Positions 1 through 64,000 of a stretch of DNA of 64,000 bases are shown here, piece by piece. The stretch lies in NCBI RefSeq assembly GCF_041154745.1, contig NZ_AP031573.1, positions 1,426,001 to 1,490,000 on the forward strand, given 5' to 3'. The notes beneath the pieces were generated by a model. It saw only the letters and a list, made by a program, of their open reading frames with translations, had not been told where the DNA came from and made no database searches. The stretch comes from Flavobacterium sp. CFS9. Its GTDB lineage: Bacteria; Bacteroidota; Bacteroidia; Flavobacteriales; Flavobacteriaceae. The translations under genes and the position numbers were made by a program. Position 1 is the first letter of the stretch; each line of letters opens with the position of its first letter.

Positions 1-398
1 TTCATCTCATTTTAGAAAACGACACATTGCCCAATATTGATATTAACAAAGATGAAGAAACTATAAATTCAACATTGTATTCTCTGGATACCCTGAAAGA
101 ATTTCTAGGCAACGACAATAACGAACTAAAGGAAATTTTGAAATCGTTTATCGAAAACAGTTCTGAGAATCTGAACTCTTTAGAAAATGCCTTTAAGGCA
201 AAAAACACGGCCGAAATTAACTCCATTGCACATCGAATGGCTCCTATGTTTAAACAGATTCAGACACAGGAAATTAGTGAAATTTTAAAAATTTTAGAAA
301 GTACAAATCTTGATATTTCTGAAGTAGACAGCATCCTGAATACTTTAAAATCTAAAACTAATGTCCTTTTTGACGCCTTACAACAAGAAATAGCTTAA
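1..398 (+). CDS. HPt (histidine phosphotransfer) domain, C-terminal end of a probable hybrid sensor kinase (5' truncated)
   Basis: The frame is open to the window start, so this is the tail of a longer protein; the first possible internal start (TTG at 27) is not needed. The visible ~130 residues are acidic and helical and contain an HPt-type phospho-acceptor motif, IAHRMAPMFKQ, at about residue 75 of the visible part. HPt domains carry phosphate between receiver domains in a phosphorelay, and in Bacteroidota they often end hybrid kinases. The gene is convergent with the sigma-54 response regulator and their stop codons overlap (395-398), so the two are probably partners. The domain call is good; the hybrid-kinase context is inferred because the kinase lies outside the window. 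Confidence 0.75.
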   Translation, partial: HLILENDTLPNIDINKDEETINSTLYSLDTLKEFLGNDNNELKEILKSFIENSSENLNSLENAFKAKNTAEINSIAHRMAPMFKQIQTQEISEILKILESTNLDISEVDSILNTLKSKTNVLFDALQQEIA

Positions 399-1744
399 TC
401 TATATTGTAATGCTTTAATTTATTGTAAAGCGTTTTTCTGGTAATTTTAAGCAGTTTGGCTGCCTCCGATTTGTTGTTCTGCGCTCTGGACAACGCCTGA
501 ATAATGGCTTCTCTTTCATTTTCAGATAACGAAAAATTATCGTTGGAACCTGTCGGTTTTTGTATCTGAAAAAACTCTGCCGGCAAAACGTCACTTTCTA
601 TAAACTCACCTTTGGACAGCAATGTCGAACGTTTGACACAATTTTGCAGTTCACGTAAATTTCCCGGCCAGTTATAATTTTGAAAAATCGAAACCACTTC
701 CGGCGAAAATCCAATGACTTCCTTGTTCAGCTGTTGATTTGCTTTTTCGAGGAAATAATCTGCAAAAACCATCAAATCTTCCTCCCGCTCTTTCAAAGAA
801 GGCGACAGTATGGAAAACTCGTTGATTCTATGGTATAAATCTTCTCTAAAATCACCGTTTTTTACTGCCTCACGCAAATCTTCATTCGTAGCCGTAATAA
901 TGCGTATATCGACGTTTATTTCTTTATTACTTCCAACAGGTTTAATTTTTCGTTCCTGAAGAGCTCTTAAAAGTTGGATTTGATTCTCATAAGAAAGATT
1001 CCCAATTTCGTCCAGAAAAAGAGTTCCGCCATTGGCCGCTTCAAAATAACCCATTTTGTCGCTAATCGCACCGGTGAAAGATCCTTTTAAATGTCCGAAG
1101 AATTCACTTGCTGCCAATTCTTTTGGAATAGCTCCGCAATCGACCGCAATAAAATTGTTGTTTTTCCTTAAACTTTGCTGATGGATACTTTTGGCAATAA
1201 TTTCTTTTCCGGTTCCACTCTCTCCAATAATCAAAACCGACATATCTGTCGGGCTTACCAATTGAATATGATCCAAAAGTTTTTTAGACGCTATAGAAAT
1301 TCCTTTTACAAATTCGTTGTCGGCAGTAGTTTGTTTTTTTGTGGTTTTCTTCTCCTTCACCACTACTTCTTCCGTCTCCTCTTCTGAAGCTTTTAAAGCA
1401 TTTGTGATGACCAGTAAAACTTCATCCGGATTGAAGGGTTTTGAAATGTAATCGGCGGCGCCATTTTTGATGGCTTTAACTGCAGTATTAACATCAGAGT
1501 AGCCCGTCATCAAAATTACCGGAACCTGGGGGTGTGCCGTTTTAATTTCAGCCATAAGTCCGATACCATCAGAATCAGGCAAACGGAGATCTGTTAAAAT
1601 CAAATCGAAAGATTCTTTTTTGATTGCGACTCTGGCTTCAGCAGCAGAGAAAGCAATAGTTACTTCGTATGTTTTTTTGATTAGAAATTTCTCTAATAAT
1701 TTGCAAAACGAAATATCATCTTCTATCAGTAATATCTTTGGCAT
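395..1744 (-). CDS. Sigma-54-dependent response regulator (NtrC family)
   Basis: The 449-residue protein has the full three-domain NtrC layout. A receiver (about 1-120) carries the acidic pocket EDD and phospho-acceptor Asp52 in LILTDLRLPD. A charged linker is followed by an AAA+ ATPase (about 145-375) with Walker A GESGTGKE and the sigma-54 contact loop GSFTGA, a common variant of GAFTGA. A Fis-type helix-turn-helix ends the protein (about 405-449, RAQNNKSEAAKLLKITRKTL). It would activate RNA polymerase-sigma54 when phosphorylated, probably by the convergent kinase/HPt gene whose stop codon it overlaps. Its targets are unknown. The PepSY-like array is next to it, but I saw no convincing -24/-12 site there. 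Confidence 0.93.
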   Translation of the reverse strand: MPKILLIEDDISFCKLLEKFLIKKTYEVTIAFSAAEARVAIKKESFDLILTDLRLPDSDGIGLMAEIKTAHPQVPVILMTGYSDVNTAVKAIKNGAADYISKPFNPDEVLLVITNALKASEEETEEVVVKEKKTTKKQTTADNEFVKGISIASKKLLDHIQLVSPTDMSVLIIGESGTGKEIIAKSIHQQSLRKNNNFIAVDCGAIPKELAASEFFGHLKGSFTGAISDKMGYFEAANGGTLFLDEIGNLSYENQIQLLRALQERKIKPVGSNKEINVDIRIITATNEDLREAVKNGDFREDLYHRINEFSILSPSLKEREEDLMVFADYFLEKANQQLNKEVIGFSPEVVSIFQNYNWPGNLRELQNCVKRSTLLSKGEFIESDVLPAEFFQIQKPTGSNDNFSLSENEREAIIQALSRAQNNKSEAAKLLKITRKTLYNKLKHYNID

Positions 1745-1802
1745 TTGTTTCTGAGGACTTTTTTGCTAAAATAATACTAATAAAATTGTCTTTTCACAAA
1801 AT

Positions 1803-1840
1803 TATGTAAAAAAAAGAGATTGCTTATCGCAATCTCTTTT
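1803..1840 (-). terminator. Intrinsic terminator of the PepSY-like array
   Basis: A perfect 12-bp stem pairs 1812-1823 (AAAAGAGATTGC) with 1829-1840, with a 5-nt loop. Read on the minus strand it is followed by a run of T. It lies downstream of the last PepSY-like gene (stop at 1873) and upstream of the response regulator start, so it should separate the two transcripts. Confidence 0.85.
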
Positions 1841-1872
1841 TCACCAAAAACATAAATCTAAAATTCACCTAA

Positions 1873-2166
1873 TTATATCTTCAACCAGTTGCCATTGACA
1901 TCTGAAAAAACAGTAGCCTTTTGGTCCCCAACTGATATCTCAAGTTTGTAATCCTTTTTTTCGTTTACCCATGCTTTAACAAGTTTAGCCCCCGGATAAG
2001 CGGTTTGCAGTGCCGTTTTTACAGCAGCTGGTACAGCATCTGCAGTAACTTCTGTATATTCTGTTTGAATTGAAACAGTTATATTCTCCATTTTAGGGGC
2101 TGTCATTTTATAAGCATAAATAGACATGCTCCCTAAAACTATTGCTGCTAAGATTAACTTTTTCAT
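1873..2166 (-). CDS. Small secreted PepSY-like protein, copy 6 of 6
   Basis: The 97-residue protein has an N-terminal signal peptide (MKKLILAAIVLGSMSIYA) and one PepSY-like module: a helix AVPAAVKTALQTAYPGAKL, then strands around KKDYKLEISVGDQ, ending NGNWLKI. It is the last gene of six tandem paralogues, 11 bp after the previous one, and is followed by a terminator. Proteins with this fold are periplasmic or surface binding/inhibitory modules; the ligand is unknown. The region before the module (MTAPKMENITVSIQTEYTEV) differs from the other copies. Confidence 0.8.
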   Translation of the reverse strand: MKKLILAAIVLGSMSIYAYKMTAPKMENITVSIQTEYTEVTADAVPAAVKTALQTAYPGAKLVKAWVNEKKDYKLEISVGDQKATVFSDVNGNWLKI

Positions 2167-2177
2167 ATTATTCTTTT

Positions 2178-2483
2178 TTAATATTTCGGAGCAATGACTC
2201 CTTTGTCATCTGTGAAAACAAAATGTTTGTCATTATCTTTCCCCGAATTAAGTTCTAATTTGTATTGCTTTTTCGGGTTTACATAAGCCTTTACAAGCTT
2301 TGAACCCGGGAAAGATTTTTCTAAAGTCGCTTTAACTTCAGCGGGAAGCGCTTCTGGTTTTATTTCCTTAAAATTGTCCTGAAATTTAATAACATTCAAA
2401 ACTGATTTTCTTAATGTAGTCGCTTCTGCATTTGTTAATAAACCTCCTAAAATGATTACAGCTGATAAAATTAATTTTTTCAT
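2178..2483 (-). CDS. Small secreted PepSY-like protein, copy 5 of 6 (diverged)
   Basis: The 101-residue protein has a signal peptide MKKLILSAVIILGGLLTNAEA, the helix ALPAEVKATLEKSFPGSKL and the strand KKQYKLELNSGKDND. It is the most divergent member: the C-terminus ends KGVIAPKY instead of the GNxLKK of its neighbours, and the loop after the strand is longer. It may therefore bind something different. It belongs to the tandem array and is probably co-transcribed with copy 6. Confidence 0.78.
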   Translation of the reverse strand: MKKLILSAVIILGGLLTNAEATTLRKSVLNVIKFQDNFKEIKPEALPAEVKATLEKSFPGSKLVKAYVNPKKQYKLELNSGKDNDKHFVFTDDKGVIAPKY

Positions 2484-2529
2484 AAGTACTTGCTTTTTTT
2501 AATTACTATTAGCTGATAAAATTAGGAAT

Positions 2530-2826
2530 TTATTTTTTAAGAATATTTCCGGAAGCATCTGTAAACACAGTGTATTTTTTATCTCCGCTGGAAATTTCCA
2601 GTTTATACTCATCCTTCTCGCTCTTATACGCTTTTTCAAGTTTTGTGTTAGGGAAAGATTTTTCGACTGTTGATTTAACTGCAGCCGGAATTGCATCCGT
2701 ACCGATCTCTTTATATTCATCCTGAACAATTACAGATTGAATGTCTGAAGTTTGTACTACCGGAGTCGATGCCTGAACTGACAAACCTCCAAGAACAATC
2801 GCTGCTGATAAAATTAATTTTTTCAT
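2530..2826 (-). CDS. Small secreted PepSY-like protein, copy 4 of 6
   Basis: The 98-residue protein has a signal peptide MKKLILSAAIVLGGLSVQAS and a PepSY-like module with IPAAVKSTVEKSFPNTKL and DEYKLEISSGDKKYTVF, ending SGNILKK. An overlapping ORF in another frame (2499-2729) has no signal peptide or family resemblance and is a shadow. The gene sits in the middle of the array with 29-46 bp gaps to its neighbours. Confidence 0.82.
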   Translation of the reverse strand: MKKLILSAAIVLGGLSVQASTPVVQTSDIQSVIVQDEYKEIGTDAIPAAVKSTVEKSFPNTKLEKAYKSEKDEYKLEISSGDKKYTVFTDASGNILKK

Positions 2827-2855
2827 AATAAATGGTTTTTATGGGTTACTAATCG

Positions 2856-3146
2856 TTATTTTTTAAGAATATTTCCGGAAGCATCTGTATAAACTATAGA
2901 TTTTTCACCTCTTACGGTGATCTCTATTTTATACTCTTTCTTTGCATTTACATAAGCTTTGTCCAGCTTTACACCCGGATAAGCAGCATCTAGTGCCGTT
3001 TTGATCGCAGCCGGAACTGCATCAACTTCTTTATATTCATCCTGAACACTTACAGTTTTCACCAATAAACCTGTCATTGTTCCATTTCCTGCCTGCACAG
3101 ACAAACTACCTAACAAGATAGCTGCCGATAAGATTAACTTTTTCAT
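2856..3146 (-). CDS. Small secreted PepSY-like protein, copy 3 of 6
   Basis: The 96-residue protein has a signal peptide MKKLILSAAILLGSLSVQA, then VPAAIKTALDAAYPGVKL and KKEYKIEITVRGEKSIVYT, ending DASGNILKK. It is very close to copy 4 in its start and end, pointing to recent tandem duplication. As in the other copies the mature part is only about 75 residues, so it is a single free-standing module. Confidence 0.82.
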   Translation of the reverse strand: MKKLILSAAILLGSLSVQAGNGTMTGLLVKTVSVQDEYKEVDAVPAAIKTALDAAYPGVKLDKAYVNAKKEYKIEITVRGEKSIVYTDASGNILKK

Positions 3147-3175
3147 AATGATCCTTTTTTATGGTTCTTTACTAA

Positions 3176-3472
3176 TTATTTTTTGATCCAGGTTCCATCT
3201 GCATTTGCATAAAGAGAGCCTACTTTGTCGCCTACTGTGACACTAAGTTTGTACTCCGATTTTTCATTTTTAAATGCTTTTGAAAGTATTGCATCCGGAT
3301 ACGCTTTTTTAAGAGCATCGATTACAGCAGCAGGAACTTCTTCCACTTTAATTTCAGTGTACTCCTCCTGGATAACTGCTATTTTTACGATAGTATTTGA
3401 TATTGGAGAAGTTGAAGCAAATGATGTTAAACCTCCCAAAACGATTGCGGCTGATAGAAATAAATTTTTCAT
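3176..3472 (-). CDS. Small secreted PepSY-like protein, copy 2 of 6
   Basis: The 98-residue protein has a signal peptide MKNLFLSAAIVLGGLTSFAS and the module VPAAVIDALKKAYPDAIL followed by KSEYKLSVTVGDKVGSLYA, ending ADGTWIKK. With copy 1 it forms a subfamily (MKNLF start, ADGTWIKK end) distinct from copies 3-4 (MKKLI start, SGNILKK end). An antisense ORF at 3225-3488 mirrors this gene and is a shadow. Confidence 0.82.
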   Translation of the reverse strand: MKNLFLSAAIVLGGLTSFASTSPISNTIVKIAVIQEEYTEIKVEEVPAAVIDALKKAYPDAILSKAFKNEKSEYKLSVTVGDKVGSLYANADGTWIKK

Positions 3473-3545
3473 AGTGTGTATAATTTAGTACTCTTAATTT
3501 TATTTTAATGTTCTTAATCTGAATAAACATAAGAACGGCTTTACC

Positions 3546-3842
3546 TTATTTTTTAATCCAGGTTCCGTCTGCATTAGCAAAAAGGTTACCTACCTTTTCT
3601 CCAACTGTAACGTCTAATTTGTACTCGGATTTTTCGTTTTTATACGCTTTTGTAAGCACAGCGCTTGGATATGCTTTTTTCAAAGCTTCAGTAATTGCAA
3701 CTGGCAATTCTTCTAATTTGATCTCTGTATATTCGTCTGCAACAGAAACCGTTTTAACGATAGTGTTTGCAATTGGAGCATTTGATGCGAATGATGTTAA
3801 ACCTCCTAAAACAATTGCGGCTGATAAAAATAAATTTTTCAT
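3546..3842 (-). CDS. Small secreted PepSY-like protein, copy 1 of 6 (promoter-proximal)
   Basis: The 98-residue protein has a signal peptide MKNLFLSAAIVLGGLTSFAS, identical in sequence to that of copy 2, then LPVAITEALKKAYPSAVL and KSEYKLDVTVGEKVGNLFA, ending ADGTWIKK. It is the first gene of the array in the direction of transcription. A 73-bp gap to copy 2 is the largest in the array, so copies 2-6 could have a second promoter. I saw neither a TAnnTTTG box nor a -24/-12 element clear enough to call upstream of 3842. Confidence 0.82.
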   Translation of the reverse strand: MKNLFLSAAIVLGGLTSFASNAPIANTIVKTVSVADEYTEIKLEELPVAITEALKKAYPSAVLTKAYKNEKSEYKLDVTVGEKVGNLFANADGTWIKK

Positions 3843-4056
3843 AATGTGTACGTTTTAAATTATTAATAGTTGTTTACGCTTTAGATAATGAAATTATTAT
3901 GCCGTAACGAAAACGTTGTACCTGCAATTACTTAAATCCTTATTTTTAAAGGGATTAAACCATTTATGCCAAAATTTAAAATTTACAAAAAGTGTGTAAC
4001 TCAGGTAAAACCTGTATAAAAAATACACACATCAAGTGTTTACTTCACCAAAAAAC

Positions 4057-4089
4057 AAACCCGATAAGTTTCTAAAACCTATCGGGTTT
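4057..4089. repeat. Dispersed palindrome (AAACCCGATA type)
   Basis: A perfect 10-bp inverted repeat pairs AAACCCGATA (4057-4066) with TATCGGGTTT (4080-4089) around a 13-nt loop. It resembles the palindrome at 25428-25464, which shares the AAACC-GAYAGGTTT pattern, so it is probably a genome-wide intergenic repeat rather than a gene-specific terminator. The rest of the 3843-4140 gap is AT-rich, with no gene that I can see. Confidence 0.6.
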
Positions 4090-4099
4090 ACCAGTTGGT

Positions 4100-4137
4100 A
4101 ACATAAAAAAAGGCTGTTGAAAAATCAACAGCCTTTA
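4100..4137 (-). terminator. Intrinsic terminator of the accB-accC operon
   Basis: A perfect 12-bp stem pairs AAAGGCTGTTGA (4109-4120) with TCAACAGCCTTT (4125-4136) around a 4-nt loop. A T-run follows on the minus strand. The stem ends 5 bp after the accC stop codon. Confidence 0.88.
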
Positions 4138-4140
4138 ATT

Positions 4141-5490
4141 TTATTCCTCAATAGGTTTCATTTTAAATGTATCCATAAAAGCAGTAGTATAATCTCCTGC
4201 AATATATTTTGGGTCATCCATCAATTGTCTATGGAATGGTATTGTCGTTTTGATGCCTTCAATTACAAATTCATCTAAAGCTCTTCTCATTTTACTGATA
4301 GCTTCTTCTCTTGATTGTGCAGTTGTAATTAACTTTGCAATCATCGAATCGTAGTTTGGCGGAATGCTGTAACCAGAATATACGTGAGTATCTAAACGTA
4401 CTCCGTGTCCTCCTGGCATGTGAAGTGTAGTAATCTTTCCTGGTGAAGGGCGAAAATCGTTATAAGGATCTTCAGCATTGATACGACATTCGATAGCATG
4501 TAATTGTGGCAAGTAGTTCTTCCCTGAAATTGGAATTCCAGCTGCTACCATAATTTGCTCACGGATCAAATCGTAATCAATTACCTGTTCTGTAATTGGG
4601 TGCTCCACCTGAATACGCGTATTCATTTCCATGAAGTAGAAGTTTCTGTGTTTGTCCACCAAAAACTCAACTGTTCCAGCTCCTTCATACTTAATAAACT
4701 CAGCAGCTTTTACAGCAGCCTCACCCATTTTAGTACGTAATTCGTCTGTCATGAAAGGCGAAGGTGTTTCTTCTGTCAATTTCTGGTGGCGACGTTGTAC
4801 AGAACAATCTCTTTCAGAAAGGTGACATGCTTTTCCGTATGAATCTCCAACAACCTGAATTTCGATATGACGTGGCTCTTCGATAAGTTTCTCCATGTAC
4901 ATTCCGTCATTTCCAAATGCAGCGGCAGCTTCCTGACGTGCACTTTCCCATGCTTTCAACAATTCATCTTCTTTCCATACCGCACGCATTCCTTTTCCAC
5001 CACCGCCGGCAGTAGCTTTAAGCATTACCGGGTAACCAAATTCTTTAGCTAACTTTTGTGTTTGTTCGAAAGATTCTAATAATCCGTCAGAACCTGGTAC
5101 ACATGGAACTCCTGCAGCTTTCATCGTCGCTTTTGCAGAAGCTTTATCTCCCATTCTGTCAATCATTTCAGGAGCTGCACCAATAAATTTGATTCCGTGC
5201 TCCTGACAGATTTTTGAAAATTTGGCATTCTCAGAAAGAAATCCATAACCTGGATGTATTGCATCTGCGTTAGTAATTTCGGCAGCAGCAATTATATTTG
5301 ACATTTTCAAATACGATAAGTTACTTGGAGGGGGACCAATACAAACCGCTTCATCAGCAAACTTAACATGTAAACTTTCAGCATCGGCTGTAGAGTAAAC
5401 CGCTACAGTTTTGATTCCCATTTCTTTACATGTACGAATTACACGAAGTGCAATTTCTCCTCTATTTGCAATTAATATTTTTTTAAACAT
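4141..5490 (-). CDS. accC: Acetyl-CoA carboxylase, biotin carboxylase subunit
   Basis: This 449-residue enzyme carboxylates the biotin on AccB with ATP and bicarbonate, the first half-reaction of malonyl-CoA synthesis for fatty acids. It has the N-terminal motif [16 protein letters not shown], an ATP-grasp domain with the glycine-rich loop GGGGKGMR, the catalytic stretch [14 protein letters not shown], and a C-terminal domain with INAEDP. I chose the ATG at 5490 (MFKKIL), which matches the family start; the longer frame from 5520 adds ten unrelated residues. It follows accB, separated by about 85 bp holding an inverted repeat. Length and motifs are normal. Confidence 0.97.
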
Positions 5491-5511
5491 CTTATTTATA
5501 TTAAAAATTAC

Positions 5512-5568
5512 AAATTCCAATCTCCAAATTCCAATAATTTGGATTTTGTGATTTCTCTATTGGAATTT
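5512..5568. repeat. Inverted repeat between accB and accC
   Basis: AAATTCCAAT (5512-5521) is repeated at 5527-5535 as part of a CCAAATTCCAATAATTTGG palindrome and pairs with ATTGGAATTT at 5559-5568. The element fills most of the accB/accC gap, inside one operon. It resembles a dispersed intergenic repeat rather than a terminator, as no T-run follows. Confidence 0.5.
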
Positions 5569-5575
5569 TTAAAAA

Positions 5576-6067
5576 CTATGATGGATCAACTAAGAATAAA
5601 GGTTGGTCAAATTCTACAGGAGACATATCGTCAACAAGAATTTTTACAATTTTACCTGAAACTTCCGATTCGATTTCGTTGAATAATTTCATTGCTTCAA
5701 TTACACAAAGAACATCACCTTTTGCTACAGTGCTTCCAACTTCAGTAAATACTGGCTTATCCGGAGACGGTTTTCTGTAAAAAGTTCCAATAATTGGAGA
5801 TTTAATAGTAATGAATTTAGAATCTTCAACAGCAGCTGCAGGTGCTTCTGCACTTACATTTACAACTACAGGAGCTGTTTGTTGAGGAACAACTGCTTGT
5901 GGCAATGCTGCCTGAGCTGGTAATTGCTGTACATAAGTAGCTTCAGTTACATTCGTTTCTAAAGTTGTTCTGATCGTGATTTTCACATCATCCATTTCCA
6001 ACTTTACTTCTGCAACACCCGAATTTGCTACAAATTTGATTAGGTTTTGAATTTCTTTTAAATCCAT
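5576..6067 (-). CDS. accB: Acetyl-CoA carboxylase, biotin carboxyl carrier protein
   Basis: The 163-residue protein carries the biotin that shuttles CO2 between AccC and the carboxyltransferase. The N-terminal part (about 1-35) is the small helical/strand region typical of AccB. An Ala/Pro/Gln-rich flexible linker follows (about 45-90), and then a C-terminal biotinyl domain with the biotinylation motif [10 protein letters not shown]. It is 23 bp after fabH and directly before accC, a common order in Bacteroidota. Confidence 0.96.
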
Positions 6068-6090
6068 AATGATTCGTTTTTAGTTTTGAT

Positions 6091-7089
6091 TTATTTTTTA
6101 TCGTATGCCCATTTTAAGTAAATAGATCCCCAGGTGAATCCACCACCGAAAGCGGCAAAAATAATATTATCTCCTTTTTTAAGCAAATGTTCAAAGTCGC
6201 TTAATACTAATGGCAACGTAGCTGAAGTGGTGTTACCATACTTTTCAATATTCACCAATACTTTTGAATCCTCAAGATTCATTCTGCTTGCAGTAGCATC
6301 GATGATACGTCTGTTTGCCTGATGTGGCACTAACCAGTTCACGTCCTGATTCGTAAGATTGTTTCTTTGTAAAATCAATTCGCTGGCATCAGCCATATTG
6401 GTTACAGCATATTTAAAAACGGTTTTTCCGTCCTGAATAATATTGTGTTGTTTGTTTTGTACAGTCTCCGCTGTAGTTGGAGTTAAAGAACCTCCTGCAG
6501 AAATTTTAAGAAAATCGCGTCCTACACCGTCGCTTCGTAAGTATTCATCTTGTAAGCCTAAGCCTTCGTAATTTGGTTCGAATAAAACGGCTCCTGCTCC
6601 GTCACCAAAAATAATACAAGTTGCTCTGTCTGTATAATCTACAATTGATGACATTTTATCGGCACCAATTAATAGTACTTTTTTATATCTTCCTGACTGC
6701 ACATAAGCTGCAGCAGTAGACATTCCGTATAAGAAACTTGAACATGCCGCCTGCAAATCATAAGCAAATGCATTGGTAGCTCCAATTTCTGTTGCAACAA
6801 AAACTCCTGTAGAGGCTACCGGCATATCTGCTGTAGCTGTTGCCATAATAATCAGATCAATCTCTAACGGATCAATATTAGCTTTTGCTATTAAATCCTG
6901 TGCTGCTTTTATAGCAAGAAACGATGTTCCTTTATCAGCATCTTTTAAAATCCTTCTTTCTTTAATTCCGGTACGGGTAGTAATCCATTCGTCATTGGTA
7001 TCGACCATCGTTTCCAAAACTTTGTTCGAAAGTACAAAGTCGGGAACGTAAGCTCCAACAGCGGTAATTGCGGCTGTGATTGTATTCAT
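6091..7089 (-). CDS. fabH: 3-oxoacyl-[acyl-carrier-protein] synthase III
   Basis: The 332-residue thiolase-fold enzyme condenses acetyl-CoA with malonyl-ACP to start fatty acid chains. The catalytic triad is visible: Cys in DLQAACSSFLYG, His in VPHQANRRI, Asn in YGNTTSAT. The C-terminus has the usual FGGGFTWGS motif. It is upstream of accB and accC on the same strand and downstream of rpmF, from which a terminator at 7213-7241 partly separates it. Bacteroidota genomes often carry several FabH paralogues; the L32/FabH/Acc context supports the housekeeping one. Confidence 0.95.
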   Translation of the reverse strand: MNTITAAITAVGAYVPDFVLSNKVLETMVDTNDEWITTRTGIKERRILKDADKGTSFLAIKAAQDLIAKANIDPLEIDLIIMATATADMPVASTGVFVATEIGATNAFAYDLQAACSSFLYGMSTAAAYVQSGRYKKVLLIGADKMSSIVDYTDRATCIIFGDGAGAVLFEPNYEGLGLQDEYLRSDGVGRDFLKISAGGSLTPTTAETVQNKQHNIIQDGKTVFKYAVTNMADASELILQRNNLTNQDVNWLVPHQANRRIIDATASRMNLEDSKVLVNIEKYGNTTSATLPLVLSDFEHLLKKGDNIIFAAFGGGFTWGSIYLKWAYDKK

Positions 7090-7212
7090 TATATTCTATT
7101 ATTTCGTTTCAAATACCTATCGCATTTGAAAAATTTTTAAAAGACTTGAAAATTACAAAAAAAAACGAAATTAATTTGCAGCTATTTTCTTAAAAAAAGA
7201 AAAGTATAACCA

Positions 7213-7241
7213 ACAAAAAAAACTCTCACTATGTGAGAGTT
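7213..7241 (-). terminator. Intrinsic terminator after rpmF
   Basis: AACTCTCAC (7221-7229) pairs with GTGAGAGTT (7233-7241) around a 3-nt loop, with a T-run on the minus strand. It lies in the 175-bp rpmF-fabH gap, so fabH probably has its own promoter or depends on read-through. Confidence 0.8.
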
Positions 7242-7264
7242 CCAGTATCATTTAGAGAAATGTA

Positions 7265-7459
7265 TTAAGCAACCGCTACAGATTTATCGATAACAACTTG
7301 TCCTCTGTAGTACATTTTACCTTCATGCCAGTAAGCTCTGTGGTATAAATGCGCTTCACCTGTAATAGGACATGTAGCGATCTGAGCTACAGTAGCTTTA
7401 TAGTGCGTTCTTCTTTTATCTCTTCTTGTTTTCGAGGTCTTTCTCTTAGGATGTGCCAT
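7265..7459 (-). CDS. rpmF: 50S ribosomal protein L32
   Basis: This 64-residue basic ribosomal protein starts [20 protein letters not shown], the conserved L32 N-terminus. It lacks the zinc-binding cysteine pairs found in some L32 proteins: only one Cys is present (QIATCPITG). It lies 9 bp after the YceD-like gene, the classic pairing, and upstream of fabH. Confidence 0.97.
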
Positions 7460-7468
7460 TTTACTATA

Positions 7469-8011
7469 TTATTTATCCGTTAATAGTTTTTTTAATTTGT
7501 CCCAACGCGGGTCAGTATCTTCTTCTTGTTTACTCTCTTCTTTTTGCTCCTTTGCAGTCAGTTCATTTAGTTTGGTCAAAGCTTCGCTTTGCAGACTTCC
7601 ATCTTTCACCCCCGGATGAACTCGTTTTAGCGGTACCGAAAGCGCAATCATTTCATAAATGTACTGTGCAACATCTATTTCATGCTCTCCATGCGGTAAG
7701 ATTAAAAGCTCTTCATTATCGTCATTGAACTCTTCTCCGAAACGAACAATTAATTTCATTTTACCTTTTAATGGTAAATCAAAATCTTCGCTTGTTAGAT
7801 CACATGGTACATTTACTGTTCCTTTGTGTTTGAATTCCAACTCTAACATGTTGCTTTTCTTATCTAAAACTAAACCTACTTTGATATCCGAACTTTGAAA
7901 TTCGTCGTAATCAAAGTTCGCAAAGAACGTGTTACTTATTTGATACTCAAAATGGTGTTTTCCTAGTTTTAATCCTACGAAAGGGATTAAAAATTCTTTT
8001 GTTTTGCTCAT
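7469..8011 (-). CDS. YceD/DUF177-family protein
   Basis: The 180-residue protein has the features of the YceD family, which is almost always encoded directly before L32 and is implicated in 23S rRNA processing or accumulation. It has a central beta-rich part with NVPCDLTSEDFDLPL (the conserved Cys and Asp/Glu-rich loop) and a C-terminal stretch IALSVPLKRVHPG, followed by a charged tail ending in DPRWDKLKKLL. The spacing to rpmF is 9 bp. I am confident of the family and less so of the exact role in this phylum. Confidence 0.88.
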   Translation of the reverse strand: MSKTKEFLIPFVGLKLGKHHFEYQISNTFFANFDYDEFQSSDIKVGLVLDKKSNMLELEFKHKGTVNVPCDLTSEDFDLPLKGKMKLIVRFGEEFNDDNEELLILPHGEHEIDVAQYIYEMIALSVPLKRVHPGVKDGSLQSEALTKLNELTAKEQKEESKQEEDTDPRWDKLKKLLTDK

Positions 8012-8117
8012 TTCAACATCAATTTGTCCAATCCGTATCTAAAACTCAGATACCTGAATTGGGGTGCAAAGATATAAAATTATTATAAAACTAATAATCT
8101 TATTCACCTTTTTTTGT

Positions 8118-9167
8118 TTATAACTGTTTTTCTTTTATTTTAAGTGGCTTTTCAGTAATCTCCTCATACTGATTACGCGAACGAAAAACATCTATTGCAA
8201 GATAAACCGCCTCCTTAAATGAGTTAAAATCTGCCATGTCTTTTCCTGCAATATCATAAGCCGTACCGTGATCTGGAGAAGTTCTAACCTTATTCAAACC
8301 AGCTGTATAATTCACTCCCTTCCCAAACGACAATGTTTTAAACGGAATCAATCCCTGATCGTGATAGGTAGCTACTATAGCATCATACTTTTCATAGTGA
8401 CCACTTCCAAAAAAACCATCTGCCGAAAATGGCCCAAAAACCATAGTTCCTTTATCAAAGATCTTTTTCAAAGCAGGCTTCAAAATCAAATCTTCTTCTT
8501 TCCCAATCACACCTCCATCACCACTATGCGGATTCAATCCTAAAACGGCAATTTTTGGTTTAACAATACTAAAATCCTGAACCAGTGATTTTCTGATAGT
8601 TTCAATCTTTCTAATGATCAATTCTTCTGTCAAATATGAAGAAACTTCATTCAACGGCACATGATCGGTAAGCAAACCTACTCGTAAATTATCCTGAACC
8701 ATCATCATTAAGGCATTCCCTTCTAATTCTTTGTCCAGATAATCGGTATGTCCCGGAAATTTAAAATCTTCCGATTGAATATTGTATTTGTTTATTGGTG
8801 CCGTTACCAAAACATCCACCAAACCTTCTTTTAGCGCTTTGGTAGCCGCAACAAATGATTTAATTGCGTATTCGCCAATTTTCTCATCATTTTTACCAAA
8901 GTTAATATCAACTCCTTCTTTCCAAAGATTAAAAACATTAACTTTTCCTGGTAAAACCTGCTCTAGTTTATCTACACCGTGAAACTGAACTGTAGATGTA
9001 AAGCTTTTTTTAACAAAAGAAAGTATTTTGGCGTTTGCAAAAATAACTGGCGTACACATTTCCAACATACGAGAATCTTCGAATGTTTTCAATATAACTT
9101 CGCTTCCAATACCGTTTAAATCTCCAACTGAAATTCCAACAATTATATTTTCTGCTTTTTTATTCAT
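8118..9167 (-). CDS. pdxA: 4-hydroxythreonine-4-phosphate dehydrogenase
   Basis: The 349-residue enzyme oxidises 4-phosphohydroxy-L-threonine in the pyridoxal phosphate pathway, using NAD and a divalent metal. It shows the family's GDLNGIGSEVILK start, the metal-binding His in FPGHTDYL, the AVLGLNPHSGDGG motif and the YHDQGLIPFK motif carrying the third metal His. It is divergent from ribE with a 57-bp gap and about 100 bp upstream of the YceD-like gene, so it may head the operon. Length is normal. Confidence 0.96.
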   Translation of the reverse strand: MNKKAENIIVGISVGDLNGIGSEVILKTFEDSRMLEMCTPVIFANAKILSFVKKSFTSTVQFHGVDKLEQVLPGKVNVFNLWKEGVDINFGKNDEKIGEYAIKSFVAATKALKEGLVDVLVTAPINKYNIQSEDFKFPGHTDYLDKELEGNALMMMVQDNLRVGLLTDHVPLNEVSSYLTEELIIRKIETIRKSLVQDFSIVKPKIAVLGLNPHSGDGGVIGKEEDLILKPALKKIFDKGTMVFGPFSADGFFGSGHYEKYDAIVATYHDQGLIPFKTLSFGKGVNYTAGLNKVRTSPDHGTAYDIAGKDMADFNSFKEAVYLAIDVFRSRNQYEEITEKPLKIKEKQL

Positions 9168-9224
9168 GAGCTCAGATTATTTATTACTAATTTTGATGTG
9201 CAAATTTAGTAAAATAAAACCAAA

Positions 9225-9815
9225 ATGTTCACAGGAATTATAGAAACCCTAGGAAGGATTCACGAAATAAAAAAAGATCAAAACAATCTTCACATCACAG
9301 TTGACTCCACAATCACTAATGAATTAAAAATTGACCAAAGCGTTTCTCATAACGGAATCTGCCTGACGGTTGTAGCTATAAAAGATTCATTTTATACCGT
9401 AACCGCTATCGATGAGACCATTTTAAAAACCAATATTGGCGACTGGAAAGAAGGCGATATTGTAAATCTGGAAAGAGGAATGAAACTTGGAGACCGTCTG
9501 GACGGACACATCGTACAGGGTCACGTTGACCAAACCGGAACCTGCATTAAAATCGAAGAAGCACACGGAAGCTGGAATTACACTTTTGAATACGACAAAA
9601 ACCTCAGCAATATTACCATCGAAAAGGGCTCTATTACGGTAAACGGAGTAAGCCTGACGGTAGTAAACTCAAAAACAAACGAATTTAGCGTTTCGATTAT
9701 TCCTTACACTTTTGAAAATACTAATTTTAAAAACTTCAAAGTTGGGACTAAAATAAACCTTGAATTTGACGTTGTTGGAAAATACATTTCAAGACTTTAT
9801 GCTATAAACAAATAA
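9225..9815 (+). CDS. ribE: Riboflavin synthase (alpha subunit)
   Basis: The 196-residue enzyme dismutates two 6,7-dimethyl-8-ribityllumazines to riboflavin. It is a duplication of two lumazine-binding barrels. The first starts MFTGIIETLG and contains the SHNGICLTVV segment. The second contains GHIVQGHVDQTG and KGSITVNGVSLTVV. The start ATG matches the family N-terminus exactly. It is the only plus-strand gene in this housekeeping block and is followed by a bidirectional terminator. Confidence 0.97.
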   Translation: MFTGIIETLGRIHEIKKDQNNLHITVDSTITNELKIDQSVSHNGICLTVVAIKDSFYTVTAIDETILKTNIGDWKEGDIVNLERGMKLGDRLDGHIVQGHVDQTGTCIKIEEAHGSWNYTFEYDKNLSNITIEKGSITVNGVSLTVVNSKTNEFSVSIIPYTFENTNFKNFKVGTKINLEFDVVGKYISRLYAINK

Positions 9816-9833
9816 TTTACAGAATATACCCAT

Positions 9834-9871
9834 AAAAAAAAAGCTTCAGTTTACGCTGAAGCTTTTTTTAT
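9834..9871. terminator. Bidirectional terminator between ribE and a small membrane protein gene
   Basis: AAGCTTCAG (9841-9849) pairs with CTGAAGCTT (9856-9864). A run of A lies on the left and a run of T on the right, so it works in both directions. The stop codon of the minus-strand gene (9851-9853) lies in its loop. Confidence 0.88.
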
Positions 9872-10063
9872 TTTATTTCGATATATAATTGTGATCCCTA
9901 AAACAACCGCCACTATTACCAAAAACACTAAGTGATCGTCTATTGGCACTATGTCCGGATCATTCGGATCATCTGGTGGAGGCGGAGGTTTTTGCGCCAA
10001 AGCACTAAAACCACTCATCAAGGTCAGGCAAACTGTAAAAAAAACGGTCTTAATTGTCTTCAT
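9851..10063 (-). CDS. Small proline-rich single-span membrane protein
   Basis: The 70-residue protein has a signal peptide (MKTIKTVFFTVCLTLMSGFSALA), a short linker QKPPPPPDDPNDPDIVPIDD, one hydrophobic span (LVFLVIVAVVLGITIIY) and a basic tail RNKIKKASA. The ATG at 10063 gives a clean signal peptide, so I prefer it to the ATG at 10114. Small PPPPP-DDP-type membrane proteins recur in Flavobacterium; their function is unknown to me. The last codons are inside the terminator stem. Confidence 0.72.
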   Translation of the reverse strand: MKTIKTVFFTVCLTLMSGFSALAQKPPPPPDDPNDPDIVPIDDHLVFLVIVAVVLGITIIYRNKIKKASA

Positions 10064-10160
10064 AATTTTAACATGCTGCAAAACAGCAAGGTAGGTTGTT
10101 AAACTTATTTTCATCTAATACAATTCTTACAAAAAAAGGGGCTTACAGCGAATTGTGCGA

Positions 10161-10190
10161 CAAATGTATAAGATTTTTACAGAAACACAA
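10161..10190 (-). promoter_or_regulatory. Bacteroidota-type promoter for the small membrane protein
   Basis: On the minus strand a TACATTTG -7 box (plus-strand CAAATGTA, 10161-10168) lies 19 bp downstream of a TTG -33 box (plus-strand CAA, 10188-10190). This matches the TTG-N19-TAnnTTTG consensus of this phylum. The implied leader is roughly 90 nt. Confidence 0.6.
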
Positions 10191-10894
10191 GGTTTAAAAC
10201 AAAAAAAGCGAAACAAAAATAATCTGCCCATTTTACCGTAAGAATAAACCTTAAAACATTAATACCCCACTGCTATTTACGTATATTTCTACCTATTAGA
10301 TTTCTGTTTTTTAAAATCAAACTCTTTTTTATCACAACAAAACAGGACAACGTAATTTCCCAAAAAAGGATCGTTTCAAATAATGAACTGCCAAAAAAAA
10401 GCGGACACTATGTTGGTGCAATTAAACCTCAAAAAAATGATGCTTTTTTCTAGCTGGCTACATTTTGTTTTTGCAAAAGTCCAATCTAAAACACGAGCAA
10501 CTGCTTTATATTCAAAAAACCAGATATTAACCACAAATGACCTCCCATTACACACAAATTACAGTTGTTACAATAGCCCGTTAAAAGCAAGACCAAAGCG
10601 ATACTTTTGTCCTATTATAAGACAAAAATTTGAGTCTGTTTCTAATCAAAGTAAGTTTTAAACCGAGTTTTCTTTGAATTCTAAATCAGGGAACAAATCA
10701 GCTATTATAAGAAAACAAAAACACCTGATTTAAAGAAAACTAACTCAATTCCGACAACTTAACTTATATCTTTTTATAGTAAGTTTTTTTATTTAGAAAA
10801 GATTCATATACAAAGAAAAACCGAAAAAAGTTCATTTACATTTTTGCTTGCTTAGCCCCCTAAAAGCAGACAATTAACTTAAATCTATTATCAA
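10191..10894. other. Long AT-rich intergenic region without a convincing gene
   Basis: About 700 bp lie between the small membrane protein promoter and the 10895 gene. The only long frame (10383-10661) has an irregular composition, no signal peptide and no recognisable motif, and I do not call it. A CTATTATAAG(A) sequence occurs twice (about 10612-10621 and 10702-10711), and an AAATCAGG/CCTGATTT inverted pair (10683-10690 and 10733-10740) flanks the second copy. A long untranslated leader or a small RNA is possible. Confidence 0.4.
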
Positions 10895-11344
10895 ATGAGG
10901 AAAACTACTATTATACTGCTTCCATTGTTGTTCTTTTTGCAACTGTCAATTGCCCAATCACAGATTGGAAAGGAAAAATTGAAAGAGTTTCGTAAAAATC
11001 CGAAATGGAAAGAAATGATGAATGATCCTAATACCAACTTCAATGAAACTAAGATTGCTTTTGAGGAATTCTGGAAAGGAAAACCCAATCCGTTAGAATT
11101 GATGGAGGGAGAAGAAGAAGCGCTGGAAGAATTGAAAGAAAGATCATTCATTTCCAAACTCTTTAAAAGCAACAGAGCACTAAAAAAAGAATCGCTTCAG
11201 TACACTGAAGATTTTAAGAGATTTAAATTTTGGCAAAGCCAAAGCGAAAGTTTTGTAAAATCTGACGGAAGAGTAATGACTGAGGATGAAATTCAGGAAA
11301 TGGCCCGGCAAGAGATGCAAAGAAGGCAGGAAACGAAGAAATAA
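10895..11344 (+). CDS. Secreted charged helical protein of unknown function
   Basis: The 149-residue protein has a signal peptide (MRKTTIILLPLLFFLQLSIAQ) and a highly charged, helix-rich mature part with an acidic stretch (EGEEEALEELKERS) and a Lys/Arg-rich end (EMARQEMQRRQETKK). No domain is recognised. It lies 27 bp upstream of the giant T9SS protein on the same strand and is very likely co-transcribed, so it may help the secretion, folding or surface attachment of that protein. This role is inferred from position only. Confidence 0.75.
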   Translation: MRKTTIILLPLLFFLQLSIAQSQIGKEKLKEFRKNPKWKEMMNDPNTNFNETKIAFEEFWKGKPNPLELMEGEEEALEELKERSFISKLFKSNRALKKESLQYTEDFKRFKFWQSQSESFVKSDGRVMTEDEIQEMARQEMQRRQETKK

Positions 11345-11371
11345 ATCCCCGACAATCTTAAAAAATAATCT

Positions 11372-14300
11372 ATGCGAACAAATCTACATATTACAGTGTT
11401 ACTTGTATGCTCTCTTTTTTTTAACCTTACAAGTGCCCAAACTCCTACTCCTAATTGGAAAAATATTGGTCCTATACCCTTTCCGCAGAAAACCATTGGT
11501 CAGGTACACGGTATTGGACGTTGTAGTCAGATTAAATTTCACCCCACAGACCCTAACAAAATGTATGTTGCCAGCGCTTCAGGGGGATTGTACCAGAGTA
11601 ATGATAAAGGTCTTAACTGGGAGTCATTAGGAACTGATCAGGTTGCTAAGATACAATCTGCCTCCATAGCCATAGATCCTGTCAACGATCAGGTGATGTA
11701 TTGGGGAACCGGTGAAGCGAATTATTCTTCTACTAATGGTCTGGGTGTCTATAAAACGATCAATGGAGGAGCCACCTGGACAGTATCTAATTCCGGAATG
11801 GGCAACCGAGTGGTTATCGACATGCTTTTTCTTCCTACAGACAACAATACAATCATTGCAGCTACAACTCAAGGTATGTATAAATCGACAGACGCGGGTG
11901 CTAATTGGACCTTAAAATCTGATATTAATACTAAATTTCTGGATATCTGCTACAAACCAGGTACAAATGGTCAGATAATTTATGCCGCGGCTTCTCAAAG
12001 TTTTTATCGTTCTCTTGATGCCGGAGAAAGCTGGACTGAAATCACTTCTCCCGCTTTTGTACTTGCCGTTAACGGAACAAGAGTATCCGTTTCTGAAGCC
12101 GATCCAAATGTTGTTTATGTTGCTAATGTTGGTGCTGATGCTATAGGAGAAATTTACAGATCTACGGATGGAGGAAGTACCTTTACCAACATGCGTTCGA
12201 CTACGGAACATCTTGCCGGATATTCGGCAACTTCAAGTGGCCAGGGAAATTATAATTTTGATTTTGAGGTCAATCCTGTTAATCCAAATGAACTTTATGT
12301 ATGTGCTCATGTAATATGGCGTTCTACAGATGCAGGTGCCACATGGGTACAGCAACAGCCATCATGGGCTTCCGACCTTCATACCGACCAACACCATATT
12401 TTATTTGATCCCTATGTTAGCGGTCAGCTCTGGAATGCCAACGATGGCGGAGTCTGGAGCAACACCACTAATGGAACAGGTCCCTGGACTCCAAAGTCTG
12501 ACGGTATAGCAGCCACCGAAATTTATCATGGAGCCATTAGCAAAACGAATAGAAATGTACTCTACATAGGAACACAGGATAACGGCGGATTTTACTATAA
12601 TAAAGGCATCTTTTATAATAACAGAGGTGGTGACTTCGGTCCGTATATGTGGTTTGATTATTCAGGCAATTTTTACTCTGAATCAGACGGAGGCAGACGC
12701 CCTTATCCTTCGGGGTCCGGTTCAAGTTTGAATCTGCCAGAAACTCCAGTGGGCGGAAAATTTGCCTTCACTCCGGAAAATGCCGATATTGCTTACCACG
12801 CTAATGCCGGAAAAATTTATCGTTGCCTGAATCTGACTTCAGCTACTCCTTCCTGGACACTTATTTACACCGTACCGTCTGGTACTATAAAAGACCTTCA
12901 GATAGATCCTGGTAATGCAGATCGTTTATATGTATTTACAGATACACCTGCATTATACAGATCAGACAATGCCAGAACTGATGCTGCCTTTGTTCAGACA
13001 ACACTTCCTTCTACATCAACCAATGGTTCTATTGCTCCCATACCAAATTCGGATATTTTATACTTAGGACTTGGAACTACTGTTTATCGCTCTGCAGATA
13101 AAGGAACAACATGGACCGCTACAAAAGGATTTCCTGCAGCAAGTGTGCTAAAGGTGGTAGCTGATAATCAAAGTACGAATGAGGCTGTCTACGCTTCTTA
13201 TGCTTTGGGTGTTTATTATAAGGATAATACTAAACCTTCCTGGATAAATTACTCTTCGGGACTTCCTATAATCTGCAACATGAAAGATATGGATATTTAC
13301 AATGACGGTATTTCTAAAGGTCTACTGAATGTTTATTATTATGGAAGAGGGGTATGGCAGAGTGATTTGGTCCCTCCTCCGAGTAACATTATGGTGACTA
13401 TGATCTCACCTGTCAACAATACAACATTTAGCAGTCCTGCTACTATCAATCTCAATGCAACCGCTTCTGTAAGTTCAGGAACTATTAGCAAAGTAGAATT
13501 CTATAACGGGACTACGTTACTAGGTACAAGCCTGTCCTCTCCCTATACTTATTCGTGGACCGGAGTAGCGTCCGGAAAATATGATCTGACTGCTGTAGCT
13601 TATGATAATCTGGGAAATAAGAAAAGTTCTGCTTTAGTAACTGTTACAGTGACTTTTGTTTGTAATAAAGCCACAGGGACTCCCTTTGGTACTTCTCCTT
13701 ATGCGGCAGGCAGCGAATATGATAAAGCATTTGACGGAAATATAACTACTTTTTTTGATGCTAATTCAGCTAATTCAGGTTATACCGGATTAGATCTTGG
13801 AACAGCAAAAGTGGTTACAAATATCCGATATTATCCAAGAAAATCATGGACAGGAAGGATGACAGGTGGAAAATTTCAGGGTTCCAACACGTCTACTTCC
13901 GCTGGTTTCGTGGATCTGTATACCATCCCAACCCAGCCGGATTATGCCTGGCAGGACGTTAGCATACCTAACAGTACTGCCTACAGGTATTACAGGTATT
14001 TATCGCCAGTCGACGGTAATTGTAATGTGGCTGAAATTGAGTTCTGTACTTTTAATGAGCTTCCGGCGGTAAACATTACAACACCACTCAATAATGAACT
14101 TTATACTACTGCTCCCGCGAATATAAACATTACAGCAACTGCTTCTGATAAAGACGGATCAATAAGTAAAGTTGAATTTTATCAGGGCACCACTTTACTT
14201 AGCACTGATGCTTCAAGTCCTTATTCGTTTAACTGGACAGGAGTTCCTGCCGGTACTTATCAACTTTATGCAAAGGCTTATGATAATCTAAATGCTGCAG

Positions 14301-17300
14301 CAGTTTCCTCTACTATTACCGTTGTAGTGGGAAATCAAAACCCAACAGTTTCCATTATTTCACCTGAGGATTATGCTGCCATTAAGAGTCCTGCAAGTAT
14401 TACTATTTATGCAACAGCCTCTGACTCTGATGGCTCTGTCAGTAAAGTGGAGTTTTATAATGGCACTACTTTGTTAGGGACTTCAACAACCAATCCATAC
14501 AGTTATAATTGGACAAATGCCCCTATAGGAACTTACACGATCACCGCTAAAGCGTATGATAATAACGGTGGAACTACAAACTCTTCCCCTATAACCGTTA
14601 ATGTTACTTTTCCTTGTTCACCGCTTTCAGGCAGCTCTTTTGGTACTGCTCCTTATTACTCCTATTCTACATATGATAAAGCATTTGACGGAGACTTAAG
14701 CACCACTTTTCAAGCCAGTACAACTAATAATGGTTATACCGGATTAGATCTTGGAACAGCAAAAGTTGTTAAAGGGATACGTTTTTATCCAAGGGCAACT
14801 AGAGAAAGTAGAATGACAGGAGGGAAATTCCAAGGGAGCAATGTTGCTGATTTTAGTAGCGGGGTAGTGGATCTGTACACCATTCCTTCTGTTCCTATTC
14901 TGGGATGGAACGAGGTTACTGTTTCCAATAGCACTGCATTCAGGTATGTAAGATACTTATCTCCTGCGGGGGGATATTGTAATGTCGCGGAAATTGAATT
15001 TTGTGGGTTAGACAACACCCCAAAAACAAACATTACTGCTCCTGTTAATGCTGCTGTTTATATTGCTCCGGCAACAATTAATATTACTGCCAATGTAGAG
15101 GGTTCCGTAAGCAAAGTGGAATACTACATAGGAGCTTCTTTAATTGGCACGTCCACTAACAGTCCCTACAATTATAACTGGACAGGAATAGGTACCGGAA
15201 CGTATACTCTTATAGCAAAGGCTTATGACTACAACGGATTGTTTGTTTCTTCAGCTCCCGTAAACTTTACTGTCACTAATAACATTGCTCCAACAGTAAG
15301 CATTACCACTCCGGCCGATAATGCAATATATACTGCTCCAGCCTCTTTCGACATATCAGCTATAGCTAACGATACTGACGGAAGTATCAGCAAAGTAGAG
15401 TTCTATAATGGTACCACACTATTAGGAACCGTTAATGCAAGTCCGTATACTTTCAATTGGAAAAGTGTAGCTACCGGAACCTACACGTTAACCGCCAAAG
15501 CTTACGATAATAATGGAGCTACTACTACTTCTTCTCCAGTTTCAATCAAAGTAAACCAACCCCCTACAGTAAGTATTACCTCCCCGGCTGACAATACAAT
15601 TTATGCTGCTCCAGCCTCTATTGATATATCAGCCACAGCTAACGATACCGACGGAAGTATCAGCAAAGTAGAATTCTATAACAGTACTACACTATTAGAA
15701 ACCGTTAATACAAGTCCGTATACTTTCAATTGGAAAAACGTAGCTGCCGGAACGTACACCTTAACGGCCAAAGCTTACGATAATAATGACGGTGTTACCA
15801 CTTCTTCCGCAGTTTCGGTCAAAGTAAACCAATCCCCTACTGTAAGTATTACCGCTCCGGCAGACAATGCAATTTATGTTGCCCCTGCTTTTGTTACCAT
15901 TAATGCTACAGCTGCGGATACAGATGGAACTGTGAGCAAAGTAGAATTCTATAATGGAATTAATTTAATAGCTACTTCAACCACCAGACCTTACACTTGT
16001 AATTTAACAAGTGTTCCTGCAGGCACTTACTCATTGACAGCCAAAGCCTGTGATGATAACGGTATGTGTACTACTTCTTCTGCGATTGCAATTACAGTAA
16101 ATACTCCCGTTAATCAATCACCTTCAGCAGCCATTACTGCTCCTGCTAATAATACTGTATTTACTGCTCCTGCAAGTATTACAATCGATGCTGTAGCAGC
16201 CGATACTGACGGAACAATTTCTAAAGTAGAATTCTATAACGGAACAACTTTATTATCGACTTCGACAACCAGCCCGTATACATACAATTGGCAAAATGTG
16301 GCTGCAGGAACGTATGCCATAACGGTAAAATCATACGATAACGCAAATGCAACCGCAACATCAGCTGTGGTAAACATAGTCGTTACTAATAATCAGGCTC
16401 CGACGGTGAATGTTACTTCTCCTGTTAACAATGCTACCTTCATTGCTCCTCCAAGTATTACGATCAATGCCACAGCAGCCGATTCAGACGGAACAATTTC
16501 TAAAGTAGAATTCTATAACGGAGCAACTTTATTATCGACTTCGACAACCAGTCCGTATACATACAATTGGAAAAATGTGCCTGCAGGAACTTATCAGATA
16601 GTCGCAAAAGCCACAGATAATAATGGAACCGAGACCAGCTCTACTCCTGTAACTATTGTTGTAAAAACCAGTCCAACTATTAGTATGATTTCTTCTTCCG
16701 AAAATAATCAGGTGGTAGATACCGGAAAGGACATTTTGTTCAATTTTAATGTAACTGATCCTGATGCTGTATTATCATCTATTGTCATTAAAGACAACGG
16801 GGAAATAATTTCAACAATAAACAAATCTCCTTATTCATTTGTTCTTACTAATATAAGTTCGGGAGACCATTATTTTACAGCAATTGCTGTTCTTGAAAAT
16901 GGCACTGAATACACATTTGCAAGTTTGAATATAGTGAGTAAAAATTGCAAAAGTATGACATGGAATACCTCAACTGATTATTTAATTGGGGATCAGGTAA
17001 TCTATCAGGACATTATTTACAGGGCTTTGATAATTAACCAAAACAAACGACCTGATCAGGATCAATCCACTTGGTCTAAGATAGGGGTTTGTGAAAATCT
17101 GGCAGTTAAAAATCCTCCTGTAGTTAAACCTAAATACATGTTATACCCAAATCCATGCACTACCCATTTCAATATCAAATTTATTGATTGCGAAGGGAAG
17201 AGTTTTTACTATAGCATAATGGATGTAAACAGCAGAATCTTAAGAGAGCAAAAAAGCGAACCTATCAACAATGCTGTATTTGAGAAAGAAGTAACCATCC

Positions 17301-17410
17301 AGGGATTACCTTCCGGAACATACATAGTACACATTCATTTAGATGAGAGGATATATAGCGAAAAAATAATTATCATAGAAAAGCCTTCTATGTATAAGAA
17401 AAAGAAATAA
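11372..17410 (+). CDS. Giant multidomain secreted protein with T9SS C-terminal signal, propeller, Ig-like repeats, discoidin-like and chitin-binding-like modules
   Basis: The protein has 2012 residues. Modules in order: signal peptide (1-22); a BNR/sortilin-type beta-propeller (about 25-665) with repeated YRSTDAGATW/YKSTDAGANW motifs; Ig-like repeat 1 (about 670-760); a discoidin-like module (about 765-890, YDKAFDGN, GLDLGTAKVV, YRYLSP); Ig 2-3; a second discoidin-like module (about 1082-1213); Ig 4-9 (to about 1768) with the repeated core SKVEFYNGTTLL and SPYTYNW; a diverged tenth Ig-like module; a CBM5/12-like chitin-binding module (about 1860-1910, WNTSTDYLIGDQVIYQ); and a T9SS type A sorting domain (about 1922-2005, YPNPC, LPSGTYIVHI). 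It should be exported across the outer membrane and attached to the cell surface as an adhesin or glycan-binding scaffold. No catalytic domain is evident. The T9SS domain is followed by an odd lysine-rich tail (YKKKK). Confidence 0.9.
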   Translation: MRTNLHITVLLVCSLFFNLTSAQTPTPNWKNIGPIPFPQKTIGQVHGIGRCSQIKFHPTDPNKMYVASASGGLYQSNDKGLNWESLGTDQVAKIQSASIAIDPVNDQVMYWGTGEANYSSTNGLGVYKTINGGATWTVSNSGMGNRVVIDMLFLPTDNNTIIAATTQGMYKSTDAGANWTLKSDINTKFLDICYKPGTNGQIIYAAASQSFYRSLDAGESWTEITSPAFVLAVNGTRVSVSEADPNVVYVANVGADAIGEIYRSTDGGSTFTNMRSTTEHLAGYSATSSGQGNYNFDFEVNPVNPNELYVCAHVIWRSTDAGATWVQQQPSWASDLHTDQHHILFDPYVSGQLWNANDGGVWSNTTNGTGPWTPKSDGIAATEIYHGAISKTNRNVLYIGTQDNGGFYYNKGIFYNNRGGDFGPYMWFDYSGNFYSESDGGRRPYPSGSGSSLNLPETPVGGKFAFTPENADIAYHANAGKIYRCLNLTSATPSWTLIYTVPSGTIKDLQIDPGNADRLYVFTDTPALYRSDNARTDAAFVQTTLPSTSTNGSIAPIPNSDILYLGLGTTVYRSADKGTTWTATKGFPAASVLKVVADNQSTNEAVYASYALGVYYKDNTKPSWINYSSGLPIICNMKDMDIYNDGISKGLLNVYYYGRGVWQSDLVPPPSNIMVTMISPVNNTTFSSPATINLNATASVSSGTISKVEFYNGTTLLGTSLSSPYTYSWTGVASGKYDLTAVAYDNLGNKKSSALVTVTVTFVCNKATGTPFGTSPYAAGSEYDKAFDGNITTFFDANSANSGYTGLDLGTAKVVTNIRYYPRKSWTGRMTGGKFQGSNTSTSAGFVDLYTIPTQPDYAWQDVSIPNSTAYRYYRYLSPVDGNCNVAEIEFCTFNELPAVNITTPLNNELYTTAPANINITATASDKDGSISKVEFYQGTTLLSTDASSPYSFNWTGVPAGTYQLYAKAYDNLNAAAVSSTITVVVGNQNPTVSIISPEDYAAIKSPASITIYATASDSDGSVSKVEFYNGTTLLGTSTTNPYSYNWTNAPIGTYTITAKAYDNNGGTTNSSPITVNVTFPCSPLSGSSFGTAPYYSYSTYDKAFDGDLSTTFQASTTNNGYTGLDLGTAKVVKGIRFYPRATRESRMTGGKFQGSNVADFSSGVVDLYTIPSVPILGWNEVTVSNSTAFRYVRYLSPAGGYCNVAEIEFCGLDNTPKTNITAPVNAAVYIAPATINITANVEGSVSKVEYYIGASLIGTSTNSPYNYNWTGIGTGTYTLIAKAYDYNGLFVSSAPVNFTVTNNIAPTVSITTPADNAIYTAPASFDISAIANDTDGSISKVEFYNGTTLLGTVNASPYTFNWKSVATGTYTLTAKAYDNNGATTTSSPVSIKVNQPPTVSITSPADNTIYAAPASIDISATANDTDGSISKVEFYNSTTLLETVNTSPYTFNWKNVAAGTYTLTAKAYDNNDGVTTSSAVSVKVNQSPTVSITAPADNAIYVAPAFVTINATAADTDGTVSKVEFYNGINLIATSTTRPYTCNLTSVPAGTYSLTAKACDDNGMCTTSSAIAITVNTPVNQSPSAAITAPANNTVFTAPASITIDAVAADTDGTISKVEFYNGTTLLSTSTTSPYTYNWQNVAAGTYAITVKSYDNANATATSAVVNIVVTNNQAPTVNVTSPVNNATFIAPPSITINATAADSDGTISKVEFYNGATLLSTSTTSPYTYNWKNVPAGTYQIVAKATDNNGTETSSTPVTIVVKTSPTISMISSSENNQVVDTGKDILFNFNVTDPDAVLSSIVIKDNGEIISTINKSPYSFVLTNISSGDHYFTAIAVLENGTEYTFASLNIVSKNCKSMTWNTSTDYLIGDQVIYQDIIYRALIINQNKRPDQDQSTWSKIGVCENLAVKNPPVVKPKYMLYPNPCTTHFNIKFIDCEGKSFYYSIMDVNSRILREQKSEPINNAVFEKEVTIQGLPSGTYIVHIHLDERIYSEKIIIIEKPSMYKKKK
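16208..16589 (+). repeat. Near-identical 279-bp-period repeat inside the giant gene
   Basis: About 103 bp starting at 16208 recurs from 16487 with only about five single-base differences, an offset of 279 bp (93 codons). The repeated part encodes the Ig-like core DGTISKVEFYNG...LLSTSTTSPYTYNW of repeats 8 and 9. Repeats 5 and 6 are also close at DNA level around 15420-15460 and 15690-15740. The pattern indicates recent duplication or gene conversion of Ig units. Confidence 0.85.
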
Positions 17411-17553
17411 TGCTTTTTATTCTCATTTTATATTGCACAGAAAACAATAATTAATGCTCGTAGATTTTAGGAGTTATGCAATTCTGACGTTTTAAAATAT
17501 CACATCAACAACTTTTCTATTCAGTAGAAAAGTTTAAATAAACCCCAAATTAA

Positions 17554-19737
17554 ATGAAAAAAATACATTTTTTAATCGCATTCTTTGGTGCTCTTACAGC
17601 TTATTCGCAACAAACTGCCGACACTACAGCGCCCAAAAAATTAAAAGAGATACAGATCATTAAAGAACGTTACGCCAAGTCGACGCAGGATACGGAACGC
17701 ATTTCGCAAAAGGAAATAGAATTTCAAAAAAGCCAAAATACTGCCGATTTACTAGCCAACACTGGTACAGTAGCGGTTCAGAAATCGCAACAAGGTGGAG
17801 GAAGCCCAATACTAAGAGGGTTTGAAGCCAATAAGATTCTGCTTCTGGTGGACGGAATCAGAATGAACAACCTTATTTACAGAGCGGGACATCTACAAAA
17901 TATCATTACAGTTGACGAAAATTCGCTGGAACAGATTGATGTTCTTTTCGGACCTGCATCTACTATTTTTGGGAGCGATGCGTTGGGTGGTGCCATCAAT
18001 ATGAGAACCAAAAACCCCATGTTTCTGTCCCAAACTGATAACAAAGTGTTTTCAGGAAATGTAATGTCAAGATACAACAGTGCCAATATGGGATTTACAC
18101 AACATTTTGATATTAATTTTGCAGGTAAAAGATGGAGTTCTCTATCCTCTTTCTCGTATAATAATTACGGCGATTTGAGAATGGGGGCCAATGCTAATGG
18201 AAAAAATGGATCTTTTGGCGAGCGTCCTCAATATGTTGAAACTACGAATAATGTAGATAATCTGATACAGAATGAGAATCCGCTTATTCAGAAGTTTTCC
18301 GGATATAAGCAATATAATGCCATGCAAAAGATCCTTTTTCAACAGGATGAAGATACACAGCACAGCTTGAATCTGCAGTATTCGTCTTCTTCAGATGTGC
18401 CTAGATACGATCGCCTTACAGATCCATCGTGTTCGGGGCTGAAATATGCTGTTTGGAATTATGGTCCGCAAAAAAGATTCCTTTCGGCTTATAAATTTTC
18501 GAAACAAAAAGCCTTGTTCGACAGTGATATGAATCTTGGAGTGAGCTATCAAAATATTGAAGAAAGCAGAATCTCAAGAAAATTTAACGATGATAAAACT
18601 AAAAGCCAGGTCGAAAAAGTAAATGTATTTGCTTTTAATGCAGATTTCAGAAGAAAACTGGGCAAGGGTGATTTGCTTTACGGAACCGAATTCTTTTATG
18701 ATAATCTGAACTCGACTGCTACCAGTTCAAACCGTATCACCGGTATTGTGACTCCGACAGATACTCGTTACCCAAACGGTATAAATCATACCTTTAGAGC
18801 AGATGTTTTTGCAACTTATAATGAAAAAATAAACGAAACTACTTTCTATAATTTGGGTATTCGTACCGGTTATTCTGCCTTAAAAAGCACTATTGCCAAT
18901 AATTCTTTTTTCCAACTTCCATATGATATCATCAAGCAGGACAACTTCACGTATAGCGCTACTGCCGGAATTGCGAAGAATATTCAGAGTACTAAATTGG
19001 TTTTCAATTTGGCTTCGGGCTACAGAGTCCCAAATGTAGATGATTTAGGAAAACTTTTCGAATCAGTGCCCGGAACCTTGATTGTCCCTAATCGAAATAT
19101 TGCTCCTGAGAAATCAGTAACCGCCGATTTAACTGTAACATTCGGACAGGGAAAGAGAATTCAGCTTGACAATACGGTTTATTATACCCGCCTTTTTGAT
19201 GCCATTGTTACCGATCATTTTTTATATAATGGACAGAGTTCGGTGATTTACGAAGGAGTGCAAAGCGAGGTGTTTGCTATGCAAAACAAAGGAAATGCTT
19301 ACATAGGAGGTCTTTCTTCCACCCTGAAAATGGCTATCACAAAACCACTTGGAGTTTATGGTACGGTAACTTTTACCAAAGGGGAAATAATGGACCGTGC
19401 GGGGAATACTCCTTTGGATCATATCTCTCCAATGTATGGAAAAGCAGGATTGAAATATGAAAATAAAGTGATGCTTCTGGATTTCTATACGTTATTTAAT
19501 GGTAAGAAAGACATCAGTGATTATTCTATGAATGGTGAGGACAACGAAAAATATGCTCCTAAAGGAGGTATGCCTGCATGGCAAACGATTAATTTTAAAA
19601 CAGCCTTTTTTATCAATAAAAATCTGTCGGTTTATGCCGGAATTGAAAATATTTTAGACCTACAGTATCGCGTTTTTGCATCGGGTATCAATGCATCGGG
19701 CAGAAATATATCTGTGGCAGCAAAATATCACTTCTAA
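17554..19737 (+). CDS. TonB-dependent outer membrane receptor (haem/haemoglobin-type plug)
   Basis: The 727-residue protein has a signal peptide (MKKIHFLIAFFGALTAYSQ), a TonB-box-like segment, a plug domain (about 45-160) with SPILRGFEANKILLLVDGIR and FGSDALGGAINMRTK, and a 22-strand-type barrel ending in an aromatic-terminated strand (VAAKYHF). The plug resembles receptors annotated for haem or haemoglobin uptake, but the ligand cannot be fixed from sequence alone. It has no carboxypeptidase-like N-terminal domain, unlike the other receptors in this window. It starts 143 bp after the giant T9SS gene; I saw no terminator between them, so the two may be linked. Confidence 0.88.
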   Translation: MKKIHFLIAFFGALTAYSQQTADTTAPKKLKEIQIIKERYAKSTQDTERISQKEIEFQKSQNTADLLANTGTVAVQKSQQGGGSPILRGFEANKILLLVDGIRMNNLIYRAGHLQNIITVDENSLEQIDVLFGPASTIFGSDALGGAINMRTKNPMFLSQTDNKVFSGNVMSRYNSANMGFTQHFDINFAGKRWSSLSSFSYNNYGDLRMGANANGKNGSFGERPQYVETTNNVDNLIQNENPLIQKFSGYKQYNAMQKILFQQDEDTQHSLNLQYSSSSDVPRYDRLTDPSCSGLKYAVWNYGPQKRFLSAYKFSKQKALFDSDMNLGVSYQNIEESRISRKFNDDKTKSQVEKVNVFAFNADFRRKLGKGDLLYGTEFFYDNLNSTATSSNRITGIVTPTDTRYPNGINHTFRADVFATYNEKINETTFYNLGIRTGYSALKSTIANNSFFQLPYDIIKQDNFTYSATAGIAKNIQSTKLVFNLASGYRVPNVDDLGKLFESVPGTLIVPNRNIAPEKSVTADLTVTFGQGKRIQLDNTVYYTRLFDAIVTDHFLYNGQSSVIYEGVQSEVFAMQNKGNAYIGGLSSTLKMAITKPLGVYGTVTFTKGEIMDRAGNTPLDHISPMYGKAGLKYENKVMLLDFYTLFNGKKDISDYSMNGEDNEKYAPKGGMPAWQTINFKTAFFINKNLSVYAGIENILDLQYRVFASGINASGRNISVAAKYHF

Positions 19738-19938
19738 TACAAAATTCCCATTTCTGTTTTTTACAAATCTAAACTCCTTTCACCACAATAAAAGGATTGC
19801 ATAATTTTAAAAAAAGCGATGTGATGTAAAAACACAAAAAAGTAATTTGTTGTTCCCTTGAATAAAAAGACATCTATTCCTATAAATAAAACAGGGGGAG
19901 TTGTTTTTTTTAGACAACTTATCTTTTTGTAAAAGTAA

Positions 19939-19967
19939 ATGGCTAAGTACTTTTAATACTTAGCCAT
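19939..19967. terminator. Hairpin between the convergent 17554 and 20011 genes, likely terminator
   Basis: A perfect 11-bp stem pairs ATGGCTAAGTA (19939-19949) with TACTTAGCCAT (19957-19967) around a 7-nt loop. It sits in the 273-bp gap between two convergent genes. The T-run is weak on both sides, so termination is likely but not certain. Confidence 0.5.
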
Positions 19968-20010
19968 CTATGAACAAGTTATGCAATTTGTTTTTTCTAA
20001 AAACTACTGT

Positions 20011-20598
20011 TTAAAATTTATAGTTTAACCCTGCACTGATAATTCCTCTATGTCCAAATCCTGCTTCTACAAATCCACCAAATTTTTTACCTATGCGAAG
20101 ACCTGCAGGATTAACCTGAAAAGCAAAATCTATAGTATTGTCTTTAGTGATTACTTCGTTAGGTGCTTTTTTAGTATACTTGTTCAAAATAACACCTGCA
20201 GCGGCCGAACCGTAAAAATCCAGCCATTCTGTTTTTATGTAACTAAACGACAATACTGGCATGGCCATAAAATAGAGATTGGTTCTCTTAGCAACAGGTT
20301 TGTTGTTTTTATCGATTTGTTCGATTTGTTCCTGCTGAAAAGCAAGATCCCCCCCTACTCTTATTCGTTCGGTGATTTGATTTCTATAACCCAAGCCTAC
20401 GTTTCCAAAAGATGTTATCCTATCTGGTTTTTGCCCTAAAAATGCAGAAGATAGTATCTCCGTAAAACCTTCTCTAAAAGTCATCGGTATACCGTCGCTA
20501 TAGGTTACATTTAATTCATGTTTACCAGTTTCTTGTGCATTTACTGCAATTGAACTGATTGTTAAAAAAATTGCGCATACAATAATTGACTTTTTCAT
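20011..20598 (-). CDS. Outer membrane beta-barrel protein (porin-like)
   Basis: The 195-residue protein has a signal peptide (MKKSIIVCAIFLTISSIAVNAQ) and alternating beta-strand segments rich in Gly and aromatics (NVGLGYRNQITERIRVGGDLAF, split by turns), ending with the strand RGIISAGLNYKF, whose terminal Phe is the usual outer-membrane insertion signal. It resembles small OmpA/OmpW-like barrels of Bacteroidota. Its function is unknown. It is divergent from the ECF sigma gene 138 bp away and could be under the same control. Confidence 0.75.
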   Translation of the reverse strand: MKKSIIVCAIFLTISSIAVNAQETGKHELNVTYSDGIPMTFREGFTEILSSAFLGQKPDRITSFGNVGLGYRNQITERIRVGGDLAFQQEQIEQIDKNNKPVAKRTNLYFMAMPVLSFSYIKTEWLDFYGSAAAGVILNKYTKKAPNEVITKDNTIDFAFQVNPAGLRIGKKFGGFVEAGFGHRGIISAGLNYKF

Positions 20599-20680
20599 TT
20601 GTTTTAATTACTTTATAGTTAATAAATTTAAAATCGCGGCAAGAATATTTTATATTGCCTTATTATTAATACGCTAAAAA

Positions 20681-20726
20681 TTAAAATACCCCTATACGCT
20701 GCTATAAAATTTTAAAATACCCCTAC
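20681..20726 (+). promoter_or_regulatory. Direct repeat TTAAAATACCCCTA upstream of the ECF sigma gene
   Basis: The sequence TTAAAATACCCCTA occurs at 20681-20694 and again at 20712-20725, 31 bp apart (about three helical turns) in the same orientation. The second copy ends about 11 bp before the sigma factor ATG. This looks like a tandem regulator-binding site, possibly shared with the divergent barrel gene. Confidence 0.55.
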
Positions 20727-20736
20727 TTTTTATGAT

Positions 20737-21318
20737 ATGAATGAGGACCTAAAGCATTTTAAACAATTGTTCAGCGAGCTTTATCAGCCCTTATGCAATT
20801 ATGCCTATAAGTATCTTCAGGATAGGGATGAAAGTGAAGATGTGGTGCAGGAACTGATGATAAAAATATGGGAAACCCGCAAGGATTTACTTTCTGAAAA
20901 GAGTCTCAAATATTACCTGTATATAGCTGTTAAGAACCGATGTATATCCATTCTGAGAAAAAAAACCTATATGCTTGACATTGATGAAATGTCTATCGAT
21001 ATTACCGAAGAAATCCAAGAAACGAAGCCCTTACCAGAAGCAAACCAACTTATAGAAGATGCATTTAAAGGAATTTCTCCAAAATGTCTTGAAATTTTTA
21101 AACTGAGCCGTATTGAAAAATTAAGCTATAAACAAATTGCAGAGAAATTAGAAATATCAGTAAAAACAGTAGAAAATCAGATGGGCAAAGCCATCAGACA
21201 TATACGAGAGTTTGTTAAACAGCATCCCAACTTAATTATTTTCTTTAAAATATGGTATTTTAGTTATTATATAGTGGGGGTTTTAAAAGAATTTGTGTTT
21301 TATTTAAAAGAGGTATAA
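20737..21318 (+). CDS. RNA polymerase ECF sigma factor (FecI-like, Bacteroidota type)
   Basis: The 193-residue protein has sigma region 2 (LCNYAYKYLQDRDESEDVVQ, with the KIWETR segment) and region 4 with a helix-turn-helix (LSYKQIAEKLEISVKTVENQ, then MGKAIRHIREF). It should direct polymerase to its own operon and receptor genes when released by the downstream FecR protein. The C-terminus has an extra hydrophobic tail (FFKIWYFSYYIVGVLKEFVFYL), common in this subfamily. It is 2 bp upstream of the fecR-like gene, so the two are translated together. Confidence 0.93.
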   Translation: MNEDLKHFKQLFSELYQPLCNYAYKYLQDRDESEDVVQELMIKIWETRKDLLSEKSLKYYLYIAVKNRCISILRKKTYMLDIDEMSIDITEEIQETKPLPEANQLIEDAFKGISPKCLEIFKLSRIEKLSYKQIAEKLEISVKTVENQMGKAIRHIREFVKQHPNLIIFFKIWYFSYYIVGVLKEFVFYLKEV

Positions 21319-21320
21319 CC

Positions 21321-22277
21321 ATGGACAGCCAAGATATTAATGTATTGTTAGCAAAACATTTTTCAGGAGAAACTAAACCTGAGGAAGAAGCTGTATTAAT
21401 GAATTGGATAAAAAACAATCCTGACGAATATATTTCGCTTAAGATTTTTTTTGCAGAAAGTCAGCCATTAGACTCTCCTCAGTTATTTGAAACAGGGAAT
21501 GCCTGGAACCGCATAGCGCCAAATTTATCATCCACAAAGCCAACCGTATTTCAGTTGTACAAAAAATACATCTACGCAACGGCAGTTGCCGCCGTTTTCA
21601 TTTTAATAAGTACGTTCGCCTTCTTGTATGCAAATACCGAGATAACTGTTCAAACCGCTAATGGACAGGTAAAAAGTATCGAATTGAGTGATGGTTCTTT
21701 AGTTACTTTGAATGACAACTCGAGTATTACCTATAAAAGATTTCTGTGGAACAACCGTACTGTCAGCTTAAATGGAGAAGCTTTCTTTGAAGTAAAACAC
21801 GACGAGAGCAAGCCTTTTTCTGTAAATACAGGCACTCTATCAGTAAAAGTTTTAGGAACCTCTTTTGTTGTAACAACAAAAGAAAAAGAAAAATCGGTAG
21901 CAGTAATTACAGGAAAAGTCAAGGTTACCGCCACTCCTACCAGTCAAACAGTCATTTTGGAGAAAAAACAAGCGGTTCATTATGTTTCCAACAGATTAAT
22001 TAAAAGTGACACAGCCAACAAAAACTTACTCTCCTGGAAAACAAAGTCACTTTCTTTCGAAAATACTCCACTTCAAAAAGCTTTTCAGGATATTGAAGAT
22101 TGTTATCATATTAAAATACAGGTGGAAGGCAAAATCTCTGATTCCTGCACCGTTACCACAAATTTCAAGAACGAATCCATAAAAGAAATATTGGAAGAAT
22201 TCCGTTTATTGTTTGGACTTAGTTATACCCAAAAAGGCAATACTGTTTGGGTGAAAAACATATCGTGTGAAAAGTAA
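21321..22277 (+). CDS. FecR-family anti-sigma factor
   Basis: The 318-residue single-span inner membrane protein has an N-terminal cytoplasmic sigma-binding part (about 1-70), a transmembrane helix (about 75-98, YATAVAAVFILISTFAFLYA), a periplasmic FecR domain (IELSDGSLVTLNDNSSITY, LNGEAFFEVKHDESKPF) and a C-terminal DUF4974-type domain that contacts the receptor's signalling domain. It relays receptor occupancy to the upstream sigma factor. It overlaps the next receptor gene by 11 bp. Confidence 0.93.
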   Translation: MDSQDINVLLAKHFSGETKPEEEAVLMNWIKNNPDEYISLKIFFAESQPLDSPQLFETGNAWNRIAPNLSSTKPTVFQLYKKYIYATAVAAVFILISTFAFLYANTEITVQTANGQVKSIELSDGSLVTLNDNSSITYKRFLWNNRTVSLNGEAFFEVKHDESKPFSVNTGTLSVKVLGTSFVVTTKEKEKSVAVITGKVKVTATPTSQTVILEKKQAVHYVSNRLIKSDTANKNLLSWKTKSLSFENTPLQKAFQDIEDCYHIKIQVEGKISDSCTVTTNFKNESIKEILEEFRLLFGLSYTQKGNTVWVKNISCEK

Positions 22278-24762
22278 TTCTTTTATAAATAACGGGTTAA
22301 TCATTATATGCTCTTTTGTCTTTTTCTTTTGTGCCGGATCTGTACAAGCACAAAAAACAAGCCTGCTGGAAAAAAAGATCACTATCCAAATAGAAAATGA
22401 TAGTATCGGAGCCTATATTACTGCCATTATAGCACAAGGCGCAAATTTATCCCTAAGCAATAACAAACTTCATCTTGGCAAAAAGATAAAGATCAGCAAA
22501 GGAACTTATAAATTAGGGACACTGCTAAATCTTCTTTTTGCAACAGAATCAGTAAAATTTCTGGAGAGAGATGATAAAATAATTATTTACACCGTTTCGC
22601 GAGCTCCTTCCCCCTTTACTATTAGCGGATTTGTTTATGCTGGAGACAGTAAAGAAGCACTACCCTACGCTACCGTTCGGGTGTTAAATACAAATATAGC
22701 TGTTAATTGTAATGATTACGGCTATTATACGCTAACATTGCCCGAAAACAAGTACATCATAAATGCGAGTTATACCGGTTTTACTTCACAAACAGATACG
22801 ATACTGGTAAACAAAACCATTAAAAAAAACTTCAATCTTGAAATGGGACTATCCCTTGCTCCGGTTGAAATTAAGTCATCCAAAAAACCTTTAAATGAGA
22901 TTTCCAGTATCGTCGATACGCAGCATGTTAACACTCTTCCCTTTCTAATGGGGCAATCAGACCCGCTAAAACTTCTTACTCTAAAACCGGGCACCTATGG
23001 CACTTCTTTAAATGTAAGAGGAGGCTCGAGCGATCAGAATCTGGTTTTATTAGATGGTGTTCCTATTTACAATTACAATCATTTTACGAGTTTATTATCT
23101 ATTTTCGATTCGCAGGCCATCAAACAAATAAGTTTTTTCAAAGGCGGCTTTCCAGCTCGTTACGAAGGAAGGCTATCGTCGGTCATAGATGTTAAAACAA
23201 AAGATGGCGACATGCAATCCTACCATGGGGCTGCCAATATTGGCTTACTAACGGGTTCTGCGATGATTGAAGGACCTATCATAAAAGACAAGATGTCCTT
23301 TATGATTAGTGCAAGAAGAAGCTGGATTGATGCTTTGACCAAAGCGATTTTTGATCAGGATATTAATTTTAAATACCGGATGTATGATGCCTATTTTAAA
23401 ATTAACTATTTTATTAATTCCTCCAACCGACTGTATCTTGGCGCCTATACCGGCGGAGATCTTATTCGTGTAAATTTCTTTTCTTCCGAAGCACCTCAGC
23501 TTACCTGGAACAACAGAACACTTTCTTTGCGCTGGAACAGGGTATACAATCCCAGACTGTTTCAGAATTCGGTTCTAATGCTAAGCAACTACAACAACCT
23601 GTTTGCCAATGAAGATGAAAAAGGAACCAGAAAGTTTCGCATTACAGATATAGGTATCGAAAACAACCTGAATTATCACTGGTCGTCATTCCTAAATAGT
23701 GCGATAGGTTTACGAATAAACATGACCTATTTTTCCAATAACACTATTGAGCGTGATCAATTGATAAAGTCACTACATTTCAAAACCTACTGGGACAATG
23801 ATATAACGCTGTCTGATAAAGTTCGAATAAAAGCGGGTCTTCATTACGCAACTTTTTTAACTAAAAACAAGGTTTATAAATCTTTTCAGCCTCGTACCAG
23901 TTTGGTTTATAAATACAACACTTCTAATAGTCTTTTTGCCTCCTATGCCATAATGGAGCAATTTTATCATCAAATTGCCAGGAACACCTATGCCTTACCT
24001 TCAGATTTACGCATGCCGAGTACCGATCTATTACCTCCGGAAAAAGCTTTTATTTATGAGGCAGGCTATGAAAAAACTTTAGACAAAGGATACATCAGAC
24101 TACAATTTTACCAAAAAAAAGTATCCAATATTTTAATGTACCCACCCCTTTATGATGCTTCAGATCAGGACAAAACAGAATCCCCTCTAATCGGGTTTGG
24201 CAATTCAAGAGGCCTGGAACTTGAATTTTCCAAGCAGTTCAAAAAGTTTGATGTACAGGCATCGTATACCCTGAGCAAATCGACATTGAGATTTCCCGCA
24301 ATAAATAATGGTCAGACGTTTAATTCTCCAAACGATATAACCCATCAAATAAAAGGAGCTGTTATCTGGAATATTAATCAATCCTGGGTCATATCCACCA
24401 TGTTTAATTATAGTTCCGGTGTTTTAATCTCGGCGCCAGACTCTTTTTCCTATAATGACAAAAAAGACTCGTACCCAGTAGATCCAAACCAAAGCAACGA
24501 AATATCAAGACCTAATAACTACCGTTTACCGAGAAATTACAATGTAGATGTTGGCGTCTCAAAAACAAAAAAAACGAAATCCGGCAACCAAAACAGATTG
24601 TATTTTGGAATTAACAATCTCATAGGACAATCTCCACCGTTTATCATTGAAACAAGTTTAAGTAATGGCACCTTTAACTTAGAACAGGTCAGAATGTTTA
24701 AATATTTTCCTTACGTTGGATATACTTATACTTTTGGTACGGGTAAAGAAAAATTAAACTAA
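22267..24762 (+). CDS. TonB-dependent transducer receptor with STN signalling domain
   Basis: The 831-residue protein starts at a GTG inside the end of the fecR gene, giving a good signal peptide (ICSFVFFFCAGSVQAQ). It then has a secretin/TonB short N-terminal (STN) signalling domain (about 30-110), a carboxypeptidase-regulatory-like domain (about 115-205), a plug (about 220-330, LNVRGGSSDQNLVLLDGVPIYN split by turns) and a barrel. The STN domain and gene order identify it as the receptor that signals to the FecR and sigma proteins. No SusD partner follows, so it is probably not a SusCD glycan importer. The ligand is unknown. Confidence 0.9.
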   Translation: MKSNSFINNGLIIICSFVFFFCAGSVQAQKTSLLEKKITIQIENDSIGAYITAIIAQGANLSLSNNKLHLGKKIKISKGTYKLGTLLNLLFATESVKFLERDDKIIIYTVSRAPSPFTISGFVYAGDSKEALPYATVRVLNTNIAVNCNDYGYYTLTLPENKYIINASYTGFTSQTDTILVNKTIKKNFNLEMGLSLAPVEIKSSKKPLNEISSIVDTQHVNTLPFLMGQSDPLKLLTLKPGTYGTSLNVRGGSSDQNLVLLDGVPIYNYNHFTSLLSIFDSQAIKQISFFKGGFPARYEGRLSSVIDVKTKDGDMQSYHGAANIGLLTGSAMIEGPIIKDKMSFMISARRSWIDALTKAIFDQDINFKYRMYDAYFKINYFINSSNRLYLGAYTGGDLIRVNFFSSEAPQLTWNNRTLSLRWNRVYNPRLFQNSVLMLSNYNNLFANEDEKGTRKFRITDIGIENNLNYHWSSFLNSAIGLRINMTYFSNNTIERDQLIKSLHFKTYWDNDITLSDKVRIKAGLHYATFLTKNKVYKSFQPRTSLVYKYNTSNSLFASYAIMEQFYHQIARNTYALPSDLRMPSTDLLPPEKAFIYEAGYEKTLDKGYIRLQFYQKKVSNILMYPPLYDASDQDKTESPLIGFGNSRGLELEFSKQFKKFDVQASYTLSKSTLRFPAINNGQTFNSPNDITHQIKGAVIWNINQSWVISTMFNYSSGVLISAPDSFSYNDKKDSYPVDPNQSNEISRPNNYRLPRNYNVDVGVSKTKKTKSGNQNRLYFGINNLIGQSPPFIIETSLSNGTFNLEQVRMFKYFPYVGYTYTFGTGKEKLN

Positions 24763-24790
24763 TTTCCGGAATCTCTGAAAAACAAAGCAT

Positions 24791-24819
24791 AAAAAAACCG
24801 CTTCACTATATGAAACGGT
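24791..24819 (-). terminator. Terminator of the XRE regulator
   Basis: ACCGCTTCA (24797-24805) pairs with TGAAACGGT (24811-24819) with one mismatch. A run of seven A on the plus strand gives a T-run on the minus strand. It may also serve the convergent receptor gene. Confidence 0.7.
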
Positions 24820-24840
24820 CTCATCTAAATCGATTAAAGG

Positions 24841-25227
24841 TTATTTCCCTTTTTGCCCTTTTTCTAAGTATTCTACTTTTTCTTTTTCAGCCTGAAGCAA
24901 ACGCTCGTAAAGTTCAACCACTTTATCGAGAGGATTAAAAGCACAATGGTGGTTGCCAAAATTATTATTTGGACTATCATTAAAAGTATTAAAATAACTG
25001 ATCATAGCTTCATCTGAAAAATTTTTAATTGCTTCAACAGTAACTCCTAAAGCGTTGGCTACTGCCAAAAGCTTGTCATCATCCAGTGTTTCACTGTTTT
25101 CAATGTTCGAAACCGCCTGCTGGCTTGTACCTAAAGCCTGCGCCAATGCTTCCTGTTTCATATCACGAAGTTCACGAATACGGCTAATTTTTCGCCCTAT
25201 GTGATTTGGTTTTGTTAGTGTGCTCAT
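24841..25227 (-). CDS. XRE-family transcriptional regulator with C-terminal coiled coil
   Basis: The 128-residue protein has an N-terminal Cro/C1-type helix-turn-helix (about 10-65: IRELRDMKQEALAQALGTSQ, then VSNIENSETLDDDKLLAVANAL), a linker rich in Asn, and a short C-terminal helix likely to form a coiled coil (DKVVELYERLLQAEKEKVEY). Proteins of this build are common single genes in Flavobacterium and probably bind DNA as dimers; no target is suggested here. The promoter side faces a 270-bp non-coding gap. Confidence 0.85.
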   Translation of the reverse strand: MSTLTKPNHIGRKISRIRELRDMKQEALAQALGTSQQAVSNIENSETLDDDKLLAVANALGVTVEAIKNFSDEAMISYFNTFNDSPNNNFGNHHCAFNPLDKVVELYERLLQAEKEKVEYLEKGQKGK

Positions 25228-25427
25228 AATTCAAAGATAATAATTAAGTTTTATAACCAGCAACAGGTAAAAAACATATTCAGTAATGTAGATTACCCCT
25301 AGAAGGTGGTTCGTTGTCACTTTAGATTACAAATATATTCTTTTTCTTACAAAAAAAGTTACAGTATATTCTTTTTTTAATAGCTGCTCCCGAAATGACC
25401 AAATAGGTTTTCTCTCTTTGTAAACAA

Positions 25428-25464
25428 ATAAACCAGACAGGTTTTAAAAACCTGTCCGGTTTAT
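25428..25464. repeat. Dispersed palindrome (AAACCNGACAGGTTT type)
   Basis: ATAAACCAGACAGGTTT (25428-25444) pairs with AAACCTGTCCGGTTTAT (25448-25464) with one mismatch and a 3-nt loop. It resembles the 4057-4089 element. The rest of the 25228-25492 gap holds AT-rich sequence with no gene that I can see. Confidence 0.65.
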
Positions 25465-25492
25465 ACTATTGATCCGAATTAATTGATAAAAT

Positions 25493-25522
25493 AAAAAAAA
25501 GCCTTTACATTGCTGTAAAGGC
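25493..25522 (-). terminator. Terminator of the tRNA gene
   Basis: GCCTTTACA (25501-25509) pairs with TGTAAAGGC (25514-25522) around a 4-nt loop, with eight T on the minus strand. It starts about 11 bp after the tRNA 3' end. Confidence 0.85.
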
Positions 25523-25533
25523 TTGAATTTCTG

Positions 25534-25607
25534 TGGTCCCACCTGGGCTCGAACCAGGGACCACCTGATTATGAGTCAGGTGCTCTAACCAGCTGAGCTA
25601 TAGGACC
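25534..25607 (-). tRNA. tRNA with anticodon CAT (elongator Met, or Ile2 decoding AUA)
   Basis: The 74-nt cloverleaf reads on the minus strand from GGTCCTA (25607) to its complement TGGGACC and discriminator A (25534). The D arm is GCTCAGCTGGTTAGAGC and the anticodon arm is CCTGA-CTCATAA-TCAGG. The T arm contains GGTTCGAGCC. The 3' CCA is not encoded. A CAT anticodon fits elongator tRNA-Met or the lysidine-modified tRNA-Ile2. The C4-G69 and C5-G68 pairs are those known to favour TilS in E. coli Ile2, so Ile2 is possible. The initiator is excluded because its acceptor pairing and anticodon stem (G-C run) differ. Confidence 0.93.
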
Positions 25608-25754
25608 GGTTTGAGGATGCAATATTACTACTATTTTTCATTCACACCAAATATTTTGGGAGATGATTTGCATTTAATTTCAAACAACAGCCTGTGTTTC
25701 CTAAAACACAATTGATTTTCAACTGCTTATTTCGAATCAGAAAAAGATTTTTTT

Positions 25755-26159
25755 TTATTTAATTTCCTGACAAAGTTCCACCAGAACCCCATTTGTGTTC
25801 TTTGGATGCAGAAAAACCACTAATTTATTATCGGCTCCTTTTTTAGGAACGTCGTTAATCAGTACAAAACCTTCGTTTTTCAAACGGTCGATTTCGGCAT
25901 GAATATCTTCGACATCAAAAGCAATATGATGAATTCCTTCTCCTTTTTTCTCCAAAAACTTTGCGATTGGACTTTCAGGGTTTGTAGCTACCAAAAGCTC
26001 GATCTTATTGGTTCCGGTTTGAAAGAACGAGGTTAAAACTCCTTCACTTTCTACCGACTCCATTTTATAGGACGGAACGCCCAATAATTTTTCGAACAGC
26101 ACATTGGCGTCCTCCATATTCTTTACGGCAATTCCGATATGCTCAATTTTATTTACCAT
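25755..26159 (-). CDS. mce: Methylmalonyl-CoA epimerase
   Basis: The 134-residue VOC-fold enzyme interconverts (S)- and (R)-methylmalonyl-CoA, linking propionate-type metabolism to succinyl-CoA. It starts NKIEHIGIAVKNMEDA, which carries the first metal His, and has GEGIHHIAFDVEDI with the second metal His and GVLVELCQ with the metal Glu. Length is typical. It is downstream of the 26182 gene on the same strand (22 bp) and may be co-transcribed, but no functional link is obvious. Confidence 0.93.
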   Translation of the reverse strand: MVNKIEHIGIAVKNMEDANVLFEKLLGVPSYKMESVESEGVLTSFFQTGTNKIELLVATNPESPIAKFLEKKGEGIHHIAFDVEDIHAEIDRLKNEGFVLINDVPKKGADNKLVVFLHPKNTNGVLVELCQEIK

Positions 26160-26181
26160 AACCTCTAAATTTTAGTTTCAA

Positions 26182-28539
26182 TTATTGATTTACATACGTA
26201 TTAAAGTAACCGCATTCGGCAATAACATCCTGATAATACTTTGTATCCGAATAGTCTTTCTGCAGCGCTTTAAAACCGCTCCAGGCAATAAAATTAATTT
26301 TATCGTCGTCAGCTTCCCACCAGTTTTTAAGGTTATTGTACTTATTATTGTAATATTCGTTTCGTTCGCATTTCGCCAGCATATAAATACATTTTGCTTT
26401 TTGCTCTTTTGTTGTGGCCGCTTCCAACGCTTTTTGGTAGTACATTCTAGGAAGATCGCAATTGGTTATCATTCGCTTCATCGAATCCCTGAACGAATAT
26501 GGACTTGAACCGTAACCTACAATCGTTATTTCATAAAAAGTTCTTCCGTTTCCGAAGTGCGTAATATTATAGAAGGCGTTACCTAACAATAAACTGTTCG
26601 TATACACATCTTCTTTTTGAGCCAGTTTGCCTTGCATTTCCTTTATGGTTGTCAGGAAATCCATAAAAGTATATTTTCTTTTTTGATACGCCGTGTGATC
26701 GCAGTCGTGACAATCTTTTATATTTCCGTTAAACGGATTCCCCAGGAACTTGCTGTATTGAACCGAATCGGTTTGTTTCATGTACTCAATGGCTTCCGGA
26801 ATTTTATTTTTAAAGGTTGCCTGTACCGCCTGAAAATTATTGATATCTTTTAGTTTCAAACTATAAATTCCTGCTCCGATAGTTTCAATTTCAGATTTAT
26901 TGGATTTAGACAAGAAAGCTTTCATGTCTAATAAAACTTTTTCATTGTCATAAAATGAATTTCCATCGTTCCAATAACTATAGCGCGATTCGCCATAAAT
27001 TTCAGCCATTACCGGATTCCCCTTTTCTCGGTAAAGCGTCGACAAATAACTTCTGCTCCACGAAGAAGCATTCTGATAACGAAATTCCTGTCCTTTGTAA
27101 TTTTTTGGAAGTTCAAAATACAGCCAGTTCAAATCGGCGAGAATTGTTTTTTCGTTTTTATCCGTAAGTTTATCTATTTTGCTTAAGTTATTTACAAAAC
27201 GAAGCAAACGAAGCTGCATTCCTGCCAGTTCTGTTTTAGGAAGCGTTTTTACCGCCTTATCAAAATTCTTATCTGCATTGGCATAATCTCCTTTTAAAGT
27301 CTGCAAATACCCCAGAGACAAATCCCATAAGTAAGGTCGGTCTGTATTCCCTGCTGCCGAAATTTTAGCAATTAAATCCAATGTCTTTTGATCCACCTTA
27401 ACCTGATTTTCGGTTTTGTTTTCAGCCACCGTAAGTTTTTTCATCGGCTGATTTTCTCCCCCATCCTTTTGGAAAGAATTATTTATCGCCTCCTCTTGTC
27501 TGTTCACTAATCGCGTTGCCAGATAATTCAGATGCTCGCTTTTAGGATCTAATTCATATATCTTTTCGATGGACTGTTTTTCATCTTTATAATAACCGCG
27601 AACAGCCCAAAGCGCTGCTTTTTCTTTATTGTTTTTGGCCATCGTTAAAGCCTTATTCCAGTCGGTTTCATTTTTTGGACTAAAACTATAAGCAGTAACT
27701 ATTCTTAACTCCGGACATTTATCAAAAACCTGTGCGTACAAATAATTTGAAGTTGCATATTTATTTTGCTTATGATTGACTCCCGCTACATAGGAAAGCG
27801 CACGGTAATACAACACATTTTTAGGAACTGATTTTTCTGTTTTATTAAAAAAATCAATTGCTTTTTGTTTGTTGTTGCTGTAAAAACGAGCTTTCATGGT
27901 CAGAAACCAATACCTGTTTTTCAGAAAAGGGTCCGAAGTCGTATTATAAACATTCTCGATAGACTGAATCATTTTGGCATCGTTGAACGTTTTTGCCACC
28001 ACCGGATCGTAACTCCAGTAATCTCTGTTGATCGAAACGGTTTCTATTTTTTGTGCCAGATACAAAAACTCAACAAAGCTTTTTACTTTATCATCCTTCA
28101 GCGAGATCTTTTTCCCCCATTTCAAAGAGGATTTATTTTCTTTTTTGCTTTTATAATACACATGAAGATCTTTGATTTCTTCCTTGTTCTTTATCGCACT
28201 TTTATTCTCCGAATAATAATCCGGTTTTTCATCTCCAATTAAAAAATAATTTACGGTAGTGGTATCGATTTTTCCTTTAAGATAGATTCCCCAATCAGAC
28301 TTAATATCTTTATTGAAACGGGAATTGTGCTCGGTATCAAAACCAATTCCGTAGAAAATCCCACCCGATAAAAAAAGCGGTGCATACGATTTGTCTGCAA
28401 AAGTTTCGGGAGTAAAATTAGAACTGTACGATCCAAAATAATCCCAATCGCCATCTGCACAGGCATAAATTACTCCGTATACAAAAAGTAAAACCGCACT
28501 AGAAACAAGAAATAACTTGTTCAAAAATATTCTTTTCAT
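26182..28539 (-). CDS. Large secreted helical-repeat (TPR-like) protein, unknown function
   Basis: The 785-residue protein has an N-terminal hydrophobic signal (LFLVSSAVLLFVYGVIYACA). The ACADG at its end leaves open whether it is a lipoprotein. The rest is mostly helical with aromatic-rich segments and TPR-like helix pairs (YANADKNFDKAVKTLPKTEL, MIQSIENVY, YMLAKCERNEYY). A four-Cys-type motif (DCHDCDH) appears near residue 600. I do not recognise the family by name. It overlaps the upstream 28499 gene by 41 bp, so both are probably made together and may act in one complex. Confidence 0.7.
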   Translation of the reverse strand: MKRIFLNKLFLVSSAVLLFVYGVIYACADGDWDYFGSYSSNFTPETFADKSYAPLFLSGGIFYGIGFDTEHNSRFNKDIKSDWGIYLKGKIDTTTVNYFLIGDEKPDYYSENKSAIKNKEEIKDLHVYYKSKKENKSSLKWGKKISLKDDKVKSFVEFLYLAQKIETVSINRDYWSYDPVVAKTFNDAKMIQSIENVYNTTSDPFLKNRYWFLTMKARFYSNNKQKAIDFFNKTEKSVPKNVLYYRALSYVAGVNHKQNKYATSNYLYAQVFDKCPELRIVTAYSFSPKNETDWNKALTMAKNNKEKAALWAVRGYYKDEKQSIEKIYELDPKSEHLNYLATRLVNRQEEAINNSFQKDGGENQPMKKLTVAENKTENQVKVDQKTLDLIAKISAAGNTDRPYLWDLSLGYLQTLKGDYANADKNFDKAVKTLPKTELAGMQLRLLRFVNNLSKIDKLTDKNEKTILADLNWLYFELPKNYKGQEFRYQNASSWSRSYLSTLYREKGNPVMAEIYGESRYSYWNDGNSFYDNEKVLLDMKAFLSKSNKSEIETIGAGIYSLKLKDINNFQAVQATFKNKIPEAIEYMKQTDSVQYSKFLGNPFNGNIKDCHDCDHTAYQKRKYTFMDFLTTIKEMQGKLAQKEDVYTNSLLLGNAFYNITHFGNGRTFYEITIVGYGSSPYSFRDSMKRMITNCDLPRMYYQKALEAATTKEQKAKCIYMLAKCERNEYYNNKYNNLKNWWEADDDKINFIAWSGFKALQKDYSDTKYYQDVIAECGYFNTYVNQ

Positions 28540-29503
28540 AGTTTTTTAAATTGAATTCGTCTAAATCGTAAAATATAATTTCTTTTGGCTGCTGTGCTAC
28601 ATTCTCACCCAGCTCATCCGCCATTTGTTTTAAATCTTCTGCCGTAATTCCCTCTATTTTTAAGAGATCACTTTCTTCGTAAAAAACCCCATTCTTATAA
28701 TTGGATTTTTTCGCTTTAAAAAAGATCCCACTTACTTGTTGAAAATTTGGATCACTTTTAAGTTCGGTCACATTCATTTTAGAACGCAAACCAATCACTT
28801 TTTGGTTTCGGATGTGAATCCCCCACGAATATATAGGCAAAGCAAAATCAAGATGCAGCGGATACTTTTTCAGGCTCTTTAAATAACGTTCCGCAATTCT
28901 CTGATCGTATATTGAATTTAAGGAATCGGGAGCAATTGCCCCCATATTGTAGTACATCAAAACTCCGGAATCTACGTTCGGAATTTTGGTTTTCTTAAAA
29001 TATTTCACCTGATGCAAACGAATTGTCGCAGAGAGTTTTTTTTCGGAAAGCTTTTTAACATTCTCAATAAACTTAAGATAGTTGTCTTTACTTTTAAGAG
29101 TCCAGTCGCAATCGATCTGAATTTCCTGAGATGTAATTTTGTTCTTCGTACTGATTTCTTTAATCAAATGAACTGTTTTCTGTGCCAGATCCTCGACATC
29201 AAGTTGAGCCGATAACATGACTTTGTTTTGAATAAATACTACGGGTACAATTTCGAACTTGGTTACATCATCCTGAAAACGAATCGGACTAAGCGGAATG
29301 GGCTGTTTGGTCTGGGGATGCTGGCCAATATCAAAATACCGAATATAAAGTTTAGTAACTTCATTATCTTTCAAAGCAAGCTTCTCGGTTTCAGATAATT
29401 TCAAAATGGTTTTCCAATAATAAAAAGCAACAACCGGCTTTTCATTCTTACTGCAGGAAATCAGAAAAAGAATCAGGAAACCAATAAAAAATCTTTTGAT
29501 CAA
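28499..29503 (-). CDS. Lipoprotein of unknown function, coupled to the 26182 gene
   Basis: The 334-residue protein has a lipoprotein signal (FFIGFLILFLISC), so it should be anchored by Cys16. The body has alternating strands and helices (VVAFYYWKT, KLYIRYFDIGQ, IQIDCDWTLKSKDNYLKF, HLDFALPIYSWG) that could form a TIM-barrel-like fold, as in glycoside-hydrolase-related proteins. No catalytic signature is clear, so this is a guess. Its end overlaps the start of the next gene by 41 bp, a strong sign of translational coupling. Confidence 0.7.
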   Translation of the reverse strand: MIKRFFIGFLILFLISCSKNEKPVVAFYYWKTILKLSETEKLALKDNEVTKLYIRYFDIGQHPQTKQPIPLSPIRFQDDVTKFEIVPVVFIQNKVMLSAQLDVEDLAQKTVHLIKEISTKNKITSQEIQIDCDWTLKSKDNYLKFIENVKKLSEKKLSATIRLHQVKYFKKTKIPNVDSGVLMYYNMGAIAPDSLNSIYDQRIAERYLKSLKKYPLHLDFALPIYSWGIHIRNQKVIGLRSKMNVTELKSDPNFQQVSGIFFKAKKSNYKNGVFYEESDLLKIEGITAEDLKQMADELGENVAQQPKEIIFYDLDEFNLKNYEKNIFEQVISCF

Positions 29504-29676
29504 AACTTAGGAGAAATTATATTTTAACCCAAAAGTAAGAAATTCTTCGCTGTTATGGTTTTGAAATTTTAAAAAAAGCGCAATTTGCAAAAGCTGCAAA
29601 TCCTAATAAATGGCTAAAAAGTTTCAATTAAAGCAAATATAATTGTTATTTTGTGCAATCAAATTCAGAAACCGTT

Positions 29677-31371
29677 ATGTTGAAAAACAACTTTAGATAT
29701 ATTGCATTTTTACTGGTCTTTTTTATGTTAAGCTGTGCCAAACGCGGCAGCATTACCGGCGGACTAAAAGACACTCTGGCACCGGTGCTAAAATACAGCT
29801 CGCCAAAAAATTTTAGCACTGATTTTAAAGGCAACGAAATTATTCTGGGTTTTGACGAGTATGTAAAACTTAAAAACCTCAACAAGCAGCTTATTATTTC
29901 ACCACCAATGAAATATGAGCCGTTGATTTTACCTACTACCGCAAGTAAAGTAATCACAATTAAAATAAAAGACACTTTACAACCGAACACTACCTATAGC
30001 TTTAACTTCGGACAAAGTATAGCAGACAACAACGAAGGGAACTCAATAAACCAGTTCAAATATATTTTTTCAACGGGCCCTTCTATTGATTCGCTTTCGA
30101 TCAGTGGACAAATTAAAGACGCTTATGAAAAAAAAGTAGATAATTTTGTTTCGGTGATGCTTTATGAGATAAACGACACCTACCAGGACTCCTTAATTTA
30201 CAAGAAAAGCCCACGCTACATCACTAATACACTGGACAGTTTACGTACTTTCAAATTAGAAAATTTAAAGGCCGGAAAATACCTGTTGATGGCTCTGAAA
30301 GACAAAGGAAACAATAACCGATACAATCCTAAAGATGATAAAATCGGTTTTATCAAACACTATATTACCGTTCCAAATGATACTGTTTTCGAATTGGAAT
30401 TGTTCAAAGAAGTTCTTCCATTTAAAGCTGTAAAACCTGTACAAGCCTCAGGAAACAGGTTGTACCTCCCTTATGAAAGCAAACAAAACTTTAAACTTTC
30501 GAAACCTAAAGTAGTCCTGAAACACGGAAACGAAACAATTGAATCAATTGTTACCGCTTTTCCTAAAAAGGATTCCCTGCAAATCTGGTATAAACCTCTA
30601 AAAGCTAAAGCAGATTCTTTGGCAGTAGAGGTTAGTAAAGAAAAATACAACAAAAGATTTAGCGTAAAGATTAAGGACCAAAAGAAAGACACTTTAAACA
30701 TAACCGCAGTTCAAAACGGAATCATCAATTTCAGAGATCGATTTACCTTAGAATCAGCTACCCCGCTGGTAAAATTTGACAAATCGAAAATTCGACTGGT
30801 CAACAAAGATTCTACTGCTGTAGATTTTACTACAGAATACGATGAATTTGAGCAAAAACTCTACGTTGATTTCAAAAAAGAACCAGTTGAAAAATACAGC
30901 ATAACATTTTTCCCGGGCGCACTGACTGATTTTTACGACAAAGCAAATGACACTCTGGCCATTAAACTAAGCACAAAAGAACCTGCCGATTATGGAAACC
31001 TGGTTCTGAACCTAAAAAATGTAAAACGTTTCCCCATTATTGTTGAAGCGACTAACGCAAAAGGTGATGTTGTATACGCCAGTGACTACTCTGAAGGCAA
31101 GACTAAAATTGAATTCAATTTATTAGTCCCTGAAAAATTTACCATCAGAATAATCTACGACGACAATAAGAACAAAATTTACGACTCGGGAGACTTTCTG
31201 AATAAAAAGTACGCCGAAGAAGTATTCTATTACCAAACCCCTGTAGATGTCCGTACCAATTGGGATGTCGATCAGGCTATTGATTTAAGTATCCCATTCA
31301 ATCCTGAAGTAGAGAAAAAACAAGCAGAAAAGAAGAAAAAAGACGACGAGAAAAAAAGGAAAGCCTTTTAA
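29677..31371 (+). CDS. Ig-like domain lipoprotein
   Basis: The 564-residue protein has a lipobox (FFMLSCAK). It is followed by a bacterial Ig-like (Big_5/SbsA-type) domain at about 30-130 (DTLAPVLKYSSPKNFST, EIILGFDEYVKL, PNTTYSFNFGQSIADNNEGN), then repeated beta-rich domains and a Lys/Glu-rich C-terminus (KKQAEKKKKDDEKKRKAF). The ATG at 29677 gives the lipoprotein signal directly; a GTG at 29653 would add eight residues. Such proteins are widespread in Flavobacteriia; the role is unknown, perhaps envelope structure. It is 24 bp upstream of the Coa1-like gene. Confidence 0.82.
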   Translation: MLKNNFRYIAFLLVFFMLSCAKRGSITGGLKDTLAPVLKYSSPKNFSTDFKGNEIILGFDEYVKLKNLNKQLIISPPMKYEPLILPTTASKVITIKIKDTLQPNTTYSFNFGQSIADNNEGNSINQFKYIFSTGPSIDSLSISGQIKDAYEKKVDNFVSVMLYEINDTYQDSLIYKKSPRYITNTLDSLRTFKLENLKAGKYLLMALKDKGNNNRYNPKDDKIGFIKHYITVPNDTVFELELFKEVLPFKAVKPVQASGNRLYLPYESKQNFKLSKPKVVLKHGNETIESIVTAFPKKDSLQIWYKPLKAKADSLAVEVSKEKYNKRFSVKIKDQKKDTLNITAVQNGIINFRDRFTLESATPLVKFDKSKIRLVNKDSTAVDFTTEYDEFEQKLYVDFKKEPVEKYSITFFPGALTDFYDKANDTLAIKLSTKEPADYGNLVLNLKNVKRFPIIVEATNAKGDVVYASDYSEGKTKIEFNLLVPEKFTIRIIYDDNKNKIYDSGDFLNKKYAEEVFYYQTPVDVRTNWDVDQAIDLSIPFNPEVEKKQAEKKKKDDEKKRKAF

Positions 31372-31395
31372 ATTTTAGCATCTGAACGCGGCGCT

Positions 31396-31839
31396 ATGGA
31401 AAATGATTTGGTTGAAAAAGAAAGCTGGTTCAAAAGAAACTGGAAATGGTTTTTACCATCAGTATTCCTATCTATACTTTTAATCGGGCTCGCAGCTGCA
31501 TCAACCTCTCAAGAAGGCATCACTGATATTGCCAAAGCCTATTCAGACGATCTTCTTTTTGAAAAAGCAATTGAAAAAGCTAATAGGAATCCTGACATAC
31601 ATGAAAATATTGGCAGAATTGAACCTATTGACAGACTGGCTATTCTGGAAGGAACCGTTATATATTCTAACAACCACAATACCGTCAACTTATCGGTAAG
31701 AGTCAACGGAGCCAAAAGAAAGGGTAAACTAAACATTTCCGCCTTCAAAAAAGGAACAGAATGGGTGTACCAAAAAATTGCTGTCCGCACCAAAAATCCT
31801 AAGAACGAAATTATCGTCTTAGAAGAACCTCAAAAATAA
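31396..31839 (+). CDS. Coa1-family membrane protein (cytochrome oxidase assembly-like)
   Basis: The 147-residue protein has one N-terminal transmembrane helix (WKWFLPSVFLSILLIGLAAA) and a soluble domain (YSDDLLFEKAIEKANRNPDI, then GTVIYSNNHNTVNLSVRVNG, KGKLNISAFKKGTEW) that matches the pattern of Coa1-like proteins. In mitochondria Coa1 helps cytochrome c oxidase assembly; bacterial members are uncharacterised as far as I know. It is probably in an operon with the preceding lipoprotein and ends 15 bp from the convergent amidase gene. Confidence 0.75.
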   Translation: MENDLVEKESWFKRNWKWFLPSVFLSILLIGLAAASTSQEGITDIAKAYSDDLLFEKAIEKANRNPDIHENIGRIEPIDRLAILEGTVIYSNNHNTVNLSVRVNGAKRKGKLNISAFKKGTEWVYQKIAVRTKNPKNEIIVLEEPQK

Positions 31840-31854
31840 TCTTCTGAATTAGAA

Positions 31855-32622
31855 TCAAAAATCGATTCTAAAGACATCTTTATCACTTAAGAAATCGAGT
31901 TTTTTTCGGGTTTCCAGCATGGCGTTTTTATCCAATTCCACCACAAAAGTATCCTCGGTTTCCTGTGGTTCGAGAATATAATTTCCTAAAAAATCGACCG
32001 CTTGTGAATGCCCAATATGTTCAAAATTATTCGCATCCAGCCCTACTCTGTTAACTCCAATCACATAACTGAGATTTTCGATGGCACGTGCTTTAAGTAA
32101 GGCATCCCAGGCATTGGTTCTCACTTTCGGCCAGTTGGCCACATACAACAATACATCATAATTCTCGACATTTCTGGCAAAAACCGGAAATCTCAGATCA
32201 TAACAAACCTGCAGACAAATCTTCCAATCCAGATAATCCACAATTACTTTCTCACTTCCGCCGGTGTAAAACTGATCTTCTCCCGCAAGTGAAAACAGAT
32301 GACGTTTGTTATAAAATTGAATTTCACCTGACGGAAAAACAAATACCATTCGATTGTAATACTTCTCGTTTTCAACAATAACAAGACTTCCCACAATAGC
32401 TGCATTTTTTTGTTTTGCTAAAGATTGCAGCCAGAAAATCGTTTCCCCTTGCATTGTTTCGGCAACTGCAGCAGCATTCATGGTAAATCCCGTTGAAAAC
32501 ATCTCCGGCAGCACGATCAGATTAACGTCAGTATCGATTAGACTGATTTTGGCTTCAAATTGCTTTCTATTCTCTGAAGCATTCTCCCAATAAAGATTTG
32601 ATTGTATAAGTGCGATTTTCAT
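31855..32622 (-). CDS. Nitrilase-family amidohydrolase, probable omega-amidase (YafV/Nit2-like)
   Basis: The 255-residue enzyme has the Glu-Lys-Cys catalytic triad of the nitrilase superfamily: Glu in VLPEMFSTGF, Lys in NKRHLFSLAGE, Cys in CLQVCYDLRFPVF. The FYNKRHLF and YDLRFPVF motifs and the length fit the omega-amidase branch, which hydrolyses alpha-ketoglutaramate or alpha-ketosuccinamate in cytosolic metabolite repair. It stands alone, convergent with the Coa1-like gene. Confidence 0.88.
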   Translation of the reverse strand: MKIALIQSNLYWENASENRKQFEAKISLIDTDVNLIVLPEMFSTGFTMNAAAVAETMQGETIFWLQSLAKQKNAAIVGSLVIVENEKYYNRMVFVFPSGEIQFYNKRHLFSLAGEDQFYTGGSEKVIVDYLDWKICLQVCYDLRFPVFARNVENYDVLLYVANWPKVRTNAWDALLKARAIENLSYVIGVNRVGLDANNFEHIGHSQAVDFLGNYILEPQETEDTFVVELDKNAMLETRKKLDFLSDKDVFRIDF

Positions 32623-32754
32623 ATGGTAAAAGTACTTTTTTTTAAAACAAAATGACCAATTAAGTTTTGACTTTCACAAACCCTCCTACAAATAGCTGCA
32701 AACCCAGTAAATATCGGATTTTTCAGAATAAAAAAACATTATCAAAAAAAATTA

Positions 32755-32791
32755 TGCAAAAATATTGCACAATTTATGCGAAAATATTGCT
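32755..32791. promoter_or_regulatory. Twin operator sites A and B, upstream of the first susC
   Basis: Site A is TGCAAAAATATTGCA (32755-32769) and site B is TGCGAAAATATTGCT (32777-32791). They are 22 bp apart, about two helical turns, on the same face of the helix. Site B overlaps the position expected for a -33 promoter element. The same 15-bp motif occurs at the other two promoters of this locus and I saw it nowhere else in the window. Confidence 0.72.
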
Positions 32792-32819
32792 AGCAATGAA
32801 TATAATTTATATATATTTG
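32787..32819 (+). promoter_or_regulatory. Probable promoter of the first susCD pair
   Basis: A TATATTTG -7 box lies at 32812-32819 and a TTG at 32787-32789, 22 bp upstream, fits the -33 element. The TTG is part of operator B. Transcription would start about 32826, giving a leader of about 325 nt before the susC ATG at 33151. Confidence 0.6.
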
Positions 32820-32862
32820 ACCGCTGATTAAAAAAATATAAAACCCTAAAAAACACTTAATT

Positions 32863-32985
32863 ATGAAAAAACACCCTATTTTAAAGGGCGCACCGCCAAC
32901 AACGATTCTTGCAAACCACCAAGAACCATTTGCAATAAAAAAGCAAAAAACTAAAACAACACAAGTAGATTCCTTATCATTTTAA
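32863..32985 (+). CDS. Possible 40-residue leader ORF in the susC 5' region
   Basis: An ATG at 32863, about 37 nt after the predicted transcription start, opens a 40-codon frame beginning MKKHPILKGAPPTTILANHQ and ending TTQVDSLSF with a TAA stop at 32983-32985. It has no signal peptide and no recognised motif. It could be a translated leader or a chance frame; the remaining 165 nt to susC hold no other gene that I see. Confidence 0.3.
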   Translation: MKKHPILKGAPPTTILANHQEPFAIKKQKTKTTQVDSLSF

Positions 32986-33150
32986 ATCATACTACTAAAG
33001 CCACAACAAAGACCACAACTGTAGTAAAAGTAACAGGATTCTATTTGCAATAATTCGTCTTCAGGAAACGAATTAAGAAATTCTCTCACCTCACCAGTGA
33101 GACAAAAAAACAACCAATCAATAAACCTCAACTAACTAAAAACCCAAAGA

Positions 33151-36100
33151 ATGAAACAAACTATTTTATTATTTATGTTCTTTTTTGCGATACAGGTCAC
33201 CCAGGCGCAAGTAAAAACCATCAAAGGAACGGTGACCGACACTAATGGCATCTCGATACCGGGAGCATCCATAAGTATAAAAGAAGAAAAAAGAGGTACC
33301 ACGACCGATTTTGACGGCAAGTTCTCTATCGACGTACAAGAAGGAAAAACACTGACGATCTCCTTTTTAGGATTAGAATCACAAAATATCCTTGTAGGCA
33401 ACTCTAACAACCTCAACATAAAAATGAAAGAAGCCGCCGCAACAGCCCTTTCCGGCGTGGTAGTTACTGCATTAGGCATAAAAAGAGAAAGAAAAGAACT
33501 GGGCTATTCTTTCCAGGATGTAAAAGGAAAAGATTTAGCAGATAATCCCACACTAAGCGTAGCACAATCTTTATACGGAAAAGTCGCAGGGGTTAACATC
33601 TCACAAACTACGGGGGGTTTTGGAAGCAGTTCCCGCATTGTCATAAGAGGAAACCGATCTATTAGCGGTGACAACCAGCCTCTATTTGTTGTAGACGGAG
33701 TTCCTTTAGGCAATACCGGACTAGCCTCGGTCACTGATTCTAAATCAGGGAGATATTCAGATGGAGTCGATAATGGGGATGGATTATCCAGCTTAAACAT
33801 GGACGACATCGAAAACATTTCTGTGCTGAAGGGGGGAGCCGCCAGTGCACTTTACGGAGAGCGCGGTGCCAACGGAGTTATCGTTATTACCACCAAAAAA
33901 GGAAAAAAAAACTCATTAAAAGCAGAATATAACGGAACAACCACTTTTGACCAAATTAACACAACCTATAACGATTTCCAGAGACAATATGGTACGGGCT
34001 CAAATGGTCTACTCCCAAATCCAAATGATATTGCGAATGCAAAAAATGCCACTACAAGTGCATGGGGACCTAAATTTGGATCGGCTGGCAATACTACAAC
34101 ACGAATTTTTGACGGCTCTTACAAACCTTATGAAAATGTAAAAAATAACATTAAAGATTTTTTCAGAACTGGAGTAACCGTTAATAATAGCTTTAGTTTA
34201 TCAGGAGGAGGAGACAATACCAGCTTTAGATTAAATTACTCCAATCTTGACGCTACTGACATCGTTCCTAAAAGCGGTTTAAAAAGAAATACTTTTACAC
34301 TGGGCGTTAATTCACAAATACAGAAACTGACCCTAGATGCAAAATTTAGCTATATCACCGAGAACACCGACAACAGACCTTCGTTATCCGACGATGCCGG
34401 CAACCTTGGATTATCTGTAGCTGCAATAGCACCAAATATTGACCAGGCCTGGTTAAAAAATTACGAAGACCCAAACGGCATATATTATCCATGGAACTCA
34501 GACCCTAACCGACTAAATCCTTATTTTGTACTAAACGAAAATAAAAACGAAACGCAAAAAAACCGAATTCTCGGAAATTTCAGCGCCACTTATGCCCTTA
34601 CCAGCTGGTTAAGCGCTACTGCAAGAGCCGGAATTGACCGCTTTACATTTGAAAGCTCCGATTTTGTTAACGCCGGAAGCACCTGGAACTCCAGACAAAA
34701 TGGTTCTCTGATTAACAGCAACACCACCTTTCAGGAATACAACGCAGAAGCCTTATTGAACGCTCAAAAATCGTTTGGAGATTTTAACGTAACCTTTGGT
34801 GTTGGAGCCAATCAAAGAAACTCTCAAAGAATAGTTTCAGGGGTAGCACTTAGCGATATGATTACAAATGGAATCAACAAACAAGCTAATTTCGTATCCA
34901 GTATTCTGAATCCAAAAACAAACGACGAAATACTCGTACGTTCTTTATACTCGTACTTAAGAACCAACTATAAAAACTATCTGTTTTTAGACTTTACCGG
35001 ACGTAACGACTGGAACTCCACTTTAGCCACAGCTGTTGGCACATCAGGCAATAATAATTACTCCTACTTTTATCCGTCAATATCTTCGAGTTTTATCTTT
35101 ACTGATGGTTTCGACATTAAAAGCGATGTACTGACTTTTGGAAAAATCCGAGCTTCATGGGCCGGTACTGCAAAAGCATTGGAAACACCTTACAATACAG
35201 CTCTTTATTATAACATACAATCCAAACCTTTATACGGCAATTCAATAGGCTCCATAACAAACAGCATCCTTCCGAACAACCACTTAAAACCAGAATTTAC
35301 TACAAGTTACGAGGTGGGAGCCGACTTAGGTTTTTTCAAAAATCGCTTACAACTTGATTTATCTTATTACTACACCCGAACTAAAAACCAGCTAATCGTA
35401 TTAAACGTTTCACAGGCCTCTGGTTTTGTAGGGATTAATGCCAATGCCGGTGCAGTTGAAAACAAAGGTTTTGAAGCCTTAATAACTGGAGGAATTTTTA
35501 GAAATCCTGATGGATTCAATTGGGACATGACTCTAAATTTTGCAAGAAATAGAAACACATTACTTGAACTAACCGATCAAACTGATCTTCAGGTAGTATC
35601 TAATGCAAGATGGGCCGGCGCACAAATTGTAGCCAAAGTAGGAGAAAGTTCTACCGAAATTTACGGAAGAAAGTTCCAGAGATCCCCAAATGGTCAAGTC
35701 ATTATCGGATCGAACGGACTTCCTCTTTTAACTGATGGTTATGAGAGTTTAGGAAGAACTGCTCCGGACTGGATTGGCGGTGTAACAAATGAATTTTCAT
35801 ACAAAGGAATTAGTCTTCGAGCTAATTTTGACATGAAATTTGGAGGCAAAGTTTATTCAATGACCAATGCTTATGCTGCTTATAACGGGCTAACAAATGA
35901 GACCTTAGAAGGAAGAGACGGGTACAACGCATGGGTTGCCGAACAGGTCGCAGCGGGAAAAACATTAAATCAAATAGGTCAGCTAACTCCAACTGCAGGT
36001 CTTATTGTTCCAGGAGTAACCGAAGTTAGAGATAATACGGGTAATGTAACCGGATATCAAAATAACACCCGATATGTAAACCCACAAACGTACTGGAGAA

Positions 36101-36387
36101 GTTTGTATGGCGACAACACTACACCGGAACCTTTTGTTTATGACGCCTCCTACGTAAAACTGAGAGAAGTCTCTATAGGTTACGATTTTCCAAAAAAATG
36201 GCTAAAAGGTACTGGATTCGAAAGATTTAAATTTTCTATTATCGGCAGAAACCTATGGAATGTATACTCTAAAGTTCCAAACATCGATCCGGAATCTACC
36301 TATACAAACGGAAATGGACAAGGTTTCGAATATGGTTCTTTACCTTACCGAAGATCTTATGGCTTTAACTTACAATTATCATTCTAA
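33151..36387 (+). CDS. SusC/RagA-type TonB-dependent outer membrane transporter, first copy
   Basis: The 1078-residue protein has a signal peptide (MKQTILLFMFFFAIQVTQAQ), a carboxypeptidase-D-like domain (about 24-105, GTVTDTNGISIPGASISIKE), and the SusC family motif VVTALGIKRERKELGYSFQD. A plug follows with RIVIRGNRSISGDNQPLFVV and ISVLKGGAASALYGERGANG, then a large barrel ending NLQLSF. With the SusD lipoprotein 18 bp downstream it should import oligosaccharides using TonB energy. Its promoter carries two operator-like sites. The substrate is inferred, from the enzymes downstream, to be amino-sugar oligomers. Confidence 0.95.
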   Translation: MKQTILLFMFFFAIQVTQAQVKTIKGTVTDTNGISIPGASISIKEEKRGTTTDFDGKFSIDVQEGKTLTISFLGLESQNILVGNSNNLNIKMKEAAATALSGVVVTALGIKRERKELGYSFQDVKGKDLADNPTLSVAQSLYGKVAGVNISQTTGGFGSSSRIVIRGNRSISGDNQPLFVVDGVPLGNTGLASVTDSKSGRYSDGVDNGDGLSSLNMDDIENISVLKGGAASALYGERGANGVIVITTKKGKKNSLKAEYNGTTTFDQINTTYNDFQRQYGTGSNGLLPNPNDIANAKNATTSAWGPKFGSAGNTTTRIFDGSYKPYENVKNNIKDFFRTGVTVNNSFSLSGGGDNTSFRLNYSNLDATDIVPKSGLKRNTFTLGVNSQIQKLTLDAKFSYITENTDNRPSLSDDAGNLGLSVAAIAPNIDQAWLKNYEDPNGIYYPWNSDPNRLNPYFVLNENKNETQKNRILGNFSATYALTSWLSATARAGIDRFTFESSDFVNAGSTWNSRQNGSLINSNTTFQEYNAEALLNAQKSFGDFNVTFGVGANQRNSQRIVSGVALSDMITNGINKQANFVSSILNPKTNDEILVRSLYSYLRTNYKNYLFLDFTGRNDWNSTLATAVGTSGNNNYSYFYPSISSSFIFTDGFDIKSDVLTFGKIRASWAGTAKALETPYNTALYYNIQSKPLYGNSIGSITNSILPNNHLKPEFTTSYEVGADLGFFKNRLQLDLSYYYTRTKNQLIVLNVSQASGFVGINANAGAVENKGFEALITGGIFRNPDGFNWDMTLNFARNRNTLLELTDQTDLQVVSNARWAGAQIVAKVGESSTEIYGRKFQRSPNGQVIIGSNGLPLLTDGYESLGRTAPDWIGGVTNEFSYKGISLRANFDMKFGGKVYSMTNAYAAYNGLTNETLEGRDGYNAWVAEQVAAGKTLNQIGQLTPTAGLIVPGVTEVRDNTGNVTGYQNNTRYVNPQTYWRSLYGDNTTPEPFVYDASYVKLREVSIGYDFPKKWLKGTGFERFKFSIIGRNLWNVYSKVPNIDPESTYTNGNGQGFEYGSLPYRRSYGFNLQLSF

Positions 36388-36405
36388 CACTCAAATTTGA
36401 TCCTA

Positions 36406-37905
36406 ATGAAAAAACATATAACACATTTAACGAACTGTATGCTGGGTGTAATTTTATTGCTTAGCACAACCAATTGCGCAGACGATGAGCTTTTTAGAGA
36501 AACCAATACCAATCCGGAATCTTTCTTAAGTGTAGCTCCTCACTTACAATTAACCGGAGTCGAGGCTGCCCTTTCCGGCGGAATCTTTGAACAGTGGAGA
36601 GCCAATCTTATATATGGAGAAGGATTTGTGCAGCATCTGGGCGCAGCATGGGCAACTACAACTTACGGCTCTTTCTACGCTGCCAGTACAGAACATCAGG
36701 GAGCACTTTGGAACGCAAATTATGGCGGAGGCTTAATACGCAATGTAGTAGATCTCACCGAAAAAACCAACGGAAAACCGGAATACAAAAATATGAATGC
36801 CTTAGCAAAAACGCTGAAGGTAATGGCTTTCCAGCGTCTCACAGATTTATATGGAGACATCCCCTACTTTGAAGCAGGTTTAGGCTATCACAAAGTAATT
36901 CTCTATCCTAAATACAACAGCCAAAAGGATATCTACACTGACTTTTTTAAACTTCTGGACGAAGCCTATAGTCAACTACAATCCGGTACCGACCCAATAA
37001 AAGGAGATATTTTTTATGCCGGCGATATCTCAAAATGGAAAAAAATGGTTAATTCATTGAGATTACGCTGTGCGATGAGGATTTCAAAAGTAGATCCTGC
37101 CCTTGCCAAAGAGCAAATTCAAAAAGCCGTTACCAATGGTATATTTACCAGCAATGATGACAATTGTTTCATGAAACACGACTCGACTCTTCCGGAAACA
37201 AATGGCGCCACCAACAACGGTAATGGACTTTCTCATGCCTTCAAAGGTAATGAATTGAACGACCGTGCTACCATCACGATACTTAATGCACTGGGAGATG
37301 ATCCGAGAAAAAAAATATGGTTCCTACCCGTAAATGGCAATTATGTTGGTATTGACCCAAACATATATGGATACGAATTCGCACCCGGAGGAGGCAATGG
37401 TCTGTCTAGAATACAACCTTACTTATACGAAAACAGTGCCCCATACCTGCACCTTACTTACTCCGAAACACAACTCCTTTTAGCAGAAGCTTCTTTCAGA
37501 AATCTATACACCGGAGACACCAAAACTCTCTACAAAAAAGGAATTGAAGCCGGAATCAGACAATGGATTATTTTTAAAGATGCCAGCATTATTGACAATG
37601 ATGCTATTACTGCCTTTTTAGCCACAAAAAACCTTACACCGGGAAAAGAACTTGAAGAAATTGCAACCCAACAATGGCTCACTTTATTCTTAAACGGAAT
37701 GGAAGCTTACAGCAATCATAGACGTGTAAATTTTCCAATTTTAATTAAAATAACAACTGTAAGATCAACAACAGACGGAATTATGCCTTCAAGATTGCCT
37801 TATCCGCCTGAAGAATCTACCGCTAACAAAGAGAACTACCTTGCCGCCAGTGCCAAATACAACAACAACAGCTGGTTCGCTAAACTATGGTGGGATGTAG
37901 ATTAA
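36406..37905 (+). CDS. SusD/RagB-type surface glycan-binding lipoprotein, first copy
   Basis: The 499-residue protein has a lipoprotein signal with lipobox LSTTNC, then the helical SusD fold with typical motifs (LKVMAFQRLTDLYGDIPYFE, KWKKMVNSLRLRCAMRISKV, YLHLTYSETQLLLAEA). It sits on SusC as a lid that captures the glycan. I start at the ATG at 36406; an upstream TTG adds only three residues. It belongs to the SusD-like/SusD-2 group that lacks the classic N-terminal TPR arrangement. A terminator-like hairpin follows. Confidence 0.94.
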   Translation: MKKHITHLTNCMLGVILLLSTTNCADDELFRETNTNPESFLSVAPHLQLTGVEAALSGGIFEQWRANLIYGEGFVQHLGAAWATTTYGSFYAASTEHQGALWNANYGGGLIRNVVDLTEKTNGKPEYKNMNALAKTLKVMAFQRLTDLYGDIPYFEAGLGYHKVILYPKYNSQKDIYTDFFKLLDEAYSQLQSGTDPIKGDIFYAGDISKWKKMVNSLRLRCAMRISKVDPALAKEQIQKAVTNGIFTSNDDNCFMKHDSTLPETNGATNNGNGLSHAFKGNELNDRATITILNALGDDPRKKIWFLPVNGNYVGIDPNIYGYEFAPGGGNGLSRIQPYLYENSAPYLHLTYSETQLLLAEASFRNLYTGDTKTLYKKGIEAGIRQWIIFKDASIIDNDAITAFLATKNLTPGKELEEIATQQWLTLFLNGMEAYSNHRRVNFPILIKITTVRSTTDGIMPSRLPYPPEESTANKENYLAASAKYNNNSWFAKLWWDVD

Positions 37906-37948
37906 ACGATTAACCCTAACCCAATACCACTCCTTTCATGTTGATCCT

Positions 37949-37995
37949 AATACCATTCGTAATTTGTATTGAATTGCGAGTGGTATTTTTTTAGA
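37949..37995 (+). terminator. Terminator after the first susCD pair
   Basis: AATACCATTCG (37949-37959) pairs with CGAGTGGTATT (37977-37987) with one G-T wobble, and T6 follows. A related AATACCACTC at 37923-37932 can also pair with GAGTGGTATT, so two alternative hairpins are possible. Confidence 0.6.
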
Positions 37996-38164
37996 CTTTT
38001 CCGATCAAAAACAGACCGAATCGCCTATTCTTACTATTCTAAAAATACGAATTTTAAGATTAAAATAAATTCTTCCCCAAAAAACTCATTCTGCAAAATT
38101 TTCTCAGAACACCCTTAGAAACCTCACTTCTTTGGGATTATAAAAACATTTCAGAAAAAAATAT

Positions 38165-38199
38165 TGCAAAAAAAATGCACTTTATGCAAAAAAAATGCA
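38165..38199. promoter_or_regulatory. Twin operator sites C and D, upstream of the second susC
   Basis: TGCAAAAAAAATGCA occurs twice, at 38165-38179 and 38185-38199, 20 bp apart. Site D ends 19 bp before the -7 box, nearly the same geometry as site B at the first susC promoter (20 bp). The pair matches sites A/B in motif, spacing and position. Confidence 0.75.
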
Positions 38200-38218
38200 A
38201 ACAAATAAAAATTATCTA

Positions 38219-38226
38219 TATATTTG
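38219..38226 (+). promoter_or_regulatory. Probable -7 box of the second susCD promoter
   Basis: TATATTTG at 38219-38226 is identical to the -7 box of the first susC promoter and is followed by the similar sequence GATCGCC (the first has GACCGCT). The ATG lies about 40 bp downstream. No TTG is present at -33; operator D occupies that place, which may mean an activator is needed. Confidence 0.6.
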
Positions 38227-38268
38227 ATCGCCAATAAAACCAAAATAAAACATGAAAACCAAAGTATT

Positions 38269-41200
38269 ATGAAAGCAAAGCTAATTTCATTAGTATTTAT
38301 TGGGGGAGTAATCTTCTCAGCAAATGCAAAAGAGGCTGCAATTAAAACGCACTTCTTTGAACAAAAAAGCAATCAGATTGAAATTTCAGGCCAAATCATT
38401 GGTCAGGACGATGGGATGCCAATTGCCGGAGCTACTATTTACGCAAAAGGCAATTCGAAAGCAGCTACTATAACCGATGAAACAGGAAAATTTAAATTAA
38501 ATGTTCCGGAAAATGAAACTCACATCATCATTTCTTACATGGGTTATACAACTTTAGAATATAAACTAGATAAGGTAACAGATGTAGTCATAAGTTTAAA
38601 ACCTGCGGAAAATGTATTGGAACAGGTTTTAGTAACTGCACTGGGAGTTAAAAAAAGTACAAAAGCAATTTCTTATGCAGTAACCGAACTTAAAGGAACT
38701 GAATTTACAAAAGCCAAAGAAACGAATATCACCAATGCCCTGGCAGGAAAAATTGCCGGTGTAAACGTGAGTGGTACTGCAACAGGTCCAACCGGATCAA
38801 CCAGAGTTGTAATTCGCGGAAACGGTTCCTTAAACGGAAATAACCAACCCATGTATGTTGTAAACGACCTTCCAATAGACAATACACAACTAAATTTACC
38901 GGGTACCGGAAATGCACCGGGATCACCAAGAATTAACGTAGACCGAGGTGATGGAACTTCTGTTATCAATCCCGATGACATCAAAAGCATCACGGTATTA
39001 AAAGGAGGGACCGCTGCCGCTCTGTATGGTGCAAATGCTGCAAACGGTGTGATCTTAATTCAAACTAAAAGAGGATCGGCTCAAAAAGGAATTGGTGCAG
39101 AATACAACACTTCCTTTACTTTTGAAACTCCGGCTATTAAACCAGACTGGCAATATGAATATGGCGCAGGAGCTTTGGGCAAAAAACCTACAACTCAAGC
39201 TGAGGCGGTAGATTATGGCCGCTGGTCATGGGGAGCAAAAATGGACGGAACAGACGTGGTTCAGTTCGACGGTGTAAAAAGACCTTACTCTCCTCAAAAA
39301 GACAACATTAAAAACTTCTACCAAACCGGAACTACTTTTATCAACTCACTTGCCTTATCAGGAGGAACCGACAAAGCATCCGGACGTCTTTCGTTTATGA
39401 ATATGGACAATCAGGGCATCGTACCTAATACTTCTTTTAATCGAAAAAGTGTCAACATTGCAAGTAATGTTAACCTGACAAACTGGTTAAAATTTGACGT
39501 TGTAGCCCAATACAATATCGACAAAACAGAGAATAGAACTACAGTATCTGATGCAGAAGCAAATCCTAACTGGGCAACTTATATGATCGCCAATACCGTC
39601 GACATCAGAAATCTTTCTCCGGGTTATGATGCAAATGGCAGAGAGGTAGCCTGGAATCCCGTTGCAGTGGCAACAAATCCCTACTTCGCTGTCAATAAAA
39701 TTAAGAACAGCGATACTAAAAACCGCTTTATCGGAATGCTAAATGTAAAAGTGAACTTTACACCTGAATTATTCCTTCAGGGAAGAATTGGGCAAGATTA
39801 TACTAATTACGATTTTTATGCGTACATTCCTAAAACAAGTTTAAACAATCCTGTTGGATACGGGCAGGGTTCAAAAGTAAAATTATCCAATTTAAACTCA
39901 GAAGCCATTCTGAACTACACTAAGAAAAACATCTACAAAGATTTCTCTTTGAACGCTTTAATTGGGGTCAATTCTCGTACCAATGTAAGAGATGAAGTTA
40001 GAATAGACGGATCTAATTTTATATTAGACGACTTCTACTCTTTAACTAATCTTGCCACTATAACCTATGCCTATCCTTACGGAAAAACAAAAACAAATTC
40101 TGTATATGCCGCAGCAGATTTAGATTACAAAAATGTGGTTTTCCTAAACTTCACAGGACGTCAGGACTGGTTTTCTACTCTTTCAAAAGACAACAATACG
40201 ATATTCTATCCATCAGTAGGTACCAGTGTTATTCTTTCAGACATCGTAAAAATGCCGGAATGGATTTCATTCAGTAAAGTAAGAGCTTCCTGGGCACAAG
40301 TGGGTGGAGCTACTCCGGATCCGTATGCTTTAAACCAATCATACTCTATGATTCAGGGCGGACACAACGGTCAATACCTACAAAGCACAACAGGTTCAAG
40401 AGTTCCAAATTCAACACTAAGTCCATTAACTTCAACAACAGTAGAAGTTGGAACAGACATGGGGTTCTTTAACAACCGCTTAAATCTTGATTTTGCCTGG
40501 TACAACAGAGAAACTACTAATGACATTGTAGAAACTACCATCTCAAATGCATCAGGAGCAAGAACCGCTTTACTGAACCTTGGAAAAATGAAAAATACCG
40601 GAGTTGAACTTTTGCTGAGCGGAAAGATCATCAACAACGATAATTTTTCATGGGAAGCCAGCATCAACGGATCTTATAACAAAAATACCGTTGAATCACT
40701 TACAGGTCAGTTAAATTCGCTTACGATGGCAACTTCTGTAAACGGATATGTTACCGTTAACAGCGACGTTGGTCGTCCTTACAGTATTATAAAAGGATAC
40801 AAACCTCTTAAAGATGCCAATGGTAACACCGTGTATAATGTAAGTGGCAATACTGCAACTGTTGCACAAGGTCCTCTTGAAGAACTAGGACAGGGTGTTC
40901 ATCCTTGGTCGGCAGGTATCAGTAATGAATTCAAATACAAATCAGTATCCTTCAGCTTTTTAATTGATGGTAAATTTGGTGGAGATTTATACTCTGGAAC
41001 AGACTTGTACGGAACCCGTATGGGATTGACCAAAATGACACTGGAAGGTCGTGAGAACGGATTACCAATTTCGGGTGTTGATACTAAAGGAAATCCTGTA
41101 AATATGGTTATTGCACCGGCAGATCTAAGAACTTATTATGACGGTTTAAGAAATATCTCTTCTTATTTTGTTTACGATGCCAGTTTCATAAAACTAAGAC

Positions 41201-41424
41201 AAGTAATTATTGGCTATCAGCTGCCAATTGAAAAATTCGGTTTTTTATCCAAACTTCAGGGAGCTTCAGTTTCTTTTATCGCAAGAAACCTGTTCATTCT
41301 TTACAAGAAGACACCAAATGTAGATCCTGAATCTATATTTAGTGCCGGAAATGCTCAGGGTATAGAACAATTTGGAGTACCTAGAACAAGAAGTTTCGGA
41401 TTAAGTTTAAATGTTAAATTTTAA
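38269..41424 (+). CDS. SusC/RagA-type TonB-dependent outer membrane transporter, second copy
   Basis: The 1051-residue protein starts at the ATG at 38269 with a signal peptide MKAKLISLVFIGGVIFSANA; the frame continues upstream to 38224 but adds no signal. It has a carboxypeptidase-D-like domain (about 33-115, ISGQIIGQDDGMPIAGATIY), the SusC motif VTALGVKKSTKAISYAVTEL, a plug with RVVIRGNGSLNGNNQPMYVV and ITVLKGGTAAALYGANAANG, and a barrel ending LSLNVKF. It is clearly distinct from the first copy in sequence, so the two pairs probably take different oligomers of one substrate class. Confidence 0.95.
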   Translation: MKAKLISLVFIGGVIFSANAKEAAIKTHFFEQKSNQIEISGQIIGQDDGMPIAGATIYAKGNSKAATITDETGKFKLNVPENETHIIISYMGYTTLEYKLDKVTDVVISLKPAENVLEQVLVTALGVKKSTKAISYAVTELKGTEFTKAKETNITNALAGKIAGVNVSGTATGPTGSTRVVIRGNGSLNGNNQPMYVVNDLPIDNTQLNLPGTGNAPGSPRINVDRGDGTSVINPDDIKSITVLKGGTAAALYGANAANGVILIQTKRGSAQKGIGAEYNTSFTFETPAIKPDWQYEYGAGALGKKPTTQAEAVDYGRWSWGAKMDGTDVVQFDGVKRPYSPQKDNIKNFYQTGTTFINSLALSGGTDKASGRLSFMNMDNQGIVPNTSFNRKSVNIASNVNLTNWLKFDVVAQYNIDKTENRTTVSDAEANPNWATYMIANTVDIRNLSPGYDANGREVAWNPVAVATNPYFAVNKIKNSDTKNRFIGMLNVKVNFTPELFLQGRIGQDYTNYDFYAYIPKTSLNNPVGYGQGSKVKLSNLNSEAILNYTKKNIYKDFSLNALIGVNSRTNVRDEVRIDGSNFILDDFYSLTNLATITYAYPYGKTKTNSVYAAADLDYKNVVFLNFTGRQDWFSTLSKDNNTIFYPSVGTSVILSDIVKMPEWISFSKVRASWAQVGGATPDPYALNQSYSMIQGGHNGQYLQSTTGSRVPNSTLSPLTSTTVEVGTDMGFFNNRLNLDFAWYNRETTNDIVETTISNASGARTALLNLGKMKNTGVELLLSGKIINNDNFSWEASINGSYNKNTVESLTGQLNSLTMATSVNGYVTVNSDVGRPYSIIKGYKPLKDANGNTVYNVSGNTATVAQGPLEELGQGVHPWSAGISNEFKYKSVSFSFLIDGKFGGDLYSGTDLYGTRMGLTKMTLEGRENGLPISGVDTKGNPVNMVIAPADLRTYYDGLRNISSYFVYDASFIKLRQVIIGYQLPIEKFGFLSKLQGASVSFIARNLFILYKKTPNVDPESIFSAGNAQGIEQFGVPRTRSFGLSLNVKF

Positions 41425-41435
41425 AGAACAAAACC

Positions 41436-42965
41436 ATGAAAAAGAGAACCATTTTATATATGGCAGGTATACTTTTAGGAAGTATGACAGCCTGCACCAA
41501 AGATTTTGAAGAAATCAACACCAACCCCAACTCTGTTGAAGTACCAAATGCTACCTTTATTTTTAGTCAGTCACAGCTTGATGGGTTAAACAACAATTAC
41601 TTTTTTACCAATGTGTTGCAATGTGGCGGTATGTTGCAGCATTATGCAACCTACAAAGAAGCATCAGGTGTGGGAGACAAGTACCTAAACAATGAGTCTT
41701 ACTATTCTGCTTACTTCAACAGAGGTTATCCAACTGCTGTCAATGAAATCCAAACGGTAATTAATACTTTAAAGGACAATCCGGTCGAGAGCAACAAACT
41801 CAACATCGCAAGAATCTGGAAGGCCTATATCTACCATCGTATGACCGATTTATACGGAGATATCCCTTATACTGAAGCATCAAAAGCCTATACAAACGAG
41901 CATTTTCTTCCAAAATACGACAGTCAGGAATTCATCTATAAAGATTTACTAAAAGAACTTGATGAAGCAGCCGCTGCCTTAGATCCGGCCAAAGCAAGTT
42001 TTGGTAAAGCCGATTTTATCTATGAAGGCAACATAGCCAAATGGAAAAAGTTTTCTTACTCTCTAATGCTTCGTCTTGGTTTACGACTTTCAAAAGTTGA
42101 TCCTGCATTATCCAAAACCTGGGTAACAAAAGCCATTACCGGAGGAGTAATCGTAAACGCAACGGACAATGCACTCATTAAATATACGGATGGCCCGAAT
42201 GATTTCAACAGAAATCCTGCCGGTATTGACTCCAGAAGTCTTGATTTTGCAAAAGATTCCTTTGGACAAAAAAATACAGAGGGGGGGAAGCTAGCCAAAA
42301 CTTTTATCGATGTACTAAAAGCTACTTCAGATCCAAGACTTAGTGTTTATTCTGGTGTTTGGCAGGGAACTGTACAAAACACAGATCCTGCTGTACAAAA
42401 AGGTTTCCCTAACGGAACTAAAACTGCCCCGTCTGCGGCAGAACAAGGCACTTATTCTGAGCCTAACCAAAGTACTGTATTCCGATATGATGCTCCTATG
42501 ATGATCCTGAGTAATGCTGAAACCAACCTTTATCTGGCCGAAGCGGCCATAAGAGGATGGTACACCGCTGAGAACGATAAAGATTTATATGAGAAAGCCG
42601 TAAAAGCATCTTTCCTGAATATGGGAATTTACGGTGCAAACTATGCAATTACAGACGCAACACCGTATCTAACAGCAAATCCTTATAATGTGACTGGAAC
42701 CTTTGATCAAAAGATGAATCAGATACACAGCCAAATCTGGATAGCGCTATTTGTAGACGAGCAGGAAATTTATGCCAACTGGAGAAGAACAGGCTACCCG
42801 GTTTTAACACCAGTAAACTTTCCGGGCAACGTTACTAACGGAACCATTCCAAGACGTATCAAATACCCGGTAAGCGAATATTCCGTGAATTCAACTAACT
42901 TAGCTGAAGCAGTTAAACGTCAGGGACCTGATACTTTTACTACAAGAATCTGGTGGGATAAATAA
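41436..42965 (+). CDS. SusD/RagB-type surface glycan-binding lipoprotein, second copy
   Basis: The 509-residue protein has a lipoprotein signal with lipobox GSMTAC and SusD motifs (IARIWKAYIYHRMTDLYGDI, KWKKFSYSLMLRLGLRLSKV, MILSNAETNLYLAEAAIRGW). It is 11 bp after its SusC and 17 bp before the GntP gene, which suggests that outer membrane uptake, inner membrane uptake and catabolism are transcribed together. Confidence 0.94.
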   Translation: MKKRTILYMAGILLGSMTACTKDFEEINTNPNSVEVPNATFIFSQSQLDGLNNNYFFTNVLQCGGMLQHYATYKEASGVGDKYLNNESYYSAYFNRGYPTAVNEIQTVINTLKDNPVESNKLNIARIWKAYIYHRMTDLYGDIPYTEASKAYTNEHFLPKYDSQEFIYKDLLKELDEAAAALDPAKASFGKADFIYEGNIAKWKKFSYSLMLRLGLRLSKVDPALSKTWVTKAITGGVIVNATDNALIKYTDGPNDFNRNPAGIDSRSLDFAKDSFGQKNTEGGKLAKTFIDVLKATSDPRLSVYSGVWQGTVQNTDPAVQKGFPNGTKTAPSAAEQGTYSEPNQSTVFRYDAPMMILSNAETNLYLAEAAIRGWYTAENDKDLYEKAVKASFLNMGIYGANYAITDATPYLTANPYNVTGTFDQKMNQIHSQIWIALFVDEQEIYANWRRTGYPVLTPVNFPGNVTNGTIPRRIKYPVSEYSVNSTNLAEAVKRQGPDTFTTRIWWDK

Positions 42966-42982
42966 TAATACAAAAAAGATAA

Positions 42983-44302
42983 ATGAGCATATTAATTCTT
43001 ACGGCATGCATTGCGTTTCTAATCGTCCAGATCGCCTGGCTTAAAATCAATCCGTTTATTGCCTTTATCATAACAGCTTTATTAGCAGGCCTTTTTTTAG
43101 GCCTGCCAATAAACACTCTGTCACAAACCGTACAAAAAGGTTTGGGCGAAATGTTAGGATCGATTACGCTGATTATTGTTTTCGGAACCTGTATCGGTAA
43201 ACTTACCGTTTCATCAGGTGCCGCCAATGTCATTGCCAAAACTGTTATGGGATGGACGGGTAAAAAATACGTTCGCCTTGGCTTAATGATTACCGGATTT
43301 ATTGTTGGGATACCTCTATTTTATAGTGTTGGTTTTGTTTTGTTAGTACCCTTAATCTTCTCAGTAGCCCATCAATTTAAGCTTTCAAAAGTATATCTCG
43401 GTATTCCAATGCTGGCGTCGCTTTCAGTAGCACACGGTTTCTTGCCCCCACATCCGTCTCCAATGGCCTTAAGCAGTATTTTTAATGCCGATCTTGGACT
43501 CGTTTTAGTTTACGGAATTATCATTGCCATACCAACCATTTTTATTGCAGGTTTACTGTTTTCGAATTTACTCAAAAACATCAAAACCGAATCCGATCAT
43601 GAAATCTTAAACGTTGAAGAAGTTGTAAACGAAGGCAAACTTCCAAGTTTTTCACTCAGTCTGTTTTCTGCTTTATTTCCGGTTTTCGGATTAACGGTGA
43701 CTTCGATATTACCAATGATTTCTAAAAATGAAACTTTAGGAGATATCTGCAAAACAATTGGAGAACCAAGCATGATCATGCTGATCTCTTTACTGATCTG
43801 TACTTATACTTTAGGCATTAGAATGAACCGCAGCATCACCTCTGTAATGGAGGATTATGCCGTTGCGATTAAAGATGTTGCCTTAATCGTTTTAATTGTT
43901 GGAGGAGCCGGCGGTCTGAAAGAAGTTATGATTGTGAGCGGTGTAAACGAAACTATCGTTACAGCTTTAACACAAATAAACATTCATCCTTACTTATTAG
44001 CATGGATGATGGCAGCGATCATTCGTGTTTGCGTAGGTTCAGCAACAGCAGCCGGATTAATGACCGCCACGGTTCTATTACCTTTATTGCAAACTGCCGG
44101 ACTTGATCCTAACTTATTAGTACTGTCAGTTGGAGCAGGAAGCTTAATGTGCTCTCATGTAAACGACCCAAGCTTCTGGATGTTCAAAGAATATTTTAAC
44201 ATCAGCCTGAAAGATACTTTCAAATCATGGACCGTTATGGAATCCTTAGTATCCGTTTTAGGAATCATTTTCGTTTTTATTTTAAACTCTATAATACATT
44301 AA
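42983..44302 (+). CDS. GntP-family inner membrane permease (sugar-acid symporter)
   Basis: The 439-residue protein has about 12 hydrophobic segments and the GntP-type motifs HGFLPPHPSP and GSATAAGLMTATVLL, plus SHVNDPSFWMFKEYFN near the C-terminus. Family members carry gluconate and related hydroxy acids by proton symport, and some carry D-serine. In this locus an amino-sugar acid such as 2-acetamido-2-deoxy-gluconate or glucosaminate is the likely cargo; this is inferred. It lies between susD and ridA with gaps of 17 and 4 bp. Confidence 0.92.
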   Translation: MSILILTACIAFLIVQIAWLKINPFIAFIITALLAGLFLGLPINTLSQTVQKGLGEMLGSITLIIVFGTCIGKLTVSSGAANVIAKTVMGWTGKKYVRLGLMITGFIVGIPLFYSVGFVLLVPLIFSVAHQFKLSKVYLGIPMLASLSVAHGFLPPHPSPMALSSIFNADLGLVLVYGIIIAIPTIFIAGLLFSNLLKNIKTESDHEILNVEEVVNEGKLPSFSLSLFSALFPVFGLTVTSILPMISKNETLGDICKTIGEPSMIMLISLLICTYTLGIRMNRSITSVMEDYAVAIKDVALIVLIVGGAGGLKEVMIVSGVNETIVTALTQINIHPYLLAWMMAAIIRVCVGSATAAGLMTATVLLPLLQTAGLDPNLLVLSVGAGSLMCSHVNDPSFWMFKEYFNISLKDTFKSWTVMESLVSVLGIIFVFILNSIIH

Positions 44303-44306
44303 TATC

Positions 44307-44774
44307 ATGAATTTATTACCACAAGAAAAATTTGAAACCCTTGGATTGTCTCTTCCTCCGGCGCCTCAGCCTTTAGGAATATACAAGCCCTATTTAGTTG
44401 ATGGTAAATATTTATACCTTTCAGGTCACGGGCCTGTAAGAGACGACAAATCCTTAATCATCGGCCGAATTGGTGATGACATGGACATCGAAGAAGGAAA
44501 GTTAGCAGCAAGACAAGTCGGATTAACCATGCTTTCTACAATTGTAACCAATTTTGGAAGCCTGAATAAAGTAAAAAAAGTTATAAAAGTACTCGGAATG
44601 GTGAACTGTAATGGTGAATTCTTAAGGCATCCCTATGTAATAAATGGTTGCAGCGAATTATTTGCTGAAGTCTGGGGACAGGAAAACGGAATTGGAGTAC
44701 GAAGCGCTGTAGGAATGGGATCTTTACCAGACAACATTCCTGTTGAAGTTGAAGCCGTTTTCGAATTATACTAA
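44307..44774 (+). CDS. RidA/YjgF-family protein
   Basis: The 155-residue protein has the RidA fold with the pattern YLYLSGHGPV and the C-terminal VRSAVGMGSLPDNIPVEVEA, which contains the family's conserved active-site Arg. RidA proteins hydrolyse the reactive enamine/imine intermediates released by PLP-dependent dehydratases. It is 4 bp after the permease and upstream of a PLP deaminase-like gene, so its likely job is to speed release of ammonia from that enzyme's product. It is longer than E. coli RidA (128 residues) because of N-terminal and middle insertions. Confidence 0.9.
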   Translation: MNLLPQEKFETLGLSLPPAPQPLGIYKPYLVDGKYLYLSGHGPVRDDKSLIIGRIGDDMDIEEGKLAARQVGLTMLSTIVTNFGSLNKVKKVIKVLGMVNCNGEFLRHPYVINGCSELFAEVWGQENGIGVRSAVGMGSLPDNIPVEVEAVFELY

Positions 44775-44779
44775 AAAGT

Positions 44780-44952
44780 TATGCCGCAGATTATAAGATT
44801 AAAAAAGGATTATTTTTTTGTTTGCCACAAATTTCACGAATTTACACTAATTATTTTTTACCATATTGATTCGCGAAAATTAGTGCAATTCGCGGCTAAA
44901 AAAAATTAACCGTACCTTTAATAAATCCTTGAAATCCATATAATCTGTGGCA
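44780..44952. repeat. Nested inverted repeat in the ridA-kdgK gap
   Basis: Outer arms GCCGCAGATTAT (about 44783-44794) and ATAATCTGTGGC (about 44940-44951) pair with one mismatch. Inner arms GAATTTACACTAATT (about 44838-44852) and AATTAGTGCAATTC (about 44878-44891) pair with an interruption. GCCACAAATT/AATTCGCGGC extends the inner stem. The element fills most of the 192-bp gap. It looks like a dispersed Flavobacterium intergenic repeat inserted in the operon. Confidence 0.65.
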
Positions 44953-44966
44953 AAAAAACAAAAAAT

Positions 44967-45998
44967 ATGAATACAAATACCTCACAAACAAAAATCGCAA
45001 CTTTCGGTGAATTATTACTCCGAATGAATGTTGCCAACGGAAATCGATTTACACAAACCAACGAAATAAAAGTTTACGTGGGCGGTGCCGAGGCAAATGT
45101 TTGTGTTTTACTTTCCCAACTTGGAATACCTACGGATTACATTACCCGATTACCTCAAAATGACTTAGCACAATTGGCTGTAAACGAACTTCAGAAATAC
45201 AAAGTAAATACCTCGAAATGTGTTTATGGCGGAGACCGTTTAGGTTTATATTTCGTCGAGGCCGGAAATCAAATCAGACAATCACAAGTTATTTACGACC
45301 GAAGCAATTCGTCTTTTGCGACCATACAAAAAGATCAGATTAACTGGGATCTGGCATTAGCCGATGTAACCCATTTTCATTGGTCGGGAATAAGTCCGGG
45401 AGTTTCGCATGAAGCGGCTGACGTTTGCAAAGAAGCCATTCTCGCGGCACATCAAAAAGGCCTCCCTATTTCTTCTGACTTTAACTACCGTTCCAAACTA
45501 TGGCAATACGGAAAACATCCGTCAGAAGTTATGCCTGATTTGCTTCAATACAGCACAATCACGGTAGCCGATTTAGATGCAATTGAAATTTATTTCGGAA
45601 TTAAAACCGACGCACGAGAATCGGATGCCGATCGTTTCCAAAAAACATTCGAATTGTTAAAAGCAAAAATGCCTTTTCTAAAAACACTCGCCATGAGTTT
45701 CAGAAAGTCCGACGGACTGGCGCATTTATACAAAGGATTATTGCTTCATGAAGGCAATTTCTATCAAACACCCGAACATAAAATACAGGTCGTAACCGAC
45801 CAGATAGGTTCCGGAGATGCCTTCAACGCAGGGTTATTATACGGACTGACCCATAAATTATCCGGTCAGGAATGTATCGAATGGGCAACTGCCTGTGGAG
45901 TAATCAAACAAAGTATTCACGGAGATTTTGCTATAAGCACTCCTGACGAAGTAAATCATTTTATTAAAAATGGCTCAAGTAACAGAATTAACAGATAA
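44967..45998 (+). CDS. kdgK: 2-keto-3-deoxygluconate kinase (PfkB family)
   Basis: The 343-residue ribokinase-fold enzyme has an N-terminal VYVGGAEANVCVLLSQLG (PfkB signature 1-like) and DQIGSGDAFNAGLLYGL (signature 2, with the catalytic Asp and anion-hole GSGD). Pairing with the KDPG aldolase 9 bp downstream makes KDG the likely substrate, giving KDPG. Related kinases take other sugars, so specificity rests on context. Confidence 0.88.
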   Translation: MNTNTSQTKIATFGELLLRMNVANGNRFTQTNEIKVYVGGAEANVCVLLSQLGIPTDYITRLPQNDLAQLAVNELQKYKVNTSKCVYGGDRLGLYFVEAGNQIRQSQVIYDRSNSSFATIQKDQINWDLALADVTHFHWSGISPGVSHEAADVCKEAILAAHQKGLPISSDFNYRSKLWQYGKHPSEVMPDLLQYSTITVADLDAIEIYFGIKTDARESDADRFQKTFELLKAKMPFLKTLAMSFRKSDGLAHLYKGLLLHEGNFYQTPEHKIQVVTDQIGSGDAFNAGLLYGLTHKLSGQECIEWATACGVIKQSIHGDFAISTPDEVNHFIKNGSSNRINR

Positions 45999-46007
45999 AA
46001 CAAAAAC

Positions 46008-46655
46008 ATGTACAGCATATTAAAAACGCAAGGTGTACTTCCGTTAGTGACACAAATCAACATTGAAACAGCCCAAATAGTCTTGCAATCGGCGGCTGAT
46101 GCTGGCATAAAAATTATAGAGTTTGCTGCTCGCGCAACTGATGCTAAAGAAGTTTTTAGCCAAATGATCCATTTTAAAAAAGCAAACAATTTAGATGTTA
46201 AGATAGCCGTTGGATCTATTTTAAGCGTTCAGGATGCAGAAACCTTTCATCAGTTAGGAGCCGATTGTATTGTTTGTCCACATACCGATCCGGAAATCGG
46301 AAACTACTGTTTCAAAAACAACATCTATTGGATTCCCGGAGCCGCGACCTTAAACGAAATACTTCATGCTAATAAATTAGGTGCCGAAATTGTAAAACTT
46401 TTTCCTGCCGATAAAATTGGTGGTCCCGGATATGTAAAAGCCATCAGAGCTCCTTTTCCAAACTTAAAAATAATGCCAACCGGCGGAGTAACCTTAGAAG
46501 AAAGTAATCTGAAATCATGGTTCAAATCAGGAGTGGTTTGTGTTGGAATTGGCTCTAATTTATTTACAAAAGAAATGATGCTCGATTTAAGTTATGAGCA
46601 GTCACTTCAGGCTTTTCAAAATTTAATTGAAGTCGTAAAAAAAACAAGAAACTAA
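46008..46655 (+). CDS. kdgA: 2-keto-3-deoxy-6-phosphogluconate aldolase (KDPG/KHG aldolase family)
   Basis: The 215-residue TIM-barrel class I aldolase has the Schiff-base Lys in IVKLFPADKIGGPGYVKAI, the GVLPLVTQIN N-terminal segment and the phosphate-binding MPTGGVTLEE. It splits KDPG to pyruvate and glyceraldehyde-3-phosphate. Together with kdgK it forms the lower half of the proposed amino-sugar-acid route. It is 3 bp before the PLP-enzyme gene. Confidence 0.93.
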   Translation: MYSILKTQGVLPLVTQINIETAQIVLQSAADAGIKIIEFAARATDAKEVFSQMIHFKKANNLDVKIAVGSILSVQDAETFHQLGADCIVCPHTDPEIGNYCFKNNIYWIPGAATLNEILHANKLGAEIVKLFPADKIGGPGYVKAIRAPFPNLKIMPTGGVTLEESNLKSWFKSGVVCVGIGSNLFTKEMMLDLSYEQSLQAFQNLIEVVKKTRN

Positions 46656-46658
46656 ATT

Positions 46659-47774
46659 ATGCAAAACAATTGGTGGAAAATTAGCTCCGAAATCCGTGTA
46701 GACACTCCATTTTTGGCCGTTTACGAAGACCGCATTCAGGCCAACATTGAACGCTTGATAGAAGCTGTGAACGGCAATACTCAAAAATTAAGGCCACACA
46801 TTAAAACTCACAAAATTGGAGAGATTCTGGACTTATTTAAAACCTACAACATCAACAAAGTTAAATGTGCCACCATTGCCGAAGCAGAACTTGCCGCCAT
46901 ACATGAAATTGCGGACGTACTTCTCGCCTATCAGCCTGTGGGCAATAAAAAAGAGCGATGGATTTCGTTAATTAAAAAATATCCTGCTACCGCTTTTTCT
47001 ACCATTGTTGACAATTACGAATCGGCGAAAGCATTGGATACCATTGCACATAAAAGCAATCTGAAACTTACCCTTTATTTGGATCTGAACTCCGGGATGA
47101 ACCGAACGGGAATTTCAATTTCTAAAAACTGGGAAGCTCTGATTGATGAAATTGTCAAATTAAAAAACATTCATTTTGCAGGTGTTCATCTGTATGATGG
47201 TCATCTGAAAGGGGATGTTGAACATCGAAATTCGGTCGCCTCAAATATTTTCTTTAGCATAAATGAAGAAATTGAGGCTATACAGAAAAAACTAGGCTAT
47301 GAATTAAAAATTGTAGCCGGAGGATCCAACACCTTTCCCTTCTATGCCACACAGAAAAATGTAGAATGCAGCCCCGGAACTTTTGTCTTCTGGGATTCCA
47401 ACTATCAGATCCACTTACCGGAGCAAAATTTTGAACCTGCTTTGGTGATCGTCGGAACCATTATTTCCAAACCAACCGATACTACTTTTTGTATCGACAT
47501 TGGTTACAAAGCGGTTGCTTCCGAAAATCCTATCGATAAAAGGCTTGTCATTTTAAATGACGACAACCTAATCCCGATTTCACATTCTGAGGAACATCTG
47601 ATCATCGAAAATCGCGGCAAAAATAAGTATGCGATTGGCGATATCATTTACGCACAGCCTTACCACGTTTGTCCCACTTGCGCACTGTACGATTCCGTTC
47701 AGGTTGTCAATAGCGAACATCAGATTTGTGATCAATGGCTCATTACAGCCCGCAGTAGAAAAATTAATATCTAG
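46659..47774 (+). CDS. PLP-dependent D-serine-dehydratase/D-threonine-aldolase-family enzyme, candidate D-glucosaminate deaminase
   Basis: The 371-residue fold-type III PLP enzyme has the PLP Lys in LRPHIKTHKIGEI, the SGMNRTGI segment, GVHLYDGHLKG and a C-terminal domain with YHVCPTCALYD. The His-x-Cys pair matches the zinc site of eukaryotic D-serine dehydratases, whereas D-threonine aldolases have His-x-Asp. This favours a lyase that removes water and ammonia. D-glucosaminate deamination to 2-keto-3-deoxygluconate would fit its place 3 bp after kdgA, with ridA and a gluconate-type permease upstream. D-serine or D-threonine are alternatives. Confidence 0.82.
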   Translation: MQNNWWKISSEIRVDTPFLAVYEDRIQANIERLIEAVNGNTQKLRPHIKTHKIGEILDLFKTYNINKVKCATIAEAELAAIHEIADVLLAYQPVGNKKERWISLIKKYPATAFSTIVDNYESAKALDTIAHKSNLKLTLYLDLNSGMNRTGISISKNWEALIDEIVKLKNIHFAGVHLYDGHLKGDVEHRNSVASNIFFSINEEIEAIQKKLGYELKIVAGGSNTFPFYATQKNVECSPGTFVFWDSNYQIHLPEQNFEPALVIVGTIISKPTDTTFCIDIGYKAVASENPIDKRLVILNDDNLIPISHSEEHLIIENRGKNKYAIGDIIYAQPYHVCPTCALYDSVQVVNSEHQICDQWLITARSRKINI

Positions 47775-47865
47775 AAATAGAGGAAAGAGAATAGAATAAA
47801 GATTATAGACTTTAAAGAAAACCTCTGAATCTTTGTCTCTTTGAACCTTAGAACCTTAAAAAACT

Positions 47866-48936
47866 ATGTTTATAATAGACGCCCATTTAGACCTTAGCAT
47901 GAATGCGATGGAATGGAACAGAGACCTGCGAAACGACGTTGCCACTTTACGCCATTTAGAAAAAGGCATGACAGACAAACCGGATCGCGAACGTGCCACT
48001 GTTTCTTTTCCTGATTTGCGAAAAGGAAATATCGGAATTGTAGTTGCCACTCAAATTGCAAGATTTGTAAAACCCGACAGCCTTATTCCCGGCTGGAATT
48101 CTCCTGAGCAGGCATGGGCACAAACACAAGGTCAGCTTGCCTGGTACAAAGCCATGGAAGAAGCCGGAGAAATAACCCCCATTACAGACAAAAAATCATT
48201 ACTGAAACAGATTGATTTATGGAATGACGGAACCCCAAATGATAAAAAACCAATTGGCTACATTTTAAGTTTAGAAGGAGCCGATTCTATTATTGATATC
48301 TCCTATTTAGAAAAAGCATATCAGTATGGCTTGCGCGCTATCGGACCTGCACATTACGGTCCCGGACGATACGCAAACGGAACGGACGCTACCGGAAAAA
48401 TGCAGCAAAACGGACTTGATTTACTCAAAGAAATGGAACGTCTGAACATTATTCTGGACGCCACTCATTTGTGTGATGATGCATTCTGGCAGGCATTAGA
48501 TCATTACAGTGGTCCTGTTTGGGCAAGTCATAACAACTGCCGAAGTCTGGTAGATCACAACCGTCAATACAGCGACGAAATGATTAAAGCTCTAATTTCA
48601 AGAGGAGCAGTTATTGGAGGTGCTTTAGATGCCTGGATGCTGGTTCCGGATTGGGAAAGAGGAGTTTCAACTCCACAAGGAACAAATTGCAATCTTGAAA
48701 CTGTTTTCCAACACATGGATCACATTTGTCAATTGTCCGGAAACGCCAATCATATAGGCGTAGGTTCTGATCTTGATGGTGCTTTTGGTACAGAGCAATC
48801 TCCCTACGATTTGAACACCATTGCCGATTTGCAGAAACTAGTTCTGATTTTTAAAAATCATGGATATTCTGACGAAGATTTAAATAAGATCTTTCATCAA
48901 AACTGGATCAACTTTTTACTAAAAAACTGGGATTAA
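47866..48936 (+). CDS. M19-family metallo-amidohydrolase (membrane dipeptidase-like); candidate N-acetyl-amino-sugar-acid deacetylase
   Basis: The 356-residue protein has the full dinuclear zinc site of the M19 family: His-x-Asp in IIDAHLDLSMNA, bridging Glu in LSLEGADSI, His in DATHLCDDAFW, His in VWASHNNCRSL and Asp in GVGSDLDGAFG. M19 enzymes cut amide bonds of dipeptides and also beta-lactams. No signal peptide is present, so it acts in the cytoplasm. In this operon an amide hydrolysis that removes acetate from an imported N-acetyl-amino-sugar acid makes more sense than dipeptide cleavage, but that is inference. It overlaps the convergent deoR gene by 4 bp. Confidence 0.85.
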   Translation: MFIIDAHLDLSMNAMEWNRDLRNDVATLRHLEKGMTDKPDRERATVSFPDLRKGNIGIVVATQIARFVKPDSLIPGWNSPEQAWAQTQGQLAWYKAMEEAGEITPITDKKSLLKQIDLWNDGTPNDKKPIGYILSLEGADSIIDISYLEKAYQYGLRAIGPAHYGPGRYANGTDATGKMQQNGLDLLKEMERLNIILDATHLCDDAFWQALDHYSGPVWASHNNCRSLVDHNRQYSDEMIKALISRGAVIGGALDAWMLVPDWERGVSTPQGTNCNLETVFQHMDHICQLSGNANHIGVGSDLDGAFGTEQSPYDLNTIADLQKLVLIFKNHGYSDEDLNKIFHQNWINFLLKNWD

Positions 48937-49709
48937 ACAAAAACTAAACTGGGAACTGCCTTCTTATACGCCTGTAATTTTTCGTGATCCGGATCCACTT
49001 CGGTCACCACATAATCAACCTCGGATAAGTTGGCAATTTTCATCTTTAGGACCGTATCCAGTTTTTCAGAAATCGTAAGAATGGCTGTTTTTTCGGAAGC
49101 CTGAATCATTGCTTTTTTAACCTGAACCGTTTCCCAGTCAGAATCCGAAAAACCGCCTTCGATGTCCAAGGCATTGGTTCCTAATATTAACAAATCAACT
49201 TTAATATTAGCCAGCTGATTATAGACATCGCCGCTCACACACATTTGGCTGTACGACGAAATACTGCCGCCAATCATGATAATTTTAACATTGGGTTTGT
49301 CCAAAAGTTCAACCGCCGATAAAACAGTAACTGTAAAAATGGTTAGATTTAAGGTGTCGGGAATCAATCGGATAAACTCTCTGATGGTTGTTCCGCCACC
49401 AAGCAATAAAACCATACCATCACGAAGTAAACCTAAAGTTTTTTGTGCAATGGTTTGTTTTGCTTCACCTGCATAAGTTTGATTGGAAGAAGAATGGTGA
49501 TAAGCTTTTGTCATCGCACCACCTTTTACTTTAATCAATAAAGACTCTGATTCAAGTTCATTAATATCTCGTCTCACCGTATCTTCTGAAACAAATAATT
49601 TAGTCGAAAGGGTTTCAAAACTTACGCGGGTGTGCAGGTTAATTTCTTTTAAAATAAGATTTTTACGTTCTTCCTTAGTGTAATTAACCAATTCATTATC
49701 ATTATTCAT
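48933..49709 (-). CDS. DeoR/GlpR-family transcriptional regulator
   Basis: The 258-residue protein has an N-terminal DeoR helix-turn-helix (about 10-70: VSFETLSTKLFVSEDTVRRD, INELESESLL) and a C-terminal sugar-phosphate-binding DeoRC domain (LLGGGTTIREFIRLIP, VDLLILGTNALDIEGG). Such regulators usually repress sugar catabolic operons and are released by a phosphorylated intermediate; KDPG would be a natural effector here, by inference. It is divergent from the GH20 gene. An operator-like site (49748-49762) lies in its own promoter, which suggests autoregulation. Confidence 0.92.
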   Translation of the reverse strand: MNNDNELVNYTKEERKNLILKEINLHTRVSFETLSTKLFVSEDTVRRDINELESESLLIKVKGGAMTKAYHHSSSNQTYAGEAKQTIAQKTLGLLRDGMVLLLGGGTTIREFIRLIPDTLNLTIFTVTVLSAVELLDKPNVKIIMIGGSISSYSQMCVSGDVYNQLANIKVDLLILGTNALDIEGGFSDSDWETVQVKKAMIQASEKTAILTISEKLDTVLKMKIANLSEVDYVVTEVDPDHEKLQAYKKAVPSLVFV

Positions 49710-49730
49710 CCAAGTTCAATTTTAGTAAAG

Positions 49731-49762
49731 CAAATGTAAACAATTAATGCAATATTATTGCG
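49731..49762 (-). promoter_or_regulatory. deoR promoter with operator site E
   Basis: A minus-strand TACATTTG -7 box (plus-strand CAAATGTA, 49731-49738) lies about 22 bp before the deoR start. Site E, TGCAATATTATTGCG (49748-49762), sits 9 bp upstream of the box, between -7 and -33, where bound protein would block polymerase. Confidence 0.65.
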
Positions 49763-49836
49763 AAACAAATTAGAATACAATGTAATAAAAAAGTTAATTC
49801 ATCTATTATAAAGACTTTTAAAGACAAATAGGCCCT

Positions 49837-49875
49837 GCAAAAAAAATGCAAACCACCCAACAAACCTTACATTTG
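49837..49875 (+). promoter_or_regulatory. GH20 gene promoter with operator site F
   Basis: TACATTTG at 49868-49875 is a -7 box about 23 bp before the GH20 ATG. Site F, TGCAAAAAAAATGCA (49837-49851), is identical to sites C and D and ends 16 bp upstream of the box, over the -33 region. Confidence 0.68.
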
Positions 49876-49898
49876 TTTAACTAACCCAAAAAGCAACC

Positions 49899-52202
49899 AT
49901 GCGAAAAAATATTCTTCTTCTTTTCATATTTTGTTATTCTTTTGGAAGTGCCCAAACTTCCTCACCTAGTAATTCGATCATTCCGGCTCCCAATTTCTAC
50001 AAAGCCACCGGAGACAGTATTCGTTTAAACGGACAGATTAAAGTCCTTTTTGAGAAAAATAAATTCAGTGCTAAAGAACAAAAAACAGCCAATCTGTTGG
50101 AGTCTGCTATAAATTCTAACGCCTCAAAAAGGAAAAGCAATGTAGATGTTTTATTCATCACACAAAACCCAGCTTCCTCTCTAAAAAAGGAAGGGTATAA
50201 AATTACCATCACTCCAAAAAAAATAACCGTTACCGGAAGTGAAGAGGGACTATTTTATGGCGTTCAAAGTTTATTGCAAATGCTTCCGAACAAACCTAAA
50301 AGTCAGGAAATAAAACTTCCTTGTGTTACGATAGAAGACGAACCAAGATACGATTACCGAGGCCTGCATTTAGACGTTTGTCGTCACTTTTTTAGCGTTG
50401 ATGTTATAAAAGATTTTATCGCTCAGATGTCCAGCTATAAATTAAATAATTTCCATTGGCATCTCACTGACGATCAGGGATGGAGAATTGAAATCAAAAA
50501 ATATCCAAAACTAACCGAAATAGGCTCCAAAAGAGCACAGACTCTCGTAGGAAACAAGTTCGAAAGATTTCCGTATTTTTTTGACGGAAATCCTTACGGA
50601 GGTTTTTACACACAGGAAGAAATCAAAGATGTTGTGAAATTTGCAGAAGAACATTATGTCAATGTAATCCCTGAAATAGAAATGCCCGGACATGCCACTG
50701 CAGCTGTTACTGCTTACCCGAACCTGTCTTGTTTTCCGGATCGTCCTTATAAAGTGATTGAATACTGGGGAGTGTTTGAAGATATCTTCTGTGCAGGAAA
50801 AGAAGAAACTTTTACTTTTCTCGAAGATGTTTTAACCGAAGTCATGGCATTATTCCCCAGCAAATACATTCATATTGGTGGTGACGAATGCCCGAAAGCC
50901 AGATGGAAAGAATGCCCAAACTGTCAAAAAAAGATCAAAGAACTAGGATTGAAAAACGAGCATGAATTACAAACGTATCTTACCACCAGAATAGAAAAAT
51001 TCCTGAACAACAATGGGAGACAAATTCTCGGTTGGGACGAAATGCTTGAAGGCGGATTAGCTCCAAACGCGGCCGTTATGTCCTGGCGTGGAGAATCTGG
51101 CGGAATTGCAGCTGCCAAACAAAAACATTTCGTAATCATGAATCCGGAACAGGTTTTATATCTCGATTATAACCAAGCCTATTCCCCAAACGAACCTTTA
51201 ACTGTGGGGCGATTAGTTACTGTAGAAAAAATTTACAACTACAACCCCACTCCTGTTGACAGTTTGACGATCGACGAACAAAAATACATTATGGGCGTTC
51301 AGTCTAATCTTTGGTCGGAATACTTAACGAGTCCTGCCAAATTAAACTATCAGCTTTATCCCAGAATGTTTGCTTTGGCAGAAACTGCCTGGACTCACCC
51401 TCAGCAAAAGAATTACAATAATTTTGTCCTGAACCGCATGCCCCATCATTTAGAAAAACTGGAATTACAAAAGAGACTATACAAAGTCCCGACACCGTTT
51501 GGAGCAAATGAAACGGCTCTAATTGCCTCCGAATATGTACTGGATCTAAAACCTACCATTAAAAATGGTCAAATTTTCTACACGATTGATGGCTATAATC
51601 CTGATGAAACCGCAAACCTTTATGAAAAACCTGTCACGATACACATTCCAAAAGGAGAATTCAGAACCATAAAAACAGTTCAGATTAGCCCTGGCGGCAG
51701 AAAAAGTTCTATCAACAAGATAATAATCCGAAATCCGGATTTAAAACCTGCTTTAGCGGTAAAACCAACCAAACAAGGTTTAAAATACGAATACTTTATC
51801 GGAACCTTATTTCAGCAGGTTCAGGATTTAGAATTAGTAAAACCGGTGAATTCGGGGATCTTTGAAGGGACTGTGAGCAGTGAAAAATGGAAAACAAAAA
51901 AAGAGCGCTATATTGGCCTAAAATTCGACGGATATATCTACATACCCGAAACCGGAAATTATACCTTTTCAACGCTCTCAGACGACGGATCTAAGCTTTT
52001 CATCGACAATGAGCTAATTGTAAACAACGATGGGATTCATTGGCTCAATGAGGCCTATGGAGCTGTAAAACTCGAAAAGGGATTTCATAAGTTCAACATC
52101 AGCTATTTTGATCAGATAGGCGGAACCACCTTAAACTGTTTCATTCAGCCCGAAGGAAAAGAAAAACAGGAAATAAGCGCTTCGCAATTGTTTTACGAAT
52201 AA
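49899..52202 (+). CDS. GH20 beta-N-acetylhexosaminidase with C-terminal PA14 domain
   Basis: The 767-residue secreted enzyme has a signal peptide (ILLLFIFCYSFGSAQ), a GH20b N-terminal domain (about 30-145), the GH20 catalytic barrel (about 150-500) with the Asp-Glu catalytic pair in YIHIGGDECPKARW, an Fn3/chitobiase-C-like segment (about 530-620) and a C-terminal PA14 domain (about 630-765, IYIPETGNYTFSTLSDDGSK). It removes terminal GlcNAc or GalNAc from chitin oligomers or glycans; PA14 adds carbohydrate binding. It is transcribed away from deoR and shares the locus operator motif. A location in the periplasm or at the surface is likely. Confidence 0.95.
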   Translation: MRKNILLLFIFCYSFGSAQTSSPSNSIIPAPNFYKATGDSIRLNGQIKVLFEKNKFSAKEQKTANLLESAINSNASKRKSNVDVLFITQNPASSLKKEGYKITITPKKITVTGSEEGLFYGVQSLLQMLPNKPKSQEIKLPCVTIEDEPRYDYRGLHLDVCRHFFSVDVIKDFIAQMSSYKLNNFHWHLTDDQGWRIEIKKYPKLTEIGSKRAQTLVGNKFERFPYFFDGNPYGGFYTQEEIKDVVKFAEEHYVNVIPEIEMPGHATAAVTAYPNLSCFPDRPYKVIEYWGVFEDIFCAGKEETFTFLEDVLTEVMALFPSKYIHIGGDECPKARWKECPNCQKKIKELGLKNEHELQTYLTTRIEKFLNNNGRQILGWDEMLEGGLAPNAAVMSWRGESGGIAAAKQKHFVIMNPEQVLYLDYNQAYSPNEPLTVGRLVTVEKIYNYNPTPVDSLTIDEQKYIMGVQSNLWSEYLTSPAKLNYQLYPRMFALAETAWTHPQQKNYNNFVLNRMPHHLEKLELQKRLYKVPTPFGANETALIASEYVLDLKPTIKNGQIFYTIDGYNPDETANLYEKPVTIHIPKGEFRTIKTVQISPGGRKSSINKIIIRNPDLKPALAVKPTKQGLKYEYFIGTLFQQVQDLELVKPVNSGIFEGTVSSEKWKTKKERYIGLKFDGYIYIPETGNYTFSTLSDDGSKLFIDNELIVNNDGIHWLNEAYGAVKLEKGFHKFNISYFDQIGGTTLNCFIQPEGKEKQEISASQLFYE

Positions 52203-52378
52203 AATGAGGGTAATGTGATAATTAAAAATGAGATAATTTTAGAATCTTATCTGATTGTCTAATTCAGAAGTAAGAGCCTAAAGACCTATGTTGTCATTTG
52301 CTTTACTTTATTCGGAATGAGGTTGGTCAGAAAGATTCAGATCATTATCTCATTTCCTAATTATCTAATTTATTACGC
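52203..52378. repeat. Intergenic inverted repeat downstream of the GH20 gene
   Basis: AAATGAGATAAT (around 52226-52237) recurs in inverted form as ATTATCTCATTT (around 52344-52355), and TGATAATTA/TAATTATCTAA extends the arms. The sequence between holds no gene that I can see. It resembles other intergenic repeat types in this window. Confidence 0.5.
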
Positions 52379-52380
52379 AT

Positions 52381-52409
52381 AAAAAAAGGATCGTTACGAT
52401 CCTTTTTTT
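52381..52409. terminator. Bidirectional terminator between the GH20 gene and sdhB
   Basis: A perfect 13-bp stem pairs AAAAAAAGGATCG (52381-52393) with CGATCCTTTTTTT (52397-52409), with a 3-nt loop and A/T runs on both sides. It ends the GH20 transcript on the plus strand and the sdh transcript on the minus strand. Confidence 0.88.
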
Positions 52410-52428
52410 ATTTAAAACTATTTTGAAA

Positions 52429-53175
52429 TTATCCTTTCAAACTTGCTGCCAAATACTCACGGTTCATACGTGCAATATTTTCAAGAGAGATTCCTTTAGG
52501 ACATTCTACCTCGCAAGCTCCTGTATTGGTACAGTTACCAAAACCTTCTAAATCCATTTGATGAACCATGTTCAAAACACGATCTGTTGCTTCAACTTTA
52601 CCTTGTGGTAATAAGGCATACTGAGAAACTTTTGCAGAAACGAATAACATCGCTGAAGAGTTTTTACAAGTTGCAACACATGCACCACAACCGATACAAG
52701 CAGCAGCATCAAATGATTTATCTGCGTCGTCTTTTGGTACTGGAATTGCATTCGCATCGATTGTATTTCCTGAAGTATTTACAGAGATAAACCCACCTGC
52801 GTGCTGGATTCTGTCAAAAGAACTTCTGTCAACCACTAAATCTTTAATTACCGGGAAAGCTTTTGCTCTAAATGGCTCGATAAAAATCGTATCACCATCT
52901 TTAAACATACGCATGTGTAACTGACAAGTAGTAACACCTCTGTCCGGTCCGTGTGCTTCACCGTTGATGAATAAAGAACACATTCCACAGATTCCTTCAC
53001 GACAATCGTGGTCAAATGCTACCGGCTCTTCTCCTTTGTTGATTAGTTCTTCGTTAAGAACGTCAAGCATTTCAAGGAAAGACATATCCGGTTCGATTCC
53101 ATCGATAGGATATTCTACAATCCCTCCTTTATCTTGGGCGTTTTTCTGACGCCATATTTTTAATGTAAGTTTCAT
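52429..53175 (-). CDS. sdhB: Succinate dehydrogenase/fumarate reductase iron-sulfur subunit
   Basis: The 248-residue protein carries the three Fe-S clusters that move electrons from SdhA to the membrane quinone. The [2Fe-2S] ligands are in CREGICGMC with a further distal Cys. The [4Fe-4S] and [3Fe-4S] ligands are in [11 protein letters not shown] and [15 protein letters not shown]. The fold and length fit the B-type (fumarate-reductase-like) enzymes of Bacteroidota. It is last of the sdhCAB operon and separated from sdhA by a 90-bp repeat. Confidence 0.97.
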
Positions 53176-53188
53176 CTTTTATAAGTTT

Positions 53189-53242
53189 AAAAGTCTTAAA
53201 GTCTAAAGTCATAAAGTCAAATTCTTAAACTTTAAGACTTTT
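53189..53242. repeat. Inverted repeat between sdhA and sdhB
   Basis: AAAAGTCTTAAAGT (53189-53202) is the exact reverse complement of ACTTTAAGACTTTT (53229-53242). AGTCTAAAGTC and ATAAAGTC follow the left arm, and GACTTTCGCCTTTCGACT follows the right arm, so the unit AAGTC recurs several times. It sits inside the operon and could form a strong hairpin in the mRNA. Confidence 0.75.
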
Positions 53243-53265
53243 GACTTTCGCCTTTCGACTAAGTC

Positions 53266-55266
53266 TTATTTGTAGCTTCTTTGAACTAATTTAATGTTTT
53301 CGTAATTAAGAGGTTCTTTGTGCAATACTGCATCACTTGGTTTTCCTTTGTATTCCCAAGCTGCAACGTATGCAAAGTTATCATCATCACGAAGTGCTTC
53401 TCCTTCTTCTGTCTGGTATTCCTCACGGAAGTGACCACCACAAGATTCATTACGGTGTAAAGCATCTTTCGCGAACAACTCTCCTAATTCTAAGAAATCG
53501 GCAACACGAGTTGCTTTTTCTAATTCCTGATTAAATTCGTTAGCACTTCCCGGTACTTTTACATCTTTATAAAACTCTTCACGTAAAGCAGCAATTTCTT
53601 CGATAGCCTCAGTTAAACCTTTAGCGTTACGAGCCATACCAACTTTATTCCACATGATTTTTCCTAATTTTTTGTGGAAATAATCTACAGAATGTTTACC
53701 GTTATTGTTGATGAATTTATTAATTTGATCCACCACTGCTTTTTCAGCCTCAATGAATTCAGGTAAATCTGTAGAAATTGGTCCCATTTTAATATCCGGA
53801 GCTAAATAATCTCCAATAGTATATGGTAATACGAAATATCCATCAGCTAAACCTTGCATTAAAGCAGAAGCTCCAAGTCTGTTTGCTCCGTGATCAGAGA
53901 AGTTAGATTCTCCAATTGAGAAACATCCAGGAATGGTAGTCATAAGGTTATAATCAACCCAGGTTCCACCCATTGTGTAGTGAACCGCAGGGTAAATCAT
54001 CATTGGTGTTACATAAGGATCTTCGTCAACAATTTTCAAGTACATTTGGAATAAGTTTCCGTATTTACTTTTTACAATATCAGTTCCTAATTTAGTAACT
54101 AAAGCTTTGTCATTTTCATTCAATCCTTTTACGTGAGCAGCTTCTTTTCCGTAACGTTCGATAGCGGCAGCAAAATCTAAGTAAACTGCTTCACCTGTTT
54201 TGTTAACACCAAATCCGGCATCACATCTTTCTTTAGCCGCACGAGACGCAACGTCACGAGGAACTAAGTTACCAAAAGCAGGGTATCTTCTTTCTAAGAA
54301 ATAATCTCTTTCGTCTTCAGATAAATCAATTGCTTTTTTCTTTCCTTCACGAATTGCCTGAGCATCTTCTAATTTTTTAGGAACCCAAATACGACCGTCA
54401 TTACGTAACGATTCAGACATCAAAGTCAATTTTGACTGATGATCTCCTGAAACCGGAATACAAGTTGGGTGAATTTGTGTATAACAAGGATTTGCGAAGA
54501 AGGCTCCTTTTTTATGTATTTTCCAAGCTGCTGTTGCGTTTGATCCCATAGCATTTGTTGAAAGGAAAAATACGTTTCCGTATCCACCTGAACCAATTAC
54601 TACCGCATGAGCAGAATGTCTTTCTATTTCTCCGGTGATTAAGTTACGAGCGATAATACCTCTCGCTTTTCCGTTCACGATCACAATGTCTAACATTTCG
54701 TGACGGTTGTACATTTTAATTTTTCCACGACCAATCTGACGGTTCATTGCAGAATAAGCTCCTAACAATAATTGCTGTCCGGTTTGTCCTTGTGCGTAGA
54801 ATGTACGAGAAACCAAAGTTCCTCCAAAAGAACGGTTATCCAATAATCCGCCATATTCACGAGCCAATGGCACCCCTTGAGCCACGCACTGGTCGATAAT
54901 ATTTGCAGAAACTTCAGCCAAACGGTGTACGTTTGCCTCACGTGCACGGTAATCCCCTCCTTTTACAGTATCATAAAATAATCTGTAAACAGAGTCACCG
55001 TCACCTTTATAATTTTTTGCTGCATTGATACCTCCCTGTGCTGCAATAGAGTGCGCACGACGTGGAGAATCCTGAAAGCAAAATGCTTTTACGTTATATC
55101 CTAACTCTGCCAAAGTAGCCGCAGCCGAACCTCCAGCCAAACCTGTACCAACCACAATAATATCAAGATTACGTTTGTTAGCAGGGTTTACTAAATTAAT
55201 ATGATCTTTATAATTTGTCCATTTGTCCGCTATAGGACCATTTGGAATTTTTGAATCTAATGCCAT
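53266..55266 (-). CDS. sdhA: Succinate dehydrogenase/fumarate reductase flavoprotein subunit
   Basis: The 666-residue protein oxidises succinate to fumarate with covalent FAD. It has the dinucleotide motif [20 protein letters not shown], the FAD-attachment His in [16 protein letters not shown], the substrate-site [15 protein letters not shown] and MGGTWVDYN, and [16 protein letters not shown] near the C-terminus. It matches the FrdA-like clade with a long C-terminal domain. The gene starts 15 bp after sdhC. Confidence 0.97.
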
Positions 55267-55281
55267 TATAATTACTATTAA

Positions 55282-55947
55282 TTATTGTTTGAAATGATGA
55301 AATAAAGCGATAATTACGAAAAGTGCCGGAACGACAACTGCGAACCCGTAACCTACTTTTGATAAAAATCTGGAATATTTGTTGTGCATTCCCATAGATT
55401 GTAGAGAAGATGCAAACCCGTGCCATAAGTGAAATCCTAAAAGGATAAAAGAAATACAGTATAAACCTGTACGGATTGGGTCATGAAATTTGTGAACTAA
55501 CTCACCATAATATCTTGTAGCATCCGGTGCTGTTCCTGCTATATATTTGTAGCTAACTTCAGGAAACCAGAAATCATAAAAGTGCAATCCTAAGAAAGCT
55601 AAAATAACCAGTCCGGAAATAATCATATTTCTAGAACTCCAGGAAGCGTTAGCCGCTCCATTGTATTTAGCGTATGCAATTGGTCTTGCTGCGCTGTTCT
55701 GAGCTGTAAGTACAAATCCCATTACGAAATGGAAAATTACTCCAAATGCCAAAACTGGCTGCATTACATATTGAATCAGCGGATTGTATCCCATAAAATG
55801 CGAGGCTTCGTTAAAAACGTCTTCGCTTAGAATAGAAATAAAATTTAAGGAAACATGCAGCGCTAAAAACGTGATTAAGAATATTCCCGAAAGAGCCATA
55901 GCCACTTTCTTTAAGATGGAAGCATTCAACTGTGCAGATTGTGCCAT
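55282..55947 (-). CDS. sdhC: Succinate dehydrogenase cytochrome b subunit (single membrane anchor)
   Basis: The 221-residue membrane protein has about five transmembrane segments (KVAMALSGIFLITFLALHVS, MQPVLAFGVIFHFVMGFVLT, ISGLVILAFLGLHFYDFW, GLYCISFILLGFHLWHGF, VGYGFAVVVPALFVIIALFH) and His residues in LALHVS, FHFVMG, LGLHFYDF and GFHLWHGF that can bind two haems b. A single anchor with A and B subunits is the type B organisation. It is first in the operon, with a clear promoter upstream. Confidence 0.95.
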   Translation of the reverse strand: MAQSAQLNASILKKVAMALSGIFLITFLALHVSLNFISILSEDVFNEASHFMGYNPLIQYVMQPVLAFGVIFHFVMGFVLTAQNSAARPIAYAKYNGAANASWSSRNMIISGLVILAFLGLHFYDFWFPEVSYKYIAGTAPDATRYYGELVHKFHDPIRTGLYCISFILLGFHLWHGFASSLQSMGMHNKYSRFLSKVGYGFAVVVPALFVIIALFHHFKQ

Positions 55948-55979
55948 AAGTATTAAATAGTTTGTTTTAAAAAATTAGA

Positions 55980-56010
55980 CAAAAATAAAGCAATTAGACA
56001 TGAACTACAA
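55980..56010 (-). promoter_or_regulatory. Promoter of the sdhCAB operon
   Basis: On the minus strand TTG (plus-strand CAA, 56008-56010) is followed after 20 bp by TATTTTTG (plus-strand CAAAAATA, 55980-55987), a good match to the Bacteroidota consensus. The -7 box is about 33 bp upstream of the sdhC ATG. The rest of the 315-bp gap to the divergent HMG-CoA-synthase-like gene holds nothing I recognise. Confidence 0.65.
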
Positions 56011-56261
56011 CCATTTCGTTGTTATTTATAATGATTTTAAAGAGCTTTCGGTGATATTATTGCAAATTATTTAAAAACAAGAAAGTAGAACTTTTTCTCA
56101 AGTCATTTTAACGAATTACTGATTTTTATATAATTACCAAATTGTTATTTTTCACCCCTTTTTGCTCTGTTTTCCTCAAAAGTAAAGCGATCCCGAATTT
56201 TATTGAATGAAAACAACTGAATTTTAAGAGCATAATTTTACCTTTATCGGCTTCAAAAAAA

Positions 56262-57629
56262 ATGATAATGAAAACAGGAATTGACGCTATTTCTTTTGAT
56301 GTAGCCAACATACATTTACCCATAAAAACTTTGGCTGCTGCCAGAAATATCGAACCCGAAAAATTAGAGAAAGGCCTTGGATTAATTAAAATGACTTTAC
56401 CGGATGTTCATCAGGATGCGGTAGTATTTGGAGCCAATGCCTTGACGAAACTTATTCTTGACAACAATATCAGCCTAAACGAAATTAGTCGGATCTATGT
56501 GGGAACCGAAAGTGGTATCGACAGCTCAAAACCGATCAGTTCTTTTTTAATTAGTTTGATGGAGCAAAAATTTGGCGAAGATACTTTGGCAGAATGTGAT
56601 GTAGTCGATTTTACTTTTGCCTGTATTGGTGGTGTCGACGCTTTGCAAAATTGCATCGACTTTGTAAAATTGAATCCGGCCAAAAAAGCAATTGTCGTGA
56701 CAACCGATTTTGCAAAATACGATTTAAACTCCACCGGAGAATATACCCAGGGTGCCGGAGCGGTTGCAATGTTAATTAAAGCCAATCCTAGAATTATTGC
56801 TTTTGATGAAAACTGGGCAACGAGCACCAAAGGAGTTTTTGACTTCTTTAAACCGTACAGAACCATTTCTAAGGAAGAAATCACCAAAAACACCAACAAC
56901 GATCTTTGGTTTGACAATTTAGAAGCCGAAATAGAAATCCATAAAGACCAGCCTGTTTTTGACGGTCAGTACTCCAACCAATGTTACATGGATCGTACCC
57001 GTAATGCTTATTTCTCCTTCAAGAAACTAAAAAACACTACCAAAACTTTATACAATTCCTGGAACAGTATTATCATGCACCTTCCTTATTCGTTTCAGGG
57101 GCGACGCATGTTATCTGAAATCTACGCTTTAGACAGTGCCGAAAAAATCATTTCAGAAAACACTGATCCGGCAGATTATCAGGCTAAAATTAAAGAAGTG
57201 GCAAAATCCAATGCATACAAAGAATTTGTAACCGAGAAGTTACAGCCTGCCGAGCTGGCTTCGTCTTTAATTGGAAACCTTTACACCGGTTCTATTTTCA
57301 TGGGATTGTTATCGACTTTGGCTCATTTTTACGATACCGATAAAGAAATCACCGGAACTCAATTCGGTTTTTTAGCTTACGGAAGCGGATCAAAATCAAA
57401 AGTTTTTGAAGGTACAATTCAACCGGAATGGAAATCAGCTTTAGAAAATGTAAAGCTTTTTGAAAACCTAAAAGAAAGCACAGAAATTGATTTCAATACC
57501 TACGAAAGTCTTCATAAAAAAGAACAAAAACAAAGCATCAGAACTCCTAAAAACGAATGGGTTTTAGATCGAATTGAAAAAGAGATTCCTGTTTTGATTG
57601 GGGCGAGATATTATAAATGGGTAAATTAA
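56262..57629 (+). CDS. Hydroxymethylglutaryl-CoA synthase-family enzyme
   Basis: The 455-residue thiolase-fold protein matches HMG-CoA synthases: catalytic Glu in YVGTESGIDSSKPISS, nucleophilic Cys in FTFACIGGVDALQN and active-site His in IMHLPYSFQGRRM. The typical GSGSKSKVFEG segment is near the C-terminus. It joins acetyl-CoA and acetoacetyl-CoA to start the mevalonate pathway for isoprenoids. The segment around the His (HLPYSF) differs from the HxPF of well-studied enzymes. The start could be the ATG at 56262 or the one at 56268. It is a single gene with its own terminator. Confidence 0.9.
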   Translation: MIMKTGIDAISFDVANIHLPIKTLAAARNIEPEKLEKGLGLIKMTLPDVHQDAVVFGANALTKLILDNNISLNEISRIYVGTESGIDSSKPISSFLISLMEQKFGEDTLAECDVVDFTFACIGGVDALQNCIDFVKLNPAKKAIVVTTDFAKYDLNSTGEYTQGAGAVAMLIKANPRIIAFDENWATSTKGVFDFFKPYRTISKEEITKNTNNDLWFDNLEAEIEIHKDQPVFDGQYSNQCYMDRTRNAYFSFKKLKNTTKTLYNSWNSIIMHLPYSFQGRRMLSEIYALDSAEKIISENTDPADYQAKIKEVAKSNAYKEFVTEKLQPAELASSLIGNLYTGSIFMGLLSTLAHFYDTDKEITGTQFGFLAYGSGSKSKVFEGTIQPEWKSALENVKLFENLKESTEIDFNTYESLHKKEQKQSIRTPKNEWVLDRIEKEIPVLIGARYYKWVN

Positions 57630-57662
57630 AGTTTCAATTTTTGAAATTCCAAATTCCAAACA

Positions 57663-57693
57663 AAAGCCGAAGCAACTGCTTCGGCTTTCTTTT
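57663..57693 (+). terminator. Terminator of the HMG-CoA-synthase-like gene
   Basis: AAAGCCGAAGC (57663-57673) pairs perfectly with GCTTCGGCTTT (57678-57688) around a 4-nt loop, followed by CTTTTT. Confidence 0.85.
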
Positions 57694-57703
57694 TCACGCC
57701 TAT

Positions 57704-57808
57704 TTGTCATTTCGAGGTACGAGAAATCACACCAAAAACTCCACACAGAATGTTACCAATCTTTGTAGAATTACTCGCGAAGATTTCTCCTTTCGGTCAA
57801 AATGACAA
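57704..57808. repeat. Long imperfect inverted repeat (TTGTCATTTCGA type)
   Basis: The left arm has TTGTCATTTCGAGGTACGAG then AAATC (57704-57728); the right arm is GATTTCTCCTTTCGGTCAAA then ATGACAA (about 57782-57808). Both arms share TTGTCATTT and GAGAAATC with a variable middle. I recognise this pattern as a repeat that is frequent between Flavobacterium genes. The rest of the 57694-57878 gap holds no gene. Confidence 0.65.
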
Positions 57809-57878
57809 GATTGCGCTAAAAACTTTGTCAAAAGCTACAGAAACCTTTTTAATTACGCAGAGCAGTCTTTTATATAAA

Positions 57879-59234
57879 TCATTGAGAATCAAAAACTTGA
57901 TAATGCCGTTTAACATCTTTCAATATCGCATAAACGACATCCATATTTCCTTCCTGATTTCTTCTTGCCCAAAAGCTGTAAATCCAAACTGCTGTCGCTT
58001 TATTTTTGTAATCAGTTTTTATATTTTGCTTAGAATTTCTAGTAATCAAACCCCACGTTTTTTTTGAAACAAAAGGACTGATTTCATTAAAATGATGATT
58101 TGGAAACTCTTTTTCAGCACCATAAATCATTATTTTATAAATCATATCTATTACTTCAATTTCACCCTTATTTTCATTTTCAGCACGAGAAATATCATCT
58201 CTGCTCGAGATCAAGACCTCTATAAGTAAATCTAGATTTGAATCGTTGTATATATTTCTTGATAAGAGCGCAAACAAAATCGGTCTATAACTTTCATATG
58301 CATCTCTAAGCTCCTCAGGATTCTCTCTTAACTTATCCGTAAGAAGCTTAGTTTCATATACATATTCATCAATATGTAACCCAATTTCAGTTTCATTTCT
58401 ATAACCTGTTAAAGACTGGTTTTTCCTTAAATACAAAAAATCTCTAAAGAAAAATTTTATCTCGTTACTTATTCTAGAATCGCTATAGTCTTCATCATAT
58501 CGATTCCTCAAAAATCCAGTAGATTTTACATTAGAGGTATTCATATCTCTAAAACCATAATAATCCTCTACATATTTCACTCCATCTCCAATTACTTCAG
58601 TTTCCTCTACAGTACTGCTATCAACTAAAGCCAGTCTTTCATCTACTAACGGCATTACTTTTATAGCGTCAAACATTACATTTAAATAGCATTCCGGAGT
58701 AGCCATGCTTCCAACCCCAATAAAGAAAGCTCCTCCAAAAAAAATTAGCGAAAGAAAAACCATTAAAGCACCAAGCATTTTACTTACCTCATTAACCTTT
58801 TCTTTTACCTTAAAAAAAAGACCAATAATTAAGCTTACTACCATTAAAAGAACTACGAAAATACAGAGCTTTAAAATAAAAACTTTATACTCTTCTGCTG
58901 CACTTCTGAAACTTAAAGCAACACAAATGAGAGAAGTTAAAAACATAAAACTCGCAAAAATTACATAGGTAAAAAAAGAAATGGTCCAAAATTTATCTTC
59001 ACCTTCTTTTTCAGAATGATTTTTTGATAAGTCCGAATAAATAACTGTTATTACTAATCGCTGTACTAGAATAGAAACTCCCAATAAAATAAGAGGAAAA
59101 AAGCCAACTAAGAATAATGGAATTTTTGTAATTATAGAAAAATACTCCCCATACTCTACCTTAGAAAAGATAAAACCTAATGCGATAAGTACAAAAAACT
59201 GAACGATTAAAATTATTTTATAAGATTTTATCAT
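57879..59234 (-). CDS. Membrane protein of unknown function, paralogue of 59231
   Basis: The 451-residue protein has about four transmembrane helices in the first 175 residues (IILIVQFFVLIALGFIF, LFLVGFFPLILLGVSILV, VIFASFMFLTSLICVALSF, LCIFVVLLMVVSLIIGLF, plus MVFLSLIFFGGAFFI). A soluble C-terminal domain (about 200-451) is charged and helical and ends with the motif WIYSFWARRNQEGNMDVVYA. That domain and the overall plan match the upstream neighbour, so the pair arose by duplication. It overlaps the neighbour by 4 bp. I do not recognise the family. Confidence 0.75.
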   Translation of the reverse strand: MIKSYKIILIVQFFVLIALGFIFSKVEYGEYFSIITKIPLFLVGFFPLILLGVSILVQRLVITVIYSDLSKNHSEKEGEDKFWTISFFTYVIFASFMFLTSLICVALSFRSAAEEYKVFILKLCIFVVLLMVVSLIIGLFFKVKEKVNEVSKMLGALMVFLSLIFFGGAFFIGVGSMATPECYLNVMFDAIKVMPLVDERLALVDSSTVEETEVIGDGVKYVEDYYGFRDMNTSNVKSTGFLRNRYDEDYSDSRISNEIKFFFRDFLYLRKNQSLTGYRNETEIGLHIDEYVYETKLLTDKLRENPEELRDAYESYRPILFALLSRNIYNDSNLDLLIEVLISSRDDISRAENENKGEIEVIDMIYKIMIYGAEKEFPNHHFNEISPFVSKKTWGLITRNSKQNIKTDYKNKATAVWIYSFWARRNQEGNMDVVYAILKDVKRHYQVFDSQ

Positions 59235-60499
59235 TCTTCAGAATTTTCATAATGTTCTTTTATTTCTTTTAAAATCAAGGCTACTTCTTTTAAATTCCCT
59301 TCATTATTTCTTCTGGCCCAAAAACCATAGAACCACATCAAATCTGCTTTAGTATAATCATCTTGATCTGCAGAAGTTTTTAAATCTTTAATCTTTTGAA
59401 TGGTTTCCCGAGAAAAATAGCTTTCAAATTTTAAAAAATATTCTTCTTGATACGGACCATTTTTTTGCTCAGTTCCCATAACTCGATATATTTCAATCAA
59501 TTTATCTTTTTGACTTCCAATATCCTCATAGGCTAATAATAATCCGTTTACTATTTTATCAAAATTAGCTTCTCGATAAGTTTCATCCGATACAGCACTA
59601 TAAAATACTCGTTTATACATTTCAAATTCAGAATAAAGCTTATCTGGCTTATTTCTTAAACTATCAATGAATTGTACGAGATAATAATTTTCATTTTCTA
59701 CAATATGATTTTGCATACTATAATCTATCGATTGTCTAACACCAAAAAAATTATGCTCTCCTTTTGTTCCGCCCCAATTCTCAATTAAAGAAATCCATGA
59801 ATCATACAACAAAACTGCAGTGTCTTCGCTTTCGTCGTCACCTTCGTCGCTCTCGCCATAATCTTCATAAACTTCTTCTTGATTTCCTGTTTGTTTTTGT
59901 CCTTTAGCAATAAAATGTCTTTCTGAATTTTCTATAAATACTGAAACAAATGCCAATTCAAAAACACTCGAAACGGTTAGAATTAAGAAACTAAATACCA
60001 AAATAGCCGTAGCTAATGATTTATTTGTTTTCCAATAAATACCAGCCGCTAATAAAAAAGAAGCAACAACCAAACTAATTACAATAACAAGCAGGAATCT
60101 AGAAAATATAATTGCATAAAAATGAACCGGCTGATCTATAATTAAAGCATCCTTTTGAAAAACCAATACTGAAAATATACCAATGACCAACAATAAAAAA
60201 ACGTTGCAATAGAAAGCAAATTTCCAAAAGTTCTGTTTACGCTTTCTTTTTACAATTTCTTCATCATCTTCTGGAGTTTTTGGAGTTTTTGGAAACAAAG
60301 TAAAAAGGGCAACGATACAGCAGACAGCAAAAGAAATTAAAGGCAGCAATTCACCATAATTAAACTCATAAGGATGAATTTCTCTAATTCTGATTACTTT
60401 TTGACTTTTCGGATTAGAAAGTATAAAAACACCTAATAAAAAAACGGGGATAAACTGAAGTAATAATACGTTTTTAAAAAACTTAGTTTTTTTATTCAT
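59231..60499 (-). CDS. Membrane protein of unknown function, paralogue of 57879
   Basis: The 422-residue protein has four or five transmembrane helices in the first 185 residues (NVLLLQFIPVFLLGVFIL, LISFAVCCIVALFTLF, FYCNVFLLLVIGIFSVLVF, RFLLVIVISLVVASFLLAAG, ILVFSFLILTVSSVFELAFV), a very acidic loop (EEVYEDYGESDEGDDESED) and a helical C-terminal domain ending WFYGFWARRNNEGNLKEVAL. The FWARRN-EGN motif is shared with the downstream gene, which it overlaps by 4 bp; the two are surely one operon and may form a hetero-oligomer. Function is unknown. Confidence 0.75.
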   Translation of the reverse strand: MNKKTKFFKNVLLLQFIPVFLLGVFILSNPKSQKVIRIREIHPYEFNYGELLPLISFAVCCIVALFTLFPKTPKTPEDDEEIVKRKRKQNFWKFAFYCNVFLLLVIGIFSVLVFQKDALIIDQPVHFYAIIFSRFLLVIVISLVVASFLLAAGIYWKTNKSLATAILVFSFLILTVSSVFELAFVSVFIENSERHFIAKGQKQTGNQEEVYEDYGESDEGDDESEDTAVLLYDSWISLIENWGGTKGEHNFFGVRQSIDYSMQNHIVENENYYLVQFIDSLRNKPDKLYSEFEMYKRVFYSAVSDETYREANFDKIVNGLLLAYEDIGSQKDKLIEIYRVMGTEQKNGPYQEEYFLKFESYFSRETIQKIKDLKTSADQDDYTKADLMWFYGFWARRNNEGNLKEVALILKEIKEHYENSEE

Positions 60500-60557
60500 A
60501 AACTGGGTTAAGAGTTGCGTAGGAATTTGCCCAAAACTATTAAAAAAATTAACATTT

Positions 60558-60600
60558 ACCGTCTGTTTTCTTTTTATTTTTTTTCAAGAAAACAGACGGT
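60558..60600. repeat. Perfect 15-bp hairpin upstream of the membrane-protein pair
   Basis: ACCGTCTGTTTTCTT (60558-60572) pairs exactly with AAGAAAACAGACGGT (60586-60600), with a T-rich 13-nt loop. It is 30 bp after the stop of the small 60630 gene and 59 bp before the 59231 start on the minus strand. AT-rich sequence on the left could act as a weak terminator tail. Confidence 0.6.
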
Positions 60601-60629
60601 CTTTTAGGCAAATACTAAGAAATCAATAA

Positions 60630-60809
60630 TCAATCCTTCTTATGCTGTTCTGTATAATTTTGATTCCCTTTCAGTTGGGAATCTTCAGTGTGCATTCCGT
60701 TTGCCATTCCGAGCATGAAAGCGGTCATTATTAAAATTAGTTTTCTCTTTATCCAATAAAGAAGTGGCCGCTTAGATGGCTCTAAACGTGTTTTATTAGG
60801 TTTATACAT
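60630..60809 (-). CDS. Small 59-residue protein of unknown function
   Basis: The frame starts at ATG 60809 (MYKPNKTRLEPSKRPLLYWI), has a hydrophobic segment KLILIMTAFMLGMANG and a polar end (HTEDSQLKGNQNYTEQHKKD). A basic N-terminus, one hydrophobic stretch and a polar tail suggest an exported or membrane-bound peptide. It lies 77 bp downstream of the 60887 gene on the same strand. I do not recognise it; its clean composition makes it look like a real gene rather than a chance frame. Confidence 0.5.
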   Translation of the reverse strand: MYKPNKTRLEPSKRPLLYWIKRKLILIMTAFMLGMANGMHTEDSQLKGNQNYTEQHKKD

Positions 60810-60886
60810 TTGGTAAACAATAAATGATTAGACATTTTGAGTCGTTTTACGCCTTAATCAGCATAAAAACTCAGAAAATAAATTCC

Positions 60887-61258
60887 TTAAATAATGTCTA
60901 AACTTCCTCTGAAGTTACCCGAAGTCATCATTTCATTTACAAAAACGCTCTGTTCTATAAATGAAGTTAGATTTTGATGAAGCTTTTGCTGCAGTTTGAA
61001 AACGATTCCATTTTGAAAACTAAAAACATTTTCAACACTCAAAAAAATCAAAACAATCGAAAAAACAGATTTAACGCGAGAAGTAATTCGTCCAAATTGG
61101 TAGGAACGAAAACTTTTGAGATCCAATCCTGTTCTTGAAACCACGAATGAAGACTGGTAATATTCAGCCGATTTTGATGGAACATATAAAGTACCGTCGC
61201 CTGCAATCACGACAAAAGTCAGAAAGAGTGCAATTAAGTATTTTAGATGTTTTTTCAA
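60887..61258 (-). CDS. Small protein of unknown function with N-terminal hydrophobic segment
   Basis: The 123-residue protein has an N-terminal signal or anchor (YLIALFLTFVVIAGDGTLYV), a basic middle (TGLDLKSFRSYQFGRITSRV), a second hydrophobic stretch (VFSIVLIFLSVENVFSF) and an amphipathic end. No domain is recognised. It is probably co-transcribed with the 60630 gene (77 bp apart) and follows the 61302 membrane gene by 43 bp. Confidence 0.6.
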   Translation of the reverse strand: MKKHLKYLIALFLTFVVIAGDGTLYVPSKSAEYYQSSFVVSRTGLDLKSFRSYQFGRITSRVKSVFSIVLIFLSVENVFSFQNGIVFKLQQKLHQNLTSFIEQSVFVNEMMTSGNFRGSLDII

Positions 61259-61301
61259 TTGATTTTAATTTGGATTCCGAATGATCTTTCAAAAATACAA
61301 A

Positions 61302-61892
61302 TTAACACAGACGTTTCCATTTTGAGATACTAATTTTCTGAGTAAAATCTTTATTCTTATTTTGAAAAAGCAGTAATCCTAATCCTGAAACAAAAATCAA
61401 ACAACTTAAGAACATAACGATTCCATTTTTCAATATAAAAAAAGAAAAACCAACAGAAACAGCAGAAAAAATAACCGTCACAACAGCCATAGTTTTCGTT
61501 TTTATAAAAGTGCATGCATGAACCGTCAAGCCAACAAAAAGCAGTGAAGGCCCAACAATCACAAAAGGATAGAGAACAGAGGGTGTAGTGCGAATCTGTT
61601 TACCTAATGCCTCTCTTGCGAGATCGTTATCCCCGAAACTCCACATTATAAAATCGATTGTACAAAGACCAATGTGGGCAATGACACCAAAAATGGTCAA
61701 TACTGATGCAATCGAATTCAATTTGCTTTTCGGAAACACATGATTGAATGACAACAACAAGCAGGCACCAACTAAATTAAACCAATGCGCAAAATCGATT
61801 GGCATTTGAAAGGTTGGCAGAATCTTAGAAAAGAAAAGATAACTGATGAGAAAAAATAGCAATCCAAGTAGGCAAATGTGTTTTGGTTTCAT
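61302..61892 (-). CDS. Multi-span membrane protein of unknown function
   Basis: The 196-residue protein is very hydrophobic with about six transmembrane segments (CLLGLLFFLISYLFFS, FNLVGACLLLSFNHVF, VLTIFGVIAHIGLCTIDFIM, YPFVIVGPSLLFVGLTVHAC, MAVVTVIFSAVSVGFSFFIL, VMFLSCLIFVSGLGLLLF). No catalytic or transport motif is recognised. It is about 100 bp downstream of the LytTR regulator on the same strand, so it may be a target or partner of it. Confidence 0.7.
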   Translation of the reverse strand: MKPKHICLLGLLFFLISYLFFSKILPTFQMPIDFAHWFNLVGACLLLSFNHVFPKSKLNSIASVLTIFGVIAHIGLCTIDFIMWSFGDNDLAREALGKQIRTTPSVLYPFVIVGPSLLFVGLTVHACTFIKTKTMAVVTVIFSAVSVGFSFFILKNGIVMFLSCLIFVSGLGLLLFQNKNKDFTQKISISKWKRLC

Positions 61893-61993
61893 AATTTATT
61901 TTTAAAATTGATGAAGCAAAACTATTTTTTAAAATCCGCCCAAATGCCCATTCTATTGGCTTTGGTATAAAACTTAGTGTTTTAGGTACGAAA

Positions 61994-62749
61994 TTACAAA
62001 GCCAAAATACTTTCTTTATAATTTTTGGAAACCGGAAGTTCTATCTGAGTAAGAAGGATCGTATTTGAATTTCTCCACGATTTAAAATGCATTGGATTTA
62101 TCAAATGCGAACGATGAATTTGAAGCAAAAAATCAAAATCTTCCTGAACTTTTTTCAGCGAAGAACGAATCAGTTTGGCCCGAAGCTGATTGTTTTCCAA
62201 ATAAAAGATCTCGACATAATTTTGCGCATTCGAAATACAAACCAGATCTTCCTTTTTGATTTTTAAAACATCTAATTTGTTTTCTCCTTTAATAACCAAA
62301 AAATCTTCTTTTACCGGAATCAGTTTCAGCAAATAACGTCTTGCCAAAACAATTACAGGAGTTAAAATCAGCGCTACTTTAATAAAAATGATTGAGAAAA
62401 ATGCTGTAAAATTGTATCCTCCGTTTAAAATTGGGCTTTTATAATAGGTGTAAGTTCCAAAAAGATAAATCAAATAAAAGAAAACTATACTTGTGACTTC
62501 TAAACTAACATTCCATTTTGATCTCTTCTTGTAAATACTCTTTTGAATAAATCCGACAATTGAATAACATAAAAATGCCAAAACACTAAAACCTAAGCTA
62601 ATCAAAAGCCAGGCTTTAAAATTTATAGTTCCGTCGTCAAAAGGTCTAATGATGAAAGCAAAAACAAATAGCCAAACACTAATTAGTGCGCCAACTATCA
62701 AATGATGTTTTATGGACGTATTTAATTGCTGCATTTTTTCTTTAGGCAA
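61994..62749 (-). CDS. LytTR-family DNA-binding protein with N-terminal membrane domain
   Basis: The 251-residue protein has four predicted transmembrane helices (about 15-135) and a C-terminal LytTR domain (about 150-251: LVCISNAQNYVEIFYLENNQ, RSSLKKVQEDFDFLLQIHRS, HLINPMHFKSW, LPVSKNYKESIL). LytTR proteins usually bind direct repeats and control peptide, biofilm or virulence genes; here the sensor is a membrane domain rather than a receiver. It is divergent from a bacteriocin-like peptide gene 168 bp away. Confidence 0.88.
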   Translation of the reverse strand: MPKEKMQQLNTSIKHHLIVGALISVWLFVFAFIIRPFDDGTINFKAWLLISLGFSVLAFLCYSIVGFIQKSIYKKRSKWNVSLEVTSIVFFYLIYLFGTYTYYKSPILNGGYNFTAFFSIIFIKVALILTPVIVLARRYLLKLIPVKEDFLVIKGENKLDVLKIKKEDLVCISNAQNYVEIFYLENNQLRAKLIRSSLKKVQEDFDFLLQIHRSHLINPMHFKSWRNSNTILLTQIELPVSKNYKESILAL

Positions 62750-62917
62750 ATTATTAATTTACAATATTAAACTTTTACCTCCACTTTCATCAAGTAAAAT
62801 CATTCCGAATCGAAAACTTCCCTTTGTAAGTATTTATCTAAAAATAATTCATATTTTTATCAAAGTCGTATCCGAAAAACTTATAGAGTAGGAAAATCAA
62901 AAAACAAAAAACCATTT

Positions 62918-63100
62918 ATGAAAAATTTCCAAAAATTAACCAAAGAAGAATTAAAATCCATTAATGCCGGTACCGGAAAATGTATAGCATTCCCTTTATG
63001 CAACGGTGAACAAGTTACACCTATCGGACAAAACTCATGTGGCTGGTATTTATATAAAACAGCATCAAACAGTACTTGCATGGAATACGGACTATCCTAA
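62918..63100 (+). CDS. Bacteriocin-like small peptide with double-glycine-type leader
   Basis: The 60-residue peptide starts MKNFQKLTKEELKSINAGTG. The LxxEELKxIxxG pattern resembles leaders of class II bacteriocin-like and peptide-pheromone precursors, with AG (17-18) in place of GG at the cleavage site. The mature part holds four Cys (22, 28, 41, 54) that could form two disulfides or be modified. Cleavage would need a PCAT-type ABC exporter, and none is in the window. A strong terminator follows. It is next to a divergent LytTR gene, which makes signalling or self-regulation possible. Confidence 0.7.
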   Translation: MKNFQKLTKEELKSINAGTGKCIAFPLCNGEQVTPIGQNSCGWYLYKTASNSTCMEYGLS

Positions 63101-63121
63101 TAACATACTCCTCAATTTATT

Positions 63122-63155
63122 AAAACTGCTATCAACAAAATAGCAGTTTTTTTTT
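63122..63155 (+). terminator. Terminator of the small peptide gene
   Basis: AAAACTGCTA (63122-63131) pairs perfectly with TAGCAGTTTT (63141-63150) around a 9-nt loop, followed by T5. The strong terminator supports the peptide being expressed as a single-gene transcript. Confidence 0.85.
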
Positions 63156-63183
63156 ATGTTGAATCTTCCCATCACTGCAAAGT

Positions 63184-63621
63184 TTACTTATAAATCGTAA
63201 ACTTATTATGACTTAAAGTAAACCCAAGATTCTCGTAAATCAACACGTTTTCAACCCGTCTTTTATTGGTCGTAACTTCAATACTTTTTAAACTATGCTG
63301 TTCTGCAAAATTTAAAACCTCATTTATTAATAACCTGCCAACCCCTTCCCCGCGATGTTTCTGGTGAATAAAGAACTCCTGAATTTCACCCACCAATCCG
63401 CAATGATGCAAAAGATTTTGGGTATGAAAACTAATAAAACCTAAACCTTCTGTTTCGTTTTCAGCAATTAAATAGAGATTCTTTGCATTTGAAATATTTT
63501 CATTAAAAATCGCTTCGAAAATTTCAAAATTTAAGGTCTCGTTTTCGAGTTCGCAGATGGCTTTGTAGACAAAATCTAAATCGAGGTTTTGAATTTTTCT
63601 TATTCCAATGTTTGAGTTCAT
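63184..63621 (-). CDS. GNAT-family N-acetyltransferase
   Basis: The 145-residue protein has the GNAT acetyl-CoA-binding motif (FFIHQKHRGEGVGRLLINEV) and the C-terminal IYENLGFTL strand-turn typical of the fold. It acetylates an amine of unknown identity in the cytoplasm. It is a single gene, with no clue from its neighbours. Confidence 0.9.
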   Translation of the reverse strand: MNSNIGIRKIQNLDLDFVYKAICELENETLNFEIFEAIFNENISNAKNLYLIAENETEGLGFISFHTQNLLHHCGLVGEIQEFFIHQKHRGEGVGRLLINEVLNFAEQHSLKSIEVTTNKRRVENVLIYENLGFTLSHNKFTIYK

Positions 63622-63757
63622 CTTTACTATTAATTTAACTGATATAAGTCAATTTTAAGATTTTATTACCCGAGAATTCAAAAGTAGATTATCATCTTGG
63701 TATCCTTACTTTTTTATGGGCACTTTTTTAAATTATTCATTTTAGAAATGAAACCCT

Positions 63758-64000
63758 TTAGGCGTCCTCTTTCAAATCAATTAGCCATTCAATTCTTATG
63801 TATTGAGTACAAAACTTCTTCAAAATATCACATCTATCCGTTAAAATAGCCGATCCTTTATTTCCTATTTCGTCTTTTACAATTCTAGCTGCATGCTCAA
63901 TTCCTTCAAAATCCTGTGCAGCCAAATCAAAAATTATATGATTTGTTTTTGACAATACAGAATACAACGAGATTAATTTTCTCGGATTTCCTGGCAGTTT
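63758..64000 (-). CDS. Partial protein cut by the window end, unknown function
   Basis: The minus-strand frame is open from the window edge to a stop at 63758. About 80 residues are visible (PGNPRKLISLYSVLSKTNHI, then FDLAAQDFEGIEHAARIVKD and EWLIDLKEDA at the end). A TTG at 63967 could be a start, but the residues before it look equally coding, so the true start is probably outside. No domain is recognised. Confidence 0.55.
   Translation of the reverse strand, partial: KLPGNPRKLISLYSVLSKTNHIIFDLAAQDFEGIEHAARIVKDEIGNKGSAILTDRCDILKKFCTQYIRIEWLIDLKEDA

Follow-up and report, generated by a model that had tools for sequence, protein, structure and literature searches.

The closest described system is the oxidative chitin cluster ong of Pseudoalteromonas prydzensis ACAM 620 (PMC9537276). 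According to the accessible part of that report, ong occurred in Gammaproteobacteria and one Betaproteobacterium, some clusters (Vibrio, Klebsiella, Serratia) also carried a KDPG aldolase, and the deaminase OngC accepted D-serine and D-threonine as well. Its authors took a cluster as ong when four or more homologues exceeding 30% identity to ACAM 620 occurred together. A second relative is ChiUL of Flavobacterium johnsoniae, a Sus-type chitin locus with GH18 chitinases and NagB (PMC5127042, accessible part).

The locus presented here lies at 33151..52202 of the window, i.e. the whole stretch of 64,000 nucleotides from Flavobacterium sp. CFS9 that was analysed. All 12 genes listed in a preliminary description of this DNA were found at that place as intact open reading frames, and Pfam and NCBIfam agreed with the families named (Table 1). 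Tandem SusC/SusD genes were accompanied by a glycoside hydrolase and a regulator, as in a Sus-type polysaccharide utilisation locus. The likeness to the Pseudoalteromonas route that had been suggested was supported at the level of layout. As far as the accessible part of its description goes, ong also gathers in one cluster an outer-membrane receptor, a GH20 enzyme, an inner-membrane carrier, an amidohydrolase, a fold-III PLP deaminase, a Rid protein, a KDG kinase and a regulator, and its order of chemistry (PMC9537276) is the one proposed below. The counterparts of OngA (GH20), OngD (Rid) and KdgK were matched by family only; the PLP enzyme, which carries an HxC motif, belongs to the same fold family as OngC and may be its counterpart. 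There are also differences: judging from the same source, the window locus has an M19 enzyme where ong has the D-aminoacylase-like GlcNAc1A deacetylase OngB (Amidohydro_3), GntP instead of an SSS carrier, SusCD instead of a lone TonB-dependent receptor and DeoR instead of a MurR/RpiR repressor. It is also found in Bacteroidota, unlike the hosts reported for ong (PMC9537276). With ChiUL (accessible part of its description) it shares the genus, the Sus-type organization, two SusC/D pairs and GH20, but neither GH18 nor NagB.

Table 1. Features of the locus and of its promoter regions (window coordinates)
Feature	Position	Strand	Basis or remark
Putative operator before SusC1	32755..32791		exact TGCA-W7-TGCA at 32755-32769; imperfect copy from 32777
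-7-like box of SusC1 promoter	32812		TATATTTG
SusC1, TonB-dependent transporter	33151..36387	+	Pfam
SusD1, SusD-like lipoprotein	36397..37905	+	Pfam
Tandem putative operator before SusC2	38165..38199		38165-38179 and 38185-38199
-7-like box of SusC2 promoter	38219		TATATTTG
SusC2	38224..41424	+	Pfam
SusD2	41436..42965	+	Pfam
GntP-family sugar-acid symporter	42983..44302	+	Pfam/NCBIfam
Rid-type protein (PF14588)	44307..44774	+	Pfam
PfkB kinase, KDG-kinase-like	44967..45998	+	Pfam, solved-structure match
KDPG/KHG aldolase family	46008..46655	+	Pfam, NCBIfam, solved-structure match
Fold-III PLP enzyme with H336-x-C338, dehydratase type	46659..47774	+	Pfam, motif alignment
M19 metallohydrolase, proposed N-acyl-aldonate deacylase	47866..48936	+	
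DeoR-family regulator, proposed repressor of the locus	48933..49709	-	
-7-like box of DeoR	49738	-	
Imperfect putative operator copy adjoining DeoR start	49748..49762		TGCAATATTATTGCG
Exact putative operator before GH20	49836..49850		
-7-like box of GH20 promoter	49868		TACATTTG
GH20 beta-hexosaminidase with PA14 domain	49899..52202	+	

Two gene starts probably lie inside the frames of Table 1: that of SusD1 at the ATG at 36406, and that of SusC2 at 38269, because the promoter-like box at 38219 runs into the TTG at 38224. Family assignments were of unequal strength. GntP was nearest to gluconate symporters (TIGR00791, 460.5 bits against a cut-off of 292.75). The gene announced as RidA does encode a Rid-type protein, but one of PF14588 (56.4 bits) instead of classical RidA (PF01042, 22.1 bits, below the cut-off of 27.3). 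The PfkB kinase had KDG kinase 2afb as top solved match (E 9.4e-58) and remained far under NCBIfam cut-offs (best 331.9 against 700, for a fusion-protein model); the aldolase, with 8di1 as top solved match (E 1.1e-40), likewise missed the cut-offs of the two NCBIfam models that it matched best, scoring 215 where 275 is required and 149.9 where 156.05 is required. The N-terminal start of GH20 looked export-signal-like by eye.

We propose, with about an even chance of being right, that the locus is a DeoR-controlled Sus-type system for uptake and catabolism of a HexNAc-capped amino-sugar acid, most likely scavenged C1-oxidised chitin fragments ending in GlcNAc1A. SusCD would import the oligosaccharide, GH20 would trim HexNAc in the periplasm and the N-acetyl-aldonate set free would enter the cytoplasm through GntP. 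In the cytoplasm, M19 would take off the N-acyl group; in chemical terms, its substrate is an N-acyl D-amino acid. Loss of water and then of ammonia, catalysed by the PLP enzyme, would yield 2-keto-3-deoxygluconate, while the Rid protein would dispose of the imine. KDG kinase followed by KDPG aldolase would finally lead to pyruvate and glyceraldehyde-3-phosphate. The families, linkages and motifs are those observed, and the direction of each step and the substrate are what we infer from them. The 6-phosphate amino-sugar-acid route, likened here by chemistry only, also deaminates to a keto-deoxy acid, with KDPG aldolase presumably performing the splitting step. It acts on the phosphorylated acid, whereas in the window locus the kinase would follow deamination.

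The elimination-type PLP enzyme expected beside KDG kinase and KDPG aldolase was indeed recovered. Its residues H336 and C338 were invariant in 22/22 relatives, and printed alignments displayed HxD in 6qkb, 4v15, 7dib and 7yqa and HxC in 3anu; it thus carries the HxC of D-serine dehydratase and not the HxD of aldolases. KdgK or KdgA also adjoined the module in loci L067, L114, L126, L149 and L162 and in Pedobacter (L188-L190). Genomes without KDG kinase at the locus had a homologue (34-43% identity) elsewhere in 9/9 cases, with no putative operator near it in the stretches examined.

The M19 enzyme agreed with the M19 profile, fold and metal-site residues, at 16-25% identity to solved M19 chains. 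In contrast to the membrane dipeptidases compared (3fdg, 3ly0, Sco3058, Lmo2462 and human DPEP1), M19 enzymes of Bacteroidota were tied to Rid (77/80 loci) and PLP genes. M19 was encountered in 44 of 299 family genomes, all 44 also having the PLP enzyme and none displaying M19 without it. We propose a role as N-acyl-aldonate deacylase, which would probably set the enzyme apart from the deacetylase described for marine bacteria. No OngB-type Amidohydro_3 enzyme was detected in the window locus (Pfam). The genome as a whole gave seven Amidohydro_3 matches, and four of these frames were other or unspecific amidohydrolases (a 1000-aa frame was left out). No earlier work on M19 or a Bacteroidota form of the route was recognised from titles and abstract starts, a coverage outside which most subscription papers fall.

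The genes had also been regarded as one functional unit, which a shared putative operator in the window and in relatives bore out. The palindrome TGCA-W7-TGCA occurred four times in exact form in the window against 0.05 expected (0/100 shuffles reached four), and the whole genome of 5.37 Mb contained eight copies. All four window copies belonged to promoters of the locus, namely those of SusC1, SusC2 and DeoR/GH20. This count is after the fact because the motif was read from the same promoters, and its placement in relatives is the more independent support. It was found in 20/20 named Flavobacterium loci, with 42 sites in promoters against two elsewhere and none for the reversed control, and it preceded GntP in loci without SusCD (L098-L101; L041). 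In Pedobacter, where the system is split into two unlinked loci, both halves carried it. Outside Flavobacterium, Pedobacter and one Chitinophaga, no copy was recorded among the loci scanned, and the one-mismatch form was uninformative (27 found, 24 expected). The locus genes apparently form one regulon under a common putative operator, and DeoR would be expected to bind the palindrome and repress the locus.

Organization was well conserved within the genus: 16 of the 20 named Flavobacterium loci displayed SusC2-SusD2-GntP-RidA-KdgK-KdgA-PLP-M19-DeoR-GH20, one (L099) lacked SusC2/SusD2 only, and three (L098, L100, L101) lacked both SusC2/SusD2 and KdgK/KdgA. This grouping is more than chance. 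Strain CI04 of Flavobacterium johnsoniae also has this locus (L090). SusC1/SusD1 is not supported as a fixed part of the locus, SusD1 relatives in 19 Flavobacterium genomes being at 73% in one, 45-49% in 12 and absent at the limit used in six. Beyond Flavobacterium, GH20 went with SusCD, as had been expected: of the 14 SusCD-bearing loci, 10 also had it, and the remaining 46 loci had none apart from a match of 21% in L163. Several individual loci displayed further neighbours. GH29-like genes appeared in nine, which suggests another or more decorated glycan; in L116, GH20 was followed by genes for a GMC oxidoreductase and for subunit 3 of a gluconate dehydrogenase, a pair identified in one genus only; and in L076-L079 as well as in Mucilaginibacter the neighbours were aminotransferase, ceramidase-like and ethanolamine-lyase genes, not glycan genes. 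Among the PLP matches in Vibrio plasmid records, which might have led to a real ong cluster, ten frames of L166 scanned with Pfam held no ong gene but the PLP one.

The preliminary description had taken LPMO-oxidised chitin as the source of GlcNAc1A. The accessible description of ong includes an AA10 LPMO, whereas no such gene (PF03067) was found in the Flavobacterium genome, in any of the 44 M19 carriers among the 299 family genomes or in any of 29 named genomes; self-made LPMO-oxidised chitin is therefore not supported. The likeliest substrate is still GlcNAc1A, which the cell may scavenge. The genome does contain GH18 genes outside the locus, including a pair at C1:157985-162379 that neighbours a further GH20 gene (163541), a region that is probably its own ChiUL. 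A tree built to look for a special GH20 subfamily had long branches and did not clearly separate the GH20s of the locus from a further one in the same genome.

Other substrates were considered for the same genes. GntP might import a D-amino-acid derivative, as DsdX of this family imports D-serine; M19 would then split an N-acyl-D-amino acid or an Xaa-D-amino-acid dipeptide, the PLP enzyme would deaminate D-serine or D-threonine, and the adjoining sugar genes would be separate. Most core modules agree with this, since M19 occurred without detected GH20 or KDG genes in 37/40 family-sample loci (SusCD outside this count) and without any glycan or KDG gene looked for in 44/60 named non-Flavobacterium loci. 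The neighbourhoods in L076-L079 and in Mucilaginibacter agree with it as well. So do the 18 of 62 family genomes having the PLP enzyme without M19 at the limits used. Among 17 of these 18 PLP-only loci (the fragmentary G221 was left out; two further PLP copies were also examined), similarity revealed GntP in four and Rid in five of the stretches. Two of the 17 (L237, L241) did match M19, though too weakly to reach the limit, and no D-aminoacylase replacing M19 was detected in the ten hand-picked neighbours scanned. The substrate range of OngC (PMC9537276, accessible part) points the same way. Against it, one putative operator joins M19, PLP, KDG kinase, GH20, SusCD and GntP in Flavobacterium and Pedobacter. 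KDG kinase is also not known to have a role in D-serine use, and overall we find D-amino-acid scavenging unlikely.

We consider it similarly improbable that the acid is self-made, i.e. that ordinary or fucosylated HexNAc glycans are taken up, GH20 frees HexNAc and a periplasmic sugar dehydrogenase of the cell oxidises it before import by GntP. The lack of LPMO in the carriers searched, the oxidase pair of L116 and, for another glycan, the GH29-like genes fit this scheme; but that pair was identified in a single genus, no such oxidase occurred in the window locus, and none was evident, by eye, beside the four other motif sites of the genome. Plain gluconate or uronate catabolism, with GntP importing gluconate or a related acid, KDG kinase and aldolase processing it and M19 and PLP as passengers, would suit the affinity of GntP and the use of both KDG enzymes for alginate in Flavobacterium (PMC5334617, accessible part). 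It is very improbable: the locus genes include no sugar-acid dehydratase or uronate enzyme, M19 and PLP stand inside the gene run, and M19 was not encountered without PLP in the 299 family genomes.

Scavenging of GlcNAc1A-ended fragments thus stays our preferred reading of the window locus. For the phylum, we suggest more tentatively, at somewhat below an even chance, that Bacteroidota own an amino-sugar-acid pathway parallel to ong, in which M19 was recruited as N-acetyl-aldonate deacetylase and tied to Rid and an HxC PLP lyase. It would be wired to SusCD/GH20 in Flavobacterium, Pedobacter and some Chitinophagaceae/Cytophagales, LPMO-free, and fed by acids from others or from own periplasmic oxidases. 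If so, oxidised-chitin use would not be limited to LPMO bacteria, and a second form, with another deacetylase, would sit in a main polysaccharide-degrading phylum of soil and water. The M19 'dipeptidases' of many Bacteroidota genomes would gain a new function, and cross-feeding would be indicated, in which LPMO users release acids that LPMO-free Bacteroidota collect.

All twelve genes of the locus were unbroken open frames in the 5.37 Mb genome, which lies on one contig (C1; the window is C1:1426001-1490000), and their Pfam/NCBIfam families were those named in the preliminary description. The nearest solved structures were a 2-keto-3-deoxygluconate kinase for the PfkB kinase KdgK (2afb, E 9.4e-58) and a 'KDPG and KHG aldolase' for the aldolase KdgA (8di1); both proteins fell short of NCBIfam cut-offs. 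The fold-III PLP enzyme was 95% identical to one named Flavobacterium tructae, which points to Flavobacterium as the most likely genus of the source. Judged by eye, GH20, SusC and SusD carried export-signal-like N-termini, and no such start was seen on M19, PLP, Rid, kinase or aldolase.

Aligned DeoR-GH20 intergenic regions from Flavobacterium relatives displayed TGCA half-sites flanking an AT-rich centre. Four exact copies of the palindrome TGCA-W7-TGCA lay in the 64 kb window (0.05 expected; four reached by 0 of 100 shuffles), a count that is after the fact since the motif was read from these same promoters. Genome-wide it occurred at 8 places (reversed control: 3); the four remaining sites were two within open frames and two outside, the latter with no sugar genes evident by eye beside them. 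A TAnnTTTG box, which we take to be the Bacteroidota -7 element, began 32-35 bp downstream from the first base of the last operator-like copy at SusC1, SusC2 and GH20 alike, an arrangement that would suit a repressor. From gene position and co-conservation, DeoR is the putative binder. The -7-like box of SusC1 stood 338 bp ahead of the start codon, leaving a long leader, for which an Rfam search (window 32820-33150) gave no match.

Coordinates of operators and other features (window positions unless a relative's locus is named)
Feature	Position	Location or remark
Exact operator	32755	upstream of SusC1
Exact operators, two	38165 and 38185	upstream of SusC2
Exact operator	49836	between DeoR and GH20
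TAnnTTTG box	49738	DeoR
DUF805b RNA (RF02914)	62862-62894 (+)	Rfam, 38 bits vs gathering score 35.6
GMC oxidoreductase (weak likeness to pyranose oxidase) and gluconate 2-dehydrogenase subunit 3	L116:13805-16370	after GH20
Frames similar in size to the L116 pair	L131:13854-16426	matched by size alone

The looser form TGCR-W7-YGCA was found no more than 350 bp ahead of a gene of the locus in all 20 named Flavobacterium loci, with 42 promoter sites in 16,980 bp vs 2 in the remainder of 420 kb (reversed control: 0), and it preceded GntP where SusC2/SusD2 were absent (L098-L101, L041). Three Pedobacter genomes carried the locus in two halves, SusC2-SusD2-RidA-M19 (L107, L108) or RidA-M19 (L106), and elsewhere KdgK-PLP-DeoR-GH20-GH20-GntP, to which L190 adds RidA. 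The motif was present in both halves, which links M19 with the genes for GH20 and KDG kinase even when they are not neighbours. The AT-spacer motif stood at a locus promoter in one of 56 other named loci (Chitinophaga, L144) and in none of ten further PLP loci scanned; other lineages would thus use a different sequence, or none.

M19 alignment against species genomes gave at least 584 relatives among at least 596 stretches, of which the best 80 were analysed. Gene maps beyond the window combined similarity to window proteins with Pfam/NCBIfam scans of hand-picked neighbours, and absence refers to the stretch examined. By title, 79 of these best 80 were Bacteroidota and one was a metagenome bin titled Williamsia. 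They contained Rid (77), PLP (59), GntP (46), GH20 (30, not counting a 21% match in L163), DeoR (26), KdgK (21) and KdgA (19). Among the 60 non-Flavobacterium loci of this best-80 set, SusC2 and SusD2 relatives at 38% identity or more occurred in 14, ten of them with GH20; none had a GH20 of comparable likeness without SusCD, and SusCD, GH20, KdgK and KdgA were all undetected in 44. In the sample of 299 Flavobacteriaceae genomes, M19 was found in 44 (E 1e-60) and PLP in 62 (E 1e-40), including all 44 with M19 (Fisher p 1.6e-38, kinship of genomes ignored). GntP, Rid, PLP and M19 occurred jointly in 27 of 40 loci fetched from this sample, and GH20, KdgK and KdgA were undetected within the stretch examined in 37. 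Of 15 genomes searched in which M19 had no adjoining PLP, 13 had one elsewhere.

Mucilaginibacter loci (e.g. L123, L128, L132, L138, L148) displayed Rid-PLP-M19 without GntP. Their neighbours were the ethanolamine ammonia-lyase EutB, an amino-acid permease, a GH63-like gene and a 368-aa family without assignment; in that genus the core module may act on a different substrate. At L076-L079, PLP stood with a less closely related M19 (50-53%); the same loci carried a class-III aminotransferase, an AraC regulator and a gene resembling 3-hydroxyacyl-CoA dehydrogenase, and in two of them a ceramidase-like gene came next. In a plasmid record of the gut bacterium Parabacteroides distasonis (L168, NZ_OY725779.1), the order was GntP-DUF4833-RidA-PLP-M19, with genes for a sigma factor, FecR and one SusCD pair coming after it.

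The proposal that the acid derives from chitin oxidised by the cell's own LPMO was not supported: AA10 was found neither in this genome, nor in the 44 M19-carrying genomes of the family sample, nor in 29 named genomes searched. The acid would therefore be scavenged or produced some other way. An AA10 domain exceeded the Pfam cut-off in five of the 299 Flavobacteriaceae genomes (G177, G096, G036, G188 and G138; loci L081-L085), none with M19. These five run counter to the statement, in the available text of a 2016 paper on chitin use by F. johnsoniae, that Bacteroidetes had no known LPMO at that time (PMC5127042). A GH29-like gene in nine module loci (L111, L116, L118, L119, L125, L131, L153, L159, L162; PF01120 in L162, the sole member scanned), lying within the SusCD-GH20-GntP-M19 run in at least five, hints that the glycan may be decorated or of another kind, and the L116 oxidoreductase pair is a possible periplasmic sugar oxidase. 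Belief is about evenly divided between GlcNAc1A as substrate and the rival readings, namely D-amino-acid use, a self-made or other-glycan acid, and plain gluconate or uronate catabolism.

The Pseudoalteromonas route of similar shape mentioned in the preliminary description does exist. As far as the available text of PMC9537276 goes, the ong cluster comprises a TBDR, GH20 OngA, SSS OngIT, PLP OngC (which also accepts D-serine and D-threonine), Rid OngD, KdgK, the D-aminoacylase-like OngB and a MurR/RpiR repressor, its complete pathway being reported in Gammaproteobacteria and one Betaproteobacterium; OngB is described in the available part of PMC12017989 as a new de-N-acetylase family, sister of D-aminoacylases. 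The window locus is alike in the layout of its functions but has neither LPMO, nor OngB, nor the SSS/RpiR pair; rather than an ong cluster, it represents a parallel or variant form of the route.
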